DNA from: Clostridium pasteurianum
GTDB lineage: Bacteria; Bacillota; Clostridia; Clostridiales; Clostridiaceae
Assembly (NCBI RefSeq): GCF_001705235.1
Contig: NZ_MCGV01000001.1
Coordinates: forward strand, 992,001-1,056,000
Direction: 5' to 3'
DNA: 64,000 nucleotides
This document shows positions 1-64,000 of this stretch, piece after piece (the first letter of the stretch is position 1; every line of letters begins with the position of its first letter). The notes beneath the pieces are model-generated. The model was not told where the DNA came from, did not search any database, and saw nothing but the letters and a program-made list of their open reading frames with translations. Both the position numbers and the translations under genes were made by a program.

Positions 1-653
1 ACTCCTAACCCCAATGTGTCACAAGCTCTTATCTTTACTTGTATTCCATATTGTTTTGAAAGCTCCATAAGTTTATTCACAAGCGGAACCACAAATCCAA
101 AGAAATCAGCTCTAGTAATATCTTCAAGATGGCATCTAGGAATTATGCCATTTGAAAGAGCCTCCTCAACTATTTCTATATACATTTCGTAGGTTTGTCT
201 TCTATTCATTTTTAGCTTCTTAAAAATATGATAATCTGAACATGACATCAAAATTCCAGTTTCCTCTACTCCTGTATCTTTTACAAGCTTAAAGTCATTT
301 TTATTTGCCCTTATCCATGTAGTTATCTGTGGAAATTTATAACCTCTATTCATACATTCAATTAAGGCTTCTCTATCCCTATTTGTATACAAGAAAAATT
401 CAGTTTGTCTTATAACACCTGTATTATTATCTAATTTATGCAAATAATCAAAGATATTAATTATTTGTTCAACTGTAAAAGGAGTCATAGACTGCTGACC
501 ATCTCTAAAAGTTGTATCTGTTATCCATATATCATCTGGTATATCTACTTTAATGTCACTACCATCAAACTTAATTTGTGGAACATCATGATATGGAAAG
601 ATATCTCTATACAAATTAGCTTTGTCAACATCCTTCAACTTCAACTCTTCCAT
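1..653 (-). CDS. HMGL-like pyruvate carboxyltransferase family protein (partial, C-terminus outside window)
   Basis: Open reading frame that runs off the left edge; 217 N-terminal residues are visible. Residues about 45-53 read TDTTFRDGQ and a later segment reads RACDTLGLG. These are the metal-binding and catalytic loop and a downstream strand of the DRE-TIM metallolyase barrel (isopropylmalate synthase, homocitrate synthase, Re-citrate synthase). The start ATG at 653 has AGGAAGTG a few bases upstream. Enzymes of this family condense an acyl-CoA with a 2-oxo acid. Which substrate is used cannot be told from the N-terminal half: Re-citrate synthase of clostridia and a 2-isopropylmalate synthase paralogue are both possible. 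It is transcribed away from its right-hand neighbour. Confidence 0.75.
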   Translation of the reverse strand, partial: MEELKLKDVDKANLYRDIFPYHDVPQIKFDGSDIKVDIPDDIWITDTTFRDGQQSMTPFTVEQIINIFDYLHKLDNNTGVIRQTEFFLYTNRDREALIECMNRGYKFPQITTWIRANKNDFKLVKDTGVEETGILMSCSDYHIFKKLKMNRRQTYEMYIEIVEEALSNGIIPRCHLEDITRADFFGFVVPLVNKLMELSKQYGIQVKIRACDTLGLG

Positions 654-962
654 AAAATCACTTCCTAATACAAAAATTTAAAATGATTTTTATTTTTTCA
701 ATCCTTCATATTTCAATAAATAGAATTATTTATAATAATGAATTCATTTTGCATAAATTTGCATTTATCCTTTGTAAGCCCCCTATTTATTAGTGCTATG
801 CAGAAAAATCATTTATGAATATAATATATTTTAACATATTAAAATATTATTTTCAATTAAATATTGCTTGTTTTTGAATAAATGTATGATTTAAATTTCA
901 TATTTTAAATTTCTTTTTAAAGCTAATGCTAATTCATTAACTTTCAGCCTATAATATAAATA
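654..962. other. AT-rich intergenic leader, no gene seen
   Basis: About 310 bases between the partial HMGL gene and the terminator of the next gene. Two copies of TTTGCAT lie 10 bases apart at 748-754 and 758-764 (ATGCAAA on the coding strand). No convincing ORF, RNA gene or strong sigma-A promoter was recognised, although the promoter of the HMGL gene must lie here or further right. Confidence 0.4.
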
Positions 963-998
963 AAAAGTTAGCGTATTACATATATTACGCTAACTTTT
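963..998 (-). terminator. Rho-independent terminator of the 1006-1470 gene
   Basis: A 13-bp perfect stem (963-975 with 986-998, core AGTTAGCGTA) and a 10-base loop, followed on the minus strand by a T-run. It starts 8 bases after the stop codon of the coiled-coil gene. Confidence 0.8.
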
Positions 999-1005
999 AT
1001 AACTA

Positions 1006-1470
1006 TTACTTATTATCGCTCGTCTTTTCAACTATTCTAAATTGAATTTTTATATTTTTTTCATTCATTCTTATGACAATAAGACTGTACTCATTTTCTG
1101 ATATCAAAATTCTTATTAGTCCACTTACATTTTCATCAAATTCATGTATTAAATTTCCCGAGAAGCTTTGAATATAAATAATCCCTTTTTGATCTTTAAA
1201 ATATAAATTATCCCATTCTCTTATGTTTAAATTACTATTTCGAATTTTAAACACAATCCCCTTTTCTTTTGCTTCCCCTAAAAGCATTCCGTAACGATTA
1301 TTCAATATTGCATTTTTTAATCTTTCTTTTTCTAAAATTTTTTCATATTCTTTATTTTCTTTGTTCATCTTTTCTATAGAATCTTCAAGCATAATAATTT
1401 TTTCTTCTAAAGACTTGTTTTCATTTTCCTTTTGTTCTAAGAATTTATTTACAATCTTATTTTCATCCAT
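1006..1470 (-). CDS. Hypothetical protein, N-terminal coiled coil
   Basis: 154 residues, family not recognised. Residues about 10-60 are rich in Lys and Glu with heptad-like spacing and look like a coiled coil. The C-terminal half (about 65-150) alternates hydrophobic and charged residues like a small beta-rich domain. No signal peptide or membrane segment. The ATG at 1470 has AAAGGAGA upstream. It is divergent from the next small coiled-coil gene, with about 70 bases between them, so the two may share a control region. No function can be assigned. Confidence 0.65.
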   Translation of the reverse strand: MDENKIVNKFLEQKENENKSLEEKIIMLEDSIEKMNKENKEYEKILEKERLKNAILNNRYGMLLGEAKEKGIVFKIRNSNLNIREWDNLYFKDQKGIIYIQSFSGNLIHEFDENVSGLIRILISENEYSLIVIRMNEKNIKIQFRIVEKTSDNK

Positions 1471-1539
1471 AAATTTCTCCTTTATTAATTATGATTATAA
1501 TATTATAATAAACGTATATATATGAGAAAGGGTGATATT

Positions 1540-1836
1540 ATGGCTAATCCACTTAACAAATTTTTAAAAATCACAAACGATAAAACAAATAATGTTGCTC
1601 AAAGAATTAAACTCACTTCTGAGAAAACAATTCTTATTAATGAAATGTATTCTGAATTAATAAATAAGAAAAAAGAAAAAATAGATGAATTAGATAAAAA
1701 ATTAAGCTTATTAAACAAAAATAATATAAATTACAAAAAAGACATAGACGAATTAGTCGAAAAAAACAATTCCTTAAAATTAAAAATAAATTCAATAGAA
1801 TCACTTTTAATTGAAAATATAAATACTATAGATTAA
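1540..1836 (+). CDS. Small coiled-coil hypothetical protein
   Basis: 98 residues if started at ATG 1540, which is preceded at the right distance by GAAAGGGTGAT. An in-frame ATG at 1522 would put this ribosome binding site inside the gene, so 1540 is preferred. Almost the whole chain from about residue 30 is a Lys/Glu/Asn-rich coiled coil with Leu/Ile heptads. No known domain is recognised. Divergent from the other coiled-coil gene; a role as its partner is only a guess from position. Confidence 0.6.
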   Translation: MANPLNKFLKITNDKTNNVAQRIKLTSEKTILINEMYSELINKKKEKIDELDKKLSLLNKNNINYKKDIDELVEKNNSLKLKINSIESLLIENINTID

Positions 1837-1891
1837 TTATACTAAAAAACATAATTACATTTCCATTAAAAACACTAAATTTTTTAATAAT

Positions 1892-1926
1892 AAAAATAGA
1901 CTTTAAATATTCTAAAGTCTATTTTT
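1892..1926. terminator. Bidirectional terminator between convergent genes
   Basis: A 14-bp perfect inverted repeat (core AATAGACTTTA) with a 7-base loop. A-runs and T-runs sit on both sides, so it can serve both the + strand coiled-coil gene and the - strand membrane protein gene. Confidence 0.8.
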
Positions 1927-1935
1927 GTTATTTTA

Positions 1936-3660
1936 TTAATTTCTATAATGATTTTTAATTAAATCCCTAGCTGAAATAAATATACTAGAAAAAGTAAACA
2001 TAAGTATTAGCCAATAACTTGGCGCCAAATACATTGAATACTGCATAAATATAGAACAAACATCCGTATAAGATATTAGAGCTAAACGAAGTATATAACT
2101 TAAAAATATACCAGTTAAAATTAGCCATTCATCAAATAAAGAATTTTTTTTACTTTTTCTACTTAAAATCAAACGTAAAGTAATATAAATATATCCTAGG
2201 CAACCAATTATAAACAAGAAAGAATTTATTTTGTAATAAATTAAACTTATTTTATTAGTTATACGCATCTTAATTTGTCTGCTTGGTATACTATCTGCTT
2301 TATTATAGGCAATATTATTTGTTACATATTCAAGATTTCTTATTTCCTGATCATTTCCTATGCTAGTTATATTATTTTGAAATAAAGGTATAATTGTTTT
2401 GTTATATTTTTTGTCTACCTGAAGAGTCTCAACAAGACTTTCTTGGTCAGTATTATAATACTGTCCCATATGTACAGTGGTTTTAAATGTTTCATAAAAT
2501 GATTTCATAAAAGGAACTATATACCTATTATCCCATGGGGACTCAAACATAAAAATATATCCACCTCGTGTTTTAAGCTTTCCTGATTTTATAGCATCCT
2601 CTATTTCATCAGCAGATTTCTTGTAAAATTCCTGACTTGATTTTCCATCCTTCAATCCATACCACTGAACACTATCAATAACCGCCCATGCAAGCATTGA
2701 ACAAGATGCATTTCCTCCTGGCTGAGTAGCTATAAATGGATGAGCTTCTAAAGTCTTCTTTAATTTAGAAAAAGTAGGCGATACCTTATATGCTTTTTCT
2801 CTAGTTGATTTTGGAACAGGTACATCCGGAATCCACTTATCAGGTTTTATTATAGTCAATTCTTTAAACAACTTAGGTAAATATCCTCCGGTATATTCAT
2901 TAGTCATAAATACCCCATAATGCCTATAATTTATAGTTGAAACCACTAATATACTAACAGCTAAAAAAATTGGCGTTACTGTGAGGGATAAAATTTTTTT
3001 TATCTTTATCTTCTTATCTTCTTTTTTGTCTAAAAATATAAATATCGCAGTTACTAAAAGTGCCACAACAACAAAAGGTGCTACCCATGGAGAATCTTCT
3101 CTAGCAAGCCATGTTGCTGATAAAAAAAAGCCTGATGCTAAACTATACCATAATATTTTATTATACGATTCATTTCTATTTAAATATATTGCTATAATTA
3201 ATGAAAATAAAATTACTACTAAATAGCTATATATAGAATCTCTATATGCCCTTTGAAATGTCCATGAAGCAGATGCTATTGGATTAAACATTAATATTGT
3301 ATAAATTATAGCTAAAGCATTTCTATTTGGTATTATTTTTTTAATGGATACTATAAAAGTCACAGAAGCCGCAAAACACATTAATACATTTGAAAAAATA
3401 AACGGTAAGCCAACTTTATGTATTAAATCTAAATATAATGGAAAAGTTATTCCTTTAGCAAGTATATACTGATCAAATCTGCCAAGCCAATTTCCTGATA
3501 TAAGGTTAGCAGCATTTTTAATCATCATACCATCATCATAGTGATTATCTCCAAAAGTCCATACTCTAACTCCTGTTGATAATATAAGTCTTATTAATAA
3601 AATAAAAAAAACATATGCAATAAAAATTTTCTTCTTCTCAATATGTCTTTTCATATTCAT
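1936..3660 (-). CDS. Polytopic membrane protein, GT-C-type glycosyltransferase-like
   Basis: 574 residues. About ten hydrophobic segments, the first at residues 13-30, follow a basic N-terminus. The first outside loop carries DNHYDDGMM, an acidic motif at the place where GT-C (GT39/PMT-like) transferases hold their catalytic Asp. A long hydrophilic loop of about 190 residues lies between the middle and last membrane segments. This architecture fits a lipid-phosphate-sugar-dependent glycosyltransferase acting on the outer face of the membrane, but no subfamily or substrate is recognised. AAAGGAAC precedes ATG 3660; the ATG two codons later is an alternative start. Confidence 0.6.
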   Translation of the reverse strand: MNMKRHIEKKKIFIAYVFFILLIRLILSTGVRVWTFGDNHYDDGMMIKNAANLISGNWLGRFDQYILAKGITFPLYLDLIHKVGLPFIFSNVLMCFAASVTFIVSIKKIIPNRNALAIIYTILMFNPIASASWTFQRAYRDSIYSYLVVILFSLIIAIYLNRNESYNKILWYSLASGFFLSATWLAREDSPWVAPFVVVALLVTAIFIFLDKKEDKKIKIKKILSLTVTPIFLAVSILVVSTINYRHYGVFMTNEYTGGYLPKLFKELTIIKPDKWIPDVPVPKSTREKAYKVSPTFSKLKKTLEAHPFIATQPGGNASCSMLAWAVIDSVQWYGLKDGKSSQEFYKKSADEIEDAIKSGKLKTRGGYIFMFESPWDNRYIVPFMKSFYETFKTTVHMGQYYNTDQESLVETLQVDKKYNKTIIPLFQNNITSIGNDQEIRNLEYVTNNIAYNKADSIPSRQIKMRITNKISLIYYKINSFLFIIGCLGYIYITLRLILSRKSKKNSLFDEWLILTGIFLSYILRLALISYTDVCSIFMQYSMYLAPSYWLILMFTFSSIFISARDLIKNHYRN

Positions 3661-3748
3661 AAACTAGTTCCTTTCATAATATATAACTATTAAATTTCTT
3701 TTTTAGTAGTTATATTCAATAATGCTCTAATTAATATTATCACTTATA

Positions 3749-4471
3749 CTAGCTTTTAATTTTCTGAACTTCTTTGTAAATTTTGTCATGAAGAATATCT
3801 GACAATTTAGATTTCTCACTTCTATCAAGCTCCTTAATATCTATAGGTTCCAATATGGACATATTTATAACTCCAGATCTAATCTTACCACCCACATCCT
3901 CAAAAAGTTTATATGCACCATCAATTGCGATTGGAACAACTACAGCATTCGCTTTAGTAGCCAATTTTAAACTTCCTTTTTTAAATTCTCCCATATTGCT
4001 ACTTTTGCTTCTTGTACCTTCTGGAAATATTGCCATAGAATATCCCTTATCTAAATTTTCCACACCTTCATTTATAGCCATAAGCGATTTACGTATATCA
4101 TTTCTATCTATAAATACACAATGCATCATTTTCATCCAACCACTTACAATTTTTATTTTTAAGATTTCCCTCTTAGCTATAAAACCAATTTGCTTATCAA
4201 TAATTCCCATTATAGCCAAAAAATCGAGATTACTTTGATGATTTGAAATAAATACGCATGTACCTTCAGGTATATTCTCTAATCCTTTTACGTTCACTTT
4301 AATCCCAATAACCTTAAGAATATGCTTAGACCACTTAAAAACTACATTATGAACTGCTTCTTCATATTCTTTTTCACTTTTAATTTTCTTTATATGATTA
4401 AGTTTTATTTTAAAAAATAAAGTTTTAATCATATAAAACACAAAATATATGTATAAAAAAATCCAACGCAT
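3749..4471 (-). CDS. plsC: 1-acyl-sn-glycerol-3-phosphate acyltransferase (PlsC family)
   Basis: 240 residues from ATG 4471, preceded by AAGGAG. The open frame runs further upstream into the tRNA and 5S genes, but that extension is not coding. An N-terminal hydrophobic anchor (about 2-20) is followed by the acyltransferase signature NHQSNLDF (HX4D catalytic motif) and by FPEGTRSK, which binds the glycerol phosphate. This enzyme makes phosphatidic acid at the inner face of the membrane. It follows tRNA-Asn of the rrn operon by 73 bases with no hairpin terminator between, so some read-through from rrn is possible. A TTGACG hexamer in the gap could be part of its own promoter. Confidence 0.88.
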   Translation of the reverse strand: MRWIFLYIYFVFYMIKTLFFKIKLNHIKKIKSEKEYEEAVHNVVFKWSKHILKVIGIKVNVKGLENIPEGTCVFISNHQSNLDFLAIMGIIDKQIGFIAKREILKIKIVSGWMKMMHCVFIDRNDIRKSLMAINEGVENLDKGYSMAIFPEGTRSKSSNMGEFKKGSLKLATKANAVVVPIAIDGAYKLFEDVGGKIRSGVINMSILEPIDIKELDRSEKSKLSDILHDKIYKEVQKIKS

Positions 4472-4543
4472 AATTATACTCCTTTTTAATACATCTCTTC
4501 TATGTATAGCATATAATATAATAAATTTCGTCAAAAAATAAAA

Positions 4544-4618
4544 TGGCTCCGCGAAAAGGATTCGAACCTTCAACCTATCGGTTAACAGCCGAGTGCTCCA
4601 CCGTTGAGCTATCGCGGA
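4544..4618 (-). tRNA. tRNA-Asn (anticodon GTT)
   Basis: 75 nt with encoded CCA. The acceptor arm TCCGCGA pairs with TCGCGGA, the discriminator is G, the anticodon loop reads CTGTTAACC and the T-loop GGTTCGAATCC. It lies just downstream of 5S and is probably part of the rrn transcript. Confidence 0.95.
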
Positions 4619-4626
4619 ATACATTC

Positions 4627-4744
4627 TACCCGGCAATGACCTACTCTCCCACAGGGCAACCCCTGCAGTACCATCGGCGCTTTGGTTCTTAACCTTCGTG
4701 TTCGGTATGGGAACGGGTGTTGCAACCAAGCTATGATCACCGGA
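4627..4744 (-). rRNA. rrf: 5S ribosomal RNA
   Basis: About 117 nt between tRNA-Asn and 23S. The minus strand contains the typical 5S segments CCCGTTCCCATACCGAACACG and GGGAGAGTAGG, with complementary ends. Exact ends are estimated. Confidence 0.93.
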
Positions 4745-4780
4745 TTTACATTTTGTTTTTGAAAGTCAATCTTTCTACTC

Positions 4781-4849
4781 AACTACTAACTTCCACATGT
4801 ACCATAATACTTTGAAGCTAGTATTTTGGAACAAGTACAAGTTAAGTTT
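4781..4849. repeat. Spacer repeat, copy in the 23S-5S spacer
   Basis: About 69 bases that are roughly 80% identical, by hand alignment, to 11586-11654 upstream of uppP. Shared blocks include CCATAAT, CTTTGA, GCTAG and TTAAGTTTC. Function unknown. Confidence 0.55.
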
Positions 4850-4868
4850 CGTAAAGAAACTTGTATAT

Positions 4869-7908
<3,040 letters not shown>

Positions 7909-7911
7909 ACA

Positions 7912-7988
<77 letters not shown>

Positions 7989-8005
7989 ATGAGAATTAAG
8001 CTCTC

Positions 8006-9782
<1,777 letters not shown>

Positions 9783-9819
9783 CAAAGTTCAATTCTTCGC
9801 TGCACTTGACAGCTTTTAT

Positions 9820-9848
9820 ATAATATCATTTATCAAAAATTTTGTCAA
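9820..9848 (-). promoter_or_regulatory. Strong sigma-A promoter of the rrn operon
   Basis: On the minus strand TTGACA (9848-9843), a 17-base spacer, then TATTAT (9825-9820), about 250 bases before mature 16S. This consensus-like pair is typical of rRNA promoters. The rest of 9572-10011 is leader RNA and AT-rich sequence with no gene seen. Confidence 0.85.
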
Positions 9849-10011
9849 CATTTATTTTAAAAATCTTTAAATATTTTTAGAATTTTGCTAAATATTGTTA
9901 CCCCCCCATCATAAAAATCACCCACAAAGATCATAATTATAATCCTTCACCTTAAAAACACTACTTTAAAACAATACTCAGTATTAACATATCAATAAAG
10001 GGTTAATTTTT

Positions 10012-10461
10012 TTAACCTATCTTATATATATTATTTAATTCATCTGTATCTTTTTTATCATATTTACCATTTATAAAGTCCTTTACCGTTTCGTGAAGTT
10101 GAACATAAAAACCTTGTCTATCACTTACTCTATTCTTTTTAAATAAATTTTCCGCAGGATCATCACCCAATATTATATTCCATTCTTCTCGGTCAAGATA
10201 TTTTTTATATCGATCGTATTCCCCTTCCTCTACTCTTTCATAATATTCACCATCATAAAATAAAATTATTTCGCCATCATCAACCATTATCTTTTTTACA
10301 AGACTACAAACTGGGAATGCCCATTTATCTGATACAATTATAACCATAAGCTTTTCATTTTCTTTAACTAATTTTGTACATTGAATTTTTTCCATACCTA
10401 TATTATTTCTTACCCATTTATTTTCTTTAATAATATCCTCTATAACCTCTGAATAATCCAT
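10012..10461 (-). CDS. Hypothetical protein
   Basis: 149 residues, soluble, acidic and rich in Tyr and Trp; no signal peptide or membrane segment. The family is not recognised. A short beta-rich middle part (about 30-75) is followed by a charged, probably helical C-terminus. ATG 10461 has AAAGGAGC upstream. It is a single gene between the rrn promoter region and the uppP terminator, reading toward rrn. Confidence 0.6.
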   Translation of the reverse strand: MDYSEVIEDIIKENKWVRNNIGMEKIQCTKLVKENEKLMVIIVSDKWAFPVCSLVKKIMVDDGEIILFYDGEYYERVEEGEYDRYKKYLDREEWNIILGDDPAENLFKKNRVSDRQGFYVQLHETVKDFINGKYDKKDTDELNNIYKIG

Positions 10462-10535
10462 TATTTCAGCTCCTTTTTTCTTAATTGTATAAAATTATTA
10501 TTATCTGTTCTTCAAATTTTATGCAAAAAATAAAA

Positions 10536-10573
10536 AATGCTAGCTTACATAGAATATCACATAAGCTAGTATT
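10536..10573 (-). terminator. Rho-independent terminator of uppP
   Basis: A 12-bp stem with one G-T pair (core CTAGCTTA with TAAGCTAG) and a 14-base loop, followed on the minus strand by TTTTTTATTTTTT. Confidence 0.8.
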
Positions 10574-10591
10574 CAAAATTCCATATTAACT

Positions 10592-11515
10592 TTAACTTAT
10601 TACTTTTGTAAAACCAAGTATTAAAACTGTTACTCCAAGAACTAACCTATAAACTGCAAATATTCGCATTGGTCGCTTTTTAAGGAAATTTATAAATTTA
10701 TCTACAACTATTAATGCAACTACAAAAGCAACTACAAATCCTACTGCTAGTCCTATTATCTGAATATTTGAAAGCACTAAAGTATTCTTTATTAAAAATA
10801 GTAGCGAAGCTCCAAACATCATTGGAATTGCCAAAAAAAATGAAAATTCTGCACCAGCAACTGTTGACAAACCAACTATCCATGCACCTATTATTGTAGA
10901 AGCCGATCTTGACATTCCTGGCCACAATGCAAGACATTGAAAGCATCCAACTATAAATGCCTGTTTTAAAGTTATGTCGTCTACATTTCTAATTTTAGCT
11001 TTCCTTCTATACTTATTTTCTGCATAAATCATCCACACAGCTCCAATCAAAAGGGCTGCTGCTACTGGAAGAGGATAAAACAGTACTTTATCAATTTTCT
11101 TTTGAAAAGGCAATCCAATTACTATAGCTGGTATACATGCAATTACTATATTTGCCCAAAATTTAAATCCAGGCATTGTCCTGTAACCTTTAGTGAAAAA
11201 TTCACCAATTATTCCTACCCCTGAACTCTCATGCTCTTTCATAGACGGAAATAAATTTGACGGTTTAAGGGCAGATGATATTTTTTTCCAATATAGAACT
11301 ACAATTGCAAGTATCGCTCCAAGTTGTATTATTACTTCAAACATATGTATATATTCTGCACTATATAAAGCTGCAGGTTTTGTACCATCCTTGAAACCTA
11401 TTATACTTCCTAAAATTATCATATGACCTGTTGAAGATACTGGTAAAAATTCTGTAATTCCTTCAATAATTCCTTCCAGAACTGTTTTAAATATAAAGAT
11501 TAAGTTTGTATACAT
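10592..11515 (-). CDS. uppP: Undecaprenyl-diphosphatase
   Basis: 307 residues with about eight membrane segments. The N-terminal signature EGITEFLPVSSTGHM and the later PGMSRSASTI are the two catalytic motifs of the BacA/UppP family. The enzyme dephosphorylates undecaprenyl diphosphate so that the carrier lipid can be reused in peptidoglycan and glycan synthesis; it also gives low-level bacitracin resistance. The length is a little above the usual 265-280 because of a longer loop around residues 80-110. ATG 11515 has AAAGGAGA upstream. Divergent from murT-gatD, another lipid II pathway. Confidence 0.95.
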   Translation of the reverse strand: MYTNLIFIFKTVLEGIIEGITEFLPVSSTGHMIILGSIIGFKDGTKPAALYSAEYIHMFEVIIQLGAILAIVVLYWKKISSALKPSNLFPSMKEHESSGVGIIGEFFTKGYRTMPGFKFWANIVIACIPAIVIGLPFQKKIDKVLFYPLPVAAALLIGAVWMIYAENKYRRKAKIRNVDDITLKQAFIVGCFQCLALWPGMSRSASTIIGAWIVGLSTVAGAEFSFFLAIPMMFGASLLFLIKNTLVLSNIQIIGLAVGFVVAFVVALIVVDKFINFLKKRPMRIFAVYRLVLGVTVLILGFTKVIS

Positions 11516-11585
11516 TACTTGTCTCCTTTCGGCTAATATAAGAACTCGATTTGTAGAAGTACACAGAGTTTATGGTTCACAGTTT

Positions 11586-11654
11586 AACTATTAAGTTATA
11601 CATGCGCCATAATGCTTTGATGCTAGCCTTTTAGAACACGTATAATTTAAGTTT
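11586..11654. repeat. Spacer repeat, copy upstream of uppP
   Basis: Same orientation and about 80% identity with 4781-4849 in the 23S-5S spacer. Around it, TGGTTCAC (about 11570) and ATGAACCAT (about 11660) form imperfect inverted ends. The rest of 11516-11799 is AT-rich and must hold the uppP and murT promoters. Confidence 0.5.
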
Positions 11655-11814
11655 CACATTATGAACCATTTAATTATACTATTTTTATTAAATTATTAAA
11701 ATAGTATTTTGTATTTTTAATAATTTCTTAAAATTAGCATAATAAAAAATAACCTTATATTGATGTAAATATAGAAAATATGTATTATAATAATAAACAT
11801 TGGAGGTGTTCAAA

Positions 11815-13161
11815 ATTAATATAAGAAGTTTTTTTAGCATAATTATTTCAAAAACAATAATAAATATATCTAGCAAACTTTTCAAGGGAGGAACGAATTT
11901 TCCAGGTAGAGTTGCTTTAAAACTAGATAAAGACATTCTCTCTACTGTGACCAAAAACTACAATATAATCTTTATAACAGGAACTAATGGCAAAACAACT
12001 ACTACAAATTTAATTTACAGCATAATAAAAGCCAGTGGTAAAAAAGTCATAACTAATAACACTGGAGCAAATTTGAAACCTGGAATAACTTCATGCTTCA
12101 TAAAAAATTTTAAATTTTATGATTCTGAAGAAAAGTATGCAGTTATTGAAATAGATGAAGCTAACTTAAAATTTTTGACCGAATATACAAAGCCAAAAGC
12201 CATAATTATAACTAATTTATTTAGGGATCAACTCGATAGATATGGTGAAGTTTACACAACACTTTTAAAAATAATGGATGGAGTTAAAAAAGTTCCTAAT
12301 TCTACCCTTATATTGAATGGTGATGAATCCTTACTTGGAAACTTAGATGTCCCTAACAAAAAATTGTATTATGGTTTCAATTGCCCTGTTAATTCAGAAA
12401 ATAAAATAAGTGTAAATGCAGATGCAAAGTTCTGTATAAACTGCAAACATCCCTATGAATATGAGTTTATAACTTATAATCACTTAGGAAAATTCTTCTG
12501 CAGTAACTGCGGCTACAAGAGACCCGAATTAAATTATTACATAAGTAGTATAAAAGGACTTGATCCATCTGGTTCTTCTATTTCTATAAATGGCTCTGAC
12601 TTTTATTTAAATCAACCTGGAGTGTATAATATCTACAATGCTCTTTGTGCATATTCAGCAGCAAAATTCTTAAATGTAGATGACAAAATAATATTTGAAG
12701 CTCTAAAAAATTCTAAAAGCAGCTTCGGAAGACAGGAATCCATAAATATAAATGGAAAAGATGTAAAAATAATTTTAGTAAAAAATCCAGCTGGTTACGA
12801 TGAAGCAATTAAGACCATATCTCTTGACAAACGTGAAATAAGTTTATCGATCTTACTAAACGATAATTACGCTGACGGACGTGACGTTTCGTGGATATGG
12901 GATGTTAACTTTGAAAAACTAAGTACTTTAAATGTTAACAAAGTTTTAGTTTCAGGTATAAGATTATATGACATGGCAGTACGTCTAAAGGTAGCAGGCT
13001 TAGATAATAATAAATTTGAACTAAAAAACAATTTTGAAGAGCTTCTTTCAGGAATGGAAAACTGTGGTGGAGAGATCATATATGTGTTAGCTACATATAC
13101 AGCAATGATAGACCTTAGAAAATTCCTTTATTCAAAAGGCTTTATTAAAAAACTTTGGTAA
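11815..13161 (+). CDS. murT: Lipid II isoglutaminyl synthase, MurT subunit
   Basis: About 449 residues. TGTNGKTTTTN (about residue 50) is the Mur-ligase ATP loop. A four-Cys ribbon (CINC ... CSNC, roughly residues 200-225) lies in the central domain, and DNYADGRD in the C-terminal part matches the conserved DNxAD region of MurT. With GatD it amidates D-Glu of lipid II to D-isoGln. The start is unusual: GGAGGTG at 11802-11808 is itself inside the frame opened by TTG 11800, so initiation probably occurs after it. The codon at the proper distance is ATT 11815, giving (M)NIRSFF. TTG 11800 and GTG 11806 lack a ribosome binding site. Stop is followed directly by gatD. Confidence 0.9.
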   Translation: MNIRSFFSIIISKTIINISSKLFKGGTNFPGRVALKLDKDILSTVTKNYNIIFITGTNGKTTTTNLIYSIIKASGKKVITNNTGANLKPGITSCFIKNFKFYDSEEKYAVIEIDEANLKFLTEYTKPKAIIITNLFRDQLDRYGEVYTTLLKIMDGVKKVPNSTLILNGDESLLGNLDVPNKKLYYGFNCPVNSENKISVNADAKFCINCKHPYEYEFITYNHLGKFFCSNCGYKRPELNYYISSIKGLDPSGSSISINGSDFYLNQPGVYNIYNALCAYSAAKFLNVDDKIIFEALKNSKSSFGRQESININGKDVKIILVKNPAGYDEAIKTISLDKREISLSILLNDNYADGRDVSWIWDVNFEKLSTLNVNKVLVSGIRLYDMAVRLKVAGLDNNKFELKNNFEELLSGMENCGGEIIYVLATYTAMIDLRKFLYSKGFIKKLW

Positions 13162-13176
13162 TTGGTGGTGAAAAAA

Positions 13177-13908
13177 TTGGAATTAAACATATGTCACTTA
13201 TATCCCGATTTACTTAATGTTTACGGTGATATTGGAAATGTACGTATACTAAAATATAGAGCTGAAAAAAGAGGCATAAAAGTCAATGTATTTAATATAT
13301 CTCTAAAGGATACCTTTGATGCCGACAATTATGATATTACCTTCTTCGGCGGCGGTCAAGACTACGAACAATCAATAGTTTCAGATGATATCATTGATAC
13401 AAAAAAAGAAGCGATAAGTAAATACATCAATGATAATAAAGTATTCTTAGCAATTTGTGGTGGTTATCAACTCCTAGGAAAATATTACACTACACCTGAA
13501 GGTGAAAAACTTCCCGGTGTAGATATATTAAATATATTTACAGAACCCGGAAACAAAAGATTCATAGGAAATACAATTATAAAAAATGAAGATTTCAATG
13601 AGACTTATGTTGGCTTTGAAAATCACTCCGGCAGAACATATATAAATGACTTAAAACCTTTAGGCAAAGTAATTGCTGGTTATGGAAACAACGGACAGGA
13701 CGGTTATGAAGGCTGCATTTATAAAAATACCTATTGTACATATTTTCACGGTTCACTTCTTTCTAAGAATCCTGAACTTGCAGATAGATTTATAAAAACG
13801 GCCCTTGAAGCAAAATACAAAACTAAAATAACTTTAGATCCTATAGATGATTCTCTAGAGCTCAAAGCAAAAGAATTCATAGTTAATCGTGAACAAAAAA
13901 AGGGATAA
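13177..13908 (+). CDS. gatD: Lipid II isoglutaminyl synthase, glutamine amidotransferase subunit GatD
   Basis: 243 residues from TTG 13177, which follows GGTGGTG by six bases; the frame opens at 13162 but that would bury the ribosome binding site. LAICGGYQ holds the nucleophile Cys; with this start it is Cys94, the same number as in the S. aureus enzyme. FHGSLLS near residue 190 holds the catalytic His. It is a CobB/CobQ-like class I glutaminase that feeds ammonia to MurT. It overlaps the control region of murT closely (15 bases after the murT stop). The stop codon lies inside the long hairpin that starts at 13903. Confidence 0.93.
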   Translation: MELNICHLYPDLLNVYGDIGNVRILKYRAEKRGIKVNVFNISLKDTFDADNYDITFFGGGQDYEQSIVSDDIIDTKKEAISKYINDNKVFLAICGGYQLLGKYYTTPEGEKLPGVDILNIFTEPGNKRFIGNTIIKNEDFNETYVGFENHSGRTYINDLKPLGKVIAGYGNNGQDGYEGCIYKNTYCTYFHGSLLSKNPELADRFIKTALEAKYKTKITLDPIDDSLELKAKEFIVNREQKKG

Positions 13909-14142
13909 AATAATAATATTGCAGGACATTAAATAAAGGTCATAAATCTAAGGGGCTAATTATTAAAATACTAAGAAGTTTCAATAACTCGCTGAAAAAA
14001 TGCTCAGACAAATTGAAACTTCTAAGTCTTTTAACAATTAGCCCCAAAGATTTATTGACCTTTATTTAAATCGTCCTACAACATTATTATTTTATCCAAA
14101 CGGTGATTTAAGGAAAAAATTCCTCCGTACCTACGGAATTTT
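13903..14142 (-). repeat. Stop-codon hairpin element, copy 1 (truncated, minus orientation)
   Basis: 13903-14097 folds as one imperfect hairpin of 195 nt: arms of about 83 bases (outer GGATAAAATAATAAT) and a 26-base loop containing CTCGCTG and GCTCAGAC. It begins three bases before the gatD stop codon. Beyond it, 14114-14142 is the reverse complement of the core motif AATTCCGTAGG-N-ACGGAGGAATT seen in copies 2 and 3. The 5' part of the element is missing; copy 2 follows head to head. As RNA it would form a strong terminator-like structure after gatD. Confidence 0.7.
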
Positions 14143-14159
14143 GGAACTTTATAAAAAAG

Positions 14160-14574
14160 TAACAGTACTTTAGAACAATTTAAAAAGACCCTAATAAATC
14201 TTGTTTGAAAAATCTTAAAATGCTTACATATTATCATACATGATGTTTGTGCAAACCCTATCACCTGCTGACGAGCAAAGCAATGTCAACACCCCACAAA
14301 CTAATGGTTCCACGAAAACATTATTTGCGCCCAAAATTCCGTAGGAACGAAGGAATTTTCTCCTTGCTTTACTCTCTAAGGGAAATAACAGTGATGAAGG
14401 AACAATTTAAAAAAATCCTAATAAATCTTGGTTAAAAAATCTTAAAATGCTTAGATATTTCAATTTGTCTGAGCATCCTTTCAGCGAGTTATTGAAATAT
14501 CTTAGTATTTTAAGATTTTTTAGCCTTAGATTTATAGAATTTTTTTAATGTTCCAAATCACTGTTATTTCCCTT
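14160..14574 (+). repeat. Stop-codon hairpin element, copy 2 (plus orientation)
   Basis: It has three parts. A single arm (about 14160-14232) is a direct repeat of the left arm of the hairpin. A core (about 14233-14377) contains TGACGAGCAAAGCAATGTCA at 14269-14288 and AATTCCGTAGGAACGAAGG near 14336. A 197-nt hairpin (14378-14574) has arms of about 85 bases. Its 26-base loop is the reverse complement of the copy 1 loop, apart from two bases. The outer right arm covers the last three codons and stop of the deacetylase gene. No gene is seen in 13909-14563. Confidence 0.7.
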
Positions 14575-15340
14575 CGTCTATTTTTTGTTTTCTGTTGATT
14601 ATTCCCATATCTATCATTTCATTCTTTTCCTTTTCACTTACATCATCAAATGTTTTAAAAGTATATCCTTTATCCTTAATGTAATTTATAATTTCAGAAA
14701 GTGACTCTACCGTAGTTTTTTTATAATATGAATCATGCATTAATATAACAATAATCTTTTGCCCTGTACACTGCTTTTTTACGTTACCTATTATCTTGCT
14801 TTTAGGAACATAGTGAGCTTCCGCATCACCTGAGCATACATTCCAGTCTACATAATTCATTCCTCTGTCAAGTATACTTTTTCTTATACTGCTTAATACA
14901 TACTTATTTGAAACTTGATTATCAGATCCTCCAGGAATTCTGACAAATTCCAACTTTTTTTTACCTCTAACTCCACGAATTAAATTCATACATTTATCTA
15001 GATCATCATTGTAAGTGCTAAGGCTTTTATATATATCATAATTATGCGAATAAGTATGGGGCATTATACACATTTTATTTTTCACTAATTCTTTAAATGC
15101 AATGGGATTTTCCTCTTCCTTTTGCCCTACCACAAAAAATGTTGCTTTAATGTTATTTTTATTAAGTTCATTTATTATTTTTACAGTATTATTAGGTGTT
15201 GGCCCATCATCAAAAGTCAGAAAAGCAATTTTCTCTGGCGTCCCCTCTGTAGGTTTATTACATATTCCCTTTACATTTAAAGGCATTATTAAAAGAAAGG
15301 AAATCAAAGCACATAAAAAACACTTTTTATTTATTTTCAT
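14564..15340 (-). CDS. Secreted polysaccharide deacetylase (NodB domain)
   Basis: 258 residues. Signal peptide at about 1-26 (basic start, hydrophobic core, end near VKGIC); a Cys there could also point to lipid attachment, but no clear lipobox is seen. The NodB domain motifs are in order: TFDDGP (metal-binding Asp pair), HTYSH (two His), RIPGG and LMHDS. This CE4 family removes acetyl groups from GlcNAc or MurNAc polymers, most often peptidoglycan in this type of bacterium. TGGAGAT lies before ATG 15340. The last three codons and the stop are part of the 197-nt hairpin of element copy 2, which probably terminates its transcript. Confidence 0.87.
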   Translation of the reverse strand: MKINKKCFLCALISFLLIMPLNVKGICNKPTEGTPEKIAFLTFDDGPTPNNTVKIINELNKNNIKATFFVVGQKEEENPIAFKELVKNKMCIMPHTYSHNYDIYKSLSTYNDDLDKCMNLIRGVRGKKKLEFVRIPGGSDNQVSNKYVLSSIRKSILDRGMNYVDWNVCSGDAEAHYVPKSKIIGNVKKQCTGQKIIVILMHDSYYKKTTVESLSEIINYIKDKGYTFKTFDDVSEKEKNEMIDMGIINRKQKIDEGK

Positions 15341-15412
15341 TTGAATAGCATCTCCAGTAAGTATAAATTATTTTATTCTTTGTTCTTATTATCCCTTCTT
15401 TTATAAAAAAAA

Positions 15413-15438
15413 TAGAAGGTAATAATATCTACCTTCTA
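15413..15438 (-). terminator. Rho-independent terminator of clpB
   Basis: Stem TAGAAGGTA/TACCTTCTA with an 8-base loop, followed on the minus strand by eight T. It starts about 20 bases after the clpB stop. Confidence 0.85.
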
Positions 15439-15459
15439 CATAAAATGCTTATTATAAAG

Positions 15460-18057
15460 TTATTTTTTACTTATTAAGATACCAGAATTATCTGCATCAA
15501 TTTGAACAGTAGTTCCTTCATAAATTTCTCCACTAATAAACTTTTTAGCTATTTCTGTTTCAATTACATTTTCAATATATCTTTTTAAAGGTCTTGCACC
15601 ATAAACTGGATCGTAACCTTCTTTTGCTATAAATTTTTTAGCATTATCAGTAACATTAACACTTATATTTTTCTCTTTTAGATTATTTTTTATATCTAAA
15701 AGGAATATATCAATAATTTTACCGATTTCGTCCCCTGAAAGTGGCTTAAACATTATTATATCATCAAGCCTATTTAAGAATTCAGGTTTAAATCTTAATT
15801 TAAGCTCATTCATTACTTTGGATCTGGTTTCATCATCAATGGATGAATCTCCTTTATTACCTAATAGATATTGACTTCCTATATTTGAAGTCATTATTAT
15901 TATAGCATTTTTAAAGTCTACTGTATTTCCCTTATTGTCCGTAAGCCTTCCATCGTCAAATATTTGAAGGAATATATTAAACACATCATTATGTGCTTTT
16001 TCTATTTCATCAAATAATATTACGCTATATGGCTTCCTTCTAACAGCTTCTGTTAACTGTCCTCCTTCTTCATATCCAACATAACCTGGAGGTGGTCCTA
16101 TAAGCCTTGATACTGAATGCTTCTCCATATATTCTGACATATCAATTCTTATTATATTGCTCTCACTGTCAAAAAGAGTTCTTGCAAGAGTTTTCGCAAG
16201 TTCTGTTTTCCCTACACCAGTTGGGCCTAAAAATATGAATGATCCTATAGGCTTAGTCATATCCTTAAGACCTGCTCTTGCCCTTATAACAGCATTAGCA
16301 ACAGCTGTAACTGCTTCATCTTGACCTATTACCCGTTTTGAAAGTTCTTCTGGAAGTCTAATTAGCTTTTTCTTTTCCCCTTCTACAAGTTTCGAAACAG
16401 GAATACCAGTCCATTTTGAAACTATTTGAGACACCTGTTCTTCAGTAACCTCTTCACGAAGCATTGCATTTTCTCCGTTTTTCTTTATTGCTTCTTCGCT
16501 CTCTTCAATTTGCTTTTCTAATTTAGGAATCTCACCATATTTAAGTTCAGCGGCCCTGTTTAAATCATACTCTCTTTCCGCTTTTTCAATTTGTCCTCTT
16601 ACATCATCAAGCTTAGTTTTAAGATCCTTTACTCCCTGTATTTGAGCCTTTTCTTTTTCATATTTAGCGGTCATAGCTTTATCTTTTTCTTTTAAATTGC
16701 TAATTTCCTCTTCTACTATCTTTAATCTCTCAATTGAAGCCTTATCAGTTTCTTTACTAAGAGCCTCTTTTTCTATTTCCATCTGAAATATTTTTCTCTT
16801 GAGCATATCAAGATTTGTAGGCATGCTATCTATTTCCATCCTCACTGCAGCGCCAGCCTCATCAATTAAATCAATCGCTTTATCTGGCAAAAATCTTCCT
16901 GTAATATACCTATCAGATAGTTTCACAGCAGCAATTATAGCATTATCATGTATTCTAACTCCATGATGTATTTCAAATCTTTCTTTAAGACCTCTTAATA
17001 TAGATATTGCATCTTGAGGTGTTGGCTCATCTATAGTAACTGGCTGAAACCTTCTTTCAAGTGCCTTATCCTTTTCTATATACTTTCTATATTCATCAAA
17101 AGTTGTAGCTCCTATACAGTGAAGCTCTCCTCTAGCAAGCATTGGCTTTATAATATTACCTGCATCCATTGCTCCTTCAGTTTTACCTGCTCCAACTATA
17201 GTATGAATTTCATCTATGAATAAAATAATTTTACCTTCACTTTTTTCAACTTCTTTTAATACAGCCTTAAGTCTTTCCTCAAACTCTCCTCTGTATTTTG
17301 CACCTGCAATAAGAGAACCCATATCAAGTGAGAATAATACTTTATTTTTTAAGCCTTCAGGGACATCTCCTCTTACAATTCTTTCTGCAAGTCCCTCTAC
17401 TATTGCTGTCTTTCCAACTCCAGGTTCACCAATAAGTACAGGATTATTTTTAGTTCTTCTTGATAAAATTCTTATAACACTCCTTATCTCCTCGTCTCTA
17501 CCTATAACAGGATCTAATTTATGTTTTTTAGCATCTTTAACAAGATCTCTTCCATATTTATTAAGAGCATCATATGTTCCTTCTGGATCTGAAGTATCAA
17601 CTCTTTGATTACCCCTAACCTCTGCTAATACCTTTAAAAATTCTTTCCTTGATACACCATTCTTACTCAAAATCTTTCCTATAACATTAGAATCTTTATC
17701 CATTAGTGCTAGCATAACATGCTCAACACTTATATATGAATCTTTAAAATCCTTTGCTATTTTTTCGGCTCTTACAAATATTTCTTCAAATCTTCTAGTT
17801 GCATAAATTGAAGAATTTTGAGCACCCTCTCCAAGAATTTTAGGCATCTTATCAAGTTCAGCTTCTGTGTCTTTTTTAATTGCTTCTAAATTAACACCCA
17901 TCTTTTGCAGTATATTAGGTATAAGTCCATCTTCTTGAGATATAATTGCCATAAAAAGGTGGATTGTATCAATTTGTTGATGATTATACCTTATAGCTAT
18001 TGATTGACAATCATTTATAGCCTGCTGAACCTTCATTGTTAGTTTATCAACATCCAT
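15460..18057 (-). CDS. clpB: ATP-dependent chaperone ClpB
   Basis: 865 residues from ATG 18057, which has AAAGGGAAGTGG upstream; an in-frame ATG at 18090 would overlap the previous gene. The Clp N-domain (about 1-145) is followed by AAA-1 with GEPGVGKT and [10 protein letters not shown] long charged middle coiled coil (about 400-520) comes next, then AAA-2 with GPTGVGKTE and [11 protein letters not shown]. The middle domain marks ClpB rather than ClpC. It is a hexameric disaggregase that works with DnaK in the cytoplasm. It lies 19 bases after an HTH-TPR gene and looks cotranscribed with two such regulators. No CtsR-like or CIRCE site was seen in front of it. Confidence 0.95.
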
Positions 18058-18076
18058 ACTTCCACTTCCCTTTTTA

Positions 18077-19342
18077 CTATATTTTTTCATCTAATTTTAT
18101 AGCTAAATTAAAATATTTTAGTGATTCTTTTACATTATCAAATTTAAAGTACATATTTCCCATTTCCATATATCTATCATATAAAGCTTCTTTGTCACCT
18201 ATTTTAATCAATAAATCAAGTGCTAAATTCATATACATTTCATAAGAATCAAAGTCTTTAAGCACATTAAAAATTTTAGATTTAAGATAATAACACTTTT
18301 CTATAAGCATATTATTATCCATTTCTATTGAATAATCTAGTATATCATCACATATATCCTTAAATTTGTGTAAATCATCACTTCTCAATATGCAATTAAC
18401 AAAATTAATCATGTATGGCGTATATTTGTAATTAAGACCTACAGGAAATAACTTAAAAGCTTTGCTAATGCATTCCCTAGCATCTTCTATTTTATCATTT
18501 TCAACCATCTTCAATCCACAGTTGTACTCATATTTAGATTTTAATTCATCATTTATATTAATATATTTATAAGCCTTATCTTTAAAGAAGTTAAACTTAT
18601 CAGTATTATCTTCTATAGATAAAAACATCATGAGATTATATATATACCCTATTTTTTCATCGTCATTTATTAAATGGATAAATTCAGTAAGTTTTTCACC
18701 TAATTGATACGCCTTATCGTGTTTATTACATAAAGCATAACATTTAGCTTCATAATAATAACTTCCTATCATTATATTAGTAAGTTCTTTATCACTGTTA
18801 TTATTATCTTTTAACTCATTTCTAATTCTACTATAATAATTTATAGCCTGCTCATATTCACCACTCATAAAAAGATATTTTCCTATATCAAGATAATATT
18901 TAAATTTATTATTTCTGTTTTTAATCTTTCTAGATATATCATAATATTCCGAAGTCACACCTTGAATTGCTGTAAGATTATTTGTATCAAGATATAAATT
19001 AAATAATAAATGCATAAATTGAAATGCAACATCATAATACTCATACTGCTCTGCGTAGTACACATTATATCTTAAATATTCATCTTTCTTATTTTCTTCA
19101 ACCTCATCCAGCTTATCAAGATTATTTTGAAATTGATCTTTAACACCATATTTCAAATATCCAAAATCAATATTAAGCTTTTTAGCTATAAATTCTAAAA
19201 TTTCATCATCAGGATTTATTTTACCATTTTCAATGCAGCTCATCTTAGATACAGATATTTTATCATCACATATATCCTTAAGTGTAAGCCTTTTATAAAT
19301 CCTTGCCCTTTTAATTTTTTCACCAACAGATAATATTTCCAT
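18077..19342 (-). CDS. HTH (Xre-type) regulator with TPR-like repeats, second of a pair
   Basis: 421 residues from ATG 19342 (AGGTGTGA upstream; GTG 19351 is also open). Residues 1-65 form a Cro/cI-type helix-turn-helix ([20 protein letters not shown], then [10 protein letters not shown]). The rest is helical with TPR-like repeats, as in RRNPP-type and other peptide- or protein-sensing regulators. It is a diverged paralogue of the gene before it, from which it is separated by about 20 bases. The neighbour clpB follows by 19 bases, so it may act in the same stress response. The ligand is unknown. Confidence 0.8.
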
Positions 19343-19361
19343 ACTTCTCACACCTATCTGA

Positions 19362-20666
19362 TTACAAATCCTTTAATACGCCGATTTTCTTGAATCTTTC
19401 AATACCACTGTTAAGATATTTAGCAGCTTCAACATCATCGCCATTATCAATATAATATTTTCCTATTATAATTGAAAACTCTGCCGCTTCTTTTTCAAGA
19501 TCCATGTTCTCAGCATACTGAAGGGCTCTTAATAAAATATTTTCAGCTTCCTTTAAGTTTTTGTTCAAGATACTTATTCTATATTTAATAAGATAATATT
19601 TGAGTACATCAAAAACATTATTTCCATCTATATTTTCTTTTATTTCATTCAAAACTTGTTGAGAATTTTCAGTATCTTTTAATTTTATGTAATTTTCACA
19701 AATATTACATAACGTTTCTATAAATTCATGTCCCTTTGTTTTTTTCCTTATCTCTTTTGCTTTATTTAAATGTATAAAAGATTCCTCTATGTTTTCAAAC
19801 TCGTAGAATAACTTTCCAAGTTCATTTTCTATTTCAGCTACAGCAAATATATTATCATTTTCTTTAAATGCTTTTAATGCTTTTTCAGAATACCTTATTG
19901 CATTATCAATATCACCAATTCTGCTGTATTCTTTAGCTAACATAAGAAGAGTCTTTGCATATTCCTTTTTATTCTCAAGTTCAGCAAACTTTTCTTTAGC
20001 TAGCAAGCAATATTTGATTGTTTTATTGCTATCATCCATTTTAAAATAAACTAGTGACATATAATAGTAAATTTCTCCTATTAAAAAGTCATTTCCAATA
20101 TCATTATCCCTTGACACTCTTTCAGCTTGTTCAAAATAACTACAAGCCGAATTATAAGCTTTTAGTTTTAGAGTAATCTTACCAAGATTTATAAATGTAT
20201 TAATTATATCTTCATATTTATTTTCTTTTATAAAAAGGACATTAGTCGAAAGAAAGAATTGTTGTGCTACCCCTAATTCATTCTTATACATATTTATGCA
20301 TCCATATAAATACAAAGTTCTTGCTTTTCGATAAGAAATTTTATAATTTTCTGCATAATACATTGCCTTTTCAAGATACTGCTCTGCTTCCGTAAGCTCA
20401 TCATTAAGCATATAAGCCTCTGCCGTATTTTCATAATATACACATATTTTTTCAGCTTGAGTTTCTTCAGATTCCATTAAATACTCAACGGATGTGTTAA
20501 GAGTATTTGCAAGATACTCAAGTAAATCCATACTTGGATTAGATTTCCCTGATTCAACAAGACTGATTTGTCCTGGTGTAATCCTGTCTCCAGCTAAATC
20601 CTTAAGTGTCATATTTAATTCTTTTCTTCTCGCTTTAATCTTTTCTCCCAAAGACAATATCTCCAT
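19362..20666 (-). CDS. HTH (Xre-type) regulator with TPR repeats, first of a pair
   Basis: 434 residues. Residues 1-65 are an Xre-type helix-turn-helix (LGEKIKARRKELNMTLKDLA, then ITPGQISLVESGKSNPS). Eight or more TPR-like helical hairpins follow, for example around EQYLEKAMYYAEN and AIRYSEKALKAF. ATG 20666 has AAAGGAAGAT upstream. It is first in a three-gene run with its paralogue and clpB. The architecture is that of a cytoplasmic DNA-binding sensor; whether it controls clpB or other genes is not visible. Confidence 0.82.
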   Translation of the reverse strand: MEILSLGEKIKARRKELNMTLKDLAGDRITPGQISLVESGKSNPSMDLLEYLANTLNTSVEYLMESEETQAEKICVYYENTAEAYMLNDELTEAEQYLEKAMYYAENYKISYRKARTLYLYGCINMYKNELGVAQQFFLSTNVLFIKENKYEDIINTFINLGKITLKLKAYNSACSYFEQAERVSRDNDIGNDFLIGEIYYYMSLVYFKMDDSNKTIKYCLLAKEKFAELENKKEYAKTLLMLAKEYSRIGDIDNAIRYSEKALKAFKENDNIFAVAEIENELGKLFYEFENIEESFIHLNKAKEIRKKTKGHEFIETLCNICENYIKLKDTENSQQVLNEIKENIDGNNVFDVLKYYLIKYRISILNKNLKEAENILLRALQYAENMDLEKEAAEFSIIIGKYYIDNGDDVEAAKYLNSGIERFKKIGVLKDL

Positions 20667-20778
20667 ACATATCTTCCTTTACTCGCTTATGTAATTTAAA
20701 TTTAATTTAATTTTTTTATTAATTTTTTACATTTATATCATGTTAATTATATAAATGTATTTTTTATTGTGCAATATG

Positions 20779-20808
20779 ATTATAACATATTTTTTCTTAA
20801 AATTCCAA
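20779..20808 (-). promoter_or_regulatory. Probable sigma-A promoter of the HTH-TPR/clpB run
   Basis: On the minus strand TTGGAA (20808-20803), 18 bases, TATAAT (20784-20779), about 113 bases before the start codon of the first HTH-TPR gene. Confidence 0.55.
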
Positions 20809-20841
20809 AAATCTAATCCATTTTTTTAATCTTTCTAAATA

Positions 20842-20867
20842 AAAATCGGATATTTCTATCCGATTTT
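20842..20867 (-). terminator. Terminator of the YtxH-like gene
   Basis: An 11-bp perfect stem (AAAATCGGATA with TATCCGATTTT) and a 4-base loop, with A/T runs on both sides, two bases after the stop codon. Confidence 0.75.
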
Positions 20868-20868
20868 C

Positions 20869-21039
20869 TTATTTACCAAGTATTTTCATTGAATCCATTA
20901 TATCCTCTGCTGTTTCTCTTATCATTCTACCTGATTTTCTGAACTTTTTTCTAGTACCTTTACTAAGTTCTGGTAATATTATCATTCCTGCTACTGCTCC
21001 AATCATTGCCCCTGTTGTTACTCCTTTTAAATACTTCAT
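20869..21039 (-). CDS. YtxH-like small membrane-anchored protein
   Basis: 56 residues. GGGAGG lies nine bases before ATG 21039. A Gly/Ala-rich hydrophobic N-terminus (residues 6-22, GVTTGAMIGAVAGMIILP) is followed by a basic helix (KGTRKKFRKSGR) and an amphipathic tail. This is the layout of YtxH-type small stress or envelope proteins, where a Gly-rich segment enters the membrane. Precise role unknown. It is monocistronic, with its own terminator directly after the stop. Confidence 0.75.
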   Translation of the reverse strand: MKYLKGVTTGAMIGAVAGMIILPELSKGTRKKFRKSGRMIRETAEDIMDSMKILGK

Positions 21040-21199
21040 AAAGCATTTCCTCCCTTTTAATCTTTAATAAACATAATTAAGTAATTTTTAACAATAATTT
21101 AAGTTTTCTTTAAAAATACAAAATCACCTAATTTATTCGTTTATATATTGTGCATTTTTCATATTTTTAAACATTCATTTTACTTGTTTTATTTACCAA

Positions 21200-21227
21200 T
21201 AGACATTAAAAAAATATCATGTATAAT
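21200..21227 (+). promoter_or_regulatory. Sigma-A promoter of the FtsH-type gene
   Basis: TAGACA (21200-21205), 16-base spacer, TATAAT (21222-21227), about 38 bases before the start codon. Confidence 0.65.
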
Positions 21228-21265
21228 TGTATTATGTAAACCACATTGACATAGGAGGATATTCA

Positions 21266-23023
21266 ATGAAACATTTAAAAAATAAACATTTTACTATCCC
21301 CACTCTTATATTTTTAATTTCATTTAGTTTACTCATGCTCTCTTCTTTACAGCATAACAAAAATTTTTATAAAACATACACAAGCTTTGAAAAAGATATT
21401 AAATTAAATAGCATTGATACCGTTTACTTAACATCATCCCCCGAAATAACTGTAAAACTTAAAGACGGTACAATTTACACTACTGATAATCCAAGAATAG
21501 ATACCTTTAAAGAAAACCTATTAAAAAGCAATATAAAAGTTTCAGAACAAAGTTTTAGAGATTTAAAAAGTACAATTTATTTAATAGTTATTTCACTCTC
21601 TCTTCTGTATATAATAATTGCATATATTAAAATTTTCAAAATATCACTACCAACAAAAAAAATTTTTGCTATAGATAAATTAGAAACCGAAAGTATAGGT
21701 GATATTGGCATAAAATTTGACGATATAGCTGGAAATGAAGAAGCAAAGGAAGGCGTTAAGGATATAATAGATTTTCTTAAAAATCCAGAAAAATACAGCT
21801 CTTATGGTGCAAGAATGCCAAAAGGTGTGATTTTCTATGGTGAACCAGGTACAGGAAAAACCTTACTAGCAAAGGCAATTGCCGGTGAAGCTAATGTACC
21901 CTTCTATGCAATGTCAGGTTCTGATTTCGTACAAATATATGTAGGTGTCGGTGCAAGTAGAATAAGACAGCTTTTTAAAAAGGCTCGTGAAAATGGAAAA
22001 GCAGTTATCTTTATAGATGAAATTGATGCTATAGGAAAGAAACGTGATGGTGGAAAGTCTGGAGGCTCAGAAGAAAGAGACCAAACTTTAAATGCTCTTT
22101 TAACAGAAATGTCTGGCTTTAAAGAAAAAGAGGGCATAGTTGTAATTGCTGCTACTAATAGAATTGATGTTCTAGACAGTGCTCTTCTCCGTCCGGGAAG
22201 ATTCGACAGACACATTGAAATAAATTTACCTGATATTTCTGCAAGAAAAAAAATCTTAAATCTTCTTACTAAGAATAAACCTGTAAGAGACATAGACATA
22301 AATGATTTAGCTCAAAAAACTGCCTACTTCTCAGGTGCCAAATTAGAAAACTTAATAAATGAAGCAGCTATAATTGCATGTAAAGATAGCAGTACTTTTA
22401 TTGAAGATAAGCATATAGATAAAGCTTTTTCTATTGTACTTGCAGGATATGAAAAAGTAGATAGATCACATATTTCTTTAAAAGATAGAAAAATAACAGC
22501 TTATCATGAATCAGGACATGCATTGGTTTCATTAAAGGTACTTCCTGAAGAAAAAATATCAAAAGTAACTATAATTCCAAGCACTAATGGCTCGGGTGGC
22601 TATACTTTAAGTATACCCGAAGACAAGATGTATCAAAGTAAAAATTATATAAAAAATAGAATTAAAGTTTTACTTGGAGGAAGAGCAGCAGAAGAAATTA
22701 TTTTTGGAAAAGATGCCATAACAACTGGAGCATACAGCGATTTAAAAAAAGTTACATCAATGGTCACAAAATTGGTAACACAGTATGGCATGGGATCAAG
22801 CTTAGGACTTCTAAATGCAGATGAATTATCTGAAATTAACTATTCAGCTTCAAATTCAGTAGTTGATGAATGCAAAGAACTAGTTGAAGAGCTCTATTCA
22901 GATACTAAAAATATTATATTAGAAAACAAAACTATACTTGAAAATATGTCAGATAAACTGATAGCTGATGAAACTCTTAACTATGATGATATTAAAGAAT
23001 TATTGTTAGGTGACAATATTTAG
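21266..23023 (+). CDS. FtsH-type ATP-dependent zinc metalloprotease
   Basis: 585 residues from ATG 21266 (AGGAGG at 21253-21258; the upstream in-frame start lacks a site). Two membrane segments (about 10-28 and 95-117) enclose a short outer domain of about 65 residues. The AAA module has GEPGTGKT and VIFIDEIDAIG, and the second region of homology ends RPGRFDRHIEI. The protease has the zinc site HESGH, with a third ligand likely in AYSDLK. It is shorter than the housekeeping FtsH (about 610-650), and the C-terminal tail is brief, so it may be a paralogue. It would degrade membrane and regulatory proteins at the inner membrane face. Confidence 0.9.
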   Translation: MKHLKNKHFTIPTLIFLISFSLLMLSSLQHNKNFYKTYTSFEKDIKLNSIDTVYLTSSPEITVKLKDGTIYTTDNPRIDTFKENLLKSNIKVSEQSFRDLKSTIYLIVISLSLLYIIIAYIKIFKISLPTKKIFAIDKLETESIGDIGIKFDDIAGNEEAKEGVKDIIDFLKNPEKYSSYGARMPKGVIFYGEPGTGKTLLAKAIAGEANVPFYAMSGSDFVQIYVGVGASRIRQLFKKARENGKAVIFIDEIDAIGKKRDGGKSGGSEERDQTLNALLTEMSGFKEKEGIVVIAATNRIDVLDSALLRPGRFDRHIEINLPDISARKKILNLLTKNKPVRDIDINDLAQKTAYFSGAKLENLINEAAIIACKDSSTFIEDKHIDKAFSIVLAGYEKVDRSHISLKDRKITAYHESGHALVSLKVLPEEKISKVTIIPSTNGSGGYTLSIPEDKMYQSKNYIKNRIKVLLGGRAAEEIIFGKDAITTGAYSDLKKVTSMVTKLVTQYGMGSSLGLLNADELSEINYSASNSVVDECKELVEELYSDTKNIILENKTILENMSDKLIADETLNYDDIKELLLGDNI

Positions 23024-23092
23024 AAGCAACTTAAAGAAAATTAAGAATGAATGACGATTTTCCGCCACTTATATCTTAAAATCTAATAATAT

Positions 23093-23134
23093 ATAACTAC
23101 CTCTGTTTCCCCCAAATGAAATGGAGGTAGTTAT
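23093..23134. terminator. Terminator between the FtsH-type and rhomboid genes
   Basis: An 11-bp perfect stem, ATAACTACCTC with GAGGTAGTTAT, and a 20-base loop, between convergent genes. Confidence 0.65.
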
Positions 23135-23138
23135 AATT

Positions 23139-24122
23139 TTATTGTCTTTCCCATATTTTATTTCCAAGTATAAGTGAAATAATCATTCCACCTATAAGAC
23201 CACCTAAATGAGCAAATATATCTATATTAGGTATAGTAAAACTTATGAATATATTAAGAATAACAACGGATACCATATTCATAAGAAAACTCTTTCCTAT
23301 TCTCGTGCGCAGCTTAAATCCAAGCACAACAGCTGCTCCTAAAAGGCCAAAGATTGCACCTGAAGCACCAATAGAAAGTCCACTACTAAATAAATAGCTA
23401 AATATTGATGCAGTAAGTCCTGATAAGAAATATATGGCAGTATATTTTGCCTTTCCATATACATTCTCAAGCATGTACCCCATACAGTACAATGAATACA
23501 TATTTGCACCTATATGAACTAGTCCACCATGTAAAAACATACAAGTTATCAATCTATAATACTGTCCGCTATCTATTAAAGCATTATTTTTAGCTCCAAG
23601 CAAATTAAGTACAGCAGAATTTATTTCAATAGGGTTATTAGATAACCAAGCAGAAATAGCATACACTATTACATTAACAGCGATTATTATCCATGTTACA
23701 GTCATACTACCTTTATTTTGGGTTGTCCTCACAATTTCATTCAAAAGCATATTGAGTAATTTTACAATTTGCTCGTTATTTCCATTGAAATAAACTATTT
23801 GATTTTTAATATAGTTTATTACTATAAATTCGCCCTTACCATGATTTTCTGCATACCTCTTCCATGCCTCATTATTATCTACCATTAAAACTTTAACTAA
23901 ATTTTCATCATTAACTTCTTCAAATCTTTTATTGTCACACGAAGAATAATCTATATAATGAAACTTACTTTCATCCGAAAAAACTATGTATTTTTCTGTA
24001 TACTCATTTTTAAAAGAAACCGCCCAAAATTTTATATCGTTTTGTAAGCAGTTACATTCTTTAAGAGTTCCTCCTGCTCTTCTGGATAAGTTTTCAATTA
24101 AATATTTTTCAGTTTTTATCAT
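23139..24122 (-). CDS. Rhomboid family intramembrane serine protease
   Basis: 327 residues. A soluble N-terminal part of about 140 residues precedes six or more membrane segments. The catalytic Ser is in GASGAIFG and the catalytic His in FAHLGGLIGG; the loop-1 segment and the HGGLVHIGANMYSL motif are also present. Rhomboids cut transmembrane helices of substrate proteins within the membrane. Substrate unknown. The start ATG 24122 is preceded by GGAGGAAAG-like sequence. It follows the 132-residue gene by 15 bases and is probably cotranscribed with it. Confidence 0.88.
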   Translation of the reverse strand: MIKTEKYLIENLSRRAGGTLKECNCLQNDIKFWAVSFKNEYTEKYIVFSDESKFHYIDYSSCDNKRFEEVNDENLVKVLMVDNNEAWKRYAENHGKGEFIVINYIKNQIVYFNGNNEQIVKLLNMLLNEIVRTTQNKGSMTVTWIIIAVNVIVYAISAWLSNNPIEINSAVLNLLGAKNNALIDSGQYYRLITCMFLHGGLVHIGANMYSLYCMGYMLENVYGKAKYTAIYFLSGLTASIFSYLFSSGLSIGASGAIFGLLGAAVVLGFKLRTRIGKSFLMNMVSVVILNIFISFTIPNIDIFAHLGGLIGGMIISLILGNKIWERQ

Positions 24123-24137
24123 CTTTCCTCCGTAACC

Positions 24138-24536
24138 TTAGATATATTGATCCTTCTTTCCTTCCATTTCTTTAAATATTCTGTCCATTTCATTCTTTAT
24201 TAAACTGCATAATTCATTTATTCTTTTTCCCATTCCATTATGTTCTTCTATATAATCAAATTTAGCAAGCCATGTTGGATTGTACTCATCATCTACTTCA
24301 CTTATAGAAAATCCTTTCTCCATAAATGCTTTTTCATTAAATAAATCATAACAAGCTGAATATTCCCAATCTTCCACATCATTTTTGGTATTAAACCATA
24401 CCTTTACCTTATCTCCGTCATAGTACATTTTAACGATATACTCTGCTCCATCATTTACTTCATAGCTTCCAATCTCTTTTAAAAAACTGTTGTCATTTTC
24501 TTTTCTTTCAAATAAAACTAACGATGTAAAATCCAT
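24138..24536 (-). CDS. Hypothetical protein (possibly DUF6762-like)
   Basis: 132 residues, soluble, acidic. The N-terminal 80 residues look like a small beta-sandwich with many aromatic residues (YDGDKVKVWFN, DWEYSACYD); the C-terminus is helical. I associate the start MDFTSLVL with an uncharacterised clostridial family, probably DUF6762, from memory only. AAAGGAATT precedes ATG 24536. It is directly upstream of the rhomboid gene; a functional link is not shown. Confidence 0.6.
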   Translation of the reverse strand: MDFTSLVLFERKENDNSFLKEIGSYEVNDGAEYIVKMYYDGDKVKVWFNTKNDVEDWEYSACYDLFNEKAFMEKGFSISEVDDEYNPTWLAKFDYIEEHNGMGKRINELCSLIKNEMDRIFKEMEGKKDQYI

Positions 24537-24641
24537 ATAAATAATTCCTTTCCTAAATAAAATGAAAATCTATATTGTAATTTTTAACTTTTAGCAATAT
24601 AATTATACTGTAAATATTTTCCATTGAGTAGGAGTGTATAC

Positions 24642-24983
24642 ATGTTTAAAGAATTTATCATAAAAAACAAAAAATTAATTACTTTAATATTTCTAGTTCT
24701 TTTAATAATATCTTATGCAAACTACAAAATAAATTTAAATAAACGTCGTGATATAACATATGCAGCTAATTACTATATGACATCTGGAATTTTCAATACA
24801 CATAAATTATACAAAATAGATTCATATATATTAAAGTTTTCATCTGATGATGAATCAATTTTGCTTGTAAGCGGTATGGAGGAAAAATCTCCACACAAAA
24901 CTGTAAGCTACAAGCTGACAATGATTAAAACCTCCTCAGGAATATGGAAGTTAAAACGTATTGAAAAATCAGGTTTATATTAA
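24642..24983 (+). CDS. Hypothetical single-pass membrane protein
   Basis: 113 residues from ATG 24642, which has AGGAGTG upstream; the TTG six codons earlier is not needed. One membrane helix (about 13-31, LITLIFLVLLIISYANY) follows a basic start, so the C-terminal 80 residues are outside. That part is a small beta-rich domain ending GIWKLKRIEKSG, like many clostridial secreted domains of unknown role. Single gene between divergent and convergent neighbours. Confidence 0.6.
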   Translation: MFKEFIIKNKKLITLIFLVLLIISYANYKINLNKRRDITYAANYYMTSGIFNTHKLYKIDSYILKFSSDDESILLVSGMEEKSPHKTVSYKLTMIKTSSGIWKLKRIEKSGLY

Positions 24984-24988
24984 TTAAA

Positions 24989-25420
24989 TTATTTATCTCT
25001 ATCCTTATTAAATTTATTCATGCAGTCACTACAAAGTGCCTTCATCTTAAGCTCATGATCTATTAAGACAAATCCTGTTTTATTCTTTATAATCTCCTCA
25101 ACTTGATCCATGGGACATTCTATTTCTATTTCCTTATTGCACATATTGCATTTTAAAATATGCTTATGTGTTTTTCCTTTAATTTTGTAGCTGTATTTTC
25201 CATTTCCTAAATCTACTTTACTTACAACATTTTTCTCCTCAAACAAATCCAAACTTCTATAAACAGTAGATAAATCAGCAAATTTGCCTTCACTATTGCA
25301 ACTGTTATATATACTTTCTACTGTAAGCGCATCATTTGCCTTACTTAATATATCCAATATCTTAATCCTGCACTTAGTGGACTTAATATTGTGATTTTTT
25401 AGGCACATTTTTAAATCCAT
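24989..25420 (-). CDS. Fur-family metalloregulator
   Basis: 143 residues. A winged-helix domain (about 1-80, with LSTVYRSLDLFEE as the recognition helix) is followed by a dimer domain with HKHILKCNMC and CSDCM. The two CxxC pairs form the structural zinc site. The family includes Fur, Zur, PerR and Mur; which metal or signal is sensed cannot be decided here. The MntP gene lies upstream on the same strand but has its own terminator. A 14-bp inverted repeat covers the likely promoter (see 25461-25504). Confidence 0.88.
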   Translation of the reverse strand: MDLKMCLKNHNIKSTKCRIKILDILSKANDALTVESIYNSCNSEGKFADLSTVYRSLDLFEEKNVVSKVDLGNGKYSYKIKGKTHKHILKCNMCNKEIEIECPMDQVEEIIKNKTGFVLIDHELKMKALCSDCMNKFNKDRDK

Positions 25421-25460
25421 ACTATCACCTTAATATCCTATTAAAAATATACGACAAAAC

Positions 25461-25504
25461 ATTATATTAAAGAGAAACCAGTTTAACTATTGGTTTCTCT
25501 TTAA
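25461..25504 (-). promoter_or_regulatory. Palindrome over the promoter of the Fur-family gene
   Basis: TTAAAGAGAAACCA (25467-25480) and its exact complement (25491-25504) are separated by ten bases. On the minus strand a perfect TATAAT (25466-25461) directly follows, and a weak -35 (TAGTTA) lies 17 bases upstream, so the palindrome fills the spacer. An operator is likely; a terminator is less likely because mntP already has one at 25649. Confidence 0.5.
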
Positions 25505-25648
25505 TTATATCATAATCATATGTCAATATAACATCTATATAAATTTTTCAATATAAAATATGGATTTTCCAGAGCAAAGCAGCGGAAAATCCTTCTTAAT
25601 TCTTAATTTTCTTTGATGCGCAGTTCCTTATTTTTTATATCAAAAAAA

Positions 25649-25677
25649 ACTATCGCACTAATTTTTAGTACGACAGT
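25649..25677 (-). terminator. Rho-independent terminator of mntP
   Basis: A 13-bp stem that is fully paired only in minus-strand RNA (two G-U pairs), followed by eight T. Confidence 0.85.
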
Positions 25678-25696
25678 ATCTCAATTAATTACTATT

Positions 25697-26248
25697 TTAA
25701 AAAAACATCATTTTCAATCCAAAAATAACCAATATAACTCCACCTATATAATCAGCATACTTGCATACTAAATCTATCTTCTTTAGGTATCTTGATATAA
25801 TAAATGCTATAACTGACAAAACAAAAGTCACAATTCCTATAAATACAGAATCCATAAATATAAAAAAATTGCTTGATAATTTGTTGAATACAGTAAACCC
25901 AACAACAGCTGCATCTATACTAACTGAAATTCCTAAAATAAAATACATCTTAGCACTTAAAAGTAATTTTTCTTCTTTATGTTCAAAACCATCTTTTATC
26001 ATAAATATGCCTACGAAAGCAATTATTATACCTCCAATAATTTGTGGTACAGCTACTATGTAAGTGTTAAAAATGAAGCCAGCATATGCTCCTACAAATG
26101 TACATAAAAATTGAAAAAATCCAAAAGATAAGGAAAACATTACTTTGTTTTTCCTTTTAACACAATTATCAAGTCCAATACTAATTGCAATTCCAAAAGC
26201 ATCTAATGATAATGCCACTGCAATCACAAACAAAGAATAAAAATTCAT
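25697..26248 (-). CDS. mntP: Putative manganese efflux pump MntP
   Basis: 183 residues from ATG 26248, preceded by GGGAGGAA; an open frame upstream to 26278 has no site. Six membrane segments in two similar halves carry the conserved acidic motifs ALSLDAFG in the first and SVSIDAAV in the second. These are the metal-binding Asp residues of the MntP (YebN/DUF204) family, which exports Mn2+. The adjacent Fur-family regulator could be metal-linked, but no operon is implied since each has its own signals. Confidence 0.88.
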
Positions 26249-26329
26249 AAATTCCTCCCAAACAAAGTTATTATGCACAGGATTTCTACATTTTAATAGG
26301 CATTTAGTAAAAACATTTAAGCAATATAA

Positions 26330-26779
26330 TTATTTACCCCCGTATAGATCCCTATAAACTATTTCAAAAACACGAAGAGCATCACCTATTTTATCCTTTA
26401 AAAGATATTTTTTGTTTTCAAGTTCCTTTAATCCTTCATCGGTTATACTGTATATCTTCTGCTTTTTTTTACTTCCGCTATCCCATTTTCCTTCTACTTG
26501 AGACTTTTTCTCCATTTTATTTAATATAGGGTATATTCCACCAGTACTTGGAATCCATAGTCCGTTCGTTCTCTTACCTATCTGATTCGCAATATCATTA
26601 CCATTGGTAGATCCTAAACTCAATACAAAAAGAACATAAAGCGGAAGAAGTCCTTTTGTAAAGACCTGTCCAACAGCTTTTCCTTCTTTTTTTATCTTCC
26701 TAAGTTTTGCAACTTTTTGTTTGTATTCTTCATAAAGCCTTTTTTCTTCCTCTTTAATATCTAATTCATTATTATGCAT
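26330..26779 (-). CDS. PadR-family transcriptional regulator
   Basis: 149 residues. An N-terminal charged helix (1-40) precedes the winged helix typical of PadR (LLPLYVLFVLS, then GGIYPILNKMEKK, then KKQKIYSITDEGLKELE) and a C-terminal dimerisation helix. The start ATG 26779 is one base after the stop of the DegV gene, so the two are translationally coupled. PadR proteins are usually repressors of a neighbouring gene. A threefold TATCA-N4-TGATA site in the operon promoter (27682-27723) is the likely target, which implies autoregulation. Confidence 0.88.
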   Translation of the reverse strand: MHNNELDIKEEEKRLYEEYKQKVAKLRKIKKEGKAVGQVFTKGLLPLYVLFVLSLGSTNGNDIANQIGKRTNGLWIPSTGGIYPILNKMEKKSQVEGKWDSGSKKKQKIYSITDEGLKELENKKYLLKDKIGDALRVFEIVYRDLYGGK

Positions 26780-26780
26780 A

Positions 26781-27626
26781 TTATTCCTCTAATAGTACAA
26801 TTGCTATAAGTCCAGGTCCACTATGAACTCCCATAACAGGACCCAAACACCCATTAAAAATAACTTCAGTAATATTATGAATCTGTTTTACTTTATTAGA
26901 AAATTCTCTTGCTTCTTCCTCTGCATATCCATGAACAATGTAAGCTCTGCATTTGTGTTTTTCAGTTATACGTTTTGCTATTTCAAGAAGCCTATTCAAT
27001 GATTGTTTTCTTCCTCTTACCTTATCATAAGCATAATAAACACCATTTTCGTCAACCGTAATTATTGGCTTAATATTTAAAAACTTGCCTATCGTTCCTG
27101 CTATTCTACCTATTCTACCACCTTTTCTTAAATAATCAAGTGTACCAACAACAAAGTATCCATGTATTCTTTTTCTTATTTCAGGTATAGCTTCTACTAT
27201 TTCATCAAAGCTTTTTTTATTATTAAGGAGTTTAGCACATTCTATAACTAATACACCCTCACCTATAGTTAAAATCTTAGAATCATATATGAAAGATTTA
27301 ATTTTAGGATGATCATCTGCAATCATTTTAAGTCCATTAAACATTCCTGAAAGTCCACTTGAAATCGTTATACCTATAACATGAGTATATCCTTCTTCTT
27401 CAAGTTTTGTATATAAATCGTCCATATCTTGAAGTGATGGCATTGAGGACTTTGGAACTTCAACTTCTAAATTTTTATAAACTTCCTCAGACGTTATATC
27501 TATCTTATCTCTATATTCTTTATCTCTATAAATAATTCTAAACGCAAGCACGTTTATATTATTTTCCTTTATAAACTTTTCTGGCAAATCCGCACCGGTA
27601 TCAGTTACAATTGCTATTTTCTCCAT
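26781..27626 (-). CDS. DegV-family fatty-acid-binding protein
   Basis: 281 residues. VTDTGADLP (residues 7-15) and the SSGLSGMFNGL loop (about 88-98) are the signatures of DegV/FakB proteins. These bind a fatty acid and present it to the FakA kinase for phosphorylation and entry into phospholipid synthesis. The His and Arg near the C-terminus (VHSGPG) are also typical. FakA itself is not in the window. Transcribed with the PadR gene from the promoter at 27673-27701. Confidence 0.88.
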   Translation of the reverse strand: MEKIAIVTDTGADLPEKFIKENNINVLAFRIIYRDKEYRDKIDITSEEVYKNLEVEVPKSSMPSLQDMDDLYTKLEEEGYTHVIGITISSGLSGMFNGLKMIADDHPKIKSFIYDSKILTIGEGVLVIECAKLLNNKKSFDEIVEAIPEIRKRIHGYFVVGTLDYLRKGGRIGRIAGTIGKFLNIKPIITVDENGVYYAYDKVRGRKQSLNRLLEIAKRITEKHKCRAYIVHGYAEEEAREFSNKVKQIHNITEVIFNGCLGPVMGVHSGPGLIAIVLLEE

Positions 27627-27672
27627 ATATAATATTCTCCTTTTACTTTTTACACATTAAAAAATCACTTTT

Positions 27673-27701
27673 ATTATACATTATCACTACTGATATATCA
27701 A
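27673..27701 (-). promoter_or_regulatory. Sigma-A promoter of degV-padR
   Basis: On the minus strand TTGATA (27701-27696), 17 bases, TATAAT (27678-27673), about 45 bases before the start codon. The -35 lies in the middle operator copy. Confidence 0.8.
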
Positions 27702-27723
27702 TAGTGATATATCAGTAGTGATA
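27682..27723. promoter_or_regulatory. Threefold operator TATCA-N4-TGATA
   Basis: Three adjoining 14-bp units at 27682-27695, 27696-27709 and 27710-27723, each TATCA-N4-TGATA (N4 = CTAC, ATAG, GTAG). Together they form a 19-bp perfect inverted repeat around ATAG. They cover the -35 and the spacer of the degV-padR promoter, so a bound PadR protein would block it. Confidence 0.8.
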
Positions 27724-27772
27724 AGCATACGCAGTGTTAATCCTATCCAGATATTTTAATATAATCTTAAAA

Positions 27773-27816
27773 TTCGTCGGCTCTTAAGTGTTTTTACACT
27801 ACATTAAGTCGACGAA
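27773..27816 (-). terminator. Terminator of the hemolysin III/TrhA gene
   Basis: Hairpin closed by TTCGTCG/CGACGAA with a second stem GTGT/ACAC around TTTTT. T-run on the minus strand. It lies just after the stop codon. Confidence 0.7.
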
Positions 27817-27830
27817 AAAAATTTCATACC

Positions 27831-28463
27831 CTATAAGGTTAACACAGCAAAGAAGTGGCATATGCTGCCGCCCATAACAAACAGATGCCAAATAGCATGA
27901 TTGTATGGAATTTTATCAAATAGAAATAACAGCGAACCAAGTGTATATACTACACCACCGGCAACTAGAAGCACAATTCCTTGAACCGGCATAACTGTTA
28001 ATATGGTTTTAAAATAAAATATAATCATCCATCCCATTATTACATATATAAGTGTAGATATTTTTTCAAATTTACCGCAGTAAAAAACCTTGAGTATTAT
28101 CCCAAACACAGCTGCCGTCCATACAACAGAAAAAATTATCCAACCACCATGTTTTCTAAGTATCGTTAAAGCAAAGGGAGTATATGTTCCAGCAATTAAT
28201 ATATAAATAGATGCATGATCAAATATTCTAAAAACCCGCTTAGCTTTTTTATTTTGTATACTGTGATAAAGAGTAGAAAATAAATATAGTAAAACAAGAC
28301 ATGTACCATAAATACTGTAGCTAACTACATACCATGCACTGCCAGTCCTGGCTGCAAAAACTATAAGAATAACAAGAGCTGCAATTGCTAATGCCGCACC
28401 AATACCGTGTGTTATTGCATTTGCAATTTCTTCACCCACTGTATAAAAACTATCCTCATCCAT
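27831..28463 (-). CDS. trhA: Hemolysin III / TrhA family membrane protein (PAQR-like)
   Basis: 210 residues from ATG 28463, preceded by AAAGGAGTGG; the longer open frame from 28496 has no site. Seven membrane segments. The N-terminal NAITHGIGA, LYHS at the end of the third segment and HAIWHLFV near the C-terminus are the His/Ser motifs that form the metal site of PAQR proteins. Bacterial members are called hemolysin III, YqfA or TrhA and influence membrane energetics; haemolysis is not established for most of them. Confidence 0.88.
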   Translation of the reverse strand: MDEDSFYTVGEEIANAITHGIGAALAIAALVILIVFAARTGSAWYVVSYSIYGTCLVLLYLFSTLYHSIQNKKAKRVFRIFDHASIYILIAGTYTPFALTILRKHGGWIIFSVVWTAAVFGIILKVFYCGKFEKISTLIYVIMGWMIIFYFKTILTVMPVQGIVLLVAGGVVYTLGSLLFLFDKIPYNHAIWHLFVMGGSICHFFAVLTL

Positions 28464-28601
28464 ATTACCACTCCTTTTACTGTAAAAATTACACATTCAA
28501 TGTTGAGTTATTATATCACTTAAATTTAGTTTTTACAAATATATATAGCACGTAATTTCTATTATATTGTGAATCAAGTTAGGGGTTTTTCGTCACAGCC
28601 A

Positions 28602-28999
28602 AGGAACAATTAAAAAAAGCTCTAATAAATCTTTGCAAAAAAATTATAAAATTCTTAGATATTATAATACACAAGTTTTAGGCAAAACCATAACATGTTG
28701 ACGAGCAAAGCAATGTCAGAACCCCTACAAACTAATTATGTCCAATACACACTGTTTACGCCCAAAATTCCGTAGGCACGGAGGAATTTTTTCATTGTTT
28801 TACCTCAAAAGCGAATTAACATTGATGAAGGAACAATTTAAAAAAGCTCTAATAAATCTTGGCAAAAAAATCATAAAATACTTAGAGTTTTAAATTTGTT
28901 TGAACGTTAGTGAGTTATTCAAAACCCTTAGTATTTTATGATTTTTTTACCTTAGATTTATAGAGCTTTTTTAATGTTCCAAATCAATGTTAATTCGCT
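28602..28999 (+). repeat. Stop-codon hairpin element, copy 3 (plus orientation)
   Basis: Same layout as copy 2. A single arm (about 28602-28665) is a direct repeat of the later left arm. The core has TGACGAGCAAAGCAATGTCA at 28699-28718 and AATTCCGTAGGCACGG near 28767. A 190-nt hairpin (28810-28999) has outer arms AGCGAATTAACATTGAT and its complement and ends inside the ssb stop codon. The loop (TTGTTTGAACGTTAGTGAGTT) is related to that of the other copies. No gene seen in 28500-28997. Confidence 0.7.
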
Positions 29000-29330
29000 A
29001 TACAGCTTCTTTTCTATTTTCTAAAAACTGTACTTCCTCTCCTATAACTTCAGTAACATATTTTCTATTTCCATCGTTATCAGCATAGCTTCTTATCTGT
29101 ATTCTTCCAACTACTCCAACAAGGCTGCCTTTTTTCATATACTTTGCAACATTTTCTGCTAACTTGCCCCATACAGTAATAGGAATAAAATCTGCTATAT
29201 TTTCACCATTATCTTTCTTTTTTCTCCTATTTACTGCTATAGTAAAGTCACATACATCATTTCCAGTTGCTTCTATATGCTTAATAACTGGATCTTTAGC
29301 CATTCTTCCTATTAAAAGTGTTTTATTCAT
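28998..29330 (-). CDS. ssb: Single-stranded DNA-binding protein, short form
   Basis: 110 residues, one OB fold: the start MNKTLLIGRMAKDP, then DFTIAVNRR and GSLVGVVGRIQIRSY. GAGGAG precedes ATG 29330. The usual Gly/Pro-rich linker and acidic C-terminal tip, which recruits partner proteins, are missing; the chain ends ENRKEAV. It may therefore be a secondary or mobile-type SSB, not the main one. Its stop codon overlaps the right arm of element copy 3, and no other cause of the short end is visible. Confidence 0.9.
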   Translation of the reverse strand: MNKTLLIGRMAKDPVIKHIEATGNDVCDFTIAVNRRKKKDNGENIADFIPITVWGKLAENVAKYMKKGSLVGVVGRIQIRSYADNDGNRKYVTEVIGEEVQFLENRKEAV

Positions 29331-29499
29331 AATCTAACTCCTCGTTTAATATATTGTAATACTTTACCAGTATATATCGTTATTATTGTCAATTTTTAGA
29401 TTTTATAAACACACCTTGATAAAAATATAGTATAATATGAATTATTTCTATGCTAAAAATAATAGACTTATAGCTAAGAAACCAATAAAGGAGGATATT

Positions 29500-29712
29500 A
29501 TGAATGAACATATAGACCCAACAGTGTGTCCAATCTGTGGTAAGGACAATAACTGCGGAAATAGAAAAGGCCTGCCACATGGTGAATGCTGGTGCAGCCA
29601 CATAAAAGTACCTCAAGGTTTAAAGGATTTAGTACCAGAACATTTAAAAATGAAAGCCTGCATATGCAAAGACTGTGTAGATAAATATAAGGCAGAACAT
29701 GACTTAGAATAG
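29500..29712 (+). CDS. Cysteine-rich CWC family protein
   Basis: 70 residues from ATG 29500, preceded by AAAGGAGG; an open frame upstream is not coding. It has CPICGKDNNCGN, then GECWCSH, then CICKDCVDKY: seven or more Cys arranged as metal-binding knuckles with the diagnostic CWC triplet. It is probably a small zinc-binding protein of unknown function. Convergent with the peptide synthetase operon. Confidence 0.85.
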   Translation: MNEHIDPTVCPICGKDNNCGNRKGLPHGECWCSHIKVPQGLKDLVPEHLKMKACICKDCVDKYKAEHDLE

Positions 29713-29792
29713 GCAATATGTATATTTGCAAAAATAATTATAATCAATTTTGAGATACATAAAAGAGACTGTAGCATTAAATACCAAAAAAA

Positions 29793-29831
29793 GAACGTAC
29801 CATGTTTGTTTACACAAATCTATGTACGTTC
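29793..29831 (-). terminator. Terminator of the peptide synthetase operon
   Basis: Stem closed by GAACGTAC/GTACGTTC with inner TTTGT/ACAAA pairs. Seven T follow on the minus strand. It lies about 45 bases after the synthetase stop codon. Confidence 0.8.
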
Positions 29832-29874
29832 CTATTCTGATTTCACACAAACTTATTCATTGGTTTTATATACT

Positions 29875-32800
29875 TTATTCAGCTAATATATTTTTTAATA
29901 TCTCTGCATTTTTACCGCAATATTCTCCTGATAACATATCTAAATGAAGACCATACCCATCATATATAACGAACTTACCCATTGTATGGTTCTCCCAATT
30001 TAATAAGTATTCATAGTTTTCTCTTACTTCTCTAGTACTAGAGCTTGATATAACATAGATATTAGCTTTTACTTTTTCTTTGGTTATATTTTTATTATTG
30101 TACTGTATATATTTTTTATGATTTACCATAGCCCTTTCCGCTATATTTTCCTCAAATTCATGGAAATTGTCTATATTAAAAAAGTTTTTCATAATACTAA
30201 TAACCTCATACTTTGAAGGGTACGTTAAATTGTCTTTTACTGATTTTTTTACCGCCGAATCTAACATTATAATATCAGAAACTTCATAACCCTTCTTTTC
30301 TAGTACTTTAGCGACTTCAAAAGCTAAATTACCTCCACCAGAATATCCTAATAATATAAACGGTCCTTCATTTTGAGTATCTAATATGCTTTTTACATAC
30401 TCATCTATAATATTAGCATTATCAATAAAACTAAATGCATAAATTGAATAATTATCTATTCTATTTACTAAATTTAAATAGGAATATCCATATCCTATAG
30501 CCGGTGGAAATGCAAATATATTTTTACCTCCACTATAACTTAGCCTTGTAACAAATTTTCCGCCTTCACCTAAATCAGAATATAATAAATTACAAATATC
30601 TTTTATAGTTGGGTTTGTAAATAACTGATCCATTGTAACATTTAGGATTAATTGTTTTTTCATTTTTACCAACAAATCAACTAATTTAATAGAATTTCCA
30701 CCTAGTTCAAAGAAGTTATCATTTATTCCTACATTCCTTATTCCCAGTACATCTTCCCATATCTTAACTAACTTCTCTTCCATTTCATTTCTTGCCGCCT
30801 CATACTCTGCCCCTGTATTAATTTTTCCTTGTGGCTCTGGTAATGCCTTTCTGTCTACCTTTCCATTTATAGTTAGTGGCATTTTATCTATTTTTATAAA
30901 GTATGACGGAAGCATATAGTCTGGTAAAGATTTTTTAAGTTCTTCCCTTAATTCACCTACTCTGTATTCTTTCTCACCAACATAATACGCACATAGGCGC
31001 TTACTTTCTTCTTTTCCCTTTGCATCTACTACAGTTTCTTTTATTCCCTCTAGTTTTAGTAATGTATTTTCTATTTCTCCTATTTCTATTCTAAAACCTC
31101 TTATCTTAACTTGATAATCTATTCTTCCTAAGCATTCTATGGTTCCATCTGGCAGCCATCTTGCTAAATCTCCTGTTTTATACATTTTTTGCCCTGGTTC
31201 ATATGGATTTGCTACAAATTTCTCTTCGGTTAATTCTTTATTGTTTAAATATCCCCTTGAGAGCCCATATCCACTTATACATAGTTCTCCTGCTGCACCT
31301 ATTGGCATCAATTTATTGTTCTTATCAACTATATATATTCTTACATTATCTATTGGTTTTCCTAATGGCATATTTATATAATTTTTCAAATTATTTATAG
31401 TTATATTGTTACATGCAGCATCAACACAGCACTCCGTCGGTCCATATACGTTACTTATAATAAGCTCCTTATTATTAACTTTCTTATATATCTTTTCTAT
31501 TATTTTCCGTGTAAGTTTATCGCCACCAATTATCAAATTTTTAAGCTTTAAGTTTTTATTTGTTAGAAGCTCTGAATTAGCCATCATTGCTAAATGCATT
31601 GGTGTTCCATCTGTTATCTCTATTTTATTATTTAAGTAGAACTCAACTAACTTGTCGCCTTCTTTTCTAGCAGCTTCTGTAACTACATATAATGTATTTC
31701 CTAATAATAAAGCACAAAAGATTTGCTTAACTGATGCATCAAAAACATATGGAGCTACTAAAGCTATTTTTAAATTATCATTATATTTACTGTATATACT
31801 TTCATTTAATCCATGTACTAAATTAGTTACATTGGAATGCTCTATCATAACACCCTTAGGCTTCCCAGTTGTTCCTGATGTATATATTACATAGGCTAAA
31901 TTTTTTGCACTGGCAGTCTTACCTATGTTAGCACGATCTTCTTTATAGAACTCTTCATCTTCCAAGTCACATACGTCTATTTTTTCATTTTTTATTTTTT
32001 CTTTAAACTTACTTTGAGTTAATACTATTTCAGCTTTACTATTCTCTATCATATATTCTATTCTATTCTCTGGATATTCGGGGTCTATTGGCATATATGC
32101 TCCCCCTGCTTTTAAAATACCCATTATTCCCACTATCATTTCAAGAGAACGCTGCACCATTATTCCTACTACAGCATCCGCTCCTACACCTTTTTTCATT
32201 AAGGTTATTCCTAATGAATTAGCTCTTTCATTAAGCTCTTTATAAGTTAACTTTTTATCTTCATATACAACAGCAATATTATCTGGAGCCTTCTTCACGT
32301 TTTCCTCAAATAATTCATTTATTGTTTTCTCTCTTGGATAATCTACTTTTGTGTCATTAAACTCCATAAGTAACTTATACTTTTCTTCTTTCCTTACTAT
32401 TTCTATATCTTTAATTAGTACTTCTGTATTATCTATAACTTGATTTATTAAGCTTTCAAAATAATTTTTAATTTTTAGTACATTATTCCTTGAATACATT
32501 AATTTATTAAATTTAAACTTTATTAAAATAGTATCCTGATATATGACAGTTAAGTTAAAGTTGTAGTTTGTTTGCTCTTGTGATTTACAGCCAATTATTT
32601 TTAGATTGTTCTTAGTCAATACTTCATTATTAATGCCATCGGTGTCAACTGGATAGTTTTCAAATATCATTATGTTGTTTACTAATTTTTCTTTAACTTC
32701 ACTTAACCCTTGTATCTCTGCTAAAGGATAAAAATCATACTTGCTACTTTCTAAGAAAGACTTATTAACAGTAGTCAGTAATTCTTTAAACGTCATATTT

Positions 32801-35800
32801 CCTTCTGCTTTAACTCTTAAAGGTACAGTATTTATAAATAATCCCAACATATTTTCTATACCCTTAACCTCTGGATTTCTTCCTGATACAACATATCCAA
32901 ATACAGAGTCGCTACTGTTATTATACTTATTAAGCAGTACTGACCATACGCTTTGTATTATTGTATTAATTGTAACCTTACTATTTCTAGCTATTGCTTC
33001 AAGCTTTCTCGTTATATCTTTTCCTATATTAAAGTTAATTTCTTCTTTTTTATATTCCTTACTGCTCTCTTTATTTTCAAACGGTACTGCTGTTACCTCA
33101 TTATAATCTAAAAGGTATTTTCTCCAATATTCCTTTGCTGCATCTCTATCCTTATTATTAAGCCACTCTATATACTCATAATACGGTACTGCTTCTTTTA
33201 AATCTGCTTTGTATCCATACTTTAATTCATTATATATCTTAAATAATTCAAGCATTACTATATTAAGACACCAACCATCCATTATAATATGATGATTATT
33301 AAGTATTAGATTATATACATCCTCTTCTGTTTTAATTATTGTCAATTTTATAAGAACATCTTTATTTAAATCGAATCCTTGCTTTTTATCATTCTTTACT
33401 GCTTTATCTATATAGTCTTCTTTGTCAAATTTTTCATGACTTATATCTACATATCTGACATTTGCTTTTCTTTTATAAAATACAATTTGCATATTCCTAT
33501 TAAAGTTTTCATAATCAAAAGCAGTTCTTAAAATATCATGTCTTTCTACTAACTTATTAAAACTTTGTTTTAATAAGTCTATATCTAATTGTCCTTTTAC
33601 CTTTATTACTAATTCTTCATTATAAGCTTCTGATTTATTATCATATAACGTATGGTATAACATTCCTTCTTGCATTGGTGCCAAAGGGTATATATTTTTG
33701 ATATTATCTATATCTTTTAAATACGGTTTTAATTGCTGTAAGGTTATATTCTCCTTTGTTACATCTGCTGCTGTTTTTTCCGCTTTATCTTTATTCATAC
33801 AGTGTTTAATAATCTTTTCAAGATTATCTTTGTAATCATTAACCAGTGTTCTAATTGTTTCATCTTTGTATTCTGTAGTACTATAGCCTAAGTTTAAATT
33901 TAAGCATTTATCTACAAGTATCCCAGAAAAGTCTAATGAGTATAATCCCTTATTATTTAAACCTATTGAATTTCCACTGCTTAAAGGCGACATATTAAAG
34001 ATATCATTATTAATATCTTCATCAAACTGTCCAAGATAATTAAAGCTTATTTCTGGTTTTAACCTAAATTCCATCTTATCCTTAGATAGATATTTGATTA
34101 TGCCATAGCCAATTCCCTTATCAGGCACTCTCCTTAAAGAATCCTTTATATTCTTTATTGTAGTTTCTAAATCATCGCTATTACTATTCAATACTACTGG
34201 ATATTGCGAAGTAAACCAGCCTACTGTTCTGGTTATATCCACATTTTTTATAATTTCTTCTCTACCATGACATTCCAAGTTTACTAATATATTTTCCTCG
34301 CCTGTCCATTTACTTATTGTTAATGCCAAAGCTGTTAATAGCAAATCCTCTATTTCTGTGTTATATGCCTTATTTACATGTTTTAATAATTTCTCCGTTT
34401 CCTCTTTTGTAAGGTTAAATCCTACACTTCTTAAATCTTTAATCCTAGATACAGCTGCCTCTTTGTCCTTTGGAAGTTTCCTTATCTCATATTTGTCTAT
34501 GCCATTCCAATATTCTAATTGTTTTCTTATACTGTAGCTGTCAGCATATTTCTTCTGCTCTACTGCCCACTCTTTAAATGATGTTGTTTTATCTTGAAGT
34601 ATTATATCTTCTCCGTTTTTGGTCATTTCATATGCCCTTGATAAATCTTCAAATAATATTCTCCATGAAACCCCATCTATAACTAAATGGTGTATTGCTA
34701 CTAGTAAATGGTCTCCTTCATGGGTTTTAAATAAGCCTAATTTTACAAGAGGTCCATCATGTAGATTAATACTACCTTGAATTTCATCACACTTTTCTGT
34801 TATTTCTTTCTCATTTAAACCTTCATATACATTTAAATCGTATAACTTTTCACTTGTCCCTCTGTTAATTTGATGTACTTCACCATTTTCTTTCTTATAC
34901 ACCATTCTCAATGCATCGTGGTGAATAATTATAGCTTCAAATGCTTTTTCTAATGCTTCTTTTTCAAACCCATCTTTACTAAACAGCATTACTGATTGAT
35001 TCCAATGATGTTCTTCTTCAAAATTCATTTCAAAAAACCATTTTTGTATAGGAGTTAATTCTACTTCTCCAACTACTTCATCTTGGCTTATTGTTACAGC
35101 ATTTTTCTTTACGCACTTACTTAAAGCTTTTATATTTGAATTGTTGAATACATCCTTAACCTCAAAATAATATCCTTTTGCTTTAGCTCTTGATATTACC
35201 TGTATTGATTTTATGGAATCTCCACCTAAACTGAAAAAGTCATCATTTATTCCTATATCCTGTACTCCCAATACGTCTTCCCATATTTGTACAAGTTTTT
35301 GTTCTATTTCATTTCTTGGAGCCTCATATTCTGCTCCTGTATCAATTTTACCTTGTGGCTCTGGTAGTGCTTTTCTATTTATTTTTCCGTTTAATGTTAA
35401 TGGCATACTTTCTAGTTTTATAAAGTATGATGGCACCATGTAGTCTGGCATAGATTTTTTTAATTCTTCTCTAAACTCTCCTACACTGTACTCTTTTTCT
35501 CCAGCATAATATGCACATAGATATTTATTTACTGCCCCATCTCTTGCTAAAACTATTGTTTCTTTTATTCCTTCTAGTTTTAATATATTACTTTCTATTT
35601 CTCCAAGCTCTATTCTAAAACCACGTATCTTAACTTGATGGTCTATTCTTCCTAAATACTCTATGTTCCCATCTGGAAGCCATCTTGCTAGATCTCCTGT
35701 TCTGTACATTTTTTCTCCCGGCTCATATGGATTCTGTGCAAATTTTTCATTAGTTAACTTTTCGTTATTTAAGTATCCTCTAGCTACTCCGCAGCCACTT

Positions 35801-38800
35801 ATACACAACTCTCCTGCTACTCCTATTGGGAGCATTTTATTATTCTTATCAACTATATATATTTTTGTATTATCAATAGGTTTTCCTATTGGTATCTTTT
35901 CTTCTTTTTCCCTACATTCGTAGTAGGTTACATCTACTGAAGCTTCTGTTGGTCCGTATAAATTTATTAGCCTTGTGTTATTTACTCTTCCTATTTCTTC
36001 GTTAAATATGTTGGCTTGTTCTACTTTTAACGCTTCTCCACTTGTAAATACCTTCTCTAGGCTTTCTATATCTTCCACTTTATCTTCTGATATTACATAG
36101 TCCATAAAAACATTCAGCATTGATGGAACAAAGTGAAGAACTGTAATCTTTCCTTCTTTTATACTCTTTGTTATTTCTCTTGGATCTTTTTCTCCTCCTG
36201 GCACCAGCATCCTAACCTGAGCTCCAACAAATGACCACCACAATATTTCCCATACTGATACATCAAATGTATATGTTGTCTTTTGTAATATTACATCTTT
36301 GCTGCTTATGTTATATTTTTTCTGCATCCAATTAATTCTATTTACTATTCCTTTATGCTCTATCATAACCCCCTTAGGCTTTCCAGTTGTTCCTGATGTA
36401 TATATTACATATGCTAAATTTTCCGCACTAGCAGTTTTACCTAAGTTAGCATTACTTTCTTTGTATAATTCTTCATCATTTAAGCCGCATACTTCTACGT
36501 TATTTTTATTTATTCTGTCTTTAAACTTGTTTTCTACTAATACTAGCTTTGTTTCACTGTTTTCTAGCATATATTCTATTCTGTCATCTGGATATTCTGG
36601 GTCTATTGGCATATATGCTCCCCCTGCTTTTAATATACCCATTATTCCTACTATCATTTCTAAAGAACGCTTCACCATTATTCCTACTATTGAGTCCGCT
36701 CCTACGCCTTTTTTCGTTAGGGTTCTTCCTAATGAATTAGCTCTTTCATTTAGCTCTTTGTAAGTTAACTTTTTATCTTCGAATACAACAGCAATATTAT
36801 CTGGAGTCTTCTCTACTTCTTCTTCAAATAATTCATTTATTGTTTTCCCTCTTGGATAAGATGCCTTTGTGTCATTAAATTCTATAAGTAATTTATGCTT
36901 TTCTTCTTCATCTATTAATTCTATGTCTTTAATCTTAGTTTCCGCATTCTGTCCCGTTTCTTCTATTATGTTTAATAGATGCTTTTTCATTCTTTCAATG
37001 GTTTCATATTTATAAAGGCTAGTTGCATAGCTTAAATTAAAGTAGATCTCTTCTTCTCTTTCCTTTGCTGTTATTGTTATATCAAACTTTTCTACATTGT
37101 CATTTGTATTATATGTCCTAAAGACTAAGTCATTTATTTCTACCTTGGTCTCTTCCATATTCTGAAGTACAAACATAACATCAAATAATGGATTTCTACT
37201 TAAATCTCTATCTACATCTATTTTATCCACTAATTCTTCAAACTGATAATCTTGATTTTCAAAAGCCTTTAACGCTTTACTTTTTACTGTTTTTAAGTAT
37301 TCCTTAAAGCTTGCTTCACCATTTACACTACTTCTTATTGCTAACGTATTTACAAACATACCTATTACATTTTCTAGATCCACATGGTTTCTTCCAGCTA
37401 TTGGGCTTCCAATTATTATGTCTTCCTGTCCACTGTATTTTGATAATAATATATTTATATTGGCCATTAGTAGCATATACATGGTACTTCCCGTTTCTTT
37501 AGCTATCTTTTTTAATTTTTCAGTTGTTTCCTTATCTAAAACAAAATTTATACTTCTGCCCCTAAAGTCTTTGACCCTCGGTCTTTTATAATCTGTAGGT
37601 AAGCTTAGTACTGGTACTTCTTCACTAAATTCTTTTAACCAATATTGTTCCTGCTTTTTAAATTCTTTACTTTCCCTCTTCTTTAACTGCCATGCAGAAT
37701 AATCCTTATACTGTACCTTTAATTCTCCTAAATCCTCTCCTTCATATAAATCGCTAAATTCTCTTGTTAATATGGACATTGAAACTCCATCTGATACTAT
37801 ATGATGCATATCAAAGAACATAATATGTCTTTCTTTTTCTAATTTTATAATTTCTACCCTTAATAATGGTGCTTTTTCTAAATCAAACGGTCTTATAAAT
37901 TCTTCAAACTTTTCTTTCACTTCTTCTTCATTTTTTATTTCTATTTTCTCTATTTCAAATTGTATTTCATTAGCTTTATTAATTCTTTGCACTATCTTAT
38001 CAGCTTTGGTATAAAAGCTTGTCCTTAATGTTTCATGTCTCTCTATTAATTTTATAAACACTTCCTGCATTCTTTTTATATCAAAATCACCTAATATCTC
38101 TAAGGCTCCAGGTATATTATATGCTGTACTTTTCTGATCAAGCTCTTGAAGCATATACATTCTCTTTTGAGCTGATGAAACTTCGTAATACTGTTTTTCA
38201 TCTACTTTTTCTATTGCCTGATATTGCTTGCTGCTAATAGTTTCTATGTATTCGCTGAGTCCCTTTATGTTTCCGTTATTGAAGATTTCCTTTAGTGGCA
38301 CTTCTACATTTAATACCTTGAAAATCCTCCCTGTTAAAGTTGTTGCACTTAATGAATCTCCACCTAAACTGAAAAAGTCATCATTTATTCCTATATCCTG
38401 TACTCCCAATACGTCTTCCCATATTTGTACAAGTTTTTGTTCTATTTCATTTCTTGGAGCCTCATATTCTGCTCCTGTATCAATTTTACCTTGTGGCTCT
38501 GGTAGTGCTTTTCTATTTATTTTTCCGTTTAATGTTAATGGCATACTTTCTAGTTTTATAAAGTATGATGGCACCATGTAGTCTGGCATAGATTTTTTTA
38601 ATTCTTCTCTAAACTCTCCTACACTGTACTCTTTTTCTCCAGCATAATATGCACATAGATATTTATTTACTGCCCCATCTCTTGCTAAAACTATTGTTTC
38701 TTTTATTCCTTCTAGTTTTAATATATTACTTTCTATTTCTCCAAGCTCTATTCTAAAACCACGTATCTTAACTTGATGGTCTATTCTTCCTAAATACTCT

Positions 38801-40758
38801 ATGTTCCCATCTGGAAGCCATCTTGCTAGATCTCCTGTTCTGTACATTTTTTCTCCAGGCTCATATGGATTCTGCGCAAATTTTTCATTAGTTAACTTTT
38901 CGTTATTTAAGTATCCTCTAGCTACTCCGCAGCCACTTATACACAACTCTCCTGCTACTCCTATTGGGAGCATTTTATTATTCTTATCAACTATATATAT
39001 TTTTGTATTATCAATAGGTTTTCCTATTGGTATCTTTTCTTCTTTTTCCATACATTCGTAGTAGGTTACATCTACTGAAGCTTCTGTTGGTCCGTATAAA
39101 TTTATTAGCCTTGTGTTATTTACTCTTCCTATTTCTTCATTAAATATGTTGGCTTGTTCTACTTTTAACGCTTCTCCACTTGTAAATACCTTCTCTAGGC
39201 TTTCTATATCTTCCACTTTATCTTCTGATATTACATAGTCCATAAAAACATTCAGCATTGATGGAACAAAGTGAAGAACTGTAATCTTTCCTTCTTTTAT
39301 ACTCTTTGTTATTTCTCTTGGATCTTTTTCTCCTCCTGGCACCAGCATCCTAACCTGAGCTCCAACAAATGACCACCACAATATTTCCCATACTGATACA
39401 TCAAATGTATATGTTGTCTTTTGTAATATTACATCTTTGCTGCTTATGTTATATTTTTTCTGCATCCAATTAATTCTATTTACTATTCCTTTATGCTCTA
39501 TCATAACTCCCTTAGGCTTTCCAGTTGTTCCTGATGTATATATTACATATGCTAAATTTTCCGCACTAGCAATTTTACCTAAGTTAGCATTACTTTCTTT
39601 GTATAATTCTTCATCATTTAAGCCGCATACTTCTACGTTATTTTTATTTATTCTGTCTTTAAACTTGTTTTCTACTAATACTAGCTTTGTTTCACTATTT
39701 TCTAGCATATATTCTATTCTATCATCTGGATATTCTGGGTCTATTGGCATGTATGCTCCCCCTGCTTTTAATATACCCATTATTCCCACTATCATTTCTA
39801 AGGAACGCTTCACCATTATTCCTACTATTGAGTCCGCTCCTACGCCTTTTTTCGTTAAGGTTCTTCCTAATGAATTAGCTCTTTCATTTAGCTCTTTGTA
39901 AGTTAGACTCTGGTTTTCATATACTACTGCAATGTTGTCTGGAGTCCTTTCCACCTGCATTTCGAAGAGTTCACTTACTACCTTACCTTCTGGATATTCT
40001 CCTTCTGTATCATTGAACTTTTCTAGTATACTGCGTTCTTCTTCGCTTAGTATTTCTATATCCTTAATAACTGAATTCATATTAAGACTTACTGAACTTA
40101 ATATATTAATAAAAGCACTTTTAACTCCATTAACTTCGTCCATTAATGATTTGTTACAATAATTAAATATAAGCTTGATGGAATTATTATATTTTTCTAT
40201 ATTTAAAGTAAAATCATTATTACCTAAAGCCAAAATATCTTCTATCTGTTTTTTATTATGAATATTCTTCATACAACAATACACATTAACACTGTCATAT
40301 ATATCATTGATTTTATATATATTTTTGACTGGATAAAATTGATGTTTATATGCTTCAAAAGTTTGATTTTTTTGATGAACTAATGCTTGTTTGAATGTAT
40401 TATCTTCAATAATATTATTATCTAATATTATAAATTCATTAGTACTTTCCATATCTTCTGATTCAATATATTGTGGAATTCCAATTAAAAATTTATTATT
40501 TTGAAAGTACTTAGCTATAGTGATTTTAAATGTAGCCAACATAATTAAATAAATAATTAAATCATTATTTCGAGATGTTTTAACTATTTTATTAAATACT
40601 TCACCATCTATGTCTACATTGATTTCATTTTTACTTGGTACATATTCTGAAGCCCTCTTACTAAAATTTATTCTTTCATATTCCCCATGTGCAATCTTAT
40701 TCCAATATTTTTTAGATAAATTAATTAAATTAATATCTGACTCTTCTGCTCTAATCAT
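29875..40758 (-). CDS. Nonribosomal peptide synthetase, modules 7-9 with thioesterase
   Basis: 3627 residues. Order: half C domain (1-230, no HHxxxDG), A7(Ser), T7, C8, A8(Ser), T8, E8, C9, A9(Glu), T9, TE. Thiolation sites read LGGDS or LGGNS. C8 has HHIVSDG, C9 HHIIMDG, and E8 HHLVIDG with GWFTSQYP. The thioesterase has GYSGGG (nucleophile Ser) and GLHLD (His). The protein finishes and releases the peptide made on the first subunit. The start ATG 40758 follows a run of six G nine bases upstream. It lies 115 bases after the first subunit's gene and shares its transcript. Pocket residues read by eye give Ser, Ser and Glu. Confidence 0.95.
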   Translation of the reverse strand: MIRAEESDINLINLSKKYWNKIAHGEYERINFSKRASEYVPSKNEINVDIDGEVFNKIVKTSRNNDLIIYLIMLATFKITIAKYFQNNKFLIGIPQYIESEDMESTNEFIILDNNIIEDNTFKQALVHQKNQTFEAYKHQFYPVKNIYKINDIYDSVNVYCCMKNIHNKKQIEDILALGNNDFTLNIEKYNNSIKLIFNYCNKSLMDEVNGVKSAFINILSSVSLNMNSVIKDIEILSEEERSILEKFNDTEGEYPEGKVVSELFEMQVERTPDNIAVVYENQSLTYKELNERANSLGRTLTKKGVGADSIVGIMVKRSLEMIVGIMGILKAGGAYMPIDPEYPDDRIEYMLENSETKLVLVENKFKDRINKNNVEVCGLNDEELYKESNANLGKIASAENLAYVIYTSGTTGKPKGVMIEHKGIVNRINWMQKKYNISSKDVILQKTTYTFDVSVWEILWWSFVGAQVRMLVPGGEKDPREITKSIKEGKITVLHFVPSMLNVFMDYVISEDKVEDIESLEKVFTSGEALKVEQANIFNEEIGRVNNTRLINLYGPTEASVDVTYYECMEKEEKIPIGKPIDNTKIYIVDKNNKMLPIGVAGELCISGCGVARGYLNNEKLTNEKFAQNPYEPGEKMYRTGDLARWLPDGNIEYLGRIDHQVKIRGFRIELGEIESNILKLEGIKETIVLARDGAVNKYLCAYYAGEKEYSVGEFREELKKSMPDYMVPSYFIKLESMPLTLNGKINRKALPEPQGKIDTGAEYEAPRNEIEQKLVQIWEDVLGVQDIGINDDFFSLGGDSLSATTLTGRIFKVLNVEVPLKEIFNNGNIKGLSEYIETISSKQYQAIEKVDEKQYYEVSSAQKRMYMLQELDQKSTAYNIPGALEILGDFDIKRMQEVFIKLIERHETLRTSFYTKADKIVQRINKANEIQFEIEKIEIKNEEEVKEKFEEFIRPFDLEKAPLLRVEIIKLEKERHIMFFDMHHIVSDGVSMSILTREFSDLYEGEDLGELKVQYKDYSAWQLKKRESKEFKKQEQYWLKEFSEEVPVLSLPTDYKRPRVKDFRGRSINFVLDKETTEKLKKIAKETGSTMYMLLMANINILLSKYSGQEDIIIGSPIAGRNHVDLENVIGMFVNTLAIRSSVNGEASFKEYLKTVKSKALKAFENQDYQFEELVDKIDVDRDLSRNPLFDVMFVLQNMEETKVEINDLVFRTYNTNDNVEKFDITITAKEREEEIYFNLSYATSLYKYETIERMKKHLLNIIEETGQNAETKIKDIELIDEEEKHKLLIEFNDTKASYPRGKTINELFEEEVEKTPDNIAVVFEDKKLTYKELNERANSLGRTLTKKGVGADSIVGIMVKRSLEMIVGIMGILKAGGAYMPIDPEYPDDRIEYMLENSETKLVLVENKFKDRINKNNVEVCGLNDEELYKESNANLGKTASAENLAYVIYTSGTTGKPKGVMIEHKGIVNRINWMQKKYNISSKDVILQKTTYTFDVSVWEILWWSFVGAQVRMLVPGGEKDPREITKSIKEGKITVLHFVPSMLNVFMDYVISEDKVEDIESLEKVFTSGEALKVEQANIFNEEIGRVNNTRLINLYGPTEASVDVTYYECREKEEKIPIGKPIDNTKIYIVDKNNKMLPIGVAGELCISGCGVARGYLNNEKLTNEKFAQNPYEPGEKMYRTGDLARWLPDGNIEYLGRIDHQVKIRGFRIELGEIESNILKLEGIKETIVLARDGAVNKYLCAYYAGEKEYSVGEFREELKKSMPDYMVPSYFIKLESMPLTLNGKINRKALPEPQGKIDTGAEYEAPRNEIEQKLVQIWEDVLGVQDIGINDDFFSLGGDSIKSIQVISRAKAKGYYFEVKDVFNNSNIKALSKCVKKNAVTISQDEVVGEVELTPIQKWFFEMNFEEEHHWNQSVMLFSKDGFEKEALEKAFEAIIIHHDALRMVYKKENGEVHQINRGTSEKLYDLNVYEGLNEKEITEKCDEIQGSINLHDGPLVKLGLFKTHEGDHLLVAIHHLVIDGVSWRILFEDLSRAYEMTKNGEDIILQDKTTSFKEWAVEQKKYADSYSIRKQLEYWNGIDKYEIRKLPKDKEAAVSRIKDLRSVGFNLTKEETEKLLKHVNKAYNTEIEDLLLTALALTISKWTGEENILVNLECHGREEIIKNVDITRTVGWFTSQYPVVLNSNSDDLETTIKNIKDSLRRVPDKGIGYGIIKYLSKDKMEFRLKPEISFNYLGQFDEDINNDIFNMSPLSSGNSIGLNNKGLYSLDFSGILVDKCLNLNLGYSTTEYKDETIRTLVNDYKDNLEKIIKHCMNKDKAEKTAADVTKENITLQQLKPYLKDIDNIKNIYPLAPMQEGMLYHTLYDNKSEAYNEELVIKVKGQLDIDLLKQSFNKLVERHDILRTAFDYENFNRNMQIVFYKRKANVRYVDISHEKFDKEDYIDKAVKNDKKQGFDLNKDVLIKLTIIKTEEDVYNLILNNHHIIMDGWCLNIVMLELFKIYNELKYGYKADLKEAVPYYEYIEWLNNKDRDAAKEYWRKYLLDYNEVTAVPFENKESSKEYKKEEINFNIGKDITRKLEAIARNSKVTINTIIQSVWSVLLNKYNNSSDSVFGYVVSGRNPEVKGIENMLGLFINTVPLRVKAEGNMTFKELLTTVNKSFLESSKYDFYPLAEIQGLSEVKEKLVNNIMIFENYPVDTDGINNEVLTKNNLKIIGCKSQEQTNYNFNLTVIYQDTILIKFKFNKLMYSRNNVLKIKNYFESLINQVIDNTEVLIKDIEIVRKEEKYKLLMEFNDTKVDYPREKTINELFEENVKKAPDNIAVVYEDKKLTYKELNERANSLGITLMKKGVGADAVVGIMVQRSLEMIVGIMGILKAGGAYMPIDPEYPENRIEYMIENSKAEIVLTQSKFKEKIKNEKIDVCDLEDEEFYKEDRANIGKTASAKNLAYVIYTSGTTGKPKGVMIEHSNVTNLVHGLNESIYSKYNDNLKIALVAPYVFDASVKQIFCALLLGNTLYVVTEAARKEGDKLVEFYLNNKIEITDGTPMHLAMMANSELLTNKNLKLKNLIIGGDKLTRKIIEKIYKKVNNKELIISNVYGPTECCVDAACNNITINNLKNYINMPLGKPIDNVRIYIVDKNNKLMPIGAAGELCISGYGLSRGYLNNKELTEEKFVANPYEPGQKMYKTGDLARWLPDGTIECLGRIDYQVKIRGFRIEIGEIENTLLKLEGIKETVVDAKGKEESKRLCAYYVGEKEYRVGELREELKKSLPDYMLPSYFIKIDKMPLTINGKVDRKALPEPQGKINTGAEYEAARNEMEEKLVKIWEDVLGIRNVGINDNFFELGGNSIKLVDLLVKMKKQLILNVTMDQLFTNPTIKDICNLLYSDLGEGGKFVTRLSYSGGKNIFAFPPAIGYGYSYLNLVNRIDNYSIYAFSFIDNANIIDEYVKSILDTQNEGPFILLGYSGGGNLAFEVAKVLEKKGYEVSDIIMLDSAVKKSVKDNLTYPSKYEVISIMKNFFNIDNFHEFEENIAERAMVNHKKYIQYNNKNITKEKVKANIYVISSSSTREVRENYEYLLNWENHTMGKFVIYDGYGLHLDMLSGEYCGKNAEILKNILAE
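29878..33730 (-). other. NRPS module 9: C (D-acceptor type) - A(Glu) - T - TE
   Basis: C9 (about 33730-32410) is the type that follows an E domain (YPLAPMQEGMLYH, HHIIMDG). A9 (32390-30830) has pocket residues D-A-K-D-I-G-V-V-D-K, one change from the known Glu code DAKDLGVVDK. T9 at 30800-30590. TE at 30550-29878 with GYSGGG, for hydrolysis or ring closure. Confidence 0.75.
33780..38200 (-). other. NRPS module 8: C - A(Ser) - T - E
   Basis: C8 38200-36930 (HHIVSDG), A8 36910-35350 with pocket D-V-W-H-F-S-L-V-D-K (the EntF serine code), T8 35320-35110 (LGGDSIKS, the form seen before E), E8 35070-33780. Adds a residue that E turns to D-Ser. 34125-36775 is almost the same DNA as 56545-59195 of module 2. 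Confidence 0.8.
38230..40758 (-). other. NRPS module 7 (second-subunit part): half C - A(Ser) - T
   Basis: The first 230 residues match only the C-terminal lobe of a C domain (YKHQFYPVKNIYKIND is like DFYPLAEIQGL in C9). The catalytic C7 is at the end of the first subunit. A7 40050-38480 has the serine pocket D-V-W-H-F-S-L-V-D-K; T7 38460-38230. Confidence 0.75.
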
Positions 40759-40805
40759 TTGTAATACCCCCCTAATTTCTTAGTACTAATCCACATTTAT
40801 TAATT

Positions 40806-40855
40806 CCAGATAGTAATGTGATTTAATTTTTCAATCTAATTACATTACCATCTGG
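40806..40855. repeat. Inverted repeat between the two synthetase genes
   Basis: CCAGAT-N-GTAATGT on one side and its complement on the other, about 50 bases in all. No T-run follows, so it is not a classical terminator; it may stabilise or partly attenuate the mRNA between subunits. Confidence 0.5.
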
Positions 40856-40873
40856 CATATTACTCCTTACTTG

Positions 40874-43800
40874 CTAATCTTCAAAATCAAAATCAAAGTT
40901 ATCTTTGTTAAAATTACTACTCTTTGTTTTTGATAGAAAATCGTAGGCTTCATTATTAGTCATTAAACTTATATCTTTTATAGCTATATCTAAATTACTA
41001 CTTGATACTTTAATCATATGTTTAAAGCACTCAATCATATCTTCCATAGTCTCGCGCTTATATAGGCTAGTTGCATAACTAAAATTAAATTTAATTTCTT
41101 CTGTTCCTTCAGACGCAGCTATTGTAATATCAAACTTTTCCATCTTATTACTTAGGATGTATGGCTTAAAGGTTAAACCTTCTACTTCTATCTTAGCTTC
41201 TCCCTCATTTTCTAAAACAAACATAACATCAAATAATGGGTTTCTGCTTAAATTTCTATATTTCTCTACTTTAGATGCCAGCTCTTCAAATTGATAATCT
41301 TGATTTTCATATGCTTTTAATGCTTTGTTCTTTACTGTCTTTAAATATTCCTTAAAACTTAGTTCACCATTTACATGGCTTCTTATTGCTAATGTATTTA
41401 CAAATACACCTATTAAGTTTTCTAAATCCACATGATTTCTTCCTGCTATTGGGCTTCCAACCACTATATCTTCCTGCTCACTATATTTTGATAATACTAC
41501 GTTGATATTTGCTAATAACACCATGTACATAGTAGTTTCAGTTTTTTTAGCTATATTTCTCAAGCCTTCAGTTGTTTCTTTATCTAAAACAAAGCTTATA
41601 CTGTCACCTTTAAAATCTTTAGTCTTTGGCCTTGCATAGTCTGTAGGCAGCTTCAATACTGGTATTTCTCGGCTAAACTCTTGCAACCAATATTCCTCCT
41701 GCCTTTTATACTCCTCACTTGCCTTTTTATTTAACTGCCATGCAGAATAATCCTTATATTGTACTTTTAATTCTCCTAAGTCTTTTCCGATATATAACTG
41801 ACTAATTTCTTTTGTTAATATGGACATTGAAATTCCATCTGATACTATGTGATGCATATCAAAAATCATAATATATCTTTCTTCTTCTAACTTTATAACT
41901 GCTGCTCTTAATAATGGTGCAGTACCTAAGTCAAATGGTCTTATAAATTCCTTTATTTTTTCTTGTATTTCTTCTTCAGTCCTTACCTCTATTTTTTCTA
42001 TTTCAAATTGTATTTCACTAGCTTTATTTACCATTTGTACTATCTTATTATCCACAGTATAGAAGCTTGTCCTTAATGTTTCATGTCTTTCTATTAACTT
42101 TATAAATGCTTCCTGCATTCTTTCTATTTCAAATTTACCCAATACTTCCAAACTTCCAGGCACATTATATGCAGTGCTATCCTTATCAAGTTCTTGAAGC
42201 ATATACATTCTCTTTTGAGCTGATGAAGCTTCATAGCATTCTTGTTCTTCTACCCTTTCTATTGCTTCATATTCTGTTTTGTTAATAGATTCTATATATT
42301 CACTTAATCCCTTTATACTTCCCCTACTGAATATTTCTTTTAGTGGTACTTCTATATTTAACTTCTTATAAATTCTTCCTATTAGTGTTGTTGCTTTTAA
42401 GGAATGTCCTCCTATTTCAAAGAAGTTATCATTTATACCTATATCGCACACATCTAATACATCTTCCCATATTTCCACCAATTGTTTTTCCAATTCGTTT
42501 CTTGGAGCTTCATATTTTACTCCCGTATTAATTTTTCCATCTGGCTCTGGTAATGCTTTTCTGTCCACTTTTCCATTTGGTGTTAACGGCATGCTCTCTA
42601 ATTTTATAAAGTATGCTGGAATCATATAGTCTGGTAAGGATTTTTTAAGTTCCTCTCTTAACTCGCTTATGTTGTATTCTTTTTCACCTACATAGTACGC
42701 ACATAGGTATTTGTTTTCTTCTTTTTCTCTTGCTAAAACTACTACCTCTTTTATCTCCTCTAGTTTTAATAAATTATTCTCTATTTCTCCAAGCTCTATT
42801 CTAAAGCCTCTTATTTTAACTTGATGGTCTATTCTTCCTAAGTATTCTATATTGCCATTAGGAATCCATCTTGCCAAATCTCCTGTTCTGTACATTCTTT
42901 GTCCTGATTCATATGGATTGGCTGCAAATTTTTCTTTGGTCAATTCTTCATTATTTATATATCCTCTTGCTAGTCCATCTCCACTTACACATAATTCTCC
43001 TGCTACCCCTATAGGCAATAATTTATTATTTTCATCAACTATATATATTCTTACGTTATCTATTGGTCTTCCTATTGGTATATTTCTATATTCTTTATCT
43101 ATTCTAAAACTTGTTGTAACTACTGCATTTTCTGTAGGTCCATAGTTATTTATTAATTCATATGTCTGTTCTTTATATACTTTAAGTCTATCTGCTCCCG
43201 TCAACAATTTTCTAAGTGATTGGTTTTTCTGCTGTATAAATTGTTCAAAAATTTGTGTAGGTAAAAAGCTTATGGTTATTTTATTCTTTTCATAATAGTC
43301 ATTTAAAAGTTCTATATTTAGCCTTATTGAATCATATATTACATGTATTGCTGCTCCAGCTATAATGTACGGAAATATCTCCCATACTGATGCATCAAAT
43401 CCTACTCCTGCATATTTTGTAGCTCTATCTTCTTCAGTAACTTCATAATATCTATTGTGCCACAAGGATAAATTTACAAGTCCTTTATGTTCCATCATAA
43501 CTCCCTTAGGTTTTCCAGTTGTCCCCGATGTATATATTACATATGCTAAATTATTTGCTTTAGAGGTTTTACCTAAGTTGGACTTACTTTCCTTATATAA
43601 CTCTTCATTATCTAAATCATATATTTCTCTTTTATCCCCAGTTATTTTCTCTTTAAGCTTACCTTTTGTTAATACTATATTTGTTTTGCTATTTTCTAGC
43701 ATATATTCTATTCTATCTTCTGGGTATTCTGGATCTATTGGCAGATATGCTCCTCCTGCTTTCAAGATTGCCATTATTCCTACTATCATTTCAATGGAAT

Positions 43801-46800
43801 TTTCTACCATTATTCCTACTATATCATCTTGACATATACCTTTTTGTGCTATAACTCTTGCTAAAGAATTTGCTTTTTCATTTAACTCTTTATAAGTTAA
43901 TTTTTCATCTTTAAATACAACTGCTGTATTTTGGGGAGTCCTCTCTACCTGCTCTTCAAACAACTCAGTTATTGTTTTGTCTTTTGAATAATCTACACTG
44001 GTATCATTAAATTCTACTAATAATTTACGTTTTTCTTCTTCACTCACTATTTCTATATCTTTAAGCTTAACCTCTATATTCCTTACTGTTACTTTTACTA
44101 TATTTAAGAAATGATTAATCATTCTTTCAATAGTCTCTTCCTTGTATATACTAGTTGCATAACTTAGCTTAAAATAGATTTCCTCTTTTCCCTCAACTGC
44201 CATCATTGTCATATCAAATTTTTCTATATCGTCATTTATATCATAAGGCTTAAAGGTTAAATCTTTTATTTTCATTTTAGCTTCTTCCATATTTTGAAGT
44301 ACAAATACAATATCAAACAATGGATTTCTACTTAAGTCTCTATCTACATCTATTTTGTCCACTAATTCTTCAAACTGATAATCTTGATTTTCAAAAGCCT
44401 TTAACGCTTTACTTTTTACTGTTTTTAAGTATTGCTTAAAGCTTGCTTCACTATTTACACTACTTCTTATTGCTAACGTGTTTACAAACATACCTATTAC
44501 ATTTTCTAGATCCACATGGTTTCTTCCAGCTATTGGGCTTCCAATTATTATGTCTTCCTGTCCACTGTATTTTGATAATAGTATATTTATATTGGCCATT
44601 AGCATCATGTACATGGTACTTCCCGTTTCTTTGGCTATCTCTCTTAATCTTTCAGTGGTTTCTTTATCCAACACAAAATTTATGCTTCTGCCGTTAAATT
44701 CTTTAACCTTTGGTCTTTTATAATCTGTAGGTAAATTCAATACTGGTATCTCTCCACTAAATTCTCCTAACCAATATTCTTCCTGCTTTTTAAAGTCCTC
44801 ACTTTCTCTTTTCTTTAACTGCCATGCAGAATAATCCTTATACTGTACCTTTAATTCTCCTAAATCCTTTCCTGTATATAAATCGCTAAATTCCCTTGTT
44901 AATATGGACATTGAAACTCCATCTGATACTATATGATGCATATCAAAGAACATAACATGTCTTTTTTCTTCTAATTTTATAATTCCTGCCCTTAATAGCG
45001 GTACCTTATCTAATTCAAAAGGCCTTATGAACTTTTGGAACTTTTTCTCTACTTCTTCTTCACTTTTTACTTCTATTTGCTCAATTTCAAAATTTATTTC
45101 ATGAATTTTAGTAATTTTTTGTACTATCTTATCACCTTTAGAGTAAAAGCTTGTCCTTAATGTTTCATGTCTTTCTATTAATTTTATAAACACTTCCTGC
45201 ATTCTTTTTATATCAAAATCACCTAATATCTCTAAGGCTCCAGGCATATTGTATGCTATACTGTCCTTATCAAGCTCTTGGAGCATGTACATTCTTTTTT
45301 GTGCTGATGATGCTTCATAGTATTCCTTTTCTTCTACTTTTTCTATTGCCTCATATTCTTTTTTACTAACAGAATCTATATATTCACTAAGAACTTTTAT
45401 ATTTCTCTTACTAAATATCTCCCTTAGTGGTACTTCTACATTTAACACCTTGTAAATTCTTCCTACTAGTGTTGTTGCCTTTAGGGAATGTCCTCCTAAT
45501 TCAAAAAAGTCATCATTTATTCCTATATCCTGTACTCCCAATACGTCTTCCCATATTTGTACAAGTTTTTGTTCTATTTCATTTCTTGGAGCCTCATATT
45601 CTGCTCCTGTATCAATTTTACCTTGTGGCTCTGGTAGTGCTTTTCTATTTATTTTTCCGTTTAATGTTAATGGCATACTTTCTAGTTTTATAAAATATAA
45701 TGGCACCATGTAGTCTGGCATAGATTTTTTTAATTCTTCTCTAAACTCTCCTACACTGTACTCTTTTTCTCCAACATAATATGCACATAGATATTTATTT
45801 ACTGCCCCGTCTCTTGCTAAAACTATTGTTTCTTTTATTCCTTCTAGTTTTAATATATTACTTTCTATTTCTCCAAGCTCTATTCTAAAACCACGTATCT
45901 TAACTTGATGGTCTATTCTTCCTAAATACTCTATGTTCCCATCTGGAAGCCATCTTGCTAGATCTCCTGTTCTGTACATTTTTTCTCCCGGCTCATATGG
46001 ATTCTGTGCAAATTTTTCATTAGTTAACTTTTCGTTATTTAAGTATCCTCTAGCTACTCCGCAGCCACTTATACACAACTCCCCTGCTACTCCTATTGGG
46101 AGCATTTTATTATTCTTGTCAACTATATATATTTTTGTATTATCAATAGGTTTTCCTATTGGTATCTTTTCTTCTTTTTCCCTACATTCGTAGTAGGTTA
46201 CATCTACTGAAGCTTCTGTTGGTCCGTATAAATTTATTAGCCTTGTGTTATTTACTCTTCCTATTTCTTCGTTAAATATGTTGGCTTGTTCTACTTTTAA
46301 CGCTTCTCCACTTGTAAATACCTTCTCTAGGCTTTCTATATCTTCCACTTTATCTTCTGATATTACATAGTCCATAAAAACATTCAGCATTGATGGAACA
46401 AAGTGAAGAACTGTAATCTTTCCTTCTTTTATACTCTTTGTTATTTCTCTTGGATCTTTTTCTCCTCCTGGCACCAGTATCCTAACCTGAGCTCCAACAA
46501 ATGACCACCACAATATTTCCCATACTGATACATCAAATGTATATGTTGTCTTTTGTAATATTACATCTTTGCTGCTTATGTTATATTTTTTCTGCATCCA
46601 ATTAATTCTATTTACTATTCCTTTATGCTCTATCATAACTCCCTTAGGCTTTCCAGTTGTTCCTGATGTATATATTACATATGCTAAATTTTCCGCACTA
46701 GCTGTTTTACCTAAGTTAGCATTACTTTCTTTGTATAATTCTTCATCATTTAAGCTGCATACTTCTACGTTATTTTTATTTATTCTGTCTTTAAACTTGT

Positions 46801-49800
46801 TTTCTACTAATACTAGCTTTGTTTCACTGTTTTCTAGCATATATTCTATTCTGTCATCTGGATATTCTGGGTCTATTGGCATATATGCTCCCCCTGCTTT
46901 TAATATACCCATTATTCCTACTATCATTTCTAAGGAACGCTTCACCATTATTCCTACTATTGAGTCCGCTCCTACGCCTTTTTTCGTTAGTGTTCTTCCT
47001 AATAAATTAGCTCTTTCATTTAGCTCTTTGTAAGTTAGACTCTGTTTTTCATATACTACTGCAATGTTGTCTGGAGTCTTTTCCACCTGCATTTCGAAGA
47101 GTTCACTTACTACCTTACCTTCTGGATATTCTCCTTCCGTATTATTGAACTTTTCTAGTATACTGCGTTCTTCTTCGCTTAGTATTTCTATATCCTTAAT
47201 CTTAATTTCTTCGTCTTTTATAATCTGGCTTACTAAATTTTCAAAATGATCTTTAATTTTTAATACATTATCCTTTGAATATACTGATTCATTAAAATTA
47301 AATTTAATTGAAATAGTATCCTGATATATCACTAATAAATTAAAATTGTAATTAGTCTGTTCTTGTGCCTCAACATTGACTATTTTCAAATCATTTTTGT
47401 CTAATATTTCATTATTGATGCCATCGCTATCAACTGGATAATTTTCAAATACCATTATATTATTTACTAGCTTCTCTTTGACGTCACTTAACCCTTGTAT
47501 ATCTGCTAGAGGATAAAAATCCCATTGGCTGCTTTCTGCAAATGACTTATTTATATTACTTAAAAGCTCCTTAAAGGTCATATTATTTTCTGTTTTAACT
47601 CTTAAAGGCACAGTATTTATAAATAGTCCTAACATACTTTCTATACCTTTAACCTCTGCATTTCTTCCTGATACAACATATCCAAATACAGAATCATTAC
47701 TATTGTTATATTTTTGGATAAGTAGTGCCCATACACTTTGCATTATTGTATTAATTGTAACTTTATTTTCTCTAGCTATTACTTCTAGTTTCTTTGTCAT
47801 ATCTCTTTTTATTTCAAAAGCAACTTCACTCTTTTTATATTCTTTACTATTTTCTTTATTTTCAAATGGTACTATTGCCGCTTCATCATAATCTGCTAAA
47901 TAATTTGTCCAATAATATTTTGCTGCTTCCCTATCTTTATTATTAAGCCATTCTATATACTCTGAGTATGGTACTGCTTCTTCTAATTTTGCTTTATATC
48001 CAAACTTTAATTCGTTATATATCTTAAATAATTCAAGCATTATTATATTAAGGCACCAGCCATCCATTATAATATGATGATTATTAAGTATTAGATTATA
48101 TACATCCTCTTCTGTTTTAATTATTGTCAATTTTATAAGAACATCTTTGTTTAAATCAAAGCCCTGCTTTTTATCATTCTTTACTGCTTTATCTATATAG
48201 TCTTCTTTATCAAATTTTTCATGACTTATATCTACATATCTGACATTTGCTTTTCTTTTATAAAATACAATTTGCATATCCCTATTAAAGTTTTCATAAT
48301 CAAAAACAGTTCTTAAAATATCATGTCTCTCTACCAATCTATTAAAACTTTCATTTAATAAACTAATATCTAATTGTCCTTTTATTTTTATTACTAATTC
48401 TTCATTGTAAGCTTCTGACTTATTATCAGCTAGAGCATGATATAACATTCCCTCTTGCATTGGCGTTAATGAGTATATATTTTTGATATTATCTATATCT
48501 TTTAAATACGGTTTTAATTGCTGTAAGGTTATATTTTCCTTTGTTACATCTGCTGCTGTTTTCTCCGATTTATCCTTATTCATACAATGCTCAATAATTG
48601 TTATAAGGTTATTTCTATATTCCTGAATTAATTTCTTTATTGTTTCATCTTTATATTCCTTATCATTGTACCTTATATCTATATTTAACTTTTTATCTAT
48701 GAGTATTCCTGAAAAATCTAATGAGTATAATCCCTTATTATTTAAACCTATTGAATTTCCACTGCTTAAAGGCGACATATTAAAGATATCATTATTTATA
48801 TCTTCATCAAACTGTCCAAGATAATTAAAGCTTATTTCTGGTTTTAACCTAAATTCCATCTTATCCTTAGATAGATATTTGATTATGCCATAGCCAATTC
48901 CCTTATCAGGTACTCTCCTTAAAGAATCCTTTATATTCTTTATTGTAGCTTCTAAATCATTGCTATTACTATTCAATACTACTGGATACTGCGAAGTAAA
49001 CCAGCCTACTGTTCTCGTTATATCCACATTTTTTATAATTTCTTCTCTACCATGGCCCTCCAAATTAACTAGAGTATTTTCACTTCCTGTCCATTTACTT
49101 ATTGCTAATCCTAGAGCTGTTAAAAGTATGTCATTAATTTCTGTATTATAAGCCTTGTTTACATTCTTTAATAGAGTTTCTGTTTGCTGCTCTGTAAGAT
49201 TAAATCCTATACTTCTTAAATCTGCCATTTTGGTTACAGCTACTTCTCTATCTTTAGGAAGTTTCCTTATGTCACATTTATCTATACCCTTCCAATATTC
49301 TAATTGTTTTCTTATCCTGTAGCTGTCAGCATATTCCTTCTGCTCTACTGCCCACTCTTTAAAGGATGTTGTTTTATCTTGAAGTATTATGTCTTCTCCG
49401 TTTTTAGTCATTTCATATGCCTTTGATAAATCTTCAAATAATATTCTCCATGAAACTCCGTCTATAACTAAATGGTGTATTGCTATTAGTAAATGATCTC
49501 CTTTATGGGTTTTAAATAGACCTAATTTAACAAGAGGCCCCTCCTCTAAATCAATACTATCTTGAATTTGGTTACACTTTTCTGTTATTTCTTCTTCATT
49601 TAAACCTTCATATACATTTAAGTCGTATAACTTTTCACCTGTCCCTCTATTAATTTGATGTATTTCACCATTTTCATTTTTATACACCATTCTTAAAGCA
49701 TCGTGGTGAATTATTATGGCTTTAAACACCTTTTCTAATATTTCTTTTTCAAATCCATTTTTACTAAATAGCATTACTGCTTGATCCCAATGCTGCTTTT

Positions 49801-52800
49801 CCTCAAAATTCCTTTCAAAGAATCGTTTTTGTATAGGCGTTAATTCTACTTCTCCAACCACCTCATCTTGGCTTATTGTTACAGCATTTTTCTTTACCCA
49901 CTTACTTAAAGCTTTTATATTTGAATTGTTGAATACATCCTTAACCTCAAAATAATATCCTTTTGCTTTAGCTCTTGATATTACTTGTATTGATTTTATA
50001 GAGTCTCCACCTAAATTAAAGAAATCATCATTTATTCCTATTTCATCGATATCTAATACGTCCTGCCATATTTCTACTAATTGTTTTTCTACTTCATTTC
50101 TTGGTGCTTCATATTCTGCCCCTGTATTAATTTTCCCCTGTGGCTCTGGCAATGCCTTTCTGTCTACTTTTCCGTTTGGTGTTAATGGAATACTTTTTAG
50201 TTTTATAAAATATGATGGGAGCATATAGTCTGGTATGGATTTCTTAAGTTCTTCTCTTAATTGTCCTACACTATATTCTTTTTCACCTATGTAATATGCA
50301 CATAGATAATTGTTCCCTGCTTTTTCTCTTGCTAAAACTACTACCTCTTTTATTCCTTCTATTTTTAATAAATTACTTTCTATTTCCCCAAGTTCTATTC
50401 TGAAACCACGTATTTTAACCTGATGGTCCATTCTTCCTAAATACTCTATATTCCCATCTGAAAGCCATCTTGCTAGATCCCCTGTTCTATACATCTTTTG
50501 CCCTGGTTCATACGGATTTGCCACAAACTTTTCTTCAGTCAATTCTTTATTGTTTAAATATCCTCTTGCAAGTCCATCCCCACCTATACATAGTTCTCCT
50601 ACTACTCCTATTGGGACTAACTTAGTATTTTTATCAACTATATACATTTTGGCGTTATCAATAGGTTTTCCTATAGGTATATTATCAAATATATCTTTCA
50701 ATGAATATTTAGTTGAATATACAGTAGCTTCTGTTGGACCATATAGATTTTCTATCCTTGTACTCTTAATTAAACTTTTAAAAACTTTATTATTTTCAAT
50801 TCTTAGTGTTTCTCCAGCTGTTAAAATATACTTTAGGCTTTCTATATTTCTTATATTATTATCCAGTTCATTTAAAAACAAATTAAACATACTTGAAGTA
50901 AAATTAATATGACTTATAGAGTTATCTATTATGGATTTTAATATATATTTAGCATCCTTTTCATATCCATTATTAAGCACTATTAATTTTCCTCCACCTA
51001 TAAACCAGCCAAATATCTCACTTACAGAAACATCGAATACATAATTTGTTTTTTGTAAGTATGCTCCTTCTTTATCCATAGGATAATTTTTCTGTAAGAA
51101 CATTAATGTATTTATTACACTGCTGTGATTTATCATAACTCCCTTAGGTTTTCCAGTTGTTCCTGATGTATATATTACATATGCTAAATTTTTTGCACTG
51201 GCAGTCTTACCTAGGTTAGCACAATCCTCTTTATACAACTCTTCACCTTTCAAATCACATACGTCTATTTCTTCATTTTTTATCTTTTCTTTAAACTTAT
51301 TTTCAGTTAATACTATCTCTGTTTTACTATTCTCCAGCATGTATTCTATTCTATCATCTGGATATTCTGGGTCTATTGGCATGTATGCTCCCCCTGCTTT
51401 TAATATACCCATTATTCCCACTATCATTTCTAAGGAACGCTTCACCATTATTCCTACTATACTTTCTGCTCCTATACCTTTTTTCTTTAATACTCTTGCC
51501 AAAGAATTAGCTTTTTCATTAAGCTCTTTATAAGTTAACTTTTTATCTTCGCATACAACAGCAATATTATCTGGAATCTTCTCTACCTCTTCTTCAAATA
51601 ATTCATTTATTGTTTTCTCTCTTGGATAAGCTGCCTTTGTATCATTAAATTCTATAAGTAATTTATGCTTTTCTTCTTCATCTATTAATTCTATGTCTTT
51701 AATCTTAATTTCCGCATTCTGTCCTATTTCTTCTATTATGTTTAATAGATGCTTTTTCATTCTTTCAATAGTTCCATGTTTATAAAGGCTAGTTGCATAG
51801 CTTAAATTAAAGTAGATCTCTTCTTCTCTTTCCTCTGCTGTTATTGTTATATCAAACTTTTCTACGTTGTCATTTGTATTATATGTCCTAAAGATTAAGT
51901 CATTTATTTCTACCTTGGCCTCTTCCATATTCTGAAGTACAAACATAACATCAAATAATGGATTTCTTCCTAAATCCCTATCTATATCTATTTTGTCTAC
52001 AATTTCTTCAAACTGATAATCTTGATTTTCATAGGCTTTTGTTGCTTTGTTTCTTACAGTTTTTAAATAATCTCTAAAACTCAACTCATCATTTAACGTA
52101 CTTCTTATTGCCAAAGTATTTACGAACATACCTATTAAGTTTTCTAGGTCTGCGTGATTTCTACCAGCTATTGGACTTCCAACTACTATATCTTCTTGTC
52201 CGCTATATTTTGATAATAGTATGTTTATATTTGCTAATAGTACCATGTACATAGTACTTCCAGTTTCTTTAGCTATCTTTCTTAATTTTTCAGTTGTTTC
52301 CTTATCTAAAACAAAATTTATACTTCTGCCCCTAAAGTCTTTGACCCTCGGTCTTTTATAATCTGTAGGTAAGTTTAATACTGGTACTTCGTCACTAAAT
52401 TCTTTTAACCAATATTGTTCCTGTTTTTTAAATTCTTTACTTTCTATCTTCTTTAACTGCCATGCAGAATAATCCTTATATTGTACTTTTAATTCTCCTA
52501 AGTCTTTTCCGCTATATAACTTACTAAATTCTTTTGTTAATATGGACATTGAAACTCCGTCTGATGCTATATGATGCATGTCAAAGAACATAATATGTCT
52601 TTCTTTTTCTAATTTTATAATTGCTACCCTTAATAATGGTGCTTTTTCTAAGTCAAACGGTCTTATAAATTCTTCAAACTTTTCTTTCACTTCTTCTTCA
52701 TTTTTTATTTCTATTTTCTCTATTTCAAATTGTATTTCATTAGCTTTATTAATTCTTTGCACTATCTTATCATCTTTAGTATAAAAGCTTGTCCTTAATG

Positions 52801-55800
52801 TTTCATGTCTTTCTATTAGGCTTATAAAAACATTCTTTATTTTTTCTATTTCAATTTGACCTAATATCTCTAAAGCTCTTGGCATATTGTACGCTGTACT
52901 GTCCTTATCAAACTCTTGAAGCATATACATTCTTTTTTGAGCTGATGAAACTTCATAATACTGTTTTTCATCTACTTTTTCTATTGCTTCATATTGCTTG
53001 CTGCTAATAGTTGCTATATATTTGCTGAGTCCCTTTATGTTTCCGTTACTGAAGATTTCCTTTAGTGGCACTTCTACATTTAATACCTTGGAAATCCTCC
53101 CTGTTAAAGTCGTTGCATTTAACGAATGTCCCCCTAATTCAAAGAAGTTATCATTTATTCCTATATTAGTTAAGCCTAATACGTCCTGCCATATCTCTAC
53201 TAACTTCTCTTCTAACTCATTTCTTGGTGCTTCGTACTCTGCTCCTGTGTTGATTTTTCCCTGTGGTTCTGGTAATACTCTTCTATCCACTTTACCATTT
53301 GGTGTTAATGGCATGCTTTCTAGTTTTATAAAGTATGCTGGAACCATGTAATCTGGTAGAGATTTTTTTAGCTCTTCTCTTAATTCACCTACGGTGTATT
53401 CTTCTTCTCCTACATAGTACGCACATAGGTACTTACTTCCTACTTCCCCTTTTGCTAAAACTACTGTTTCCTTTATTCCTTCTATTTTTGATAATCTATT
53501 TTCGATTTCTCCAAGCTCTATCCTAAAGCCTCTTATTTTAACCTGATGATCTATTCTCCCTAGATACTCCATATTCCCATCAGGCAATACTCTAACTAAA
53601 TCTCCTGATCTATATATTTTCTCTTTTGGGTTGTATGGATTCTTAACAAATCTTTCTGCTGTTAGCTTTTCGTTATTTAAATATCCTCTCGCTACACCAT
53701 CTCCTCCAACACATAATTCTCCTGCAATGCCTATTGGCTGAATTTTTAAATCTTCATTCATTACATATGTCGTTAGCGTTGGAATCGGCTTTCCTATATT
53801 GCTTACTCCCTTTTCTATATCTTCACTTGTTATTTCTTTAAAGGTTACGTGAACTGTTGTCTCCGTTATTCCATACATATTGATAATTTTTGTTTCTTGA
53901 TATTTTTGTTTCCATTTACTTAGCTTTTGAGGATTTAAAGCTTCTCCTCCAAATATAATATATCTTAAATTTAACTTTCTCCCGTCACTGTTTGCTTCTA
54001 CATTCATTAAATTATAAAATGCTGATGGTGTTTGATTTAATACTGTTACCTTTTCTTTTTTCAGTAGATCTAAATATTTCTCAGAATCTTTAGCTACTAT
54101 CTTAGGCACTACTATTAGCCTTCCACCGTAAAGTAAAGCTCCATACATTTCCCATACTGAAAAATCAAAGCAGTATGAATGGAACATTGTCCATATATCT
54201 TTGTTACTAAAATCAAATGGCATTTTATCATTAAACATAAGTCTAACCACATTGTTATGCTCTATCATAACACCCTTAGGTTTTCCCGTTGTTCCTGATG
54301 TGTATATTATATACGCTAAGCTATTTGAATCTGCCGTTTTACCTAGATTAGTACTTCTGTACTTATAAAACTCTTCATTATTTATGTCACATATTTTTAT
54401 ATCTTTATTTTTTATTTTATTTTTAAATTTATCCTGAGTTAATACTATTGTTGCTTTACTATTTTCAAGGGTATATTCTATTCTGTCCTCTGGATAGTCG
54501 GGGTCTATTGGCATATATGCTCCTCCTGCCTTCAAAATACCCATTATTCCTACTATCATGTTGACAGATCTCTCTACAAGCATTCCTACTATTACATCTT
54601 TACCTACTCCCTTTTCTCTTAAGGCCCTTGCTAAAGAGTTCGCCCTTTCATTTAGCTCTTTATAGCTCATCTTTTTATCTTCATATACAACTGCAATATC
54701 ATCCGGTGTCTTTTCTGCATGCTTCTCAAATAATTCATTTATCGTTTTATTCCTTGGATAATCTGCCTTTGTATCATTAAATTCTACTAATAATCTGTGC
54801 TTTTCTTCTTCATTTATTATTTCTATATCTTTAACTAGCACTTCTTCATTTTCTATAATTTGCTTTACTAAATTTTCAAAATGCTCTTTGATTTTTATTA
54901 CATTATTCTCTGAATATAACGATTCATTAAAATTAAATTTTATTGAAATATTATCTTGATAAGATACTATCACGTTAAAATTATAATTAGTTTGTTCTTC
55001 CGATTTGAAACCAATTATTTGTAAATCATTCTTAGCTAAAATTTCATTATTTATACCTTCACTATCAACCGGATAATTTTCAAATATCATTATATTGTTT
55101 ATCAATTTTTTGCCAATTTGACTTAGTGCTTGTGTATTTGCTAAAGAATAGAAGTCGTATTTGCTACTTTCTATAAATGATTTATTTACATTAGCTAACA
55201 GTTCCTTAAAAGTCATATCTTCCTTTGTTTTAACTCTTAAAGGCACAGTATTTATAAATAGACCAAGCATATTTTCTATACCTTTAACTTCAGGATTTCT
55301 TCCCGATACTACATATCCAAATACAGAATCACTGCTGTTATTATACTTTTGAAGCAATAACGACCATATACTCTGCAATATTGTATTAATTGTAACCTTA
55401 TTATTTCTAGCTATTGTTTGAAGCTTTTTCGTTACATCTTCTTCTATTACAAAATCAACTTGGGCATCCTTATATTCCCCTTTAACTTTATTATTTTGAA
55501 ATGGTAATAGTGTTGCTTCATTATAATCTAAAAGATAGTTTTTCCAATATTCTTTTGCTGCTTTCTCATCTCTATTATTAAGCCATTCTATATACTCTGA
55601 ATATGGCACTACATCTTTAAGAGCTGCTTTATAGCCGTATTTTAGCTCATTATATACCTTAAATAATTCCATCATTATTATATTTAAACACCAACCGTCC
55701 ATTATAATATGATGATTGTTAAGTATTAAGCTATATGAGTTTCTTTCAATTTTAACTATTATTAATTTTATAAGCGCATCTTTACTTAAGTTAAAACCCT

Positions 55801-58800
55801 TTTTTCTATTCTCACTCATTATGTTTTTAATATAAAGCTCTTTATCAAATTTTTCTTTGCTTACATCCTTATATTCAACATAACTTGTTCTCTCTCTAAA
55901 TACAATTTGCATATTCTTATTAAAATTTTCGTAGTCAAAAGTGGTTCTTAATACATCATGCCTTTGTACTAACCTATTGAAACTCTGCTTTAATAAATCT
56001 ATATCTAAGTGTCCCTTTATTTTTATTGCTAATTGTTCATTATATAATTCCGGCTTATCGTCAGCAAGTGTATGATATAGCATTCCTTCTTGCATTGGTG
56101 TCAAAGGATATATATTTTTGATGTTGTCTATATCTTTTAAATATGGTTTTAATTGCTGTAAGTTTATATTCTCCTTTGTTACATCTGCTGCTGTTTTTTC
56201 CGTTTTATCCTTACCCATACAATGTTTAATAATTTTCGTAAGATTATCTTTATAATCATTAATTAATGCTTTAATTGTCTCATCATTATACTCCTCAGTG
56301 TTATACTTTAACTTTAAATTCATATTTTTATCTATAAGTATTGCTGAAAATTCTAATAAATATAAGCTTTTATTTTTTAAACCAATTGAATTTCCACTAC
56401 TTAACGATGATACCTTAAAAATATTATTATTTATATCTTCATCAAATTGTCCCAAATAGTTAAAGCATATTTCTGGTTTCAACTTATCATTAATTTGATT
56501 ATTAGAAAGATATTTAATTATGCCATATTCAATTCCTTTATCAGGTACTCTCCTTAAAGAATCCTTTATATTCTTTATTATAGTTTCTAAATCATCGCTA
56601 TTACTATTCAATACTACTGGATATTGCGAAGTAAACCAGCCTACTGTTCTGGTTATATCCACATTTTTTATAATTTCTTCTCTACCATGAGATTCCAAAT
56701 TTACTAATATATTTCCCTCGCCTGTCCATTTACTTATTGTTAATGCCAAAGCTGTTAATAGCAAATCCTCTATTTCTGTGTTATATGCCTTATTTACATG
56801 TTTTAATAATTTCTCCGTTTCCTCTTTTGTAAGGTTAAATCCTACACTTCTTAAATCTTTAATCCTAGATACAGCTGCCTCTTTGTCCTTTGGAAGTTTC
56901 CTTATCTCATATTTGTCTATGCCATTCCAATATTCTAATTGTTTTCTTATACTGTAGCTGTCAGCATATTTCTTCTGCTCTACTGCCCACTCTTTAAATG
57001 ATGTTGTTTTATCTTGAAGTATTATATCTTCTCCGTTTTTGGTCATTTCATATGCCCTTGATAAATCTTCAAATAATATTCTCCATGAAACCCCATCTAT
57101 AACTAAATGGTGTATTGCTACTAGTAAATGGTCTCCTTCATAGGTTTTAAATAAGCCTAATTTCACAAGAGGTCCATCATGCAGATTAATACCACCTTGA
57201 ATTTCATCACACTTTTCTGTTATTTCTTTCTCATTTAAACCTTCATATACATTTAAATCGTATAACTTTTCACTTGTCCCTCTATTAATTTGATGTACTT
57301 CACCATTTTCTTTCTTATACACCATTCTCAATGCATCGTGGTGAATAATTATAGCTTCAAATGCTTTTTCTAATGCTTCCTTTTCAAACCCATCTTTACT
57401 AAACAGCATTACTGATTGATTCAAATGATGTTCTTCTTCAAAATTCATTTCAAAAAACCATTTTTGTATAGGAGTTAATTCTACTTCTCCAACTACTTCA
57501 TCTTGGCTTATTGTTACAGCATTTTTCTTTACGCACTTACTTAAAGCTTTTATATTTGAATTGTTGAATACATCCTTAACCTCAAAATAATATCCTTTTG
57601 CTTTAGCTCTTGATATTACCTGTATTGATTTTATGGAATCTCCACCTAAACTGAAAAAGTCATCATTTATTCCTATATCCTGTACTCCCAATACGTCTTC
57701 CCATATTTGTACAAGTTTTTGTTCTATTTCATTTCTTGGAGCCTCATATTCTGCTCCTGTATCAATTTTACCTTGTGGCTCTGGTAGTGCTTTTCTATTT
57801 ATTTTTCCGTTTAATGTTAATGGCATACTTTCTAGTTTTATAAAGTATGATGGCACCATGTAGTCTGGCATAGATTTTTTTAATTCTTCTCTAAACTCTC
57901 CTACACTGTACTCTTTTTCTCCAACATAATATGCACATAGATATTTATTTACTGCCCCGTCTCTTGCTAAAACTATTGTTTCTTTTATTCCTTCTAGTTT
58001 TAATATATTACTTTCTATTTCTCCAAGCTCTATTCTAAAACCACGTATCTTAACTTGATGGTCTATTCTTCCTAAATACTCTATGTTCCCATCTGGAAGC
58101 CATCTTGCTAGATCTCCTGTTCTGTACATTTTTTCTCCCGGCTCATATGGATTCTGTGCAAATTTTTCATTAGTTAACTTTTCGTTATTTAAGTATCCTC
58201 TAGCTACTCCGCAGCCACTTATACACAACTCTCCTGCTACTCCTATTGGGAGCATTTTATTATTCTTATCAACTATATATATTTTTGTATTATCAATAGG
58301 TTTTCCTATTGGTATCATCTCTTCTTTTTCCCTACATTCGTAGTAGGTTACATCTACTGAAGCTTCTGTTGGTCCGTATAAATTTATTAGCCTTGTGTTA
58401 TTTACTCTTCCTATTTCTTCGTTAAATATGTTGGCTTGTTCTACTTTTAACGCTTCTCCACTTGTAAATACCTTCTCTAGGCTTTCTATATCTTCCACTT
58501 TATCTTCTGATATTACATAGTCCATAAAAACATTCAGCATTGATGGAACAAAGTGAAGAACTGTAATCTTTCCTTCTTTTATACTCTTTGTTATTTCTCT
58601 TGGATCTTTTTCTCCTCCTGGCACCAGCATCCTAACCTGAGCTCCAACAAATGACCACCACAATATTTCCCATACTGATACATCAAATGTATATGTTGTC
58701 TTTTGTAATATTACATCTTTGCTGCTTATGTTATATTTTTTCTGCATCCAATTAATTCTATTTACTATTCCTTTATGCTCTATCATAACTCCCTTAGGCT

Positions 58801-61525
58801 TTCCAGTTGTTCCTGATGTATATATTACATATGCTAAATTTTCCGCACTAGCTGTTTTACCTAAGTTAGCATTACTTTCTTTGTATAATTCTTCATCATT
58901 TAAGCTGCATACTTCTACGTTATTTTTATTTATTCTGTCTTTAAACTTGTTTTCTACTAATACTAGCTTTGTTTCACTGTTTTCTAGCATATATTCTATT
59001 CTGTCATCTGGATATTCTGGGTCTATTGGCATATATGCTCCCCCTGCTTTTAATATACCCATTATTCCTACTATCATTTCTAAGGAACGCTTCACCATTA
59101 TTCCTACTATTGAGTCCGCTCCTACGCCTTTTTTCGTTAGTGTTCTTCCTAATGAATTAGCTCTTTCATTTAGCTCTTTGTAAGTTAGACTCTGGTTTTC
59201 ATATACTACTGCAATGTTGTCTGGAGTCTTTTCCACCTGCATTTCGAAGAGTTCACTTACTACCTTACCTTCTGGATATTCTCCTTCCGTATTATTGAAC
59301 TTTTCTAGTATACTGCGTTCTTCTTCGCTTAGTATTTCTATATCCTTAATCTTAATTTCTTCATTGCTTGTCGTTTCTTTCACTATATTTAAAAAATGAT
59401 TTATCATTCTTTTGATAGTTTCATATTTATACAAGCTAGTTGCGTAACTCAAATTAAAACAAATTTCCTCTTTGACTTCTCTTGCATCAATTGTAATATC
59501 AAATTTTTCTATGCTTCCAGTTAATTTATATGGCTTAAAAATACTATTCTCTATTTCTATTTTGTATTCTTCCATATTGTCCAAAATAAACATAACATCA
59601 AATAAAGGATTTCTTCCTAAATCTCTATCTATATCTATTTTGTCTACAATTTTTTCAAACTGATAATCTTGATTTTCGTATGCTTTTAAAGCCTTATTTC
59701 TTACTATTTTTAAATAATCCCTAAAGCCTAAATCATTATTTACAGTACTTCTTATTGCCAAAGTATTTACGAACATACCTATTAAGTTTTCTAGGTCTGC
59801 GTGATTTCTACCAGCTATTGGACTTCCAACTACTATATCTTCTTGTCCGCTATATTTTGATAATAGTATATTTATATTTGCTAATAGTACCATGTACATA
59901 GTACTTCCAGTTTCTTTAGCTATCTTTCTTAATTTTTCAGTTGTTTTCTTATCTAAAACAAAATTTATACTTCTACCCTTGAAGTCTTTAACTTTTGGTC
60001 TTTTATAATCTGTAGGTAAGCTTAATACTGGTACTTCGTCACTAAATTCCTTTAACCAATATTGTTCCTGTTTTTTTAATTCTTCACTTTCATTCTTCTT
60101 TAACTGCCATGCAGAATAATCCTTATATTGTATCTTTAATTCTCCTAAATCCTTTTCTGCATATAAGTCGCTAATTTCCCTTGTTAGTATAGCTATTGAG
60201 ACTCCGTCTGATACTATATGGTGCATATCAAAAAACATAATATGTCTTTCTTTTTCTAATTTTATAATTCCTACCCTTAATAATGGTGCTTTTTCTAAAT
60301 CAAACGGTCTTATAAATTCTTCAAACTTTTCTTTCACTTCTTCTTCATTTTTTATTTCTATTTTCTCTATTTCAAATTGTATTTCATTAGCTTTATTAAT
60401 TCTTTGCACTATCTTATCATCTTTAGTGTAAAAGCTTGTCCTTAATGTCTCATGCCTATTTATTAACTTTATAAAGGCTTCCTGCATTCTATCTATTTCA
60501 AACATACCCTCTATCTCTAAAGCTCCAGGCATATTGTATACAGTACTGTCCTTATCAATCTCTTGAAGCATATATGTTCTCTTTTGAGCTGATGAGGCTT
60601 CATAATACTGTTTTTCATTTACTCTTTCTATTTCTTCATATTCTTTTTTACTAATAGCCTCTATATACTCACTTAATCCTTTAATACTCCCTTTGCTAAA
60701 TATTTCTCTTAGCGGTATTTCTACATTCAATTTTTTATAAATTCTGCCTATTAAAGTTGTTGCATTTAACGAATGTCCACCCAATTCAAAGAAGTCATCA
60801 TTTATTCCTATATTAGTTACACCTAATACGTCCTGCCATATCTCTACTAACTTCTCTTCTAACTCATTTCTTGGTGCTTCGTACTCTGCTCCTGTGTTGA
60901 TTTTTCCCTGTGGCTCTGGTAATACTCTTCTATCCACTTTACCATTTGGTGTTAATGGCATGCTTTCTAGTTTTATAAAGTATGCTGGAACCATGTAATC
61001 TGGTAGAGATTTTTTTAGCTCTTCTCTTAATTCACCTACGGTGTATTCTTTTTCTCCTACATAGTACGAACATAGGTACTTACTTCCTACTTCCCCTTTT
61101 GCTAAAACTACTGTTTCCTTTATTCCTTCTATTTTTGATAATCTATTTTCGATTTCTCCAAGCTCTATCCTAAAGCCTCTTATTTTAACCTGATGATCTA
61201 TTCTCCCTAGATACTCCATATTCCCATCAGGCAATACTCTAACTAAATCTCCTGATCTATATATTTTCTCTTTTGGGTTGTATGGATTCTTAACAAATCT
61301 TTCTGCTGTTAGCTTTTCGTTATTTAAATATCCTCTCGCTACACCATCTCCTCCAACACATAATTCTCCTGCAATGCCTATTGGCTGAATTTTTAAATTT
61401 TCATTCATTACATATGTCGTTAGCGTTGGAATCGGCTTTCCTATATTGCTTACTCCCTTTTCTATATCTTCACTTGTTATTTCTTTAAAGGTTACGTGAA
61501 CTGTTGTCTCCGTTATTCCATACAT
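40874..61525 (-). CDS. Nonribosomal peptide synthetase, rest of module 1 to C domain of module 7
   Basis: The frame is open from 61627, just after an in-frame TAG. 61525 is only the first ATG, inside the A domain (MYGITETT), and has no ribosome binding site, so this part is best read as the continuation of 61628-63784. Order: end of A1, T1; C2-A2(Ser)-T2-E2; C3-A3(Thr)-T3; C4-A4(unassigned)-T4-E4; C5-A5(Ser)-T5; C6-A6(Leu)-T6; C7; then a tail of Asp and Phe (NFDFDFED). All seven C and E active sites keep HHxxxDG. C3 and C5, which follow E domains, are of the D-donor type. Without the stop the first subunit would have about 7635 residues, which is very large even for this family. Confidence 0.9.
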   Translation of the reverse strand: MYGITETTVHVTFKEITSEDIEKGVSNIGKPIPTLTTYVMNENLKIQPIGIAGELCVGGDGVARGYLNNEKLTAERFVKNPYNPKEKIYRSGDLVRVLPDGNMEYLGRIDHQVKIRGFRIELGEIENRLSKIEGIKETVVLAKGEVGSKYLCSYYVGEKEYTVGELREELKKSLPDYMVPAYFIKLESMPLTPNGKVDRRVLPEPQGKINTGAEYEAPRNELEEKLVEIWQDVLGVTNIGINDDFFELGGHSLNATTLIGRIYKKLNVEIPLREIFSKGSIKGLSEYIEAISKKEYEEIERVNEKQYYEASSAQKRTYMLQEIDKDSTVYNMPGALEIEGMFEIDRMQEAFIKLINRHETLRTSFYTKDDKIVQRINKANEIQFEIEKIEIKNEEEVKEKFEEFIRPFDLEKAPLLRVGIIKLEKERHIMFFDMHHIVSDGVSIAILTREISDLYAEKDLGELKIQYKDYSAWQLKKNESEELKKQEQYWLKEFSDEVPVLSLPTDYKRPKVKDFKGRSINFVLDKKTTEKLRKIAKETGSTMYMVLLANINILLSKYSGQEDIVVGSPIAGRNHADLENLIGMFVNTLAIRSTVNNDLGFRDYLKIVRNKALKAYENQDYQFEKIVDKIDIDRDLGRNPLFDVMFILDNMEEYKIEIENSIFKPYKLTGSIEKFDITIDAREVKEEICFNLSYATSLYKYETIKRMINHFLNIVKETTSNEEIKIKDIEILSEEERSILEKFNNTEGEYPEGKVVSELFEMQVEKTPDNIAVVYENQSLTYKELNERANSLGRTLTKKGVGADSIVGIMVKRSLEMIVGIMGILKAGGAYMPIDPEYPDDRIEYMLENSETKLVLVENKFKDRINKNNVEVCSLNDEELYKESNANLGKTASAENLAYVIYTSGTTGKPKGVMIEHKGIVNRINWMQKKYNISSKDVILQKTTYTFDVSVWEILWWSFVGAQVRMLVPGGEKDPREITKSIKEGKITVLHFVPSMLNVFMDYVISEDKVEDIESLEKVFTSGEALKVEQANIFNEEIGRVNNTRLINLYGPTEASVDVTYYECREKEEMIPIGKPIDNTKIYIVDKNNKMLPIGVAGELCISGCGVARGYLNNEKLTNEKFAQNPYEPGEKMYRTGDLARWLPDGNIEYLGRIDHQVKIRGFRIELGEIESNILKLEGIKETIVLARDGAVNKYLCAYYVGEKEYSVGEFREELKKSMPDYMVPSYFIKLESMPLTLNGKINRKALPEPQGKIDTGAEYEAPRNEIEQKLVQIWEDVLGVQDIGINDDFFSLGGDSIKSIQVISRAKAKGYYFEVKDVFNNSNIKALSKCVKKNAVTISQDEVVGEVELTPIQKWFFEMNFEEEHHLNQSVMLFSKDGFEKEALEKAFEAIIIHHDALRMVYKKENGEVHQINRGTSEKLYDLNVYEGLNEKEITEKCDEIQGGINLHDGPLVKLGLFKTYEGDHLLVAIHHLVIDGVSWRILFEDLSRAYEMTKNGEDIILQDKTTSFKEWAVEQKKYADSYSIRKQLEYWNGIDKYEIRKLPKDKEAAVSRIKDLRSVGFNLTKEETEKLLKHVNKAYNTEIEDLLLTALALTISKWTGEGNILVNLESHGREEIIKNVDITRTVGWFTSQYPVVLNSNSDDLETIIKNIKDSLRRVPDKGIEYGIIKYLSNNQINDKLKPEICFNYLGQFDEDINNNIFKVSSLSSGNSIGLKNKSLYLLEFSAILIDKNMNLKLKYNTEEYNDETIKALINDYKDNLTKIIKHCMGKDKTEKTAADVTKENINLQQLKPYLKDIDNIKNIYPLTPMQEGMLYHTLADDKPELYNEQLAIKIKGHLDIDLLKQSFNRLVQRHDVLRTTFDYENFNKNMQIVFRERTSYVEYKDVSKEKFDKELYIKNIMSENRKKGFNLSKDALIKLIIVKIERNSYSLILNNHHIIMDGWCLNIIMMELFKVYNELKYGYKAALKDVVPYSEYIEWLNNRDEKAAKEYWKNYLLDYNEATLLPFQNNKVKGEYKDAQVDFVIEEDVTKKLQTIARNNKVTINTILQSIWSLLLQKYNNSSDSVFGYVVSGRNPEVKGIENMLGLFINTVPLRVKTKEDMTFKELLANVNKSFIESSKYDFYSLANTQALSQIGKKLINNIMIFENYPVDSEGINNEILAKNDLQIIGFKSEEQTNYNFNVIVSYQDNISIKFNFNESLYSENNVIKIKEHFENLVKQIIENEEVLVKDIEIINEEEKHRLLVEFNDTKADYPRNKTINELFEKHAEKTPDDIAVVYEDKKMSYKELNERANSLARALREKGVGKDVIVGMLVERSVNMIVGIMGILKAGGAYMPIDPDYPEDRIEYTLENSKATIVLTQDKFKNKIKNKDIKICDINNEEFYKYRSTNLGKTADSNSLAYIIYTSGTTGKPKGVMIEHNNVVRLMFNDKMPFDFSNKDIWTMFHSYCFDFSVWEMYGALLYGGRLIVVPKIVAKDSEKYLDLLKKEKVTVLNQTPSAFYNLMNVEANSDGRKLNLRYIIFGGEALNPQKLSKWKQKYQETKIINMYGITETTVHVTFKEITSEDIEKGVSNIGKPIPTLTTYVMNEDLKIQPIGIAGELCVGGDGVARGYLNNEKLTAERFVKNPYNPKEKIYRSGDLVRVLPDGNMEYLGRIDHQVKIRGFRIELGEIENRLSKIEGIKETVVLAKGEVGSKYLCAYYVGEEEYTVGELREELKKSLPDYMVPAYFIKLESMPLTPNGKVDRRVLPEPQGKINTGAEYEAPRNELEEKLVEIWQDVLGLTNIGINDNFFELGGHSLNATTLTGRISKVLNVEVPLKEIFSNGNIKGLSKYIATISSKQYEAIEKVDEKQYYEVSSAQKRMYMLQEFDKDSTAYNMPRALEILGQIEIEKIKNVFISLIERHETLRTSFYTKDDKIVQRINKANEIQFEIEKIEIKNEEEVKEKFEEFIRPFDLEKAPLLRVAIIKLEKERHIMFFDMHHIASDGVSMSILTKEFSKLYSGKDLGELKVQYKDYSAWQLKKIESKEFKKQEQYWLKEFSDEVPVLNLPTDYKRPRVKDFRGRSINFVLDKETTEKLRKIAKETGSTMYMVLLANINILLSKYSGQEDIVVGSPIAGRNHADLENLIGMFVNTLAIRSTLNDELSFRDYLKTVRNKATKAYENQDYQFEEIVDKIDIDRDLGRNPLFDVMFVLQNMEEAKVEINDLIFRTYNTNDNVEKFDITITAEEREEEIYFNLSYATSLYKHGTIERMKKHLLNIIEEIGQNAEIKIKDIELIDEEEKHKLLIEFNDTKAAYPREKTINELFEEEVEKIPDNIAVVCEDKKLTYKELNEKANSLARVLKKKGIGAESIVGIMVKRSLEMIVGIMGILKAGGAYMPIDPEYPDDRIEYMLENSKTEIVLTENKFKEKIKNEEIDVCDLKGEELYKEDCANLGKTASAKNLAYVIYTSGTTGKPKGVMINHSSVINTLMFLQKNYPMDKEGAYLQKTNYVFDVSVSEIFGWFIGGGKLIVLNNGYEKDAKYILKSIIDNSISHINFTSSMFNLFLNELDNNIRNIESLKYILTAGETLRIENNKVFKSLIKSTRIENLYGPTEATVYSTKYSLKDIFDNIPIGKPIDNAKMYIVDKNTKLVPIGVVGELCIGGDGLARGYLNNKELTEEKFVANPYEPGQKMYRTGDLARWLSDGNIEYLGRMDHQVKIRGFRIELGEIESNLLKIEGIKEVVVLAREKAGNNYLCAYYIGEKEYSVGQLREELKKSIPDYMLPSYFIKLKSIPLTPNGKVDRKALPEPQGKINTGAEYEAPRNEVEKQLVEIWQDVLDIDEIGINDDFFNLGGDSIKSIQVISRAKAKGYYFEVKDVFNNSNIKALSKWVKKNAVTISQDEVVGEVELTPIQKRFFERNFEEKQHWDQAVMLFSKNGFEKEILEKVFKAIIIHHDALRMVYKNENGEIHQINRGTGEKLYDLNVYEGLNEEEITEKCNQIQDSIDLEEGPLVKLGLFKTHKGDHLLIAIHHLVIDGVSWRILFEDLSKAYEMTKNGEDIILQDKTTSFKEWAVEQKEYADSYRIRKQLEYWKGIDKCDIRKLPKDREVAVTKMADLRSIGFNLTEQQTETLLKNVNKAYNTEINDILLTALGLAISKWTGSENTLVNLEGHGREEIIKNVDITRTVGWFTSQYPVVLNSNSNDLEATIKNIKDSLRRVPDKGIGYGIIKYLSKDKMEFRLKPEISFNYLGQFDEDINNDIFNMSPLSSGNSIGLNNKGLYSLDFSGILIDKKLNIDIRYNDKEYKDETIKKLIQEYRNNLITIIEHCMNKDKSEKTAADVTKENITLQQLKPYLKDIDNIKNIYSLTPMQEGMLYHALADNKSEAYNEELVIKIKGQLDISLLNESFNRLVERHDILRTVFDYENFNRDMQIVFYKRKANVRYVDISHEKFDKEDYIDKAVKNDKKQGFDLNKDVLIKLTIIKTEEDVYNLILNNHHIIMDGWCLNIIMLELFKIYNELKFGYKAKLEEAVPYSEYIEWLNNKDREAAKYYWTNYLADYDEAAIVPFENKENSKEYKKSEVAFEIKRDMTKKLEVIARENKVTINTIMQSVWALLIQKYNNSNDSVFGYVVSGRNAEVKGIESMLGLFINTVPLRVKTENNMTFKELLSNINKSFAESSQWDFYPLADIQGLSDVKEKLVNNIMVFENYPVDSDGINNEILDKNDLKIVNVEAQEQTNYNFNLLVIYQDTISIKFNFNESVYSKDNVLKIKDHFENLVSQIIKDEEIKIKDIEILSEEERSILEKFNNTEGEYPEGKVVSELFEMQVEKTPDNIAVVYEKQSLTYKELNERANLLGRTLTKKGVGADSIVGIMVKRSLEMIVGIMGILKAGGAYMPIDPEYPDDRIEYMLENSETKLVLVENKFKDRINKNNVEVCSLNDEELYKESNANLGKTASAENLAYVIYTSGTTGKPKGVMIEHKGIVNRINWMQKKYNISSKDVILQKTTYTFDVSVWEILWWSFVGAQVRILVPGGEKDPREITKSIKEGKITVLHFVPSMLNVFMDYVISEDKVEDIESLEKVFTSGEALKVEQANIFNEEIGRVNNTRLINLYGPTEASVDVTYYECREKEEKIPIGKPIDNTKIYIVDKNNKMLPIGVAGELCISGCGVARGYLNNEKLTNEKFAQNPYEPGEKMYRTGDLARWLPDGNIEYLGRIDHQVKIRGFRIELGEIESNILKLEGIKETIVLARDGAVNKYLCAYYVGEKEYSVGEFREELKKSMPDYMVPLYFIKLESMPLTLNGKINRKALPEPQGKIDTGAEYEAPRNEIEQKLVQIWEDVLGVQDIGINDDFFELGGHSLKATTLVGRIYKVLNVEVPLREIFSKRNIKVLSEYIDSVSKKEYEAIEKVEEKEYYEASSAQKRMYMLQELDKDSIAYNMPGALEILGDFDIKRMQEVFIKLIERHETLRTSFYSKGDKIVQKITKIHEINFEIEQIEVKSEEEVEKKFQKFIRPFELDKVPLLRAGIIKLEEKRHVMFFDMHHIVSDGVSMSILTREFSDLYTGKDLGELKVQYKDYSAWQLKKRESEDFKKQEEYWLGEFSGEIPVLNLPTDYKRPKVKEFNGRSINFVLDKETTERLREIAKETGSTMYMMLMANINILLSKYSGQEDIIIGSPIAGRNHVDLENVIGMFVNTLAIRSSVNSEASFKQYLKTVKSKALKAFENQDYQFEELVDKIDVDRDLSRNPLFDIVFVLQNMEEAKMKIKDLTFKPYDINDDIEKFDMTMMAVEGKEEIYFKLSYATSIYKEETIERMINHFLNIVKVTVRNIEVKLKDIEIVSEEEKRKLLVEFNDTSVDYSKDKTITELFEEQVERTPQNTAVVFKDEKLTYKELNEKANSLARVIAQKGICQDDIVGIMVENSIEMIVGIMAILKAGGAYLPIDPEYPEDRIEYMLENSKTNIVLTKGKLKEKITGDKREIYDLDNEELYKESKSNLGKTSKANNLAYVIYTSGTTGKPKGVMMEHKGLVNLSLWHNRYYEVTEEDRATKYAGVGFDASVWEIFPYIIAGAAIHVIYDSIRLNIELLNDYYEKNKITISFLPTQIFEQFIQQKNQSLRKLLTGADRLKVYKEQTYELINNYGPTENAVVTTSFRIDKEYRNIPIGRPIDNVRIYIVDENNKLLPIGVAGELCVSGDGLARGYINNEELTKEKFAANPYESGQRMYRTGDLARWIPNGNIEYLGRIDHQVKIRGFRIELGEIENNLLKLEEIKEVVVLAREKEENKYLCAYYVGEKEYNISELREELKKSLPDYMIPAYFIKLESMPLTPNGKVDRKALPEPDGKINTGVKYEAPRNELEKQLVEIWEDVLDVCDIGINDNFFEIGGHSLKATTLIGRIYKKLNIEVPLKEIFSRGSIKGLSEYIESINKTEYEAIERVEEQECYEASSAQKRMYMLQELDKDSTAYNVPGSLEVLGKFEIERMQEAFIKLIERHETLRTSFYTVDNKIVQMVNKASEIQFEIEKIEVRTEEEIQEKIKEFIRPFDLGTAPLLRAAVIKLEEERYIMIFDMHHIVSDGISMSILTKEISQLYIGKDLGELKVQYKDYSAWQLNKKASEEYKRQEEYWLQEFSREIPVLKLPTDYARPKTKDFKGDSISFVLDKETTEGLRNIAKKTETTMYMVLLANINVVLSKYSEQEDIVVGSPIAGRNHVDLENLIGVFVNTLAIRSHVNGELSFKEYLKTVKNKALKAYENQDYQFEELASKVEKYRNLSRNPLFDVMFVLENEGEAKIEVEGLTFKPYILSNKMEKFDITIAASEGTEEIKFNFSYATSLYKRETMEDMIECFKHMIKVSSSNLDIAIKDISLMTNNEAYDFLSKTKSSNFNKDNFDFDFED
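40960..42260 (-). other. NRPS C domain of module 7, C-terminal end of the first subunit
   Basis: A full C domain (SSAQKRMYML, HHIVSDG, RNPLFDVMFV) with no A domain after it in the same protein. It ends in an acidic tail (DNFDFDFED) that could dock to the half C domain at the start of the next subunit. Confidence 0.8.
42290..45330 (-). other. NRPS module 6: C - A(Leu) - T
   Basis: C6 45330-44060 (HHIVSDG), A6 44030-42550 with pocket D-A-W-F-L-G-N-V-V-K, a known leucine code, T6 42520-42290 (IGGHSLKA). No epimerisation. This A domain is clearly different from the Ser and Thr copies around it. Confidence 0.8.
45370..48500 (-). other. NRPS module 5: C (D-acceptor type) - A(Ser) - T
   Basis: C5 48500-47210 (YSLTPMQEGMLYH, HHIIMDG), A5 47190-45620 with the serine pocket D-V-W-H-F-S-L-V-D-K, T5 45590-45370 (LGGHSLKA). 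Confidence 0.8.
48560..52970 (-). other. NRPS module 4: C - A(unassigned) - T - E
   Basis: C4 52970-51700 (HHIASDG, Ala in place of the usual Val), A4 51690-50140, T4 50110-49890 (LGGDSIKS), E4 49860-48560 (HHLVIDG). The pocket reads D-V-S-N-L-A-L-V-Y-K, which matches no code I know; Ser in place of Trp at position 239 hints at a larger side chain. The product is a D-residue. Confidence 0.7.
53010..56130 (-). other. NRPS module 3: C (D-acceptor type) - A(Thr) - T
   Basis: C3 56130-54850 (YPLTPMQEGMLYH, HHIIMDG), A3 54800-53260 with pocket D-F-W-N-I-G-M-V-H-K, the canonical threonine code, T3 53240-53010 (LGGHSLNA). It is nearly the same DNA as the interrupted A1. Confidence 0.8.
56180..60620 (-). 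other. NRPS module 2: C - A(Ser) - T - E
   Basis: C2 60620-59340 (HHIVSDG), A2 59335-57790 with the serine pocket D-V-W-H-F-S-L-V-D-K, T2 57770-57540, E2 57500-56180 (HHLVIDG, GWFTSQYP). Gives D-Ser. Confidence 0.8.
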
Positions 61526-61627
61526 ATTGATAATTTTTGTTTCTTGATATTTTTGTTTCCATTTACTTAGCTTTTGAGGATTTAAAGCTTCTCCTCCAAA
61601 TATAATATATCTTAAATTTAACTTTCT

Positions 61628-61630
61628 CTA
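61628..61630 (-). other. In-frame TAG inside the module 1 A domain
   Basis: Codons GAC TAG AGA AAG here, GAC GGG AGA AAG in the near-identical module 3 copy (53979-53987). Frame continues without shift on both sides. Two base changes are needed, so a single-base sequencing error does not explain it. Confidence 0.9.
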
Positions 61631-63784
61631 GTCACTATTTGCTTCTATGTTCATTAAATTATAAAATGCTGATGGTGTTTGATTTAATACTGTTACCTTT
61701 TCTTTTTTCAGTAGCTCTAAATATTTCTCAGAATCTTTAGCTACTATCTTAGGCACTACTATTAGCCTTCCACCGTAAAGTAAAGCTCCATACATTTCCC
61801 ATACTGAAAAATCAAAGCAGTATGAATGGAACATTGTCCATATATCTTTGTTACTAAAATCAAATGGCATTTTATCATTAAACATAAGTCTAACCACATT
61901 GTTATGCTCTATCATAACACCCTTAGGTTTTCCCGTTGTTCCTGATGTGTATATTATATACGCTAAGCTATTTGAATCTGCCGTTTTACCTAGATTAGTA
62001 CTTCTGTACTTATAAAACTCTTCATTATTTATGTCACATATTTTTATATCTTTATTTTTTATTTTATTTTTAAATTTATCCTGAGTTAATACTATTGTTG
62101 CTTTACTATTTTCAAGGGTATATTCTATTCTGTCCTCTGGATAGTCGGGGTCTATTGGCATATATGCTCCTCCTGCCTTCAAAATACCCATTATTCCTAC
62201 TATCATGTTGACAGATCTCTCTACAAGCATTCCTACTATTACATCTTTACCTACTCCCTTTTCTCTTAAGGCCCTTGCTAAAGAGTTCGCCCTTTCATTT
62301 AGCTCTTTATAGCTCATCTTTTTATCTTCATATACAACTGCAATATCATCCGGTGTCTTTTCTGCATACTTCTCAAATAATTCATTTATCATTTTATTCC
62401 TTGGGTAATCTGCCTTTGTATCATTAAATTCTACTAATAATCTGTGCTTTTCTCTGTCTGTAACTACATCTATATCATTAATATTTTTGTCACTGTCTTT
62501 TATAATATTTTCAACTAAATGTTTTATATTAGTAACAACATTTTCTATTGGTATGAATTTTTCAAATGCATCAATGGCATAATCAAAATTAATTTCAACA
62601 TCCTTATCCTCATCAAATTCTCGAATAAATACAGCTAAAGCATTTCTTTCATGCATATTACTTAATGTTTTTATATCTGTTTTTGTTCCATTAAAAACTG
62701 CTGCATAGTTATGATTTTCATAAGATAAGGTTATATCAAACAATTTCTGATCTCTATCTTTAGAAATACTTGTGTAAATTTCTCCAAAAGAGAGCTTTTG
62801 GTGTCTATAGCATGCCTTTAGCTCCATCTTTATTTCATTCATTAATTCCGAAAAATTCTTTTCTTTTGATACTTCTATCTTTAAAGGTATAACATTGGCA
62901 AAATGACCTACTATTTGCTTATGGCTAGCTTTTCTTCTATTTAATATAGGAACTCCAATTACTACCTCTTTTGAATTAGAAACTCTTGCAAAATATGTAC
63001 TTAATACACCAAGAAAAAAATGAAATACAGAACATTTTTCCTTGGTGCAGTATTCTATTATTTGATTATATATATTTCTCTTTATTATTACACTTTCTCT
63101 ATTACTAAATGCCAGTTTATTACTTTTAATATTTCTAACAAATATATTTTGAGGAATACATTTAAATTTATCTTTCCAAAATTCTCTATCCTTCAAATAC
63201 TTATCCGATTCTCTATACGATTCATTATCTCTTATAAATTCCAAGTAAGAATGTTTTTCTATCTCATTTTGAGAATTATCTATTTCATTGTAATTACTAA
63301 CTAATTCTCTAACTATAATCGAATGTCCCCATCCATCTGATATTATGTGATGCACCCTAGAAAAATAAAAATATCTATTTTCATCTACTTTAATAAGTAC
63401 AATTTCAAATAGATTATCATTACTATTGAAATCAAATGGTTTTAAAAATTCTTCTTGCATCCATTCTAATGAAAACTTTTCAGAATACTCTTTTGATGAA
63501 AAATCATAAAATGGCACCTTATATTCTATTTTTTTCAATATTTTCTGAAATGGTTTACCATCATGTTCCTCTATTCTAATTCTTAAACTATCATTATCTC
63601 CAATGAGTTTTTGTACAGCCTTTTGGAAACTTAAATAATTAATGTTACCCTTAATATCAGCATAACCGCCAATATTGTATATTGGCTTATTTTTATATAA
63701 ACATTGTTCGGTCCATACATCCTTTTGATATGATGTTAAAGGATACTTTTCCACTTCTTGATTGTCTAATTGCTCTTTTAACAT
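61628..63784 (-). CDS. Nonribosomal peptide synthetase, N-terminal part (starter C and first half of A1)
   Basis: 718 residues from ATG 63784, ending at the in-frame TAG. The frame opens at ATG 63859, but 63784 is preferred because it is preceded by GGGGGTATACAAAAA, almost the same as the site of the second synthetase gene. It contains a C domain (about 15-430, HHIISDGW) and the A domain up to QTPSAFYNLMN, including the ATP-binding YTSGTTGKPKG. As it stands the protein lacks half the A domain and all of T1, so it could not load an amino acid alone. Function needs read-through, or the gene is broken. First gene of the operon. Confidence 0.85.
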   Translation of the reverse strand: MLKEQLDNQEVEKYPLTSYQKDVWTEQCLYKNKPIYNIGGYADIKGNINYLSFQKAVQKLIGDNDSLRIRIEEHDGKPFQKILKKIEYKVPFYDFSSKEYSEKFSLEWMQEEFLKPFDFNSNDNLFEIVLIKVDENRYFYFSRVHHIISDGWGHSIIVRELVSNYNEIDNSQNEIEKHSYLEFIRDNESYRESDKYLKDREFWKDKFKCIPQNIFVRNIKSNKLAFSNRESVIIKRNIYNQIIEYCTKEKCSVFHFFLGVLSTYFARVSNSKEVVIGVPILNRRKASHKQIVGHFANVIPLKIEVSKEKNFSELMNEIKMELKACYRHQKLSFGEIYTSISKDRDQKLFDITLSYENHNYAAVFNGTKTDIKTLSNMHERNALAVFIREFDEDKDVEINFDYAIDAFEKFIPIENVVTNIKHLVENIIKDSDKNINDIDVVTDREKHRLLVEFNDTKADYPRNKMINELFEKYAEKTPDDIAVVYEDKKMSYKELNERANSLARALREKGVGKDVIVGMLVERSVNMIVGIMGILKAGGAYMPIDPDYPEDRIEYTLENSKATIVLTQDKFKNKIKNKDIKICDINNEEFYKYRSTNLGKTADSNSLAYIIYTSGTTGKPKGVMIEHNNVVRLMFNDKMPFDFSNKDIWTMFHSYCFDFSVWEMYGALLYGGRLIVVPKIVAKDSEKYLELLKKEKVTVLNQTPSAFYNLMNIEANSD

Positions 63785-63915
63785 TTTTTGTATACCCCCA
63801 TTGTCTAATTTACACGATAATAATTTGATTATGGCAAAATATCTCCTAAACGTTTTCATTTTCTTCTAATTTTAATCTCTTATGTTATTTTTTAATGAGT
63901 TATTACATATTTACC

Positions 63916-63944
63916 ATTATAGTACATAATGTCTATATAGTAAA
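63916..63944 (-). promoter_or_regulatory. Probable promoter of the peptide synthetase operon
   Basis: On the minus strand TTTACT (63944-63939), 17 bases, TATAAT (63921-63916), about 130 bases before ATG 63784. Confidence 0.6.
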
Positions 63945-64000
63945 GTTAATTGATTTTATTGAAGTTATTTGAAATAAACTAGTGTAAATATTTTTACTTA

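What the first reader, a model, noticed from the sequence alone, without database searches (positions are those of the whole stretch)
29875..63784. Nine-module peptide synthetase predicted to make a Ser/Thr-rich acyl nonapeptide
Seen: nine A domains, nine catalytic C domains, three E domains and one TE in collinear order. Known: pocket codes DFWNIGMVHK (Thr), DVWHFSLVDK (Ser), DAWFLGNVVK (Leu), DAKDLGVVDK (Glu). Inference: acyl?-Thr-D-Ser-Thr-D-X-Ser-Leu-Ser-D-Ser-Glu, possibly closed as a lactone through a Thr or Ser hydroxyl. I know of no clostridial product with this sequence.
Basis: partly seen in the sequence, partly recalled or inferred. Interest (0 to 1): 0.8.

Follow-up and report, generated by a model that had tools for sequence, protein, structure and literature searches.

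The report
Mobile clostridial nine-module peptide synthetase
A very large enzyme assembly line that would build a nine-residue, probably acyl-capped peptide is really there, but in this genome its first module carries a premature stop, and near-identical copies sit at other chromosomal spots in two other Clostridium species, so it appears to have spread recently between species and changed some of its building-block choices on the way.

Summary
Confirmed: nine adenylation (A), nine complete condensation (C), three epimerization (E) domains and one thioesterase (TE), collinear. Codes re-derived: Thr, Ser, Thr, X, Ser, Leu, Ser, Ser, Glu-like. The same gene is open in Clostridium hydrogenum.

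Beyond the claim: outside modules 7-8 the ~34.2-kb unit is about 95-97% identical in C. hydrogenum and in the C. acidisoli pieces read, with unrelated flanks in each. Against C. hydrogenum, NRPS dS is 0.08-0.11 and that of a clpB-like gene 1.37. So it spread horizontally and recently; C. acidisoli is in another GTDB genus. C. hydrogenum has Asn and X at modules 7 and 8, C. acidisoli Asn at 7; the window has Ser, Ser on near-exact copies of its own module 2. No vehicle was found.

Verdict: real; a new member of a known enzyme kind, product unknown. The spread and self-overwriting are the interesting part.

The parts
29785..29832 (-). intrinsic terminator hairpin and T run; the 3' edge of the unit shared with C. 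acidisoli
   Evidence: fold -15.3 kcal/mol, z -4.13; homology to C. acidisoli ends at 29787, alignment. The simple pattern scan did not list it
29875..40758 (-). ORF3, 3627 aa: C-lobe fragment, A7-T7-C8-A8-T8-E8-C9-A9-T9-TE
29878..30558 (-). thioesterase domain (GYSGG)
   Evidence: PF00975 E 9.9e-17 for ORF3; 95% in C. hydrogenum and 96% in C. acidisoli
31246..32310 (-). A9, code DAKDIGVVDK (Glu-like)
33765..35100 (-). E8 epimerization domain (approximate ends)
   Evidence: HHLVIDGVSW motif and E group
35770..36828 (-). A8, Ser code; specificity segment 100% (rounded) identical in DNA to A2, A5 and A7
34038..36738 (-). A8-T8-E8 stretch, 145-150 of 150 nt per step identical to the line's own module 2 (module 4 in the last step); ends approximate
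   Evidence: C. hydrogenum has an X-type A8 here
38908..39966 (-). A7, Ser code (DLTKIGEVGK, Asn-like, in C. hydrogenum and C. acidisoli)
38358..40053 (-). A7 to T7 stretch copied from module 2 (146-150 of 150 nt per step; one step best to module 5); ends approximate
40024..40758 (-). orphan C-lobe: C-terminal half of a condensation domain without N-lobe and HHxxxDG, directly before A7
   Evidence: (C. acidisoli counterpart covers PF00668 positions 186-456)
40874..61525 (-). ORF2, 6883 aa as listed: rest of A1 to C7; same frame as ORF1
40877..42289 (-). C7 (LCL-position group), last domain of ORF2, with acidic tail NFDFDFED
42959..43960 (-). A6, code DAWFLGNVVK (Leu)
46040..47098 (-). A5, Ser code
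48550..49885 (-). E4 epimerization domain (approximate ends)
50555..51598 (-). A4, code DVSNLALVYK (X; nearest solved relative is LgrA's second A domain)
53678..54730 (-). A3, code DFWNIGMVHK (Thr)
56185..57520 (-). E2 epimerization domain (approximate ends)
58190..59248 (-). A2, Ser code; apparent donor of A7 and A8
61325..62377 (-). A1, Thr code read from its two pieces, interrupted by a stop
61628..61630 (-). in-frame TAG inside A1
   Evidence: (1 TAG); the C. hydrogenum frame is open over it
61628..63859 (-). ORF1, 743 aa: C1 and N-terminal part of A1
62435..63751 (-). C1, presumed starter C domain
   Evidence: PF00668 residues 37-475; closest solved chain 7c1h, own group
63860..64000 (-). 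upstream segment shared by all three species; it continues to about 64042 outside the window
   Evidence: a sigma-70-like match at L020 5945-5917, not above chance

Best explanation
This is a two-gene, nine-module non-ribosomal peptide synthetase (NRPS) operon that reached the Clostridium of the window by recent horizontal transfer and is, as sequenced, interrupted in module 1. When intact, as in C. hydrogenum, a starter-type C domain would join an acyl group to Thr. Eight further modules then add D-Ser, Thr, D-X, Ser, Leu, (Ser or Asn), D-(Ser or X), Glu, with E domains inverting residues 2, 4 and 8, and the TE releases the chain. The shared unit runs from about 180 bp before the first gene to just past the second and carries no tailoring, transport or carrier-activation gene, so it must use the host's phosphopantetheinyl transferase. 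In the window, modules 7 and 8 were overwritten with copies of the line's own module 2, changing the predicted peptide at two positions. Shown by sequence: architecture, codes, stop, identity and divergence values, unrelated flanks, the mosaic. Inferred: substrates, acylation, release, loss of function, direction of the module changes.
For: Domains and order; C and E groups match position; codes. Stop; open frame of 7663 codons in C. hydrogenum. DNA identity to C. hydrogenum 96.7% over 2228 bp of ORF1 and 96.2% over 20,655 bp of ORF2; stretches compared among all three genomes 95.2-96.8%, against 75.4-77.8% for a clpB-like gene. dS window against C. hydrogenum 0.086, 0.108 and 0.081 for ORF1, ORF2 and the last part of ORF3, against 1.367 for the clpB-like gene. 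Flanks unrelated: one hit outside the unit, an SSB-like gene at 67%. Unit absent from G003, the nearest relative (81.6%), and from G002. C. acidisoli falls in another genus group (g30 against g1). Module 2 as donor: over residues 250-799 of ORF3 the window's own ORF2 matches 1632 of 1650 nt and C. hydrogenum's first gene 1597 of 1650; over 1350-2199, 2530 and 2442 of 2550 (sums of the rows). dN/dS 0.22-0.27. PF01648 gene of 201 aa beside a thioesterase-like gene at G000:C1:3.29 Mb.
Against: One assembly only: the TAG could be a sequencing error, and near-identical repeats can be misassembled (equal gene lengths in C. hydrogenum argue against a wrong module count). dS was computed for one housekeeping gene and one pair; two neighbouring regulators (70-75% DNA) and a thioesterase gene (59% and 82% protein identity) agree, and no genome-wide set was run. 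No vehicle: no integrase, no intact transposase, no terminal repeats seen; C. hydrogenum's 3' edge lies 87 bp nearer the stop codon than in the other two. C. acidisoli is split over contigs: modules 2, 3 and the A domain of module 8 are on no piece that I read. C. hydrogenum's ORF3 is only 90.6% over 9105 bp because of modules 7-8. Codes do not prove substrates; X with an E domain conflicts with a plain Gly reading.
Confidence: 0.82

Rival explanations
1. An ordinary, vertically inherited clostridial NRPS, kept in a few species and lost in the others.
For: Patchy retention is common for NRPS (Baunach et al., PMC8097286, passages); all three hosts lie in one family.
Against: dS is 13-17 times lower than for the clpB-like gene, flanks differ in all three hosts, and one host lies in another genus group.
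Confidence: 0.05
2. The interruption is only a sequencing or assembly error, and the window's strain makes the peptide.
For: A single stop in 22,986 bp; dN/dS of ORF1 (0.27) resembles that of ORF2 (0.22), so no sign of long decay.
Against: Two contigs, estimated 99.99% complete with 4.03% contamination; no direct evidence of error. Pyrrolysine read-through is unlikely: the best PylS_Cterm match scores 26 bits against a cut-off of 178. A recent true stop would leave dN/dS unchanged too.
Confidence: 0.3
3. Modules 7 and 8 with Ser are ancestral, and C. hydrogenum and C. acidisoli received Asn (and X) later.
For: The three copies are almost equally distant (95-97%), so they give no rooted order.
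Against: The Ser segments of A2, A7 and A8 in the window are 100% (rounded) identical while A2 against C. hydrogenum A2 is 98%, which marks the window's copies as recent; the Asn-like code is in 2 of 3 copies.
Confidence: 0.12
4. C1 is an ordinary first C domain or a non-lipid initiator, so the product is a free or short-acyl peptide.
For: C1 scores 110.4 bits to RzmA-Cs, a starter domain whose main product bears acetyl, but 109.4 to 8xjz and 100.5 to a tyrocidine C domain.
Against: The first gene begins with a C domain with an intact HHIISDG, unneeded without an upstream donor, and it groups apart.
Confidence: 0.25

Closest known systems
Starter-C lipopeptide NRPS such as RzmA (rhizomide synthetase; PMC7804268, passages read)
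   Same: A C domain before the first A domain; C1's best solved match is 7c1h, which the paper names as RzmA-Cs.
   Different: Different peptide; the acyl donor here is unknown, and the score margin over other C domains is small.
Linear gramicidin synthetase LgrA (6mfy, 9meh)
   Same: Best solved relative of both the Ser A domain and the X A domain by sequence.
   Different: No formylation domain here (that LgrA has one and that its module 2 uses Gly are recalled); X is followed by an E domain, which Gly would not need.
Natural A-core recombination in NRPS (Baunach et al., PMC8097286; wollamide/desotamide, PMC9205934; passages read)
   Same: Intragenomic exchange of A-domain DNA changing a residue of the product.
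   Different: Here one module of a line is copied over two others of the same line; in module 7 the exchange takes the whole A domain and part of T, and in module 8 the matching block runs on into E.
NRPS on plasmid pHD03 of Paenibacillus sp. IHB B 3084
   Same: 45% identity to C1, the top row of 544 plasmid records with a match.
   Different: Its two A domains seen both read DAWLVGAVIK; the matching C region is in two pieces, nearly all upstream of the annotated gene.

Membership tests
Modular NRPS | repeated C-A-T modules in order, ending in TE | tested here: met
   (Pfam on ORF1 and ORF3 only; ORF2 by PF00501, motifs and tree)
Modular NRPS | phosphopantetheinyl transferase in the host | tested here: met
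   two PF01648 genes over cut-off, one of 201 aa, Sfp-like by eye; activity not tested
Modular NRPS | C domains after E domains differ in type from the others | tested here: met
   each of the four position groups lies on one side of a branch (support 94/95 for the post-E group); the type names DCL and LCL are recalled
Working NRPS in the window's strain | an open frame through every module | tested here: not met
   TAG in A1; the C. hydrogenum frames are open
Starter-C (lipo-initiating) NRPS | first C domain in the starter clade | tested here: inconclusive
   groups apart; best solved match RzmA-Cs by about one bit; no reference panel of starter domains was used
Starter-C (lipo-initiating) NRPS | N-acyl product | not testable with these tools
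   needs mass spectrometry
Horizontally transferred gene cluster | divergence far below the genomic background, with unrelated flanks | tested here: met
   background from one housekeeping gene for dS
Cargo of a known mobile element (transposon, integrative element, plasmid, phage) | an identified vehicle | tested here: not met
   only transposase relics beside the window's left edge and one tRNA beside C. hydrogenum's; no close match to ORF3's 3' third in plasmids or to the TE in viral contigs

The most novel reading that the evidence does not exclude
The ~34-kb operon is a self-contained cassette that moves between clostridial genera without any accessory gene, borrows each host's phosphopantetheinyl transferase and type II thioesterase, and diversifies its peptide by using its own module 2 as a template to overwrite other modules; the orphan C-lobe at the start of the second gene, kept in all three species, would be a docking element between its two proteins.
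Probability: 0.3. Interest if true: 0.6.

Novelty: new member of a known kind. Interest (0 to 1): 0.48.

Why it matters
Few clostridial non-ribosomal peptides are known (recalled). Here the product is largely predictable, named relatives carry the operon, and two versions of one assembly line with exchanged A domains are a natural experiment on which exchanges neighbouring C and E domains tolerate, a question NRPS engineers ask. The warning is equally practical: anyone screening the window's strain for this peptide should first check the stop in module 1, and may do better with C. hydrogenum.

Tried and rejected
Pyrrolysine read-through of the TAG: no PylS match over cut-off. Plasmid or phage vehicle: 4226 bp of ORF3's 3' part found one 66-bp hit in 72,556 plasmid records, and the TE query found no relative in viral contigs; other parts of the unit were not searched there at DNA level. 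Co-transfer of the type II thioesterase beside the C. acidisoli copy: it is 59% identical in protein to the window genome's gene and 82% to C. hydrogenum's, which sit elsewhere; the phosphopantetheinyl transferase pieces beside it gave no DNA hit to the window genome's gene. Terminal inverted repeats or target duplications: none seen by eye; no repeat search was run. Pocket codes in print: of six codes searched, DLTKIGEVGK and DVWHFSLVDK were found, in one paper each (passages); both X codes, the A9 code and an LgrA-derived code were not. NCBIfam on ORF1 and ORF3: in the 25 rows shown for each, no NRPS equivalog (the rows named for a particular synthetase) reached its cut-off; on ORF3 some generic adenylation or ligase models did. 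The orphan C-lobe was predicted at low confidence (mean pLDDT 58.6); its top 50 listed matches include condensation, epimerization and cyclization domains, which supports its origin but not a docking role. In 206 family genomes its matches other than the three copies were at 25-31% identity. Papers on truncated C domains as docking elements: 3 held three or more of the terms; I read passages of one (PMC11186497), which concerns a different, carrier-like adaptor, and saw the other two as listings. MIBiG, antiSMASH and NRPSpredictor were not available.
Full report
Observation. On the minus strand are three large open frames: 61628-63859 (743 aa), 40874-61525 (6883 aa) and 29875-40758 (3627 aa). 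The first two share one frame, interrupted by one TAG at 61628-61630. Nine A domains were found by PF00501, the best at E 9.1e-97. Pfam on ORF1 and ORF3 and motifs on all three give the order C1-A1-T1 / C2-A2-T2-E2 / C3-A3-T3 / C4-A4-T4-E4 / C5-A5-T5 / C6-A6-T6 / C7 | C-lobe fragment, A7-T7 / C8-A8-T8-E8 / C9-A9-T9-TE. ORF2 was not scanned with Pfam; T6 lacks the exact pattern used, and its sequence was seen.

C-domain types. A tree of 26 C, E and C-lobe rows of the window and C. hydrogenum puts the ten LCL-position, six post-E, six E and two first C domains in one group each (3 changes, the least possible; 0 of 200 shuffles as low). The tool warned that long branches meet, so relations between groups are not read, and the post-E group has support 94/95. 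C1's best solved match is 7c1h at 110.4 bits, the starter domain of rhizomide synthetase (passages). The margin over 8xjz is about one bit, so N-acylation is likely but not shown.

Substrates. Codes were read by aligning 40 A domains and taking the columns of the recalled GrsA positions; K at position 10 was assumed. Passages of PMC12283262 list DAWFLGNVVK first among the common Leu/Ile/Val codes, DFWNIGMVHK among Thr codes, and DLTKIGEVGK in the Asp/Asn/Glu/Gln section; that it means Asn is recalled. A passage of PMC3795760 gives DVWHFSLVDK for Ser. X (DVSNLALVYK) is nearest among solved chains to LgrA's second A domain (E 9.5e-63). That module is recalled to load glycine, but an E domain follows here, so a small chiral residue such as Ala stays open.

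The stop. C. hydrogenum has one open frame of 7663 codons over the same stretch and a second gene of 3629 codons. No pyrrolysyl-tRNA synthetase match passes its cut-off in the window genome (26 against 178 bits). ORF2's listed start has no ribosome site visible to me, whereas ORF3's has a strong one (by eye). I take this copy as probably non-functional, with sequencing error the main alternative.

Relatives and spread. Among 98 genomes, own included, 10 had a TE match, 2 of them above 90% identity (own and G001). A pattern scan of the one-genome-per-species collection (84,980 species by the tool's description) gave 8 loci: C. hydrogenum CUEA01 at 95%, C. acidisoli DSM 12555 at 96%, and six in Paenibacillus and Caldalkalibacillus at 31-37% (it may leave out the window's own genome). 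In the family, 16 of 206 genomes, own included, match the C-lobe fragment, 3 at 94% or more and 13 at 31% or less. C. acidisoli appears there as G215, in genus group g30, the window in g1; the G215 locus is letter for letter inside the C. acidisoli contig. The homology runs from 29874 (C. hydrogenum) or 29787 (C. acidisoli) to about 64042; outside it the only hit was 218 bp of an SSB-like gene (80 kb of C. hydrogenum and the fetched C. acidisoli pieces compared). All three copies share the left edge, about 180 bp before the start codon; in the window and C. acidisoli the right edge is a terminator hairpin, while the C. hydrogenum homology ends at the stop codon.

Clock. For a clpB-like gene (named by eye) DNA identities are W-G001 77.8, W-G098 75.4 and G001-G098 76.4, whereas the two NRPS stretches compared are at 95.2-96.8. 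Window against C. hydrogenum, dS is 1.367 for that gene and 0.086 (ORF1), 0.108 (ORF2) and 0.081 (ORF3 from residue 2340) for the NRPS, with dN/dS 0.22-0.27. All of ORF3 gives dS 0.292 and dN/dS 0.32 because modules 7 and 8 are mosaic. The nearest relative by this gene, G003 (81.6%), lacks the unit, as does G002. I read this as a recent horizontal spread. I found no vehicle. Beside the left edges lie pieces of ISL3 and Mutator-family transposases in the window genome and a tRNA-Thr in C. hydrogenum.

Mosaic. In C. hydrogenum module 7 carries DLTKIGEVGK and module 8 DVSNLALIYK; in C. acidisoli module 7 is also DLTKIGEVGK and module 8's A domain is on no contig I read. In the window both are Ser. 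The specificity segments of A2, A5, A7 and A8 are 100% identical in DNA after rounding (A5 differs in one residue), against 98% to C. hydrogenum A2. In 150-nt steps, ORF3 residues 250-799 match the window's ORF2 at 146-150 of 150 (module 2 in 10 of 11 steps), and steps from 1350 to 2200 at 145-150 (module 2 in 17 of 18). C. hydrogenum's own first gene matches the same steps nearly as well but less: 1597 against 1632 of 1650, and 2442 against 2530 of 2550 for the first 17 steps of the second stretch (sums). Over the A cores the match to C. hydrogenum's ORF3 falls to 20-39 of 150. The simplest account is copying from the line's own module 2. Such exchange inside a genome is known (PMC8097286, PMC9205934; passages).

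Accessory functions. By reading translations, not by family search, the neighbours are an rRNA operon, clpB-, ftsH- and SSB-like and other genes downstream, and pentose-use genes including a sugar-type transporter upstream. None looks dedicated to a peptide; an UppP/BacA-like gene lies at 10592-11515. A 201-aa phosphopantetheinyl transferase gene and a thioesterase gene lie 2.2 Mb away. In C. acidisoli a thioesterase gene (PF00975, E 7.1e-38) and two pieces of a phosphopantetheinyl transferase (one over the Pfam cut-off, one below) lie just upstream of the NRPS; the thioesterase's divergence is at background level.

Junction. ORF2 ends in a complete C7 and an acidic tail; ORF3 begins with about 245 residues that match only the second half of a C domain (22-26% to six of the window's own C-lobes) and are kept at 94% in both relatives. 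A predicted model (mean pLDDT 58.6) matches condensation-superfamily structures (best E 8.3e-08, query TM-score 0.50). A docking role is my guess.

Verdict. The thing is an ordinary kind of enzyme with an unknown product and an uncommon, well-supported history.

Noticed in passing
[not shown]
   Followed up: no
G000:C1:4197173-4204339 (L008, L012): A third NRPS frame of 2500 aa with two A domains (codes DTFVMGGVIK, DAFLMGIVVK).
   Followed up: no
G000:C1:3292439-3295741 (L074): Thioesterase-like gene, 201-aa phosphopantetheinyl transferase gene and a biotinyl-carrier-like gene (by eye) in a row, away from the NRPS frames found.
   Followed up: partly
L058 11337-11698 (C. acidisoli): Phosphopantetheinyl transferase in two pieces in different frames just upstream of the thioesterase gene and the NRPS.
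   Followed up: partly
L020 6151-6847 (about window-equivalent 64150-64846): Relics of ISL3 and Mutator-family transposases directly upstream of the unit in the window genome.
   Followed up: partly
L037 14288-14363 (C. hydrogenum): tRNA-Thr (cgt) gene about 40 bp beyond the left edge of the unit.
   Followed up: no
window 4547-9570: rRNA operon (16S, tRNA, 23S, 5S, tRNA) on the minus strand, about 20 kb from the NRPS.
   Followed up: no
window 10592-11515: UppP/BacA-like undecaprenyl-diphosphatase gene, named by eye, about 18 kb from the NRPS; no reason found to link the two.
   Followed up: no
L059 4519-5748 (C. acidisoli): MFS transporter (PF07690) just downstream of the NRPS in C. acidisoli; not at that place in the other two.
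   Followed up: no
L072 20001-21286 (Paenibacillus plasmid pHD03): C domain 45% identical to C1, in two pieces and nearly all upstream of the annotated NRPS gene.
   Followed up: no
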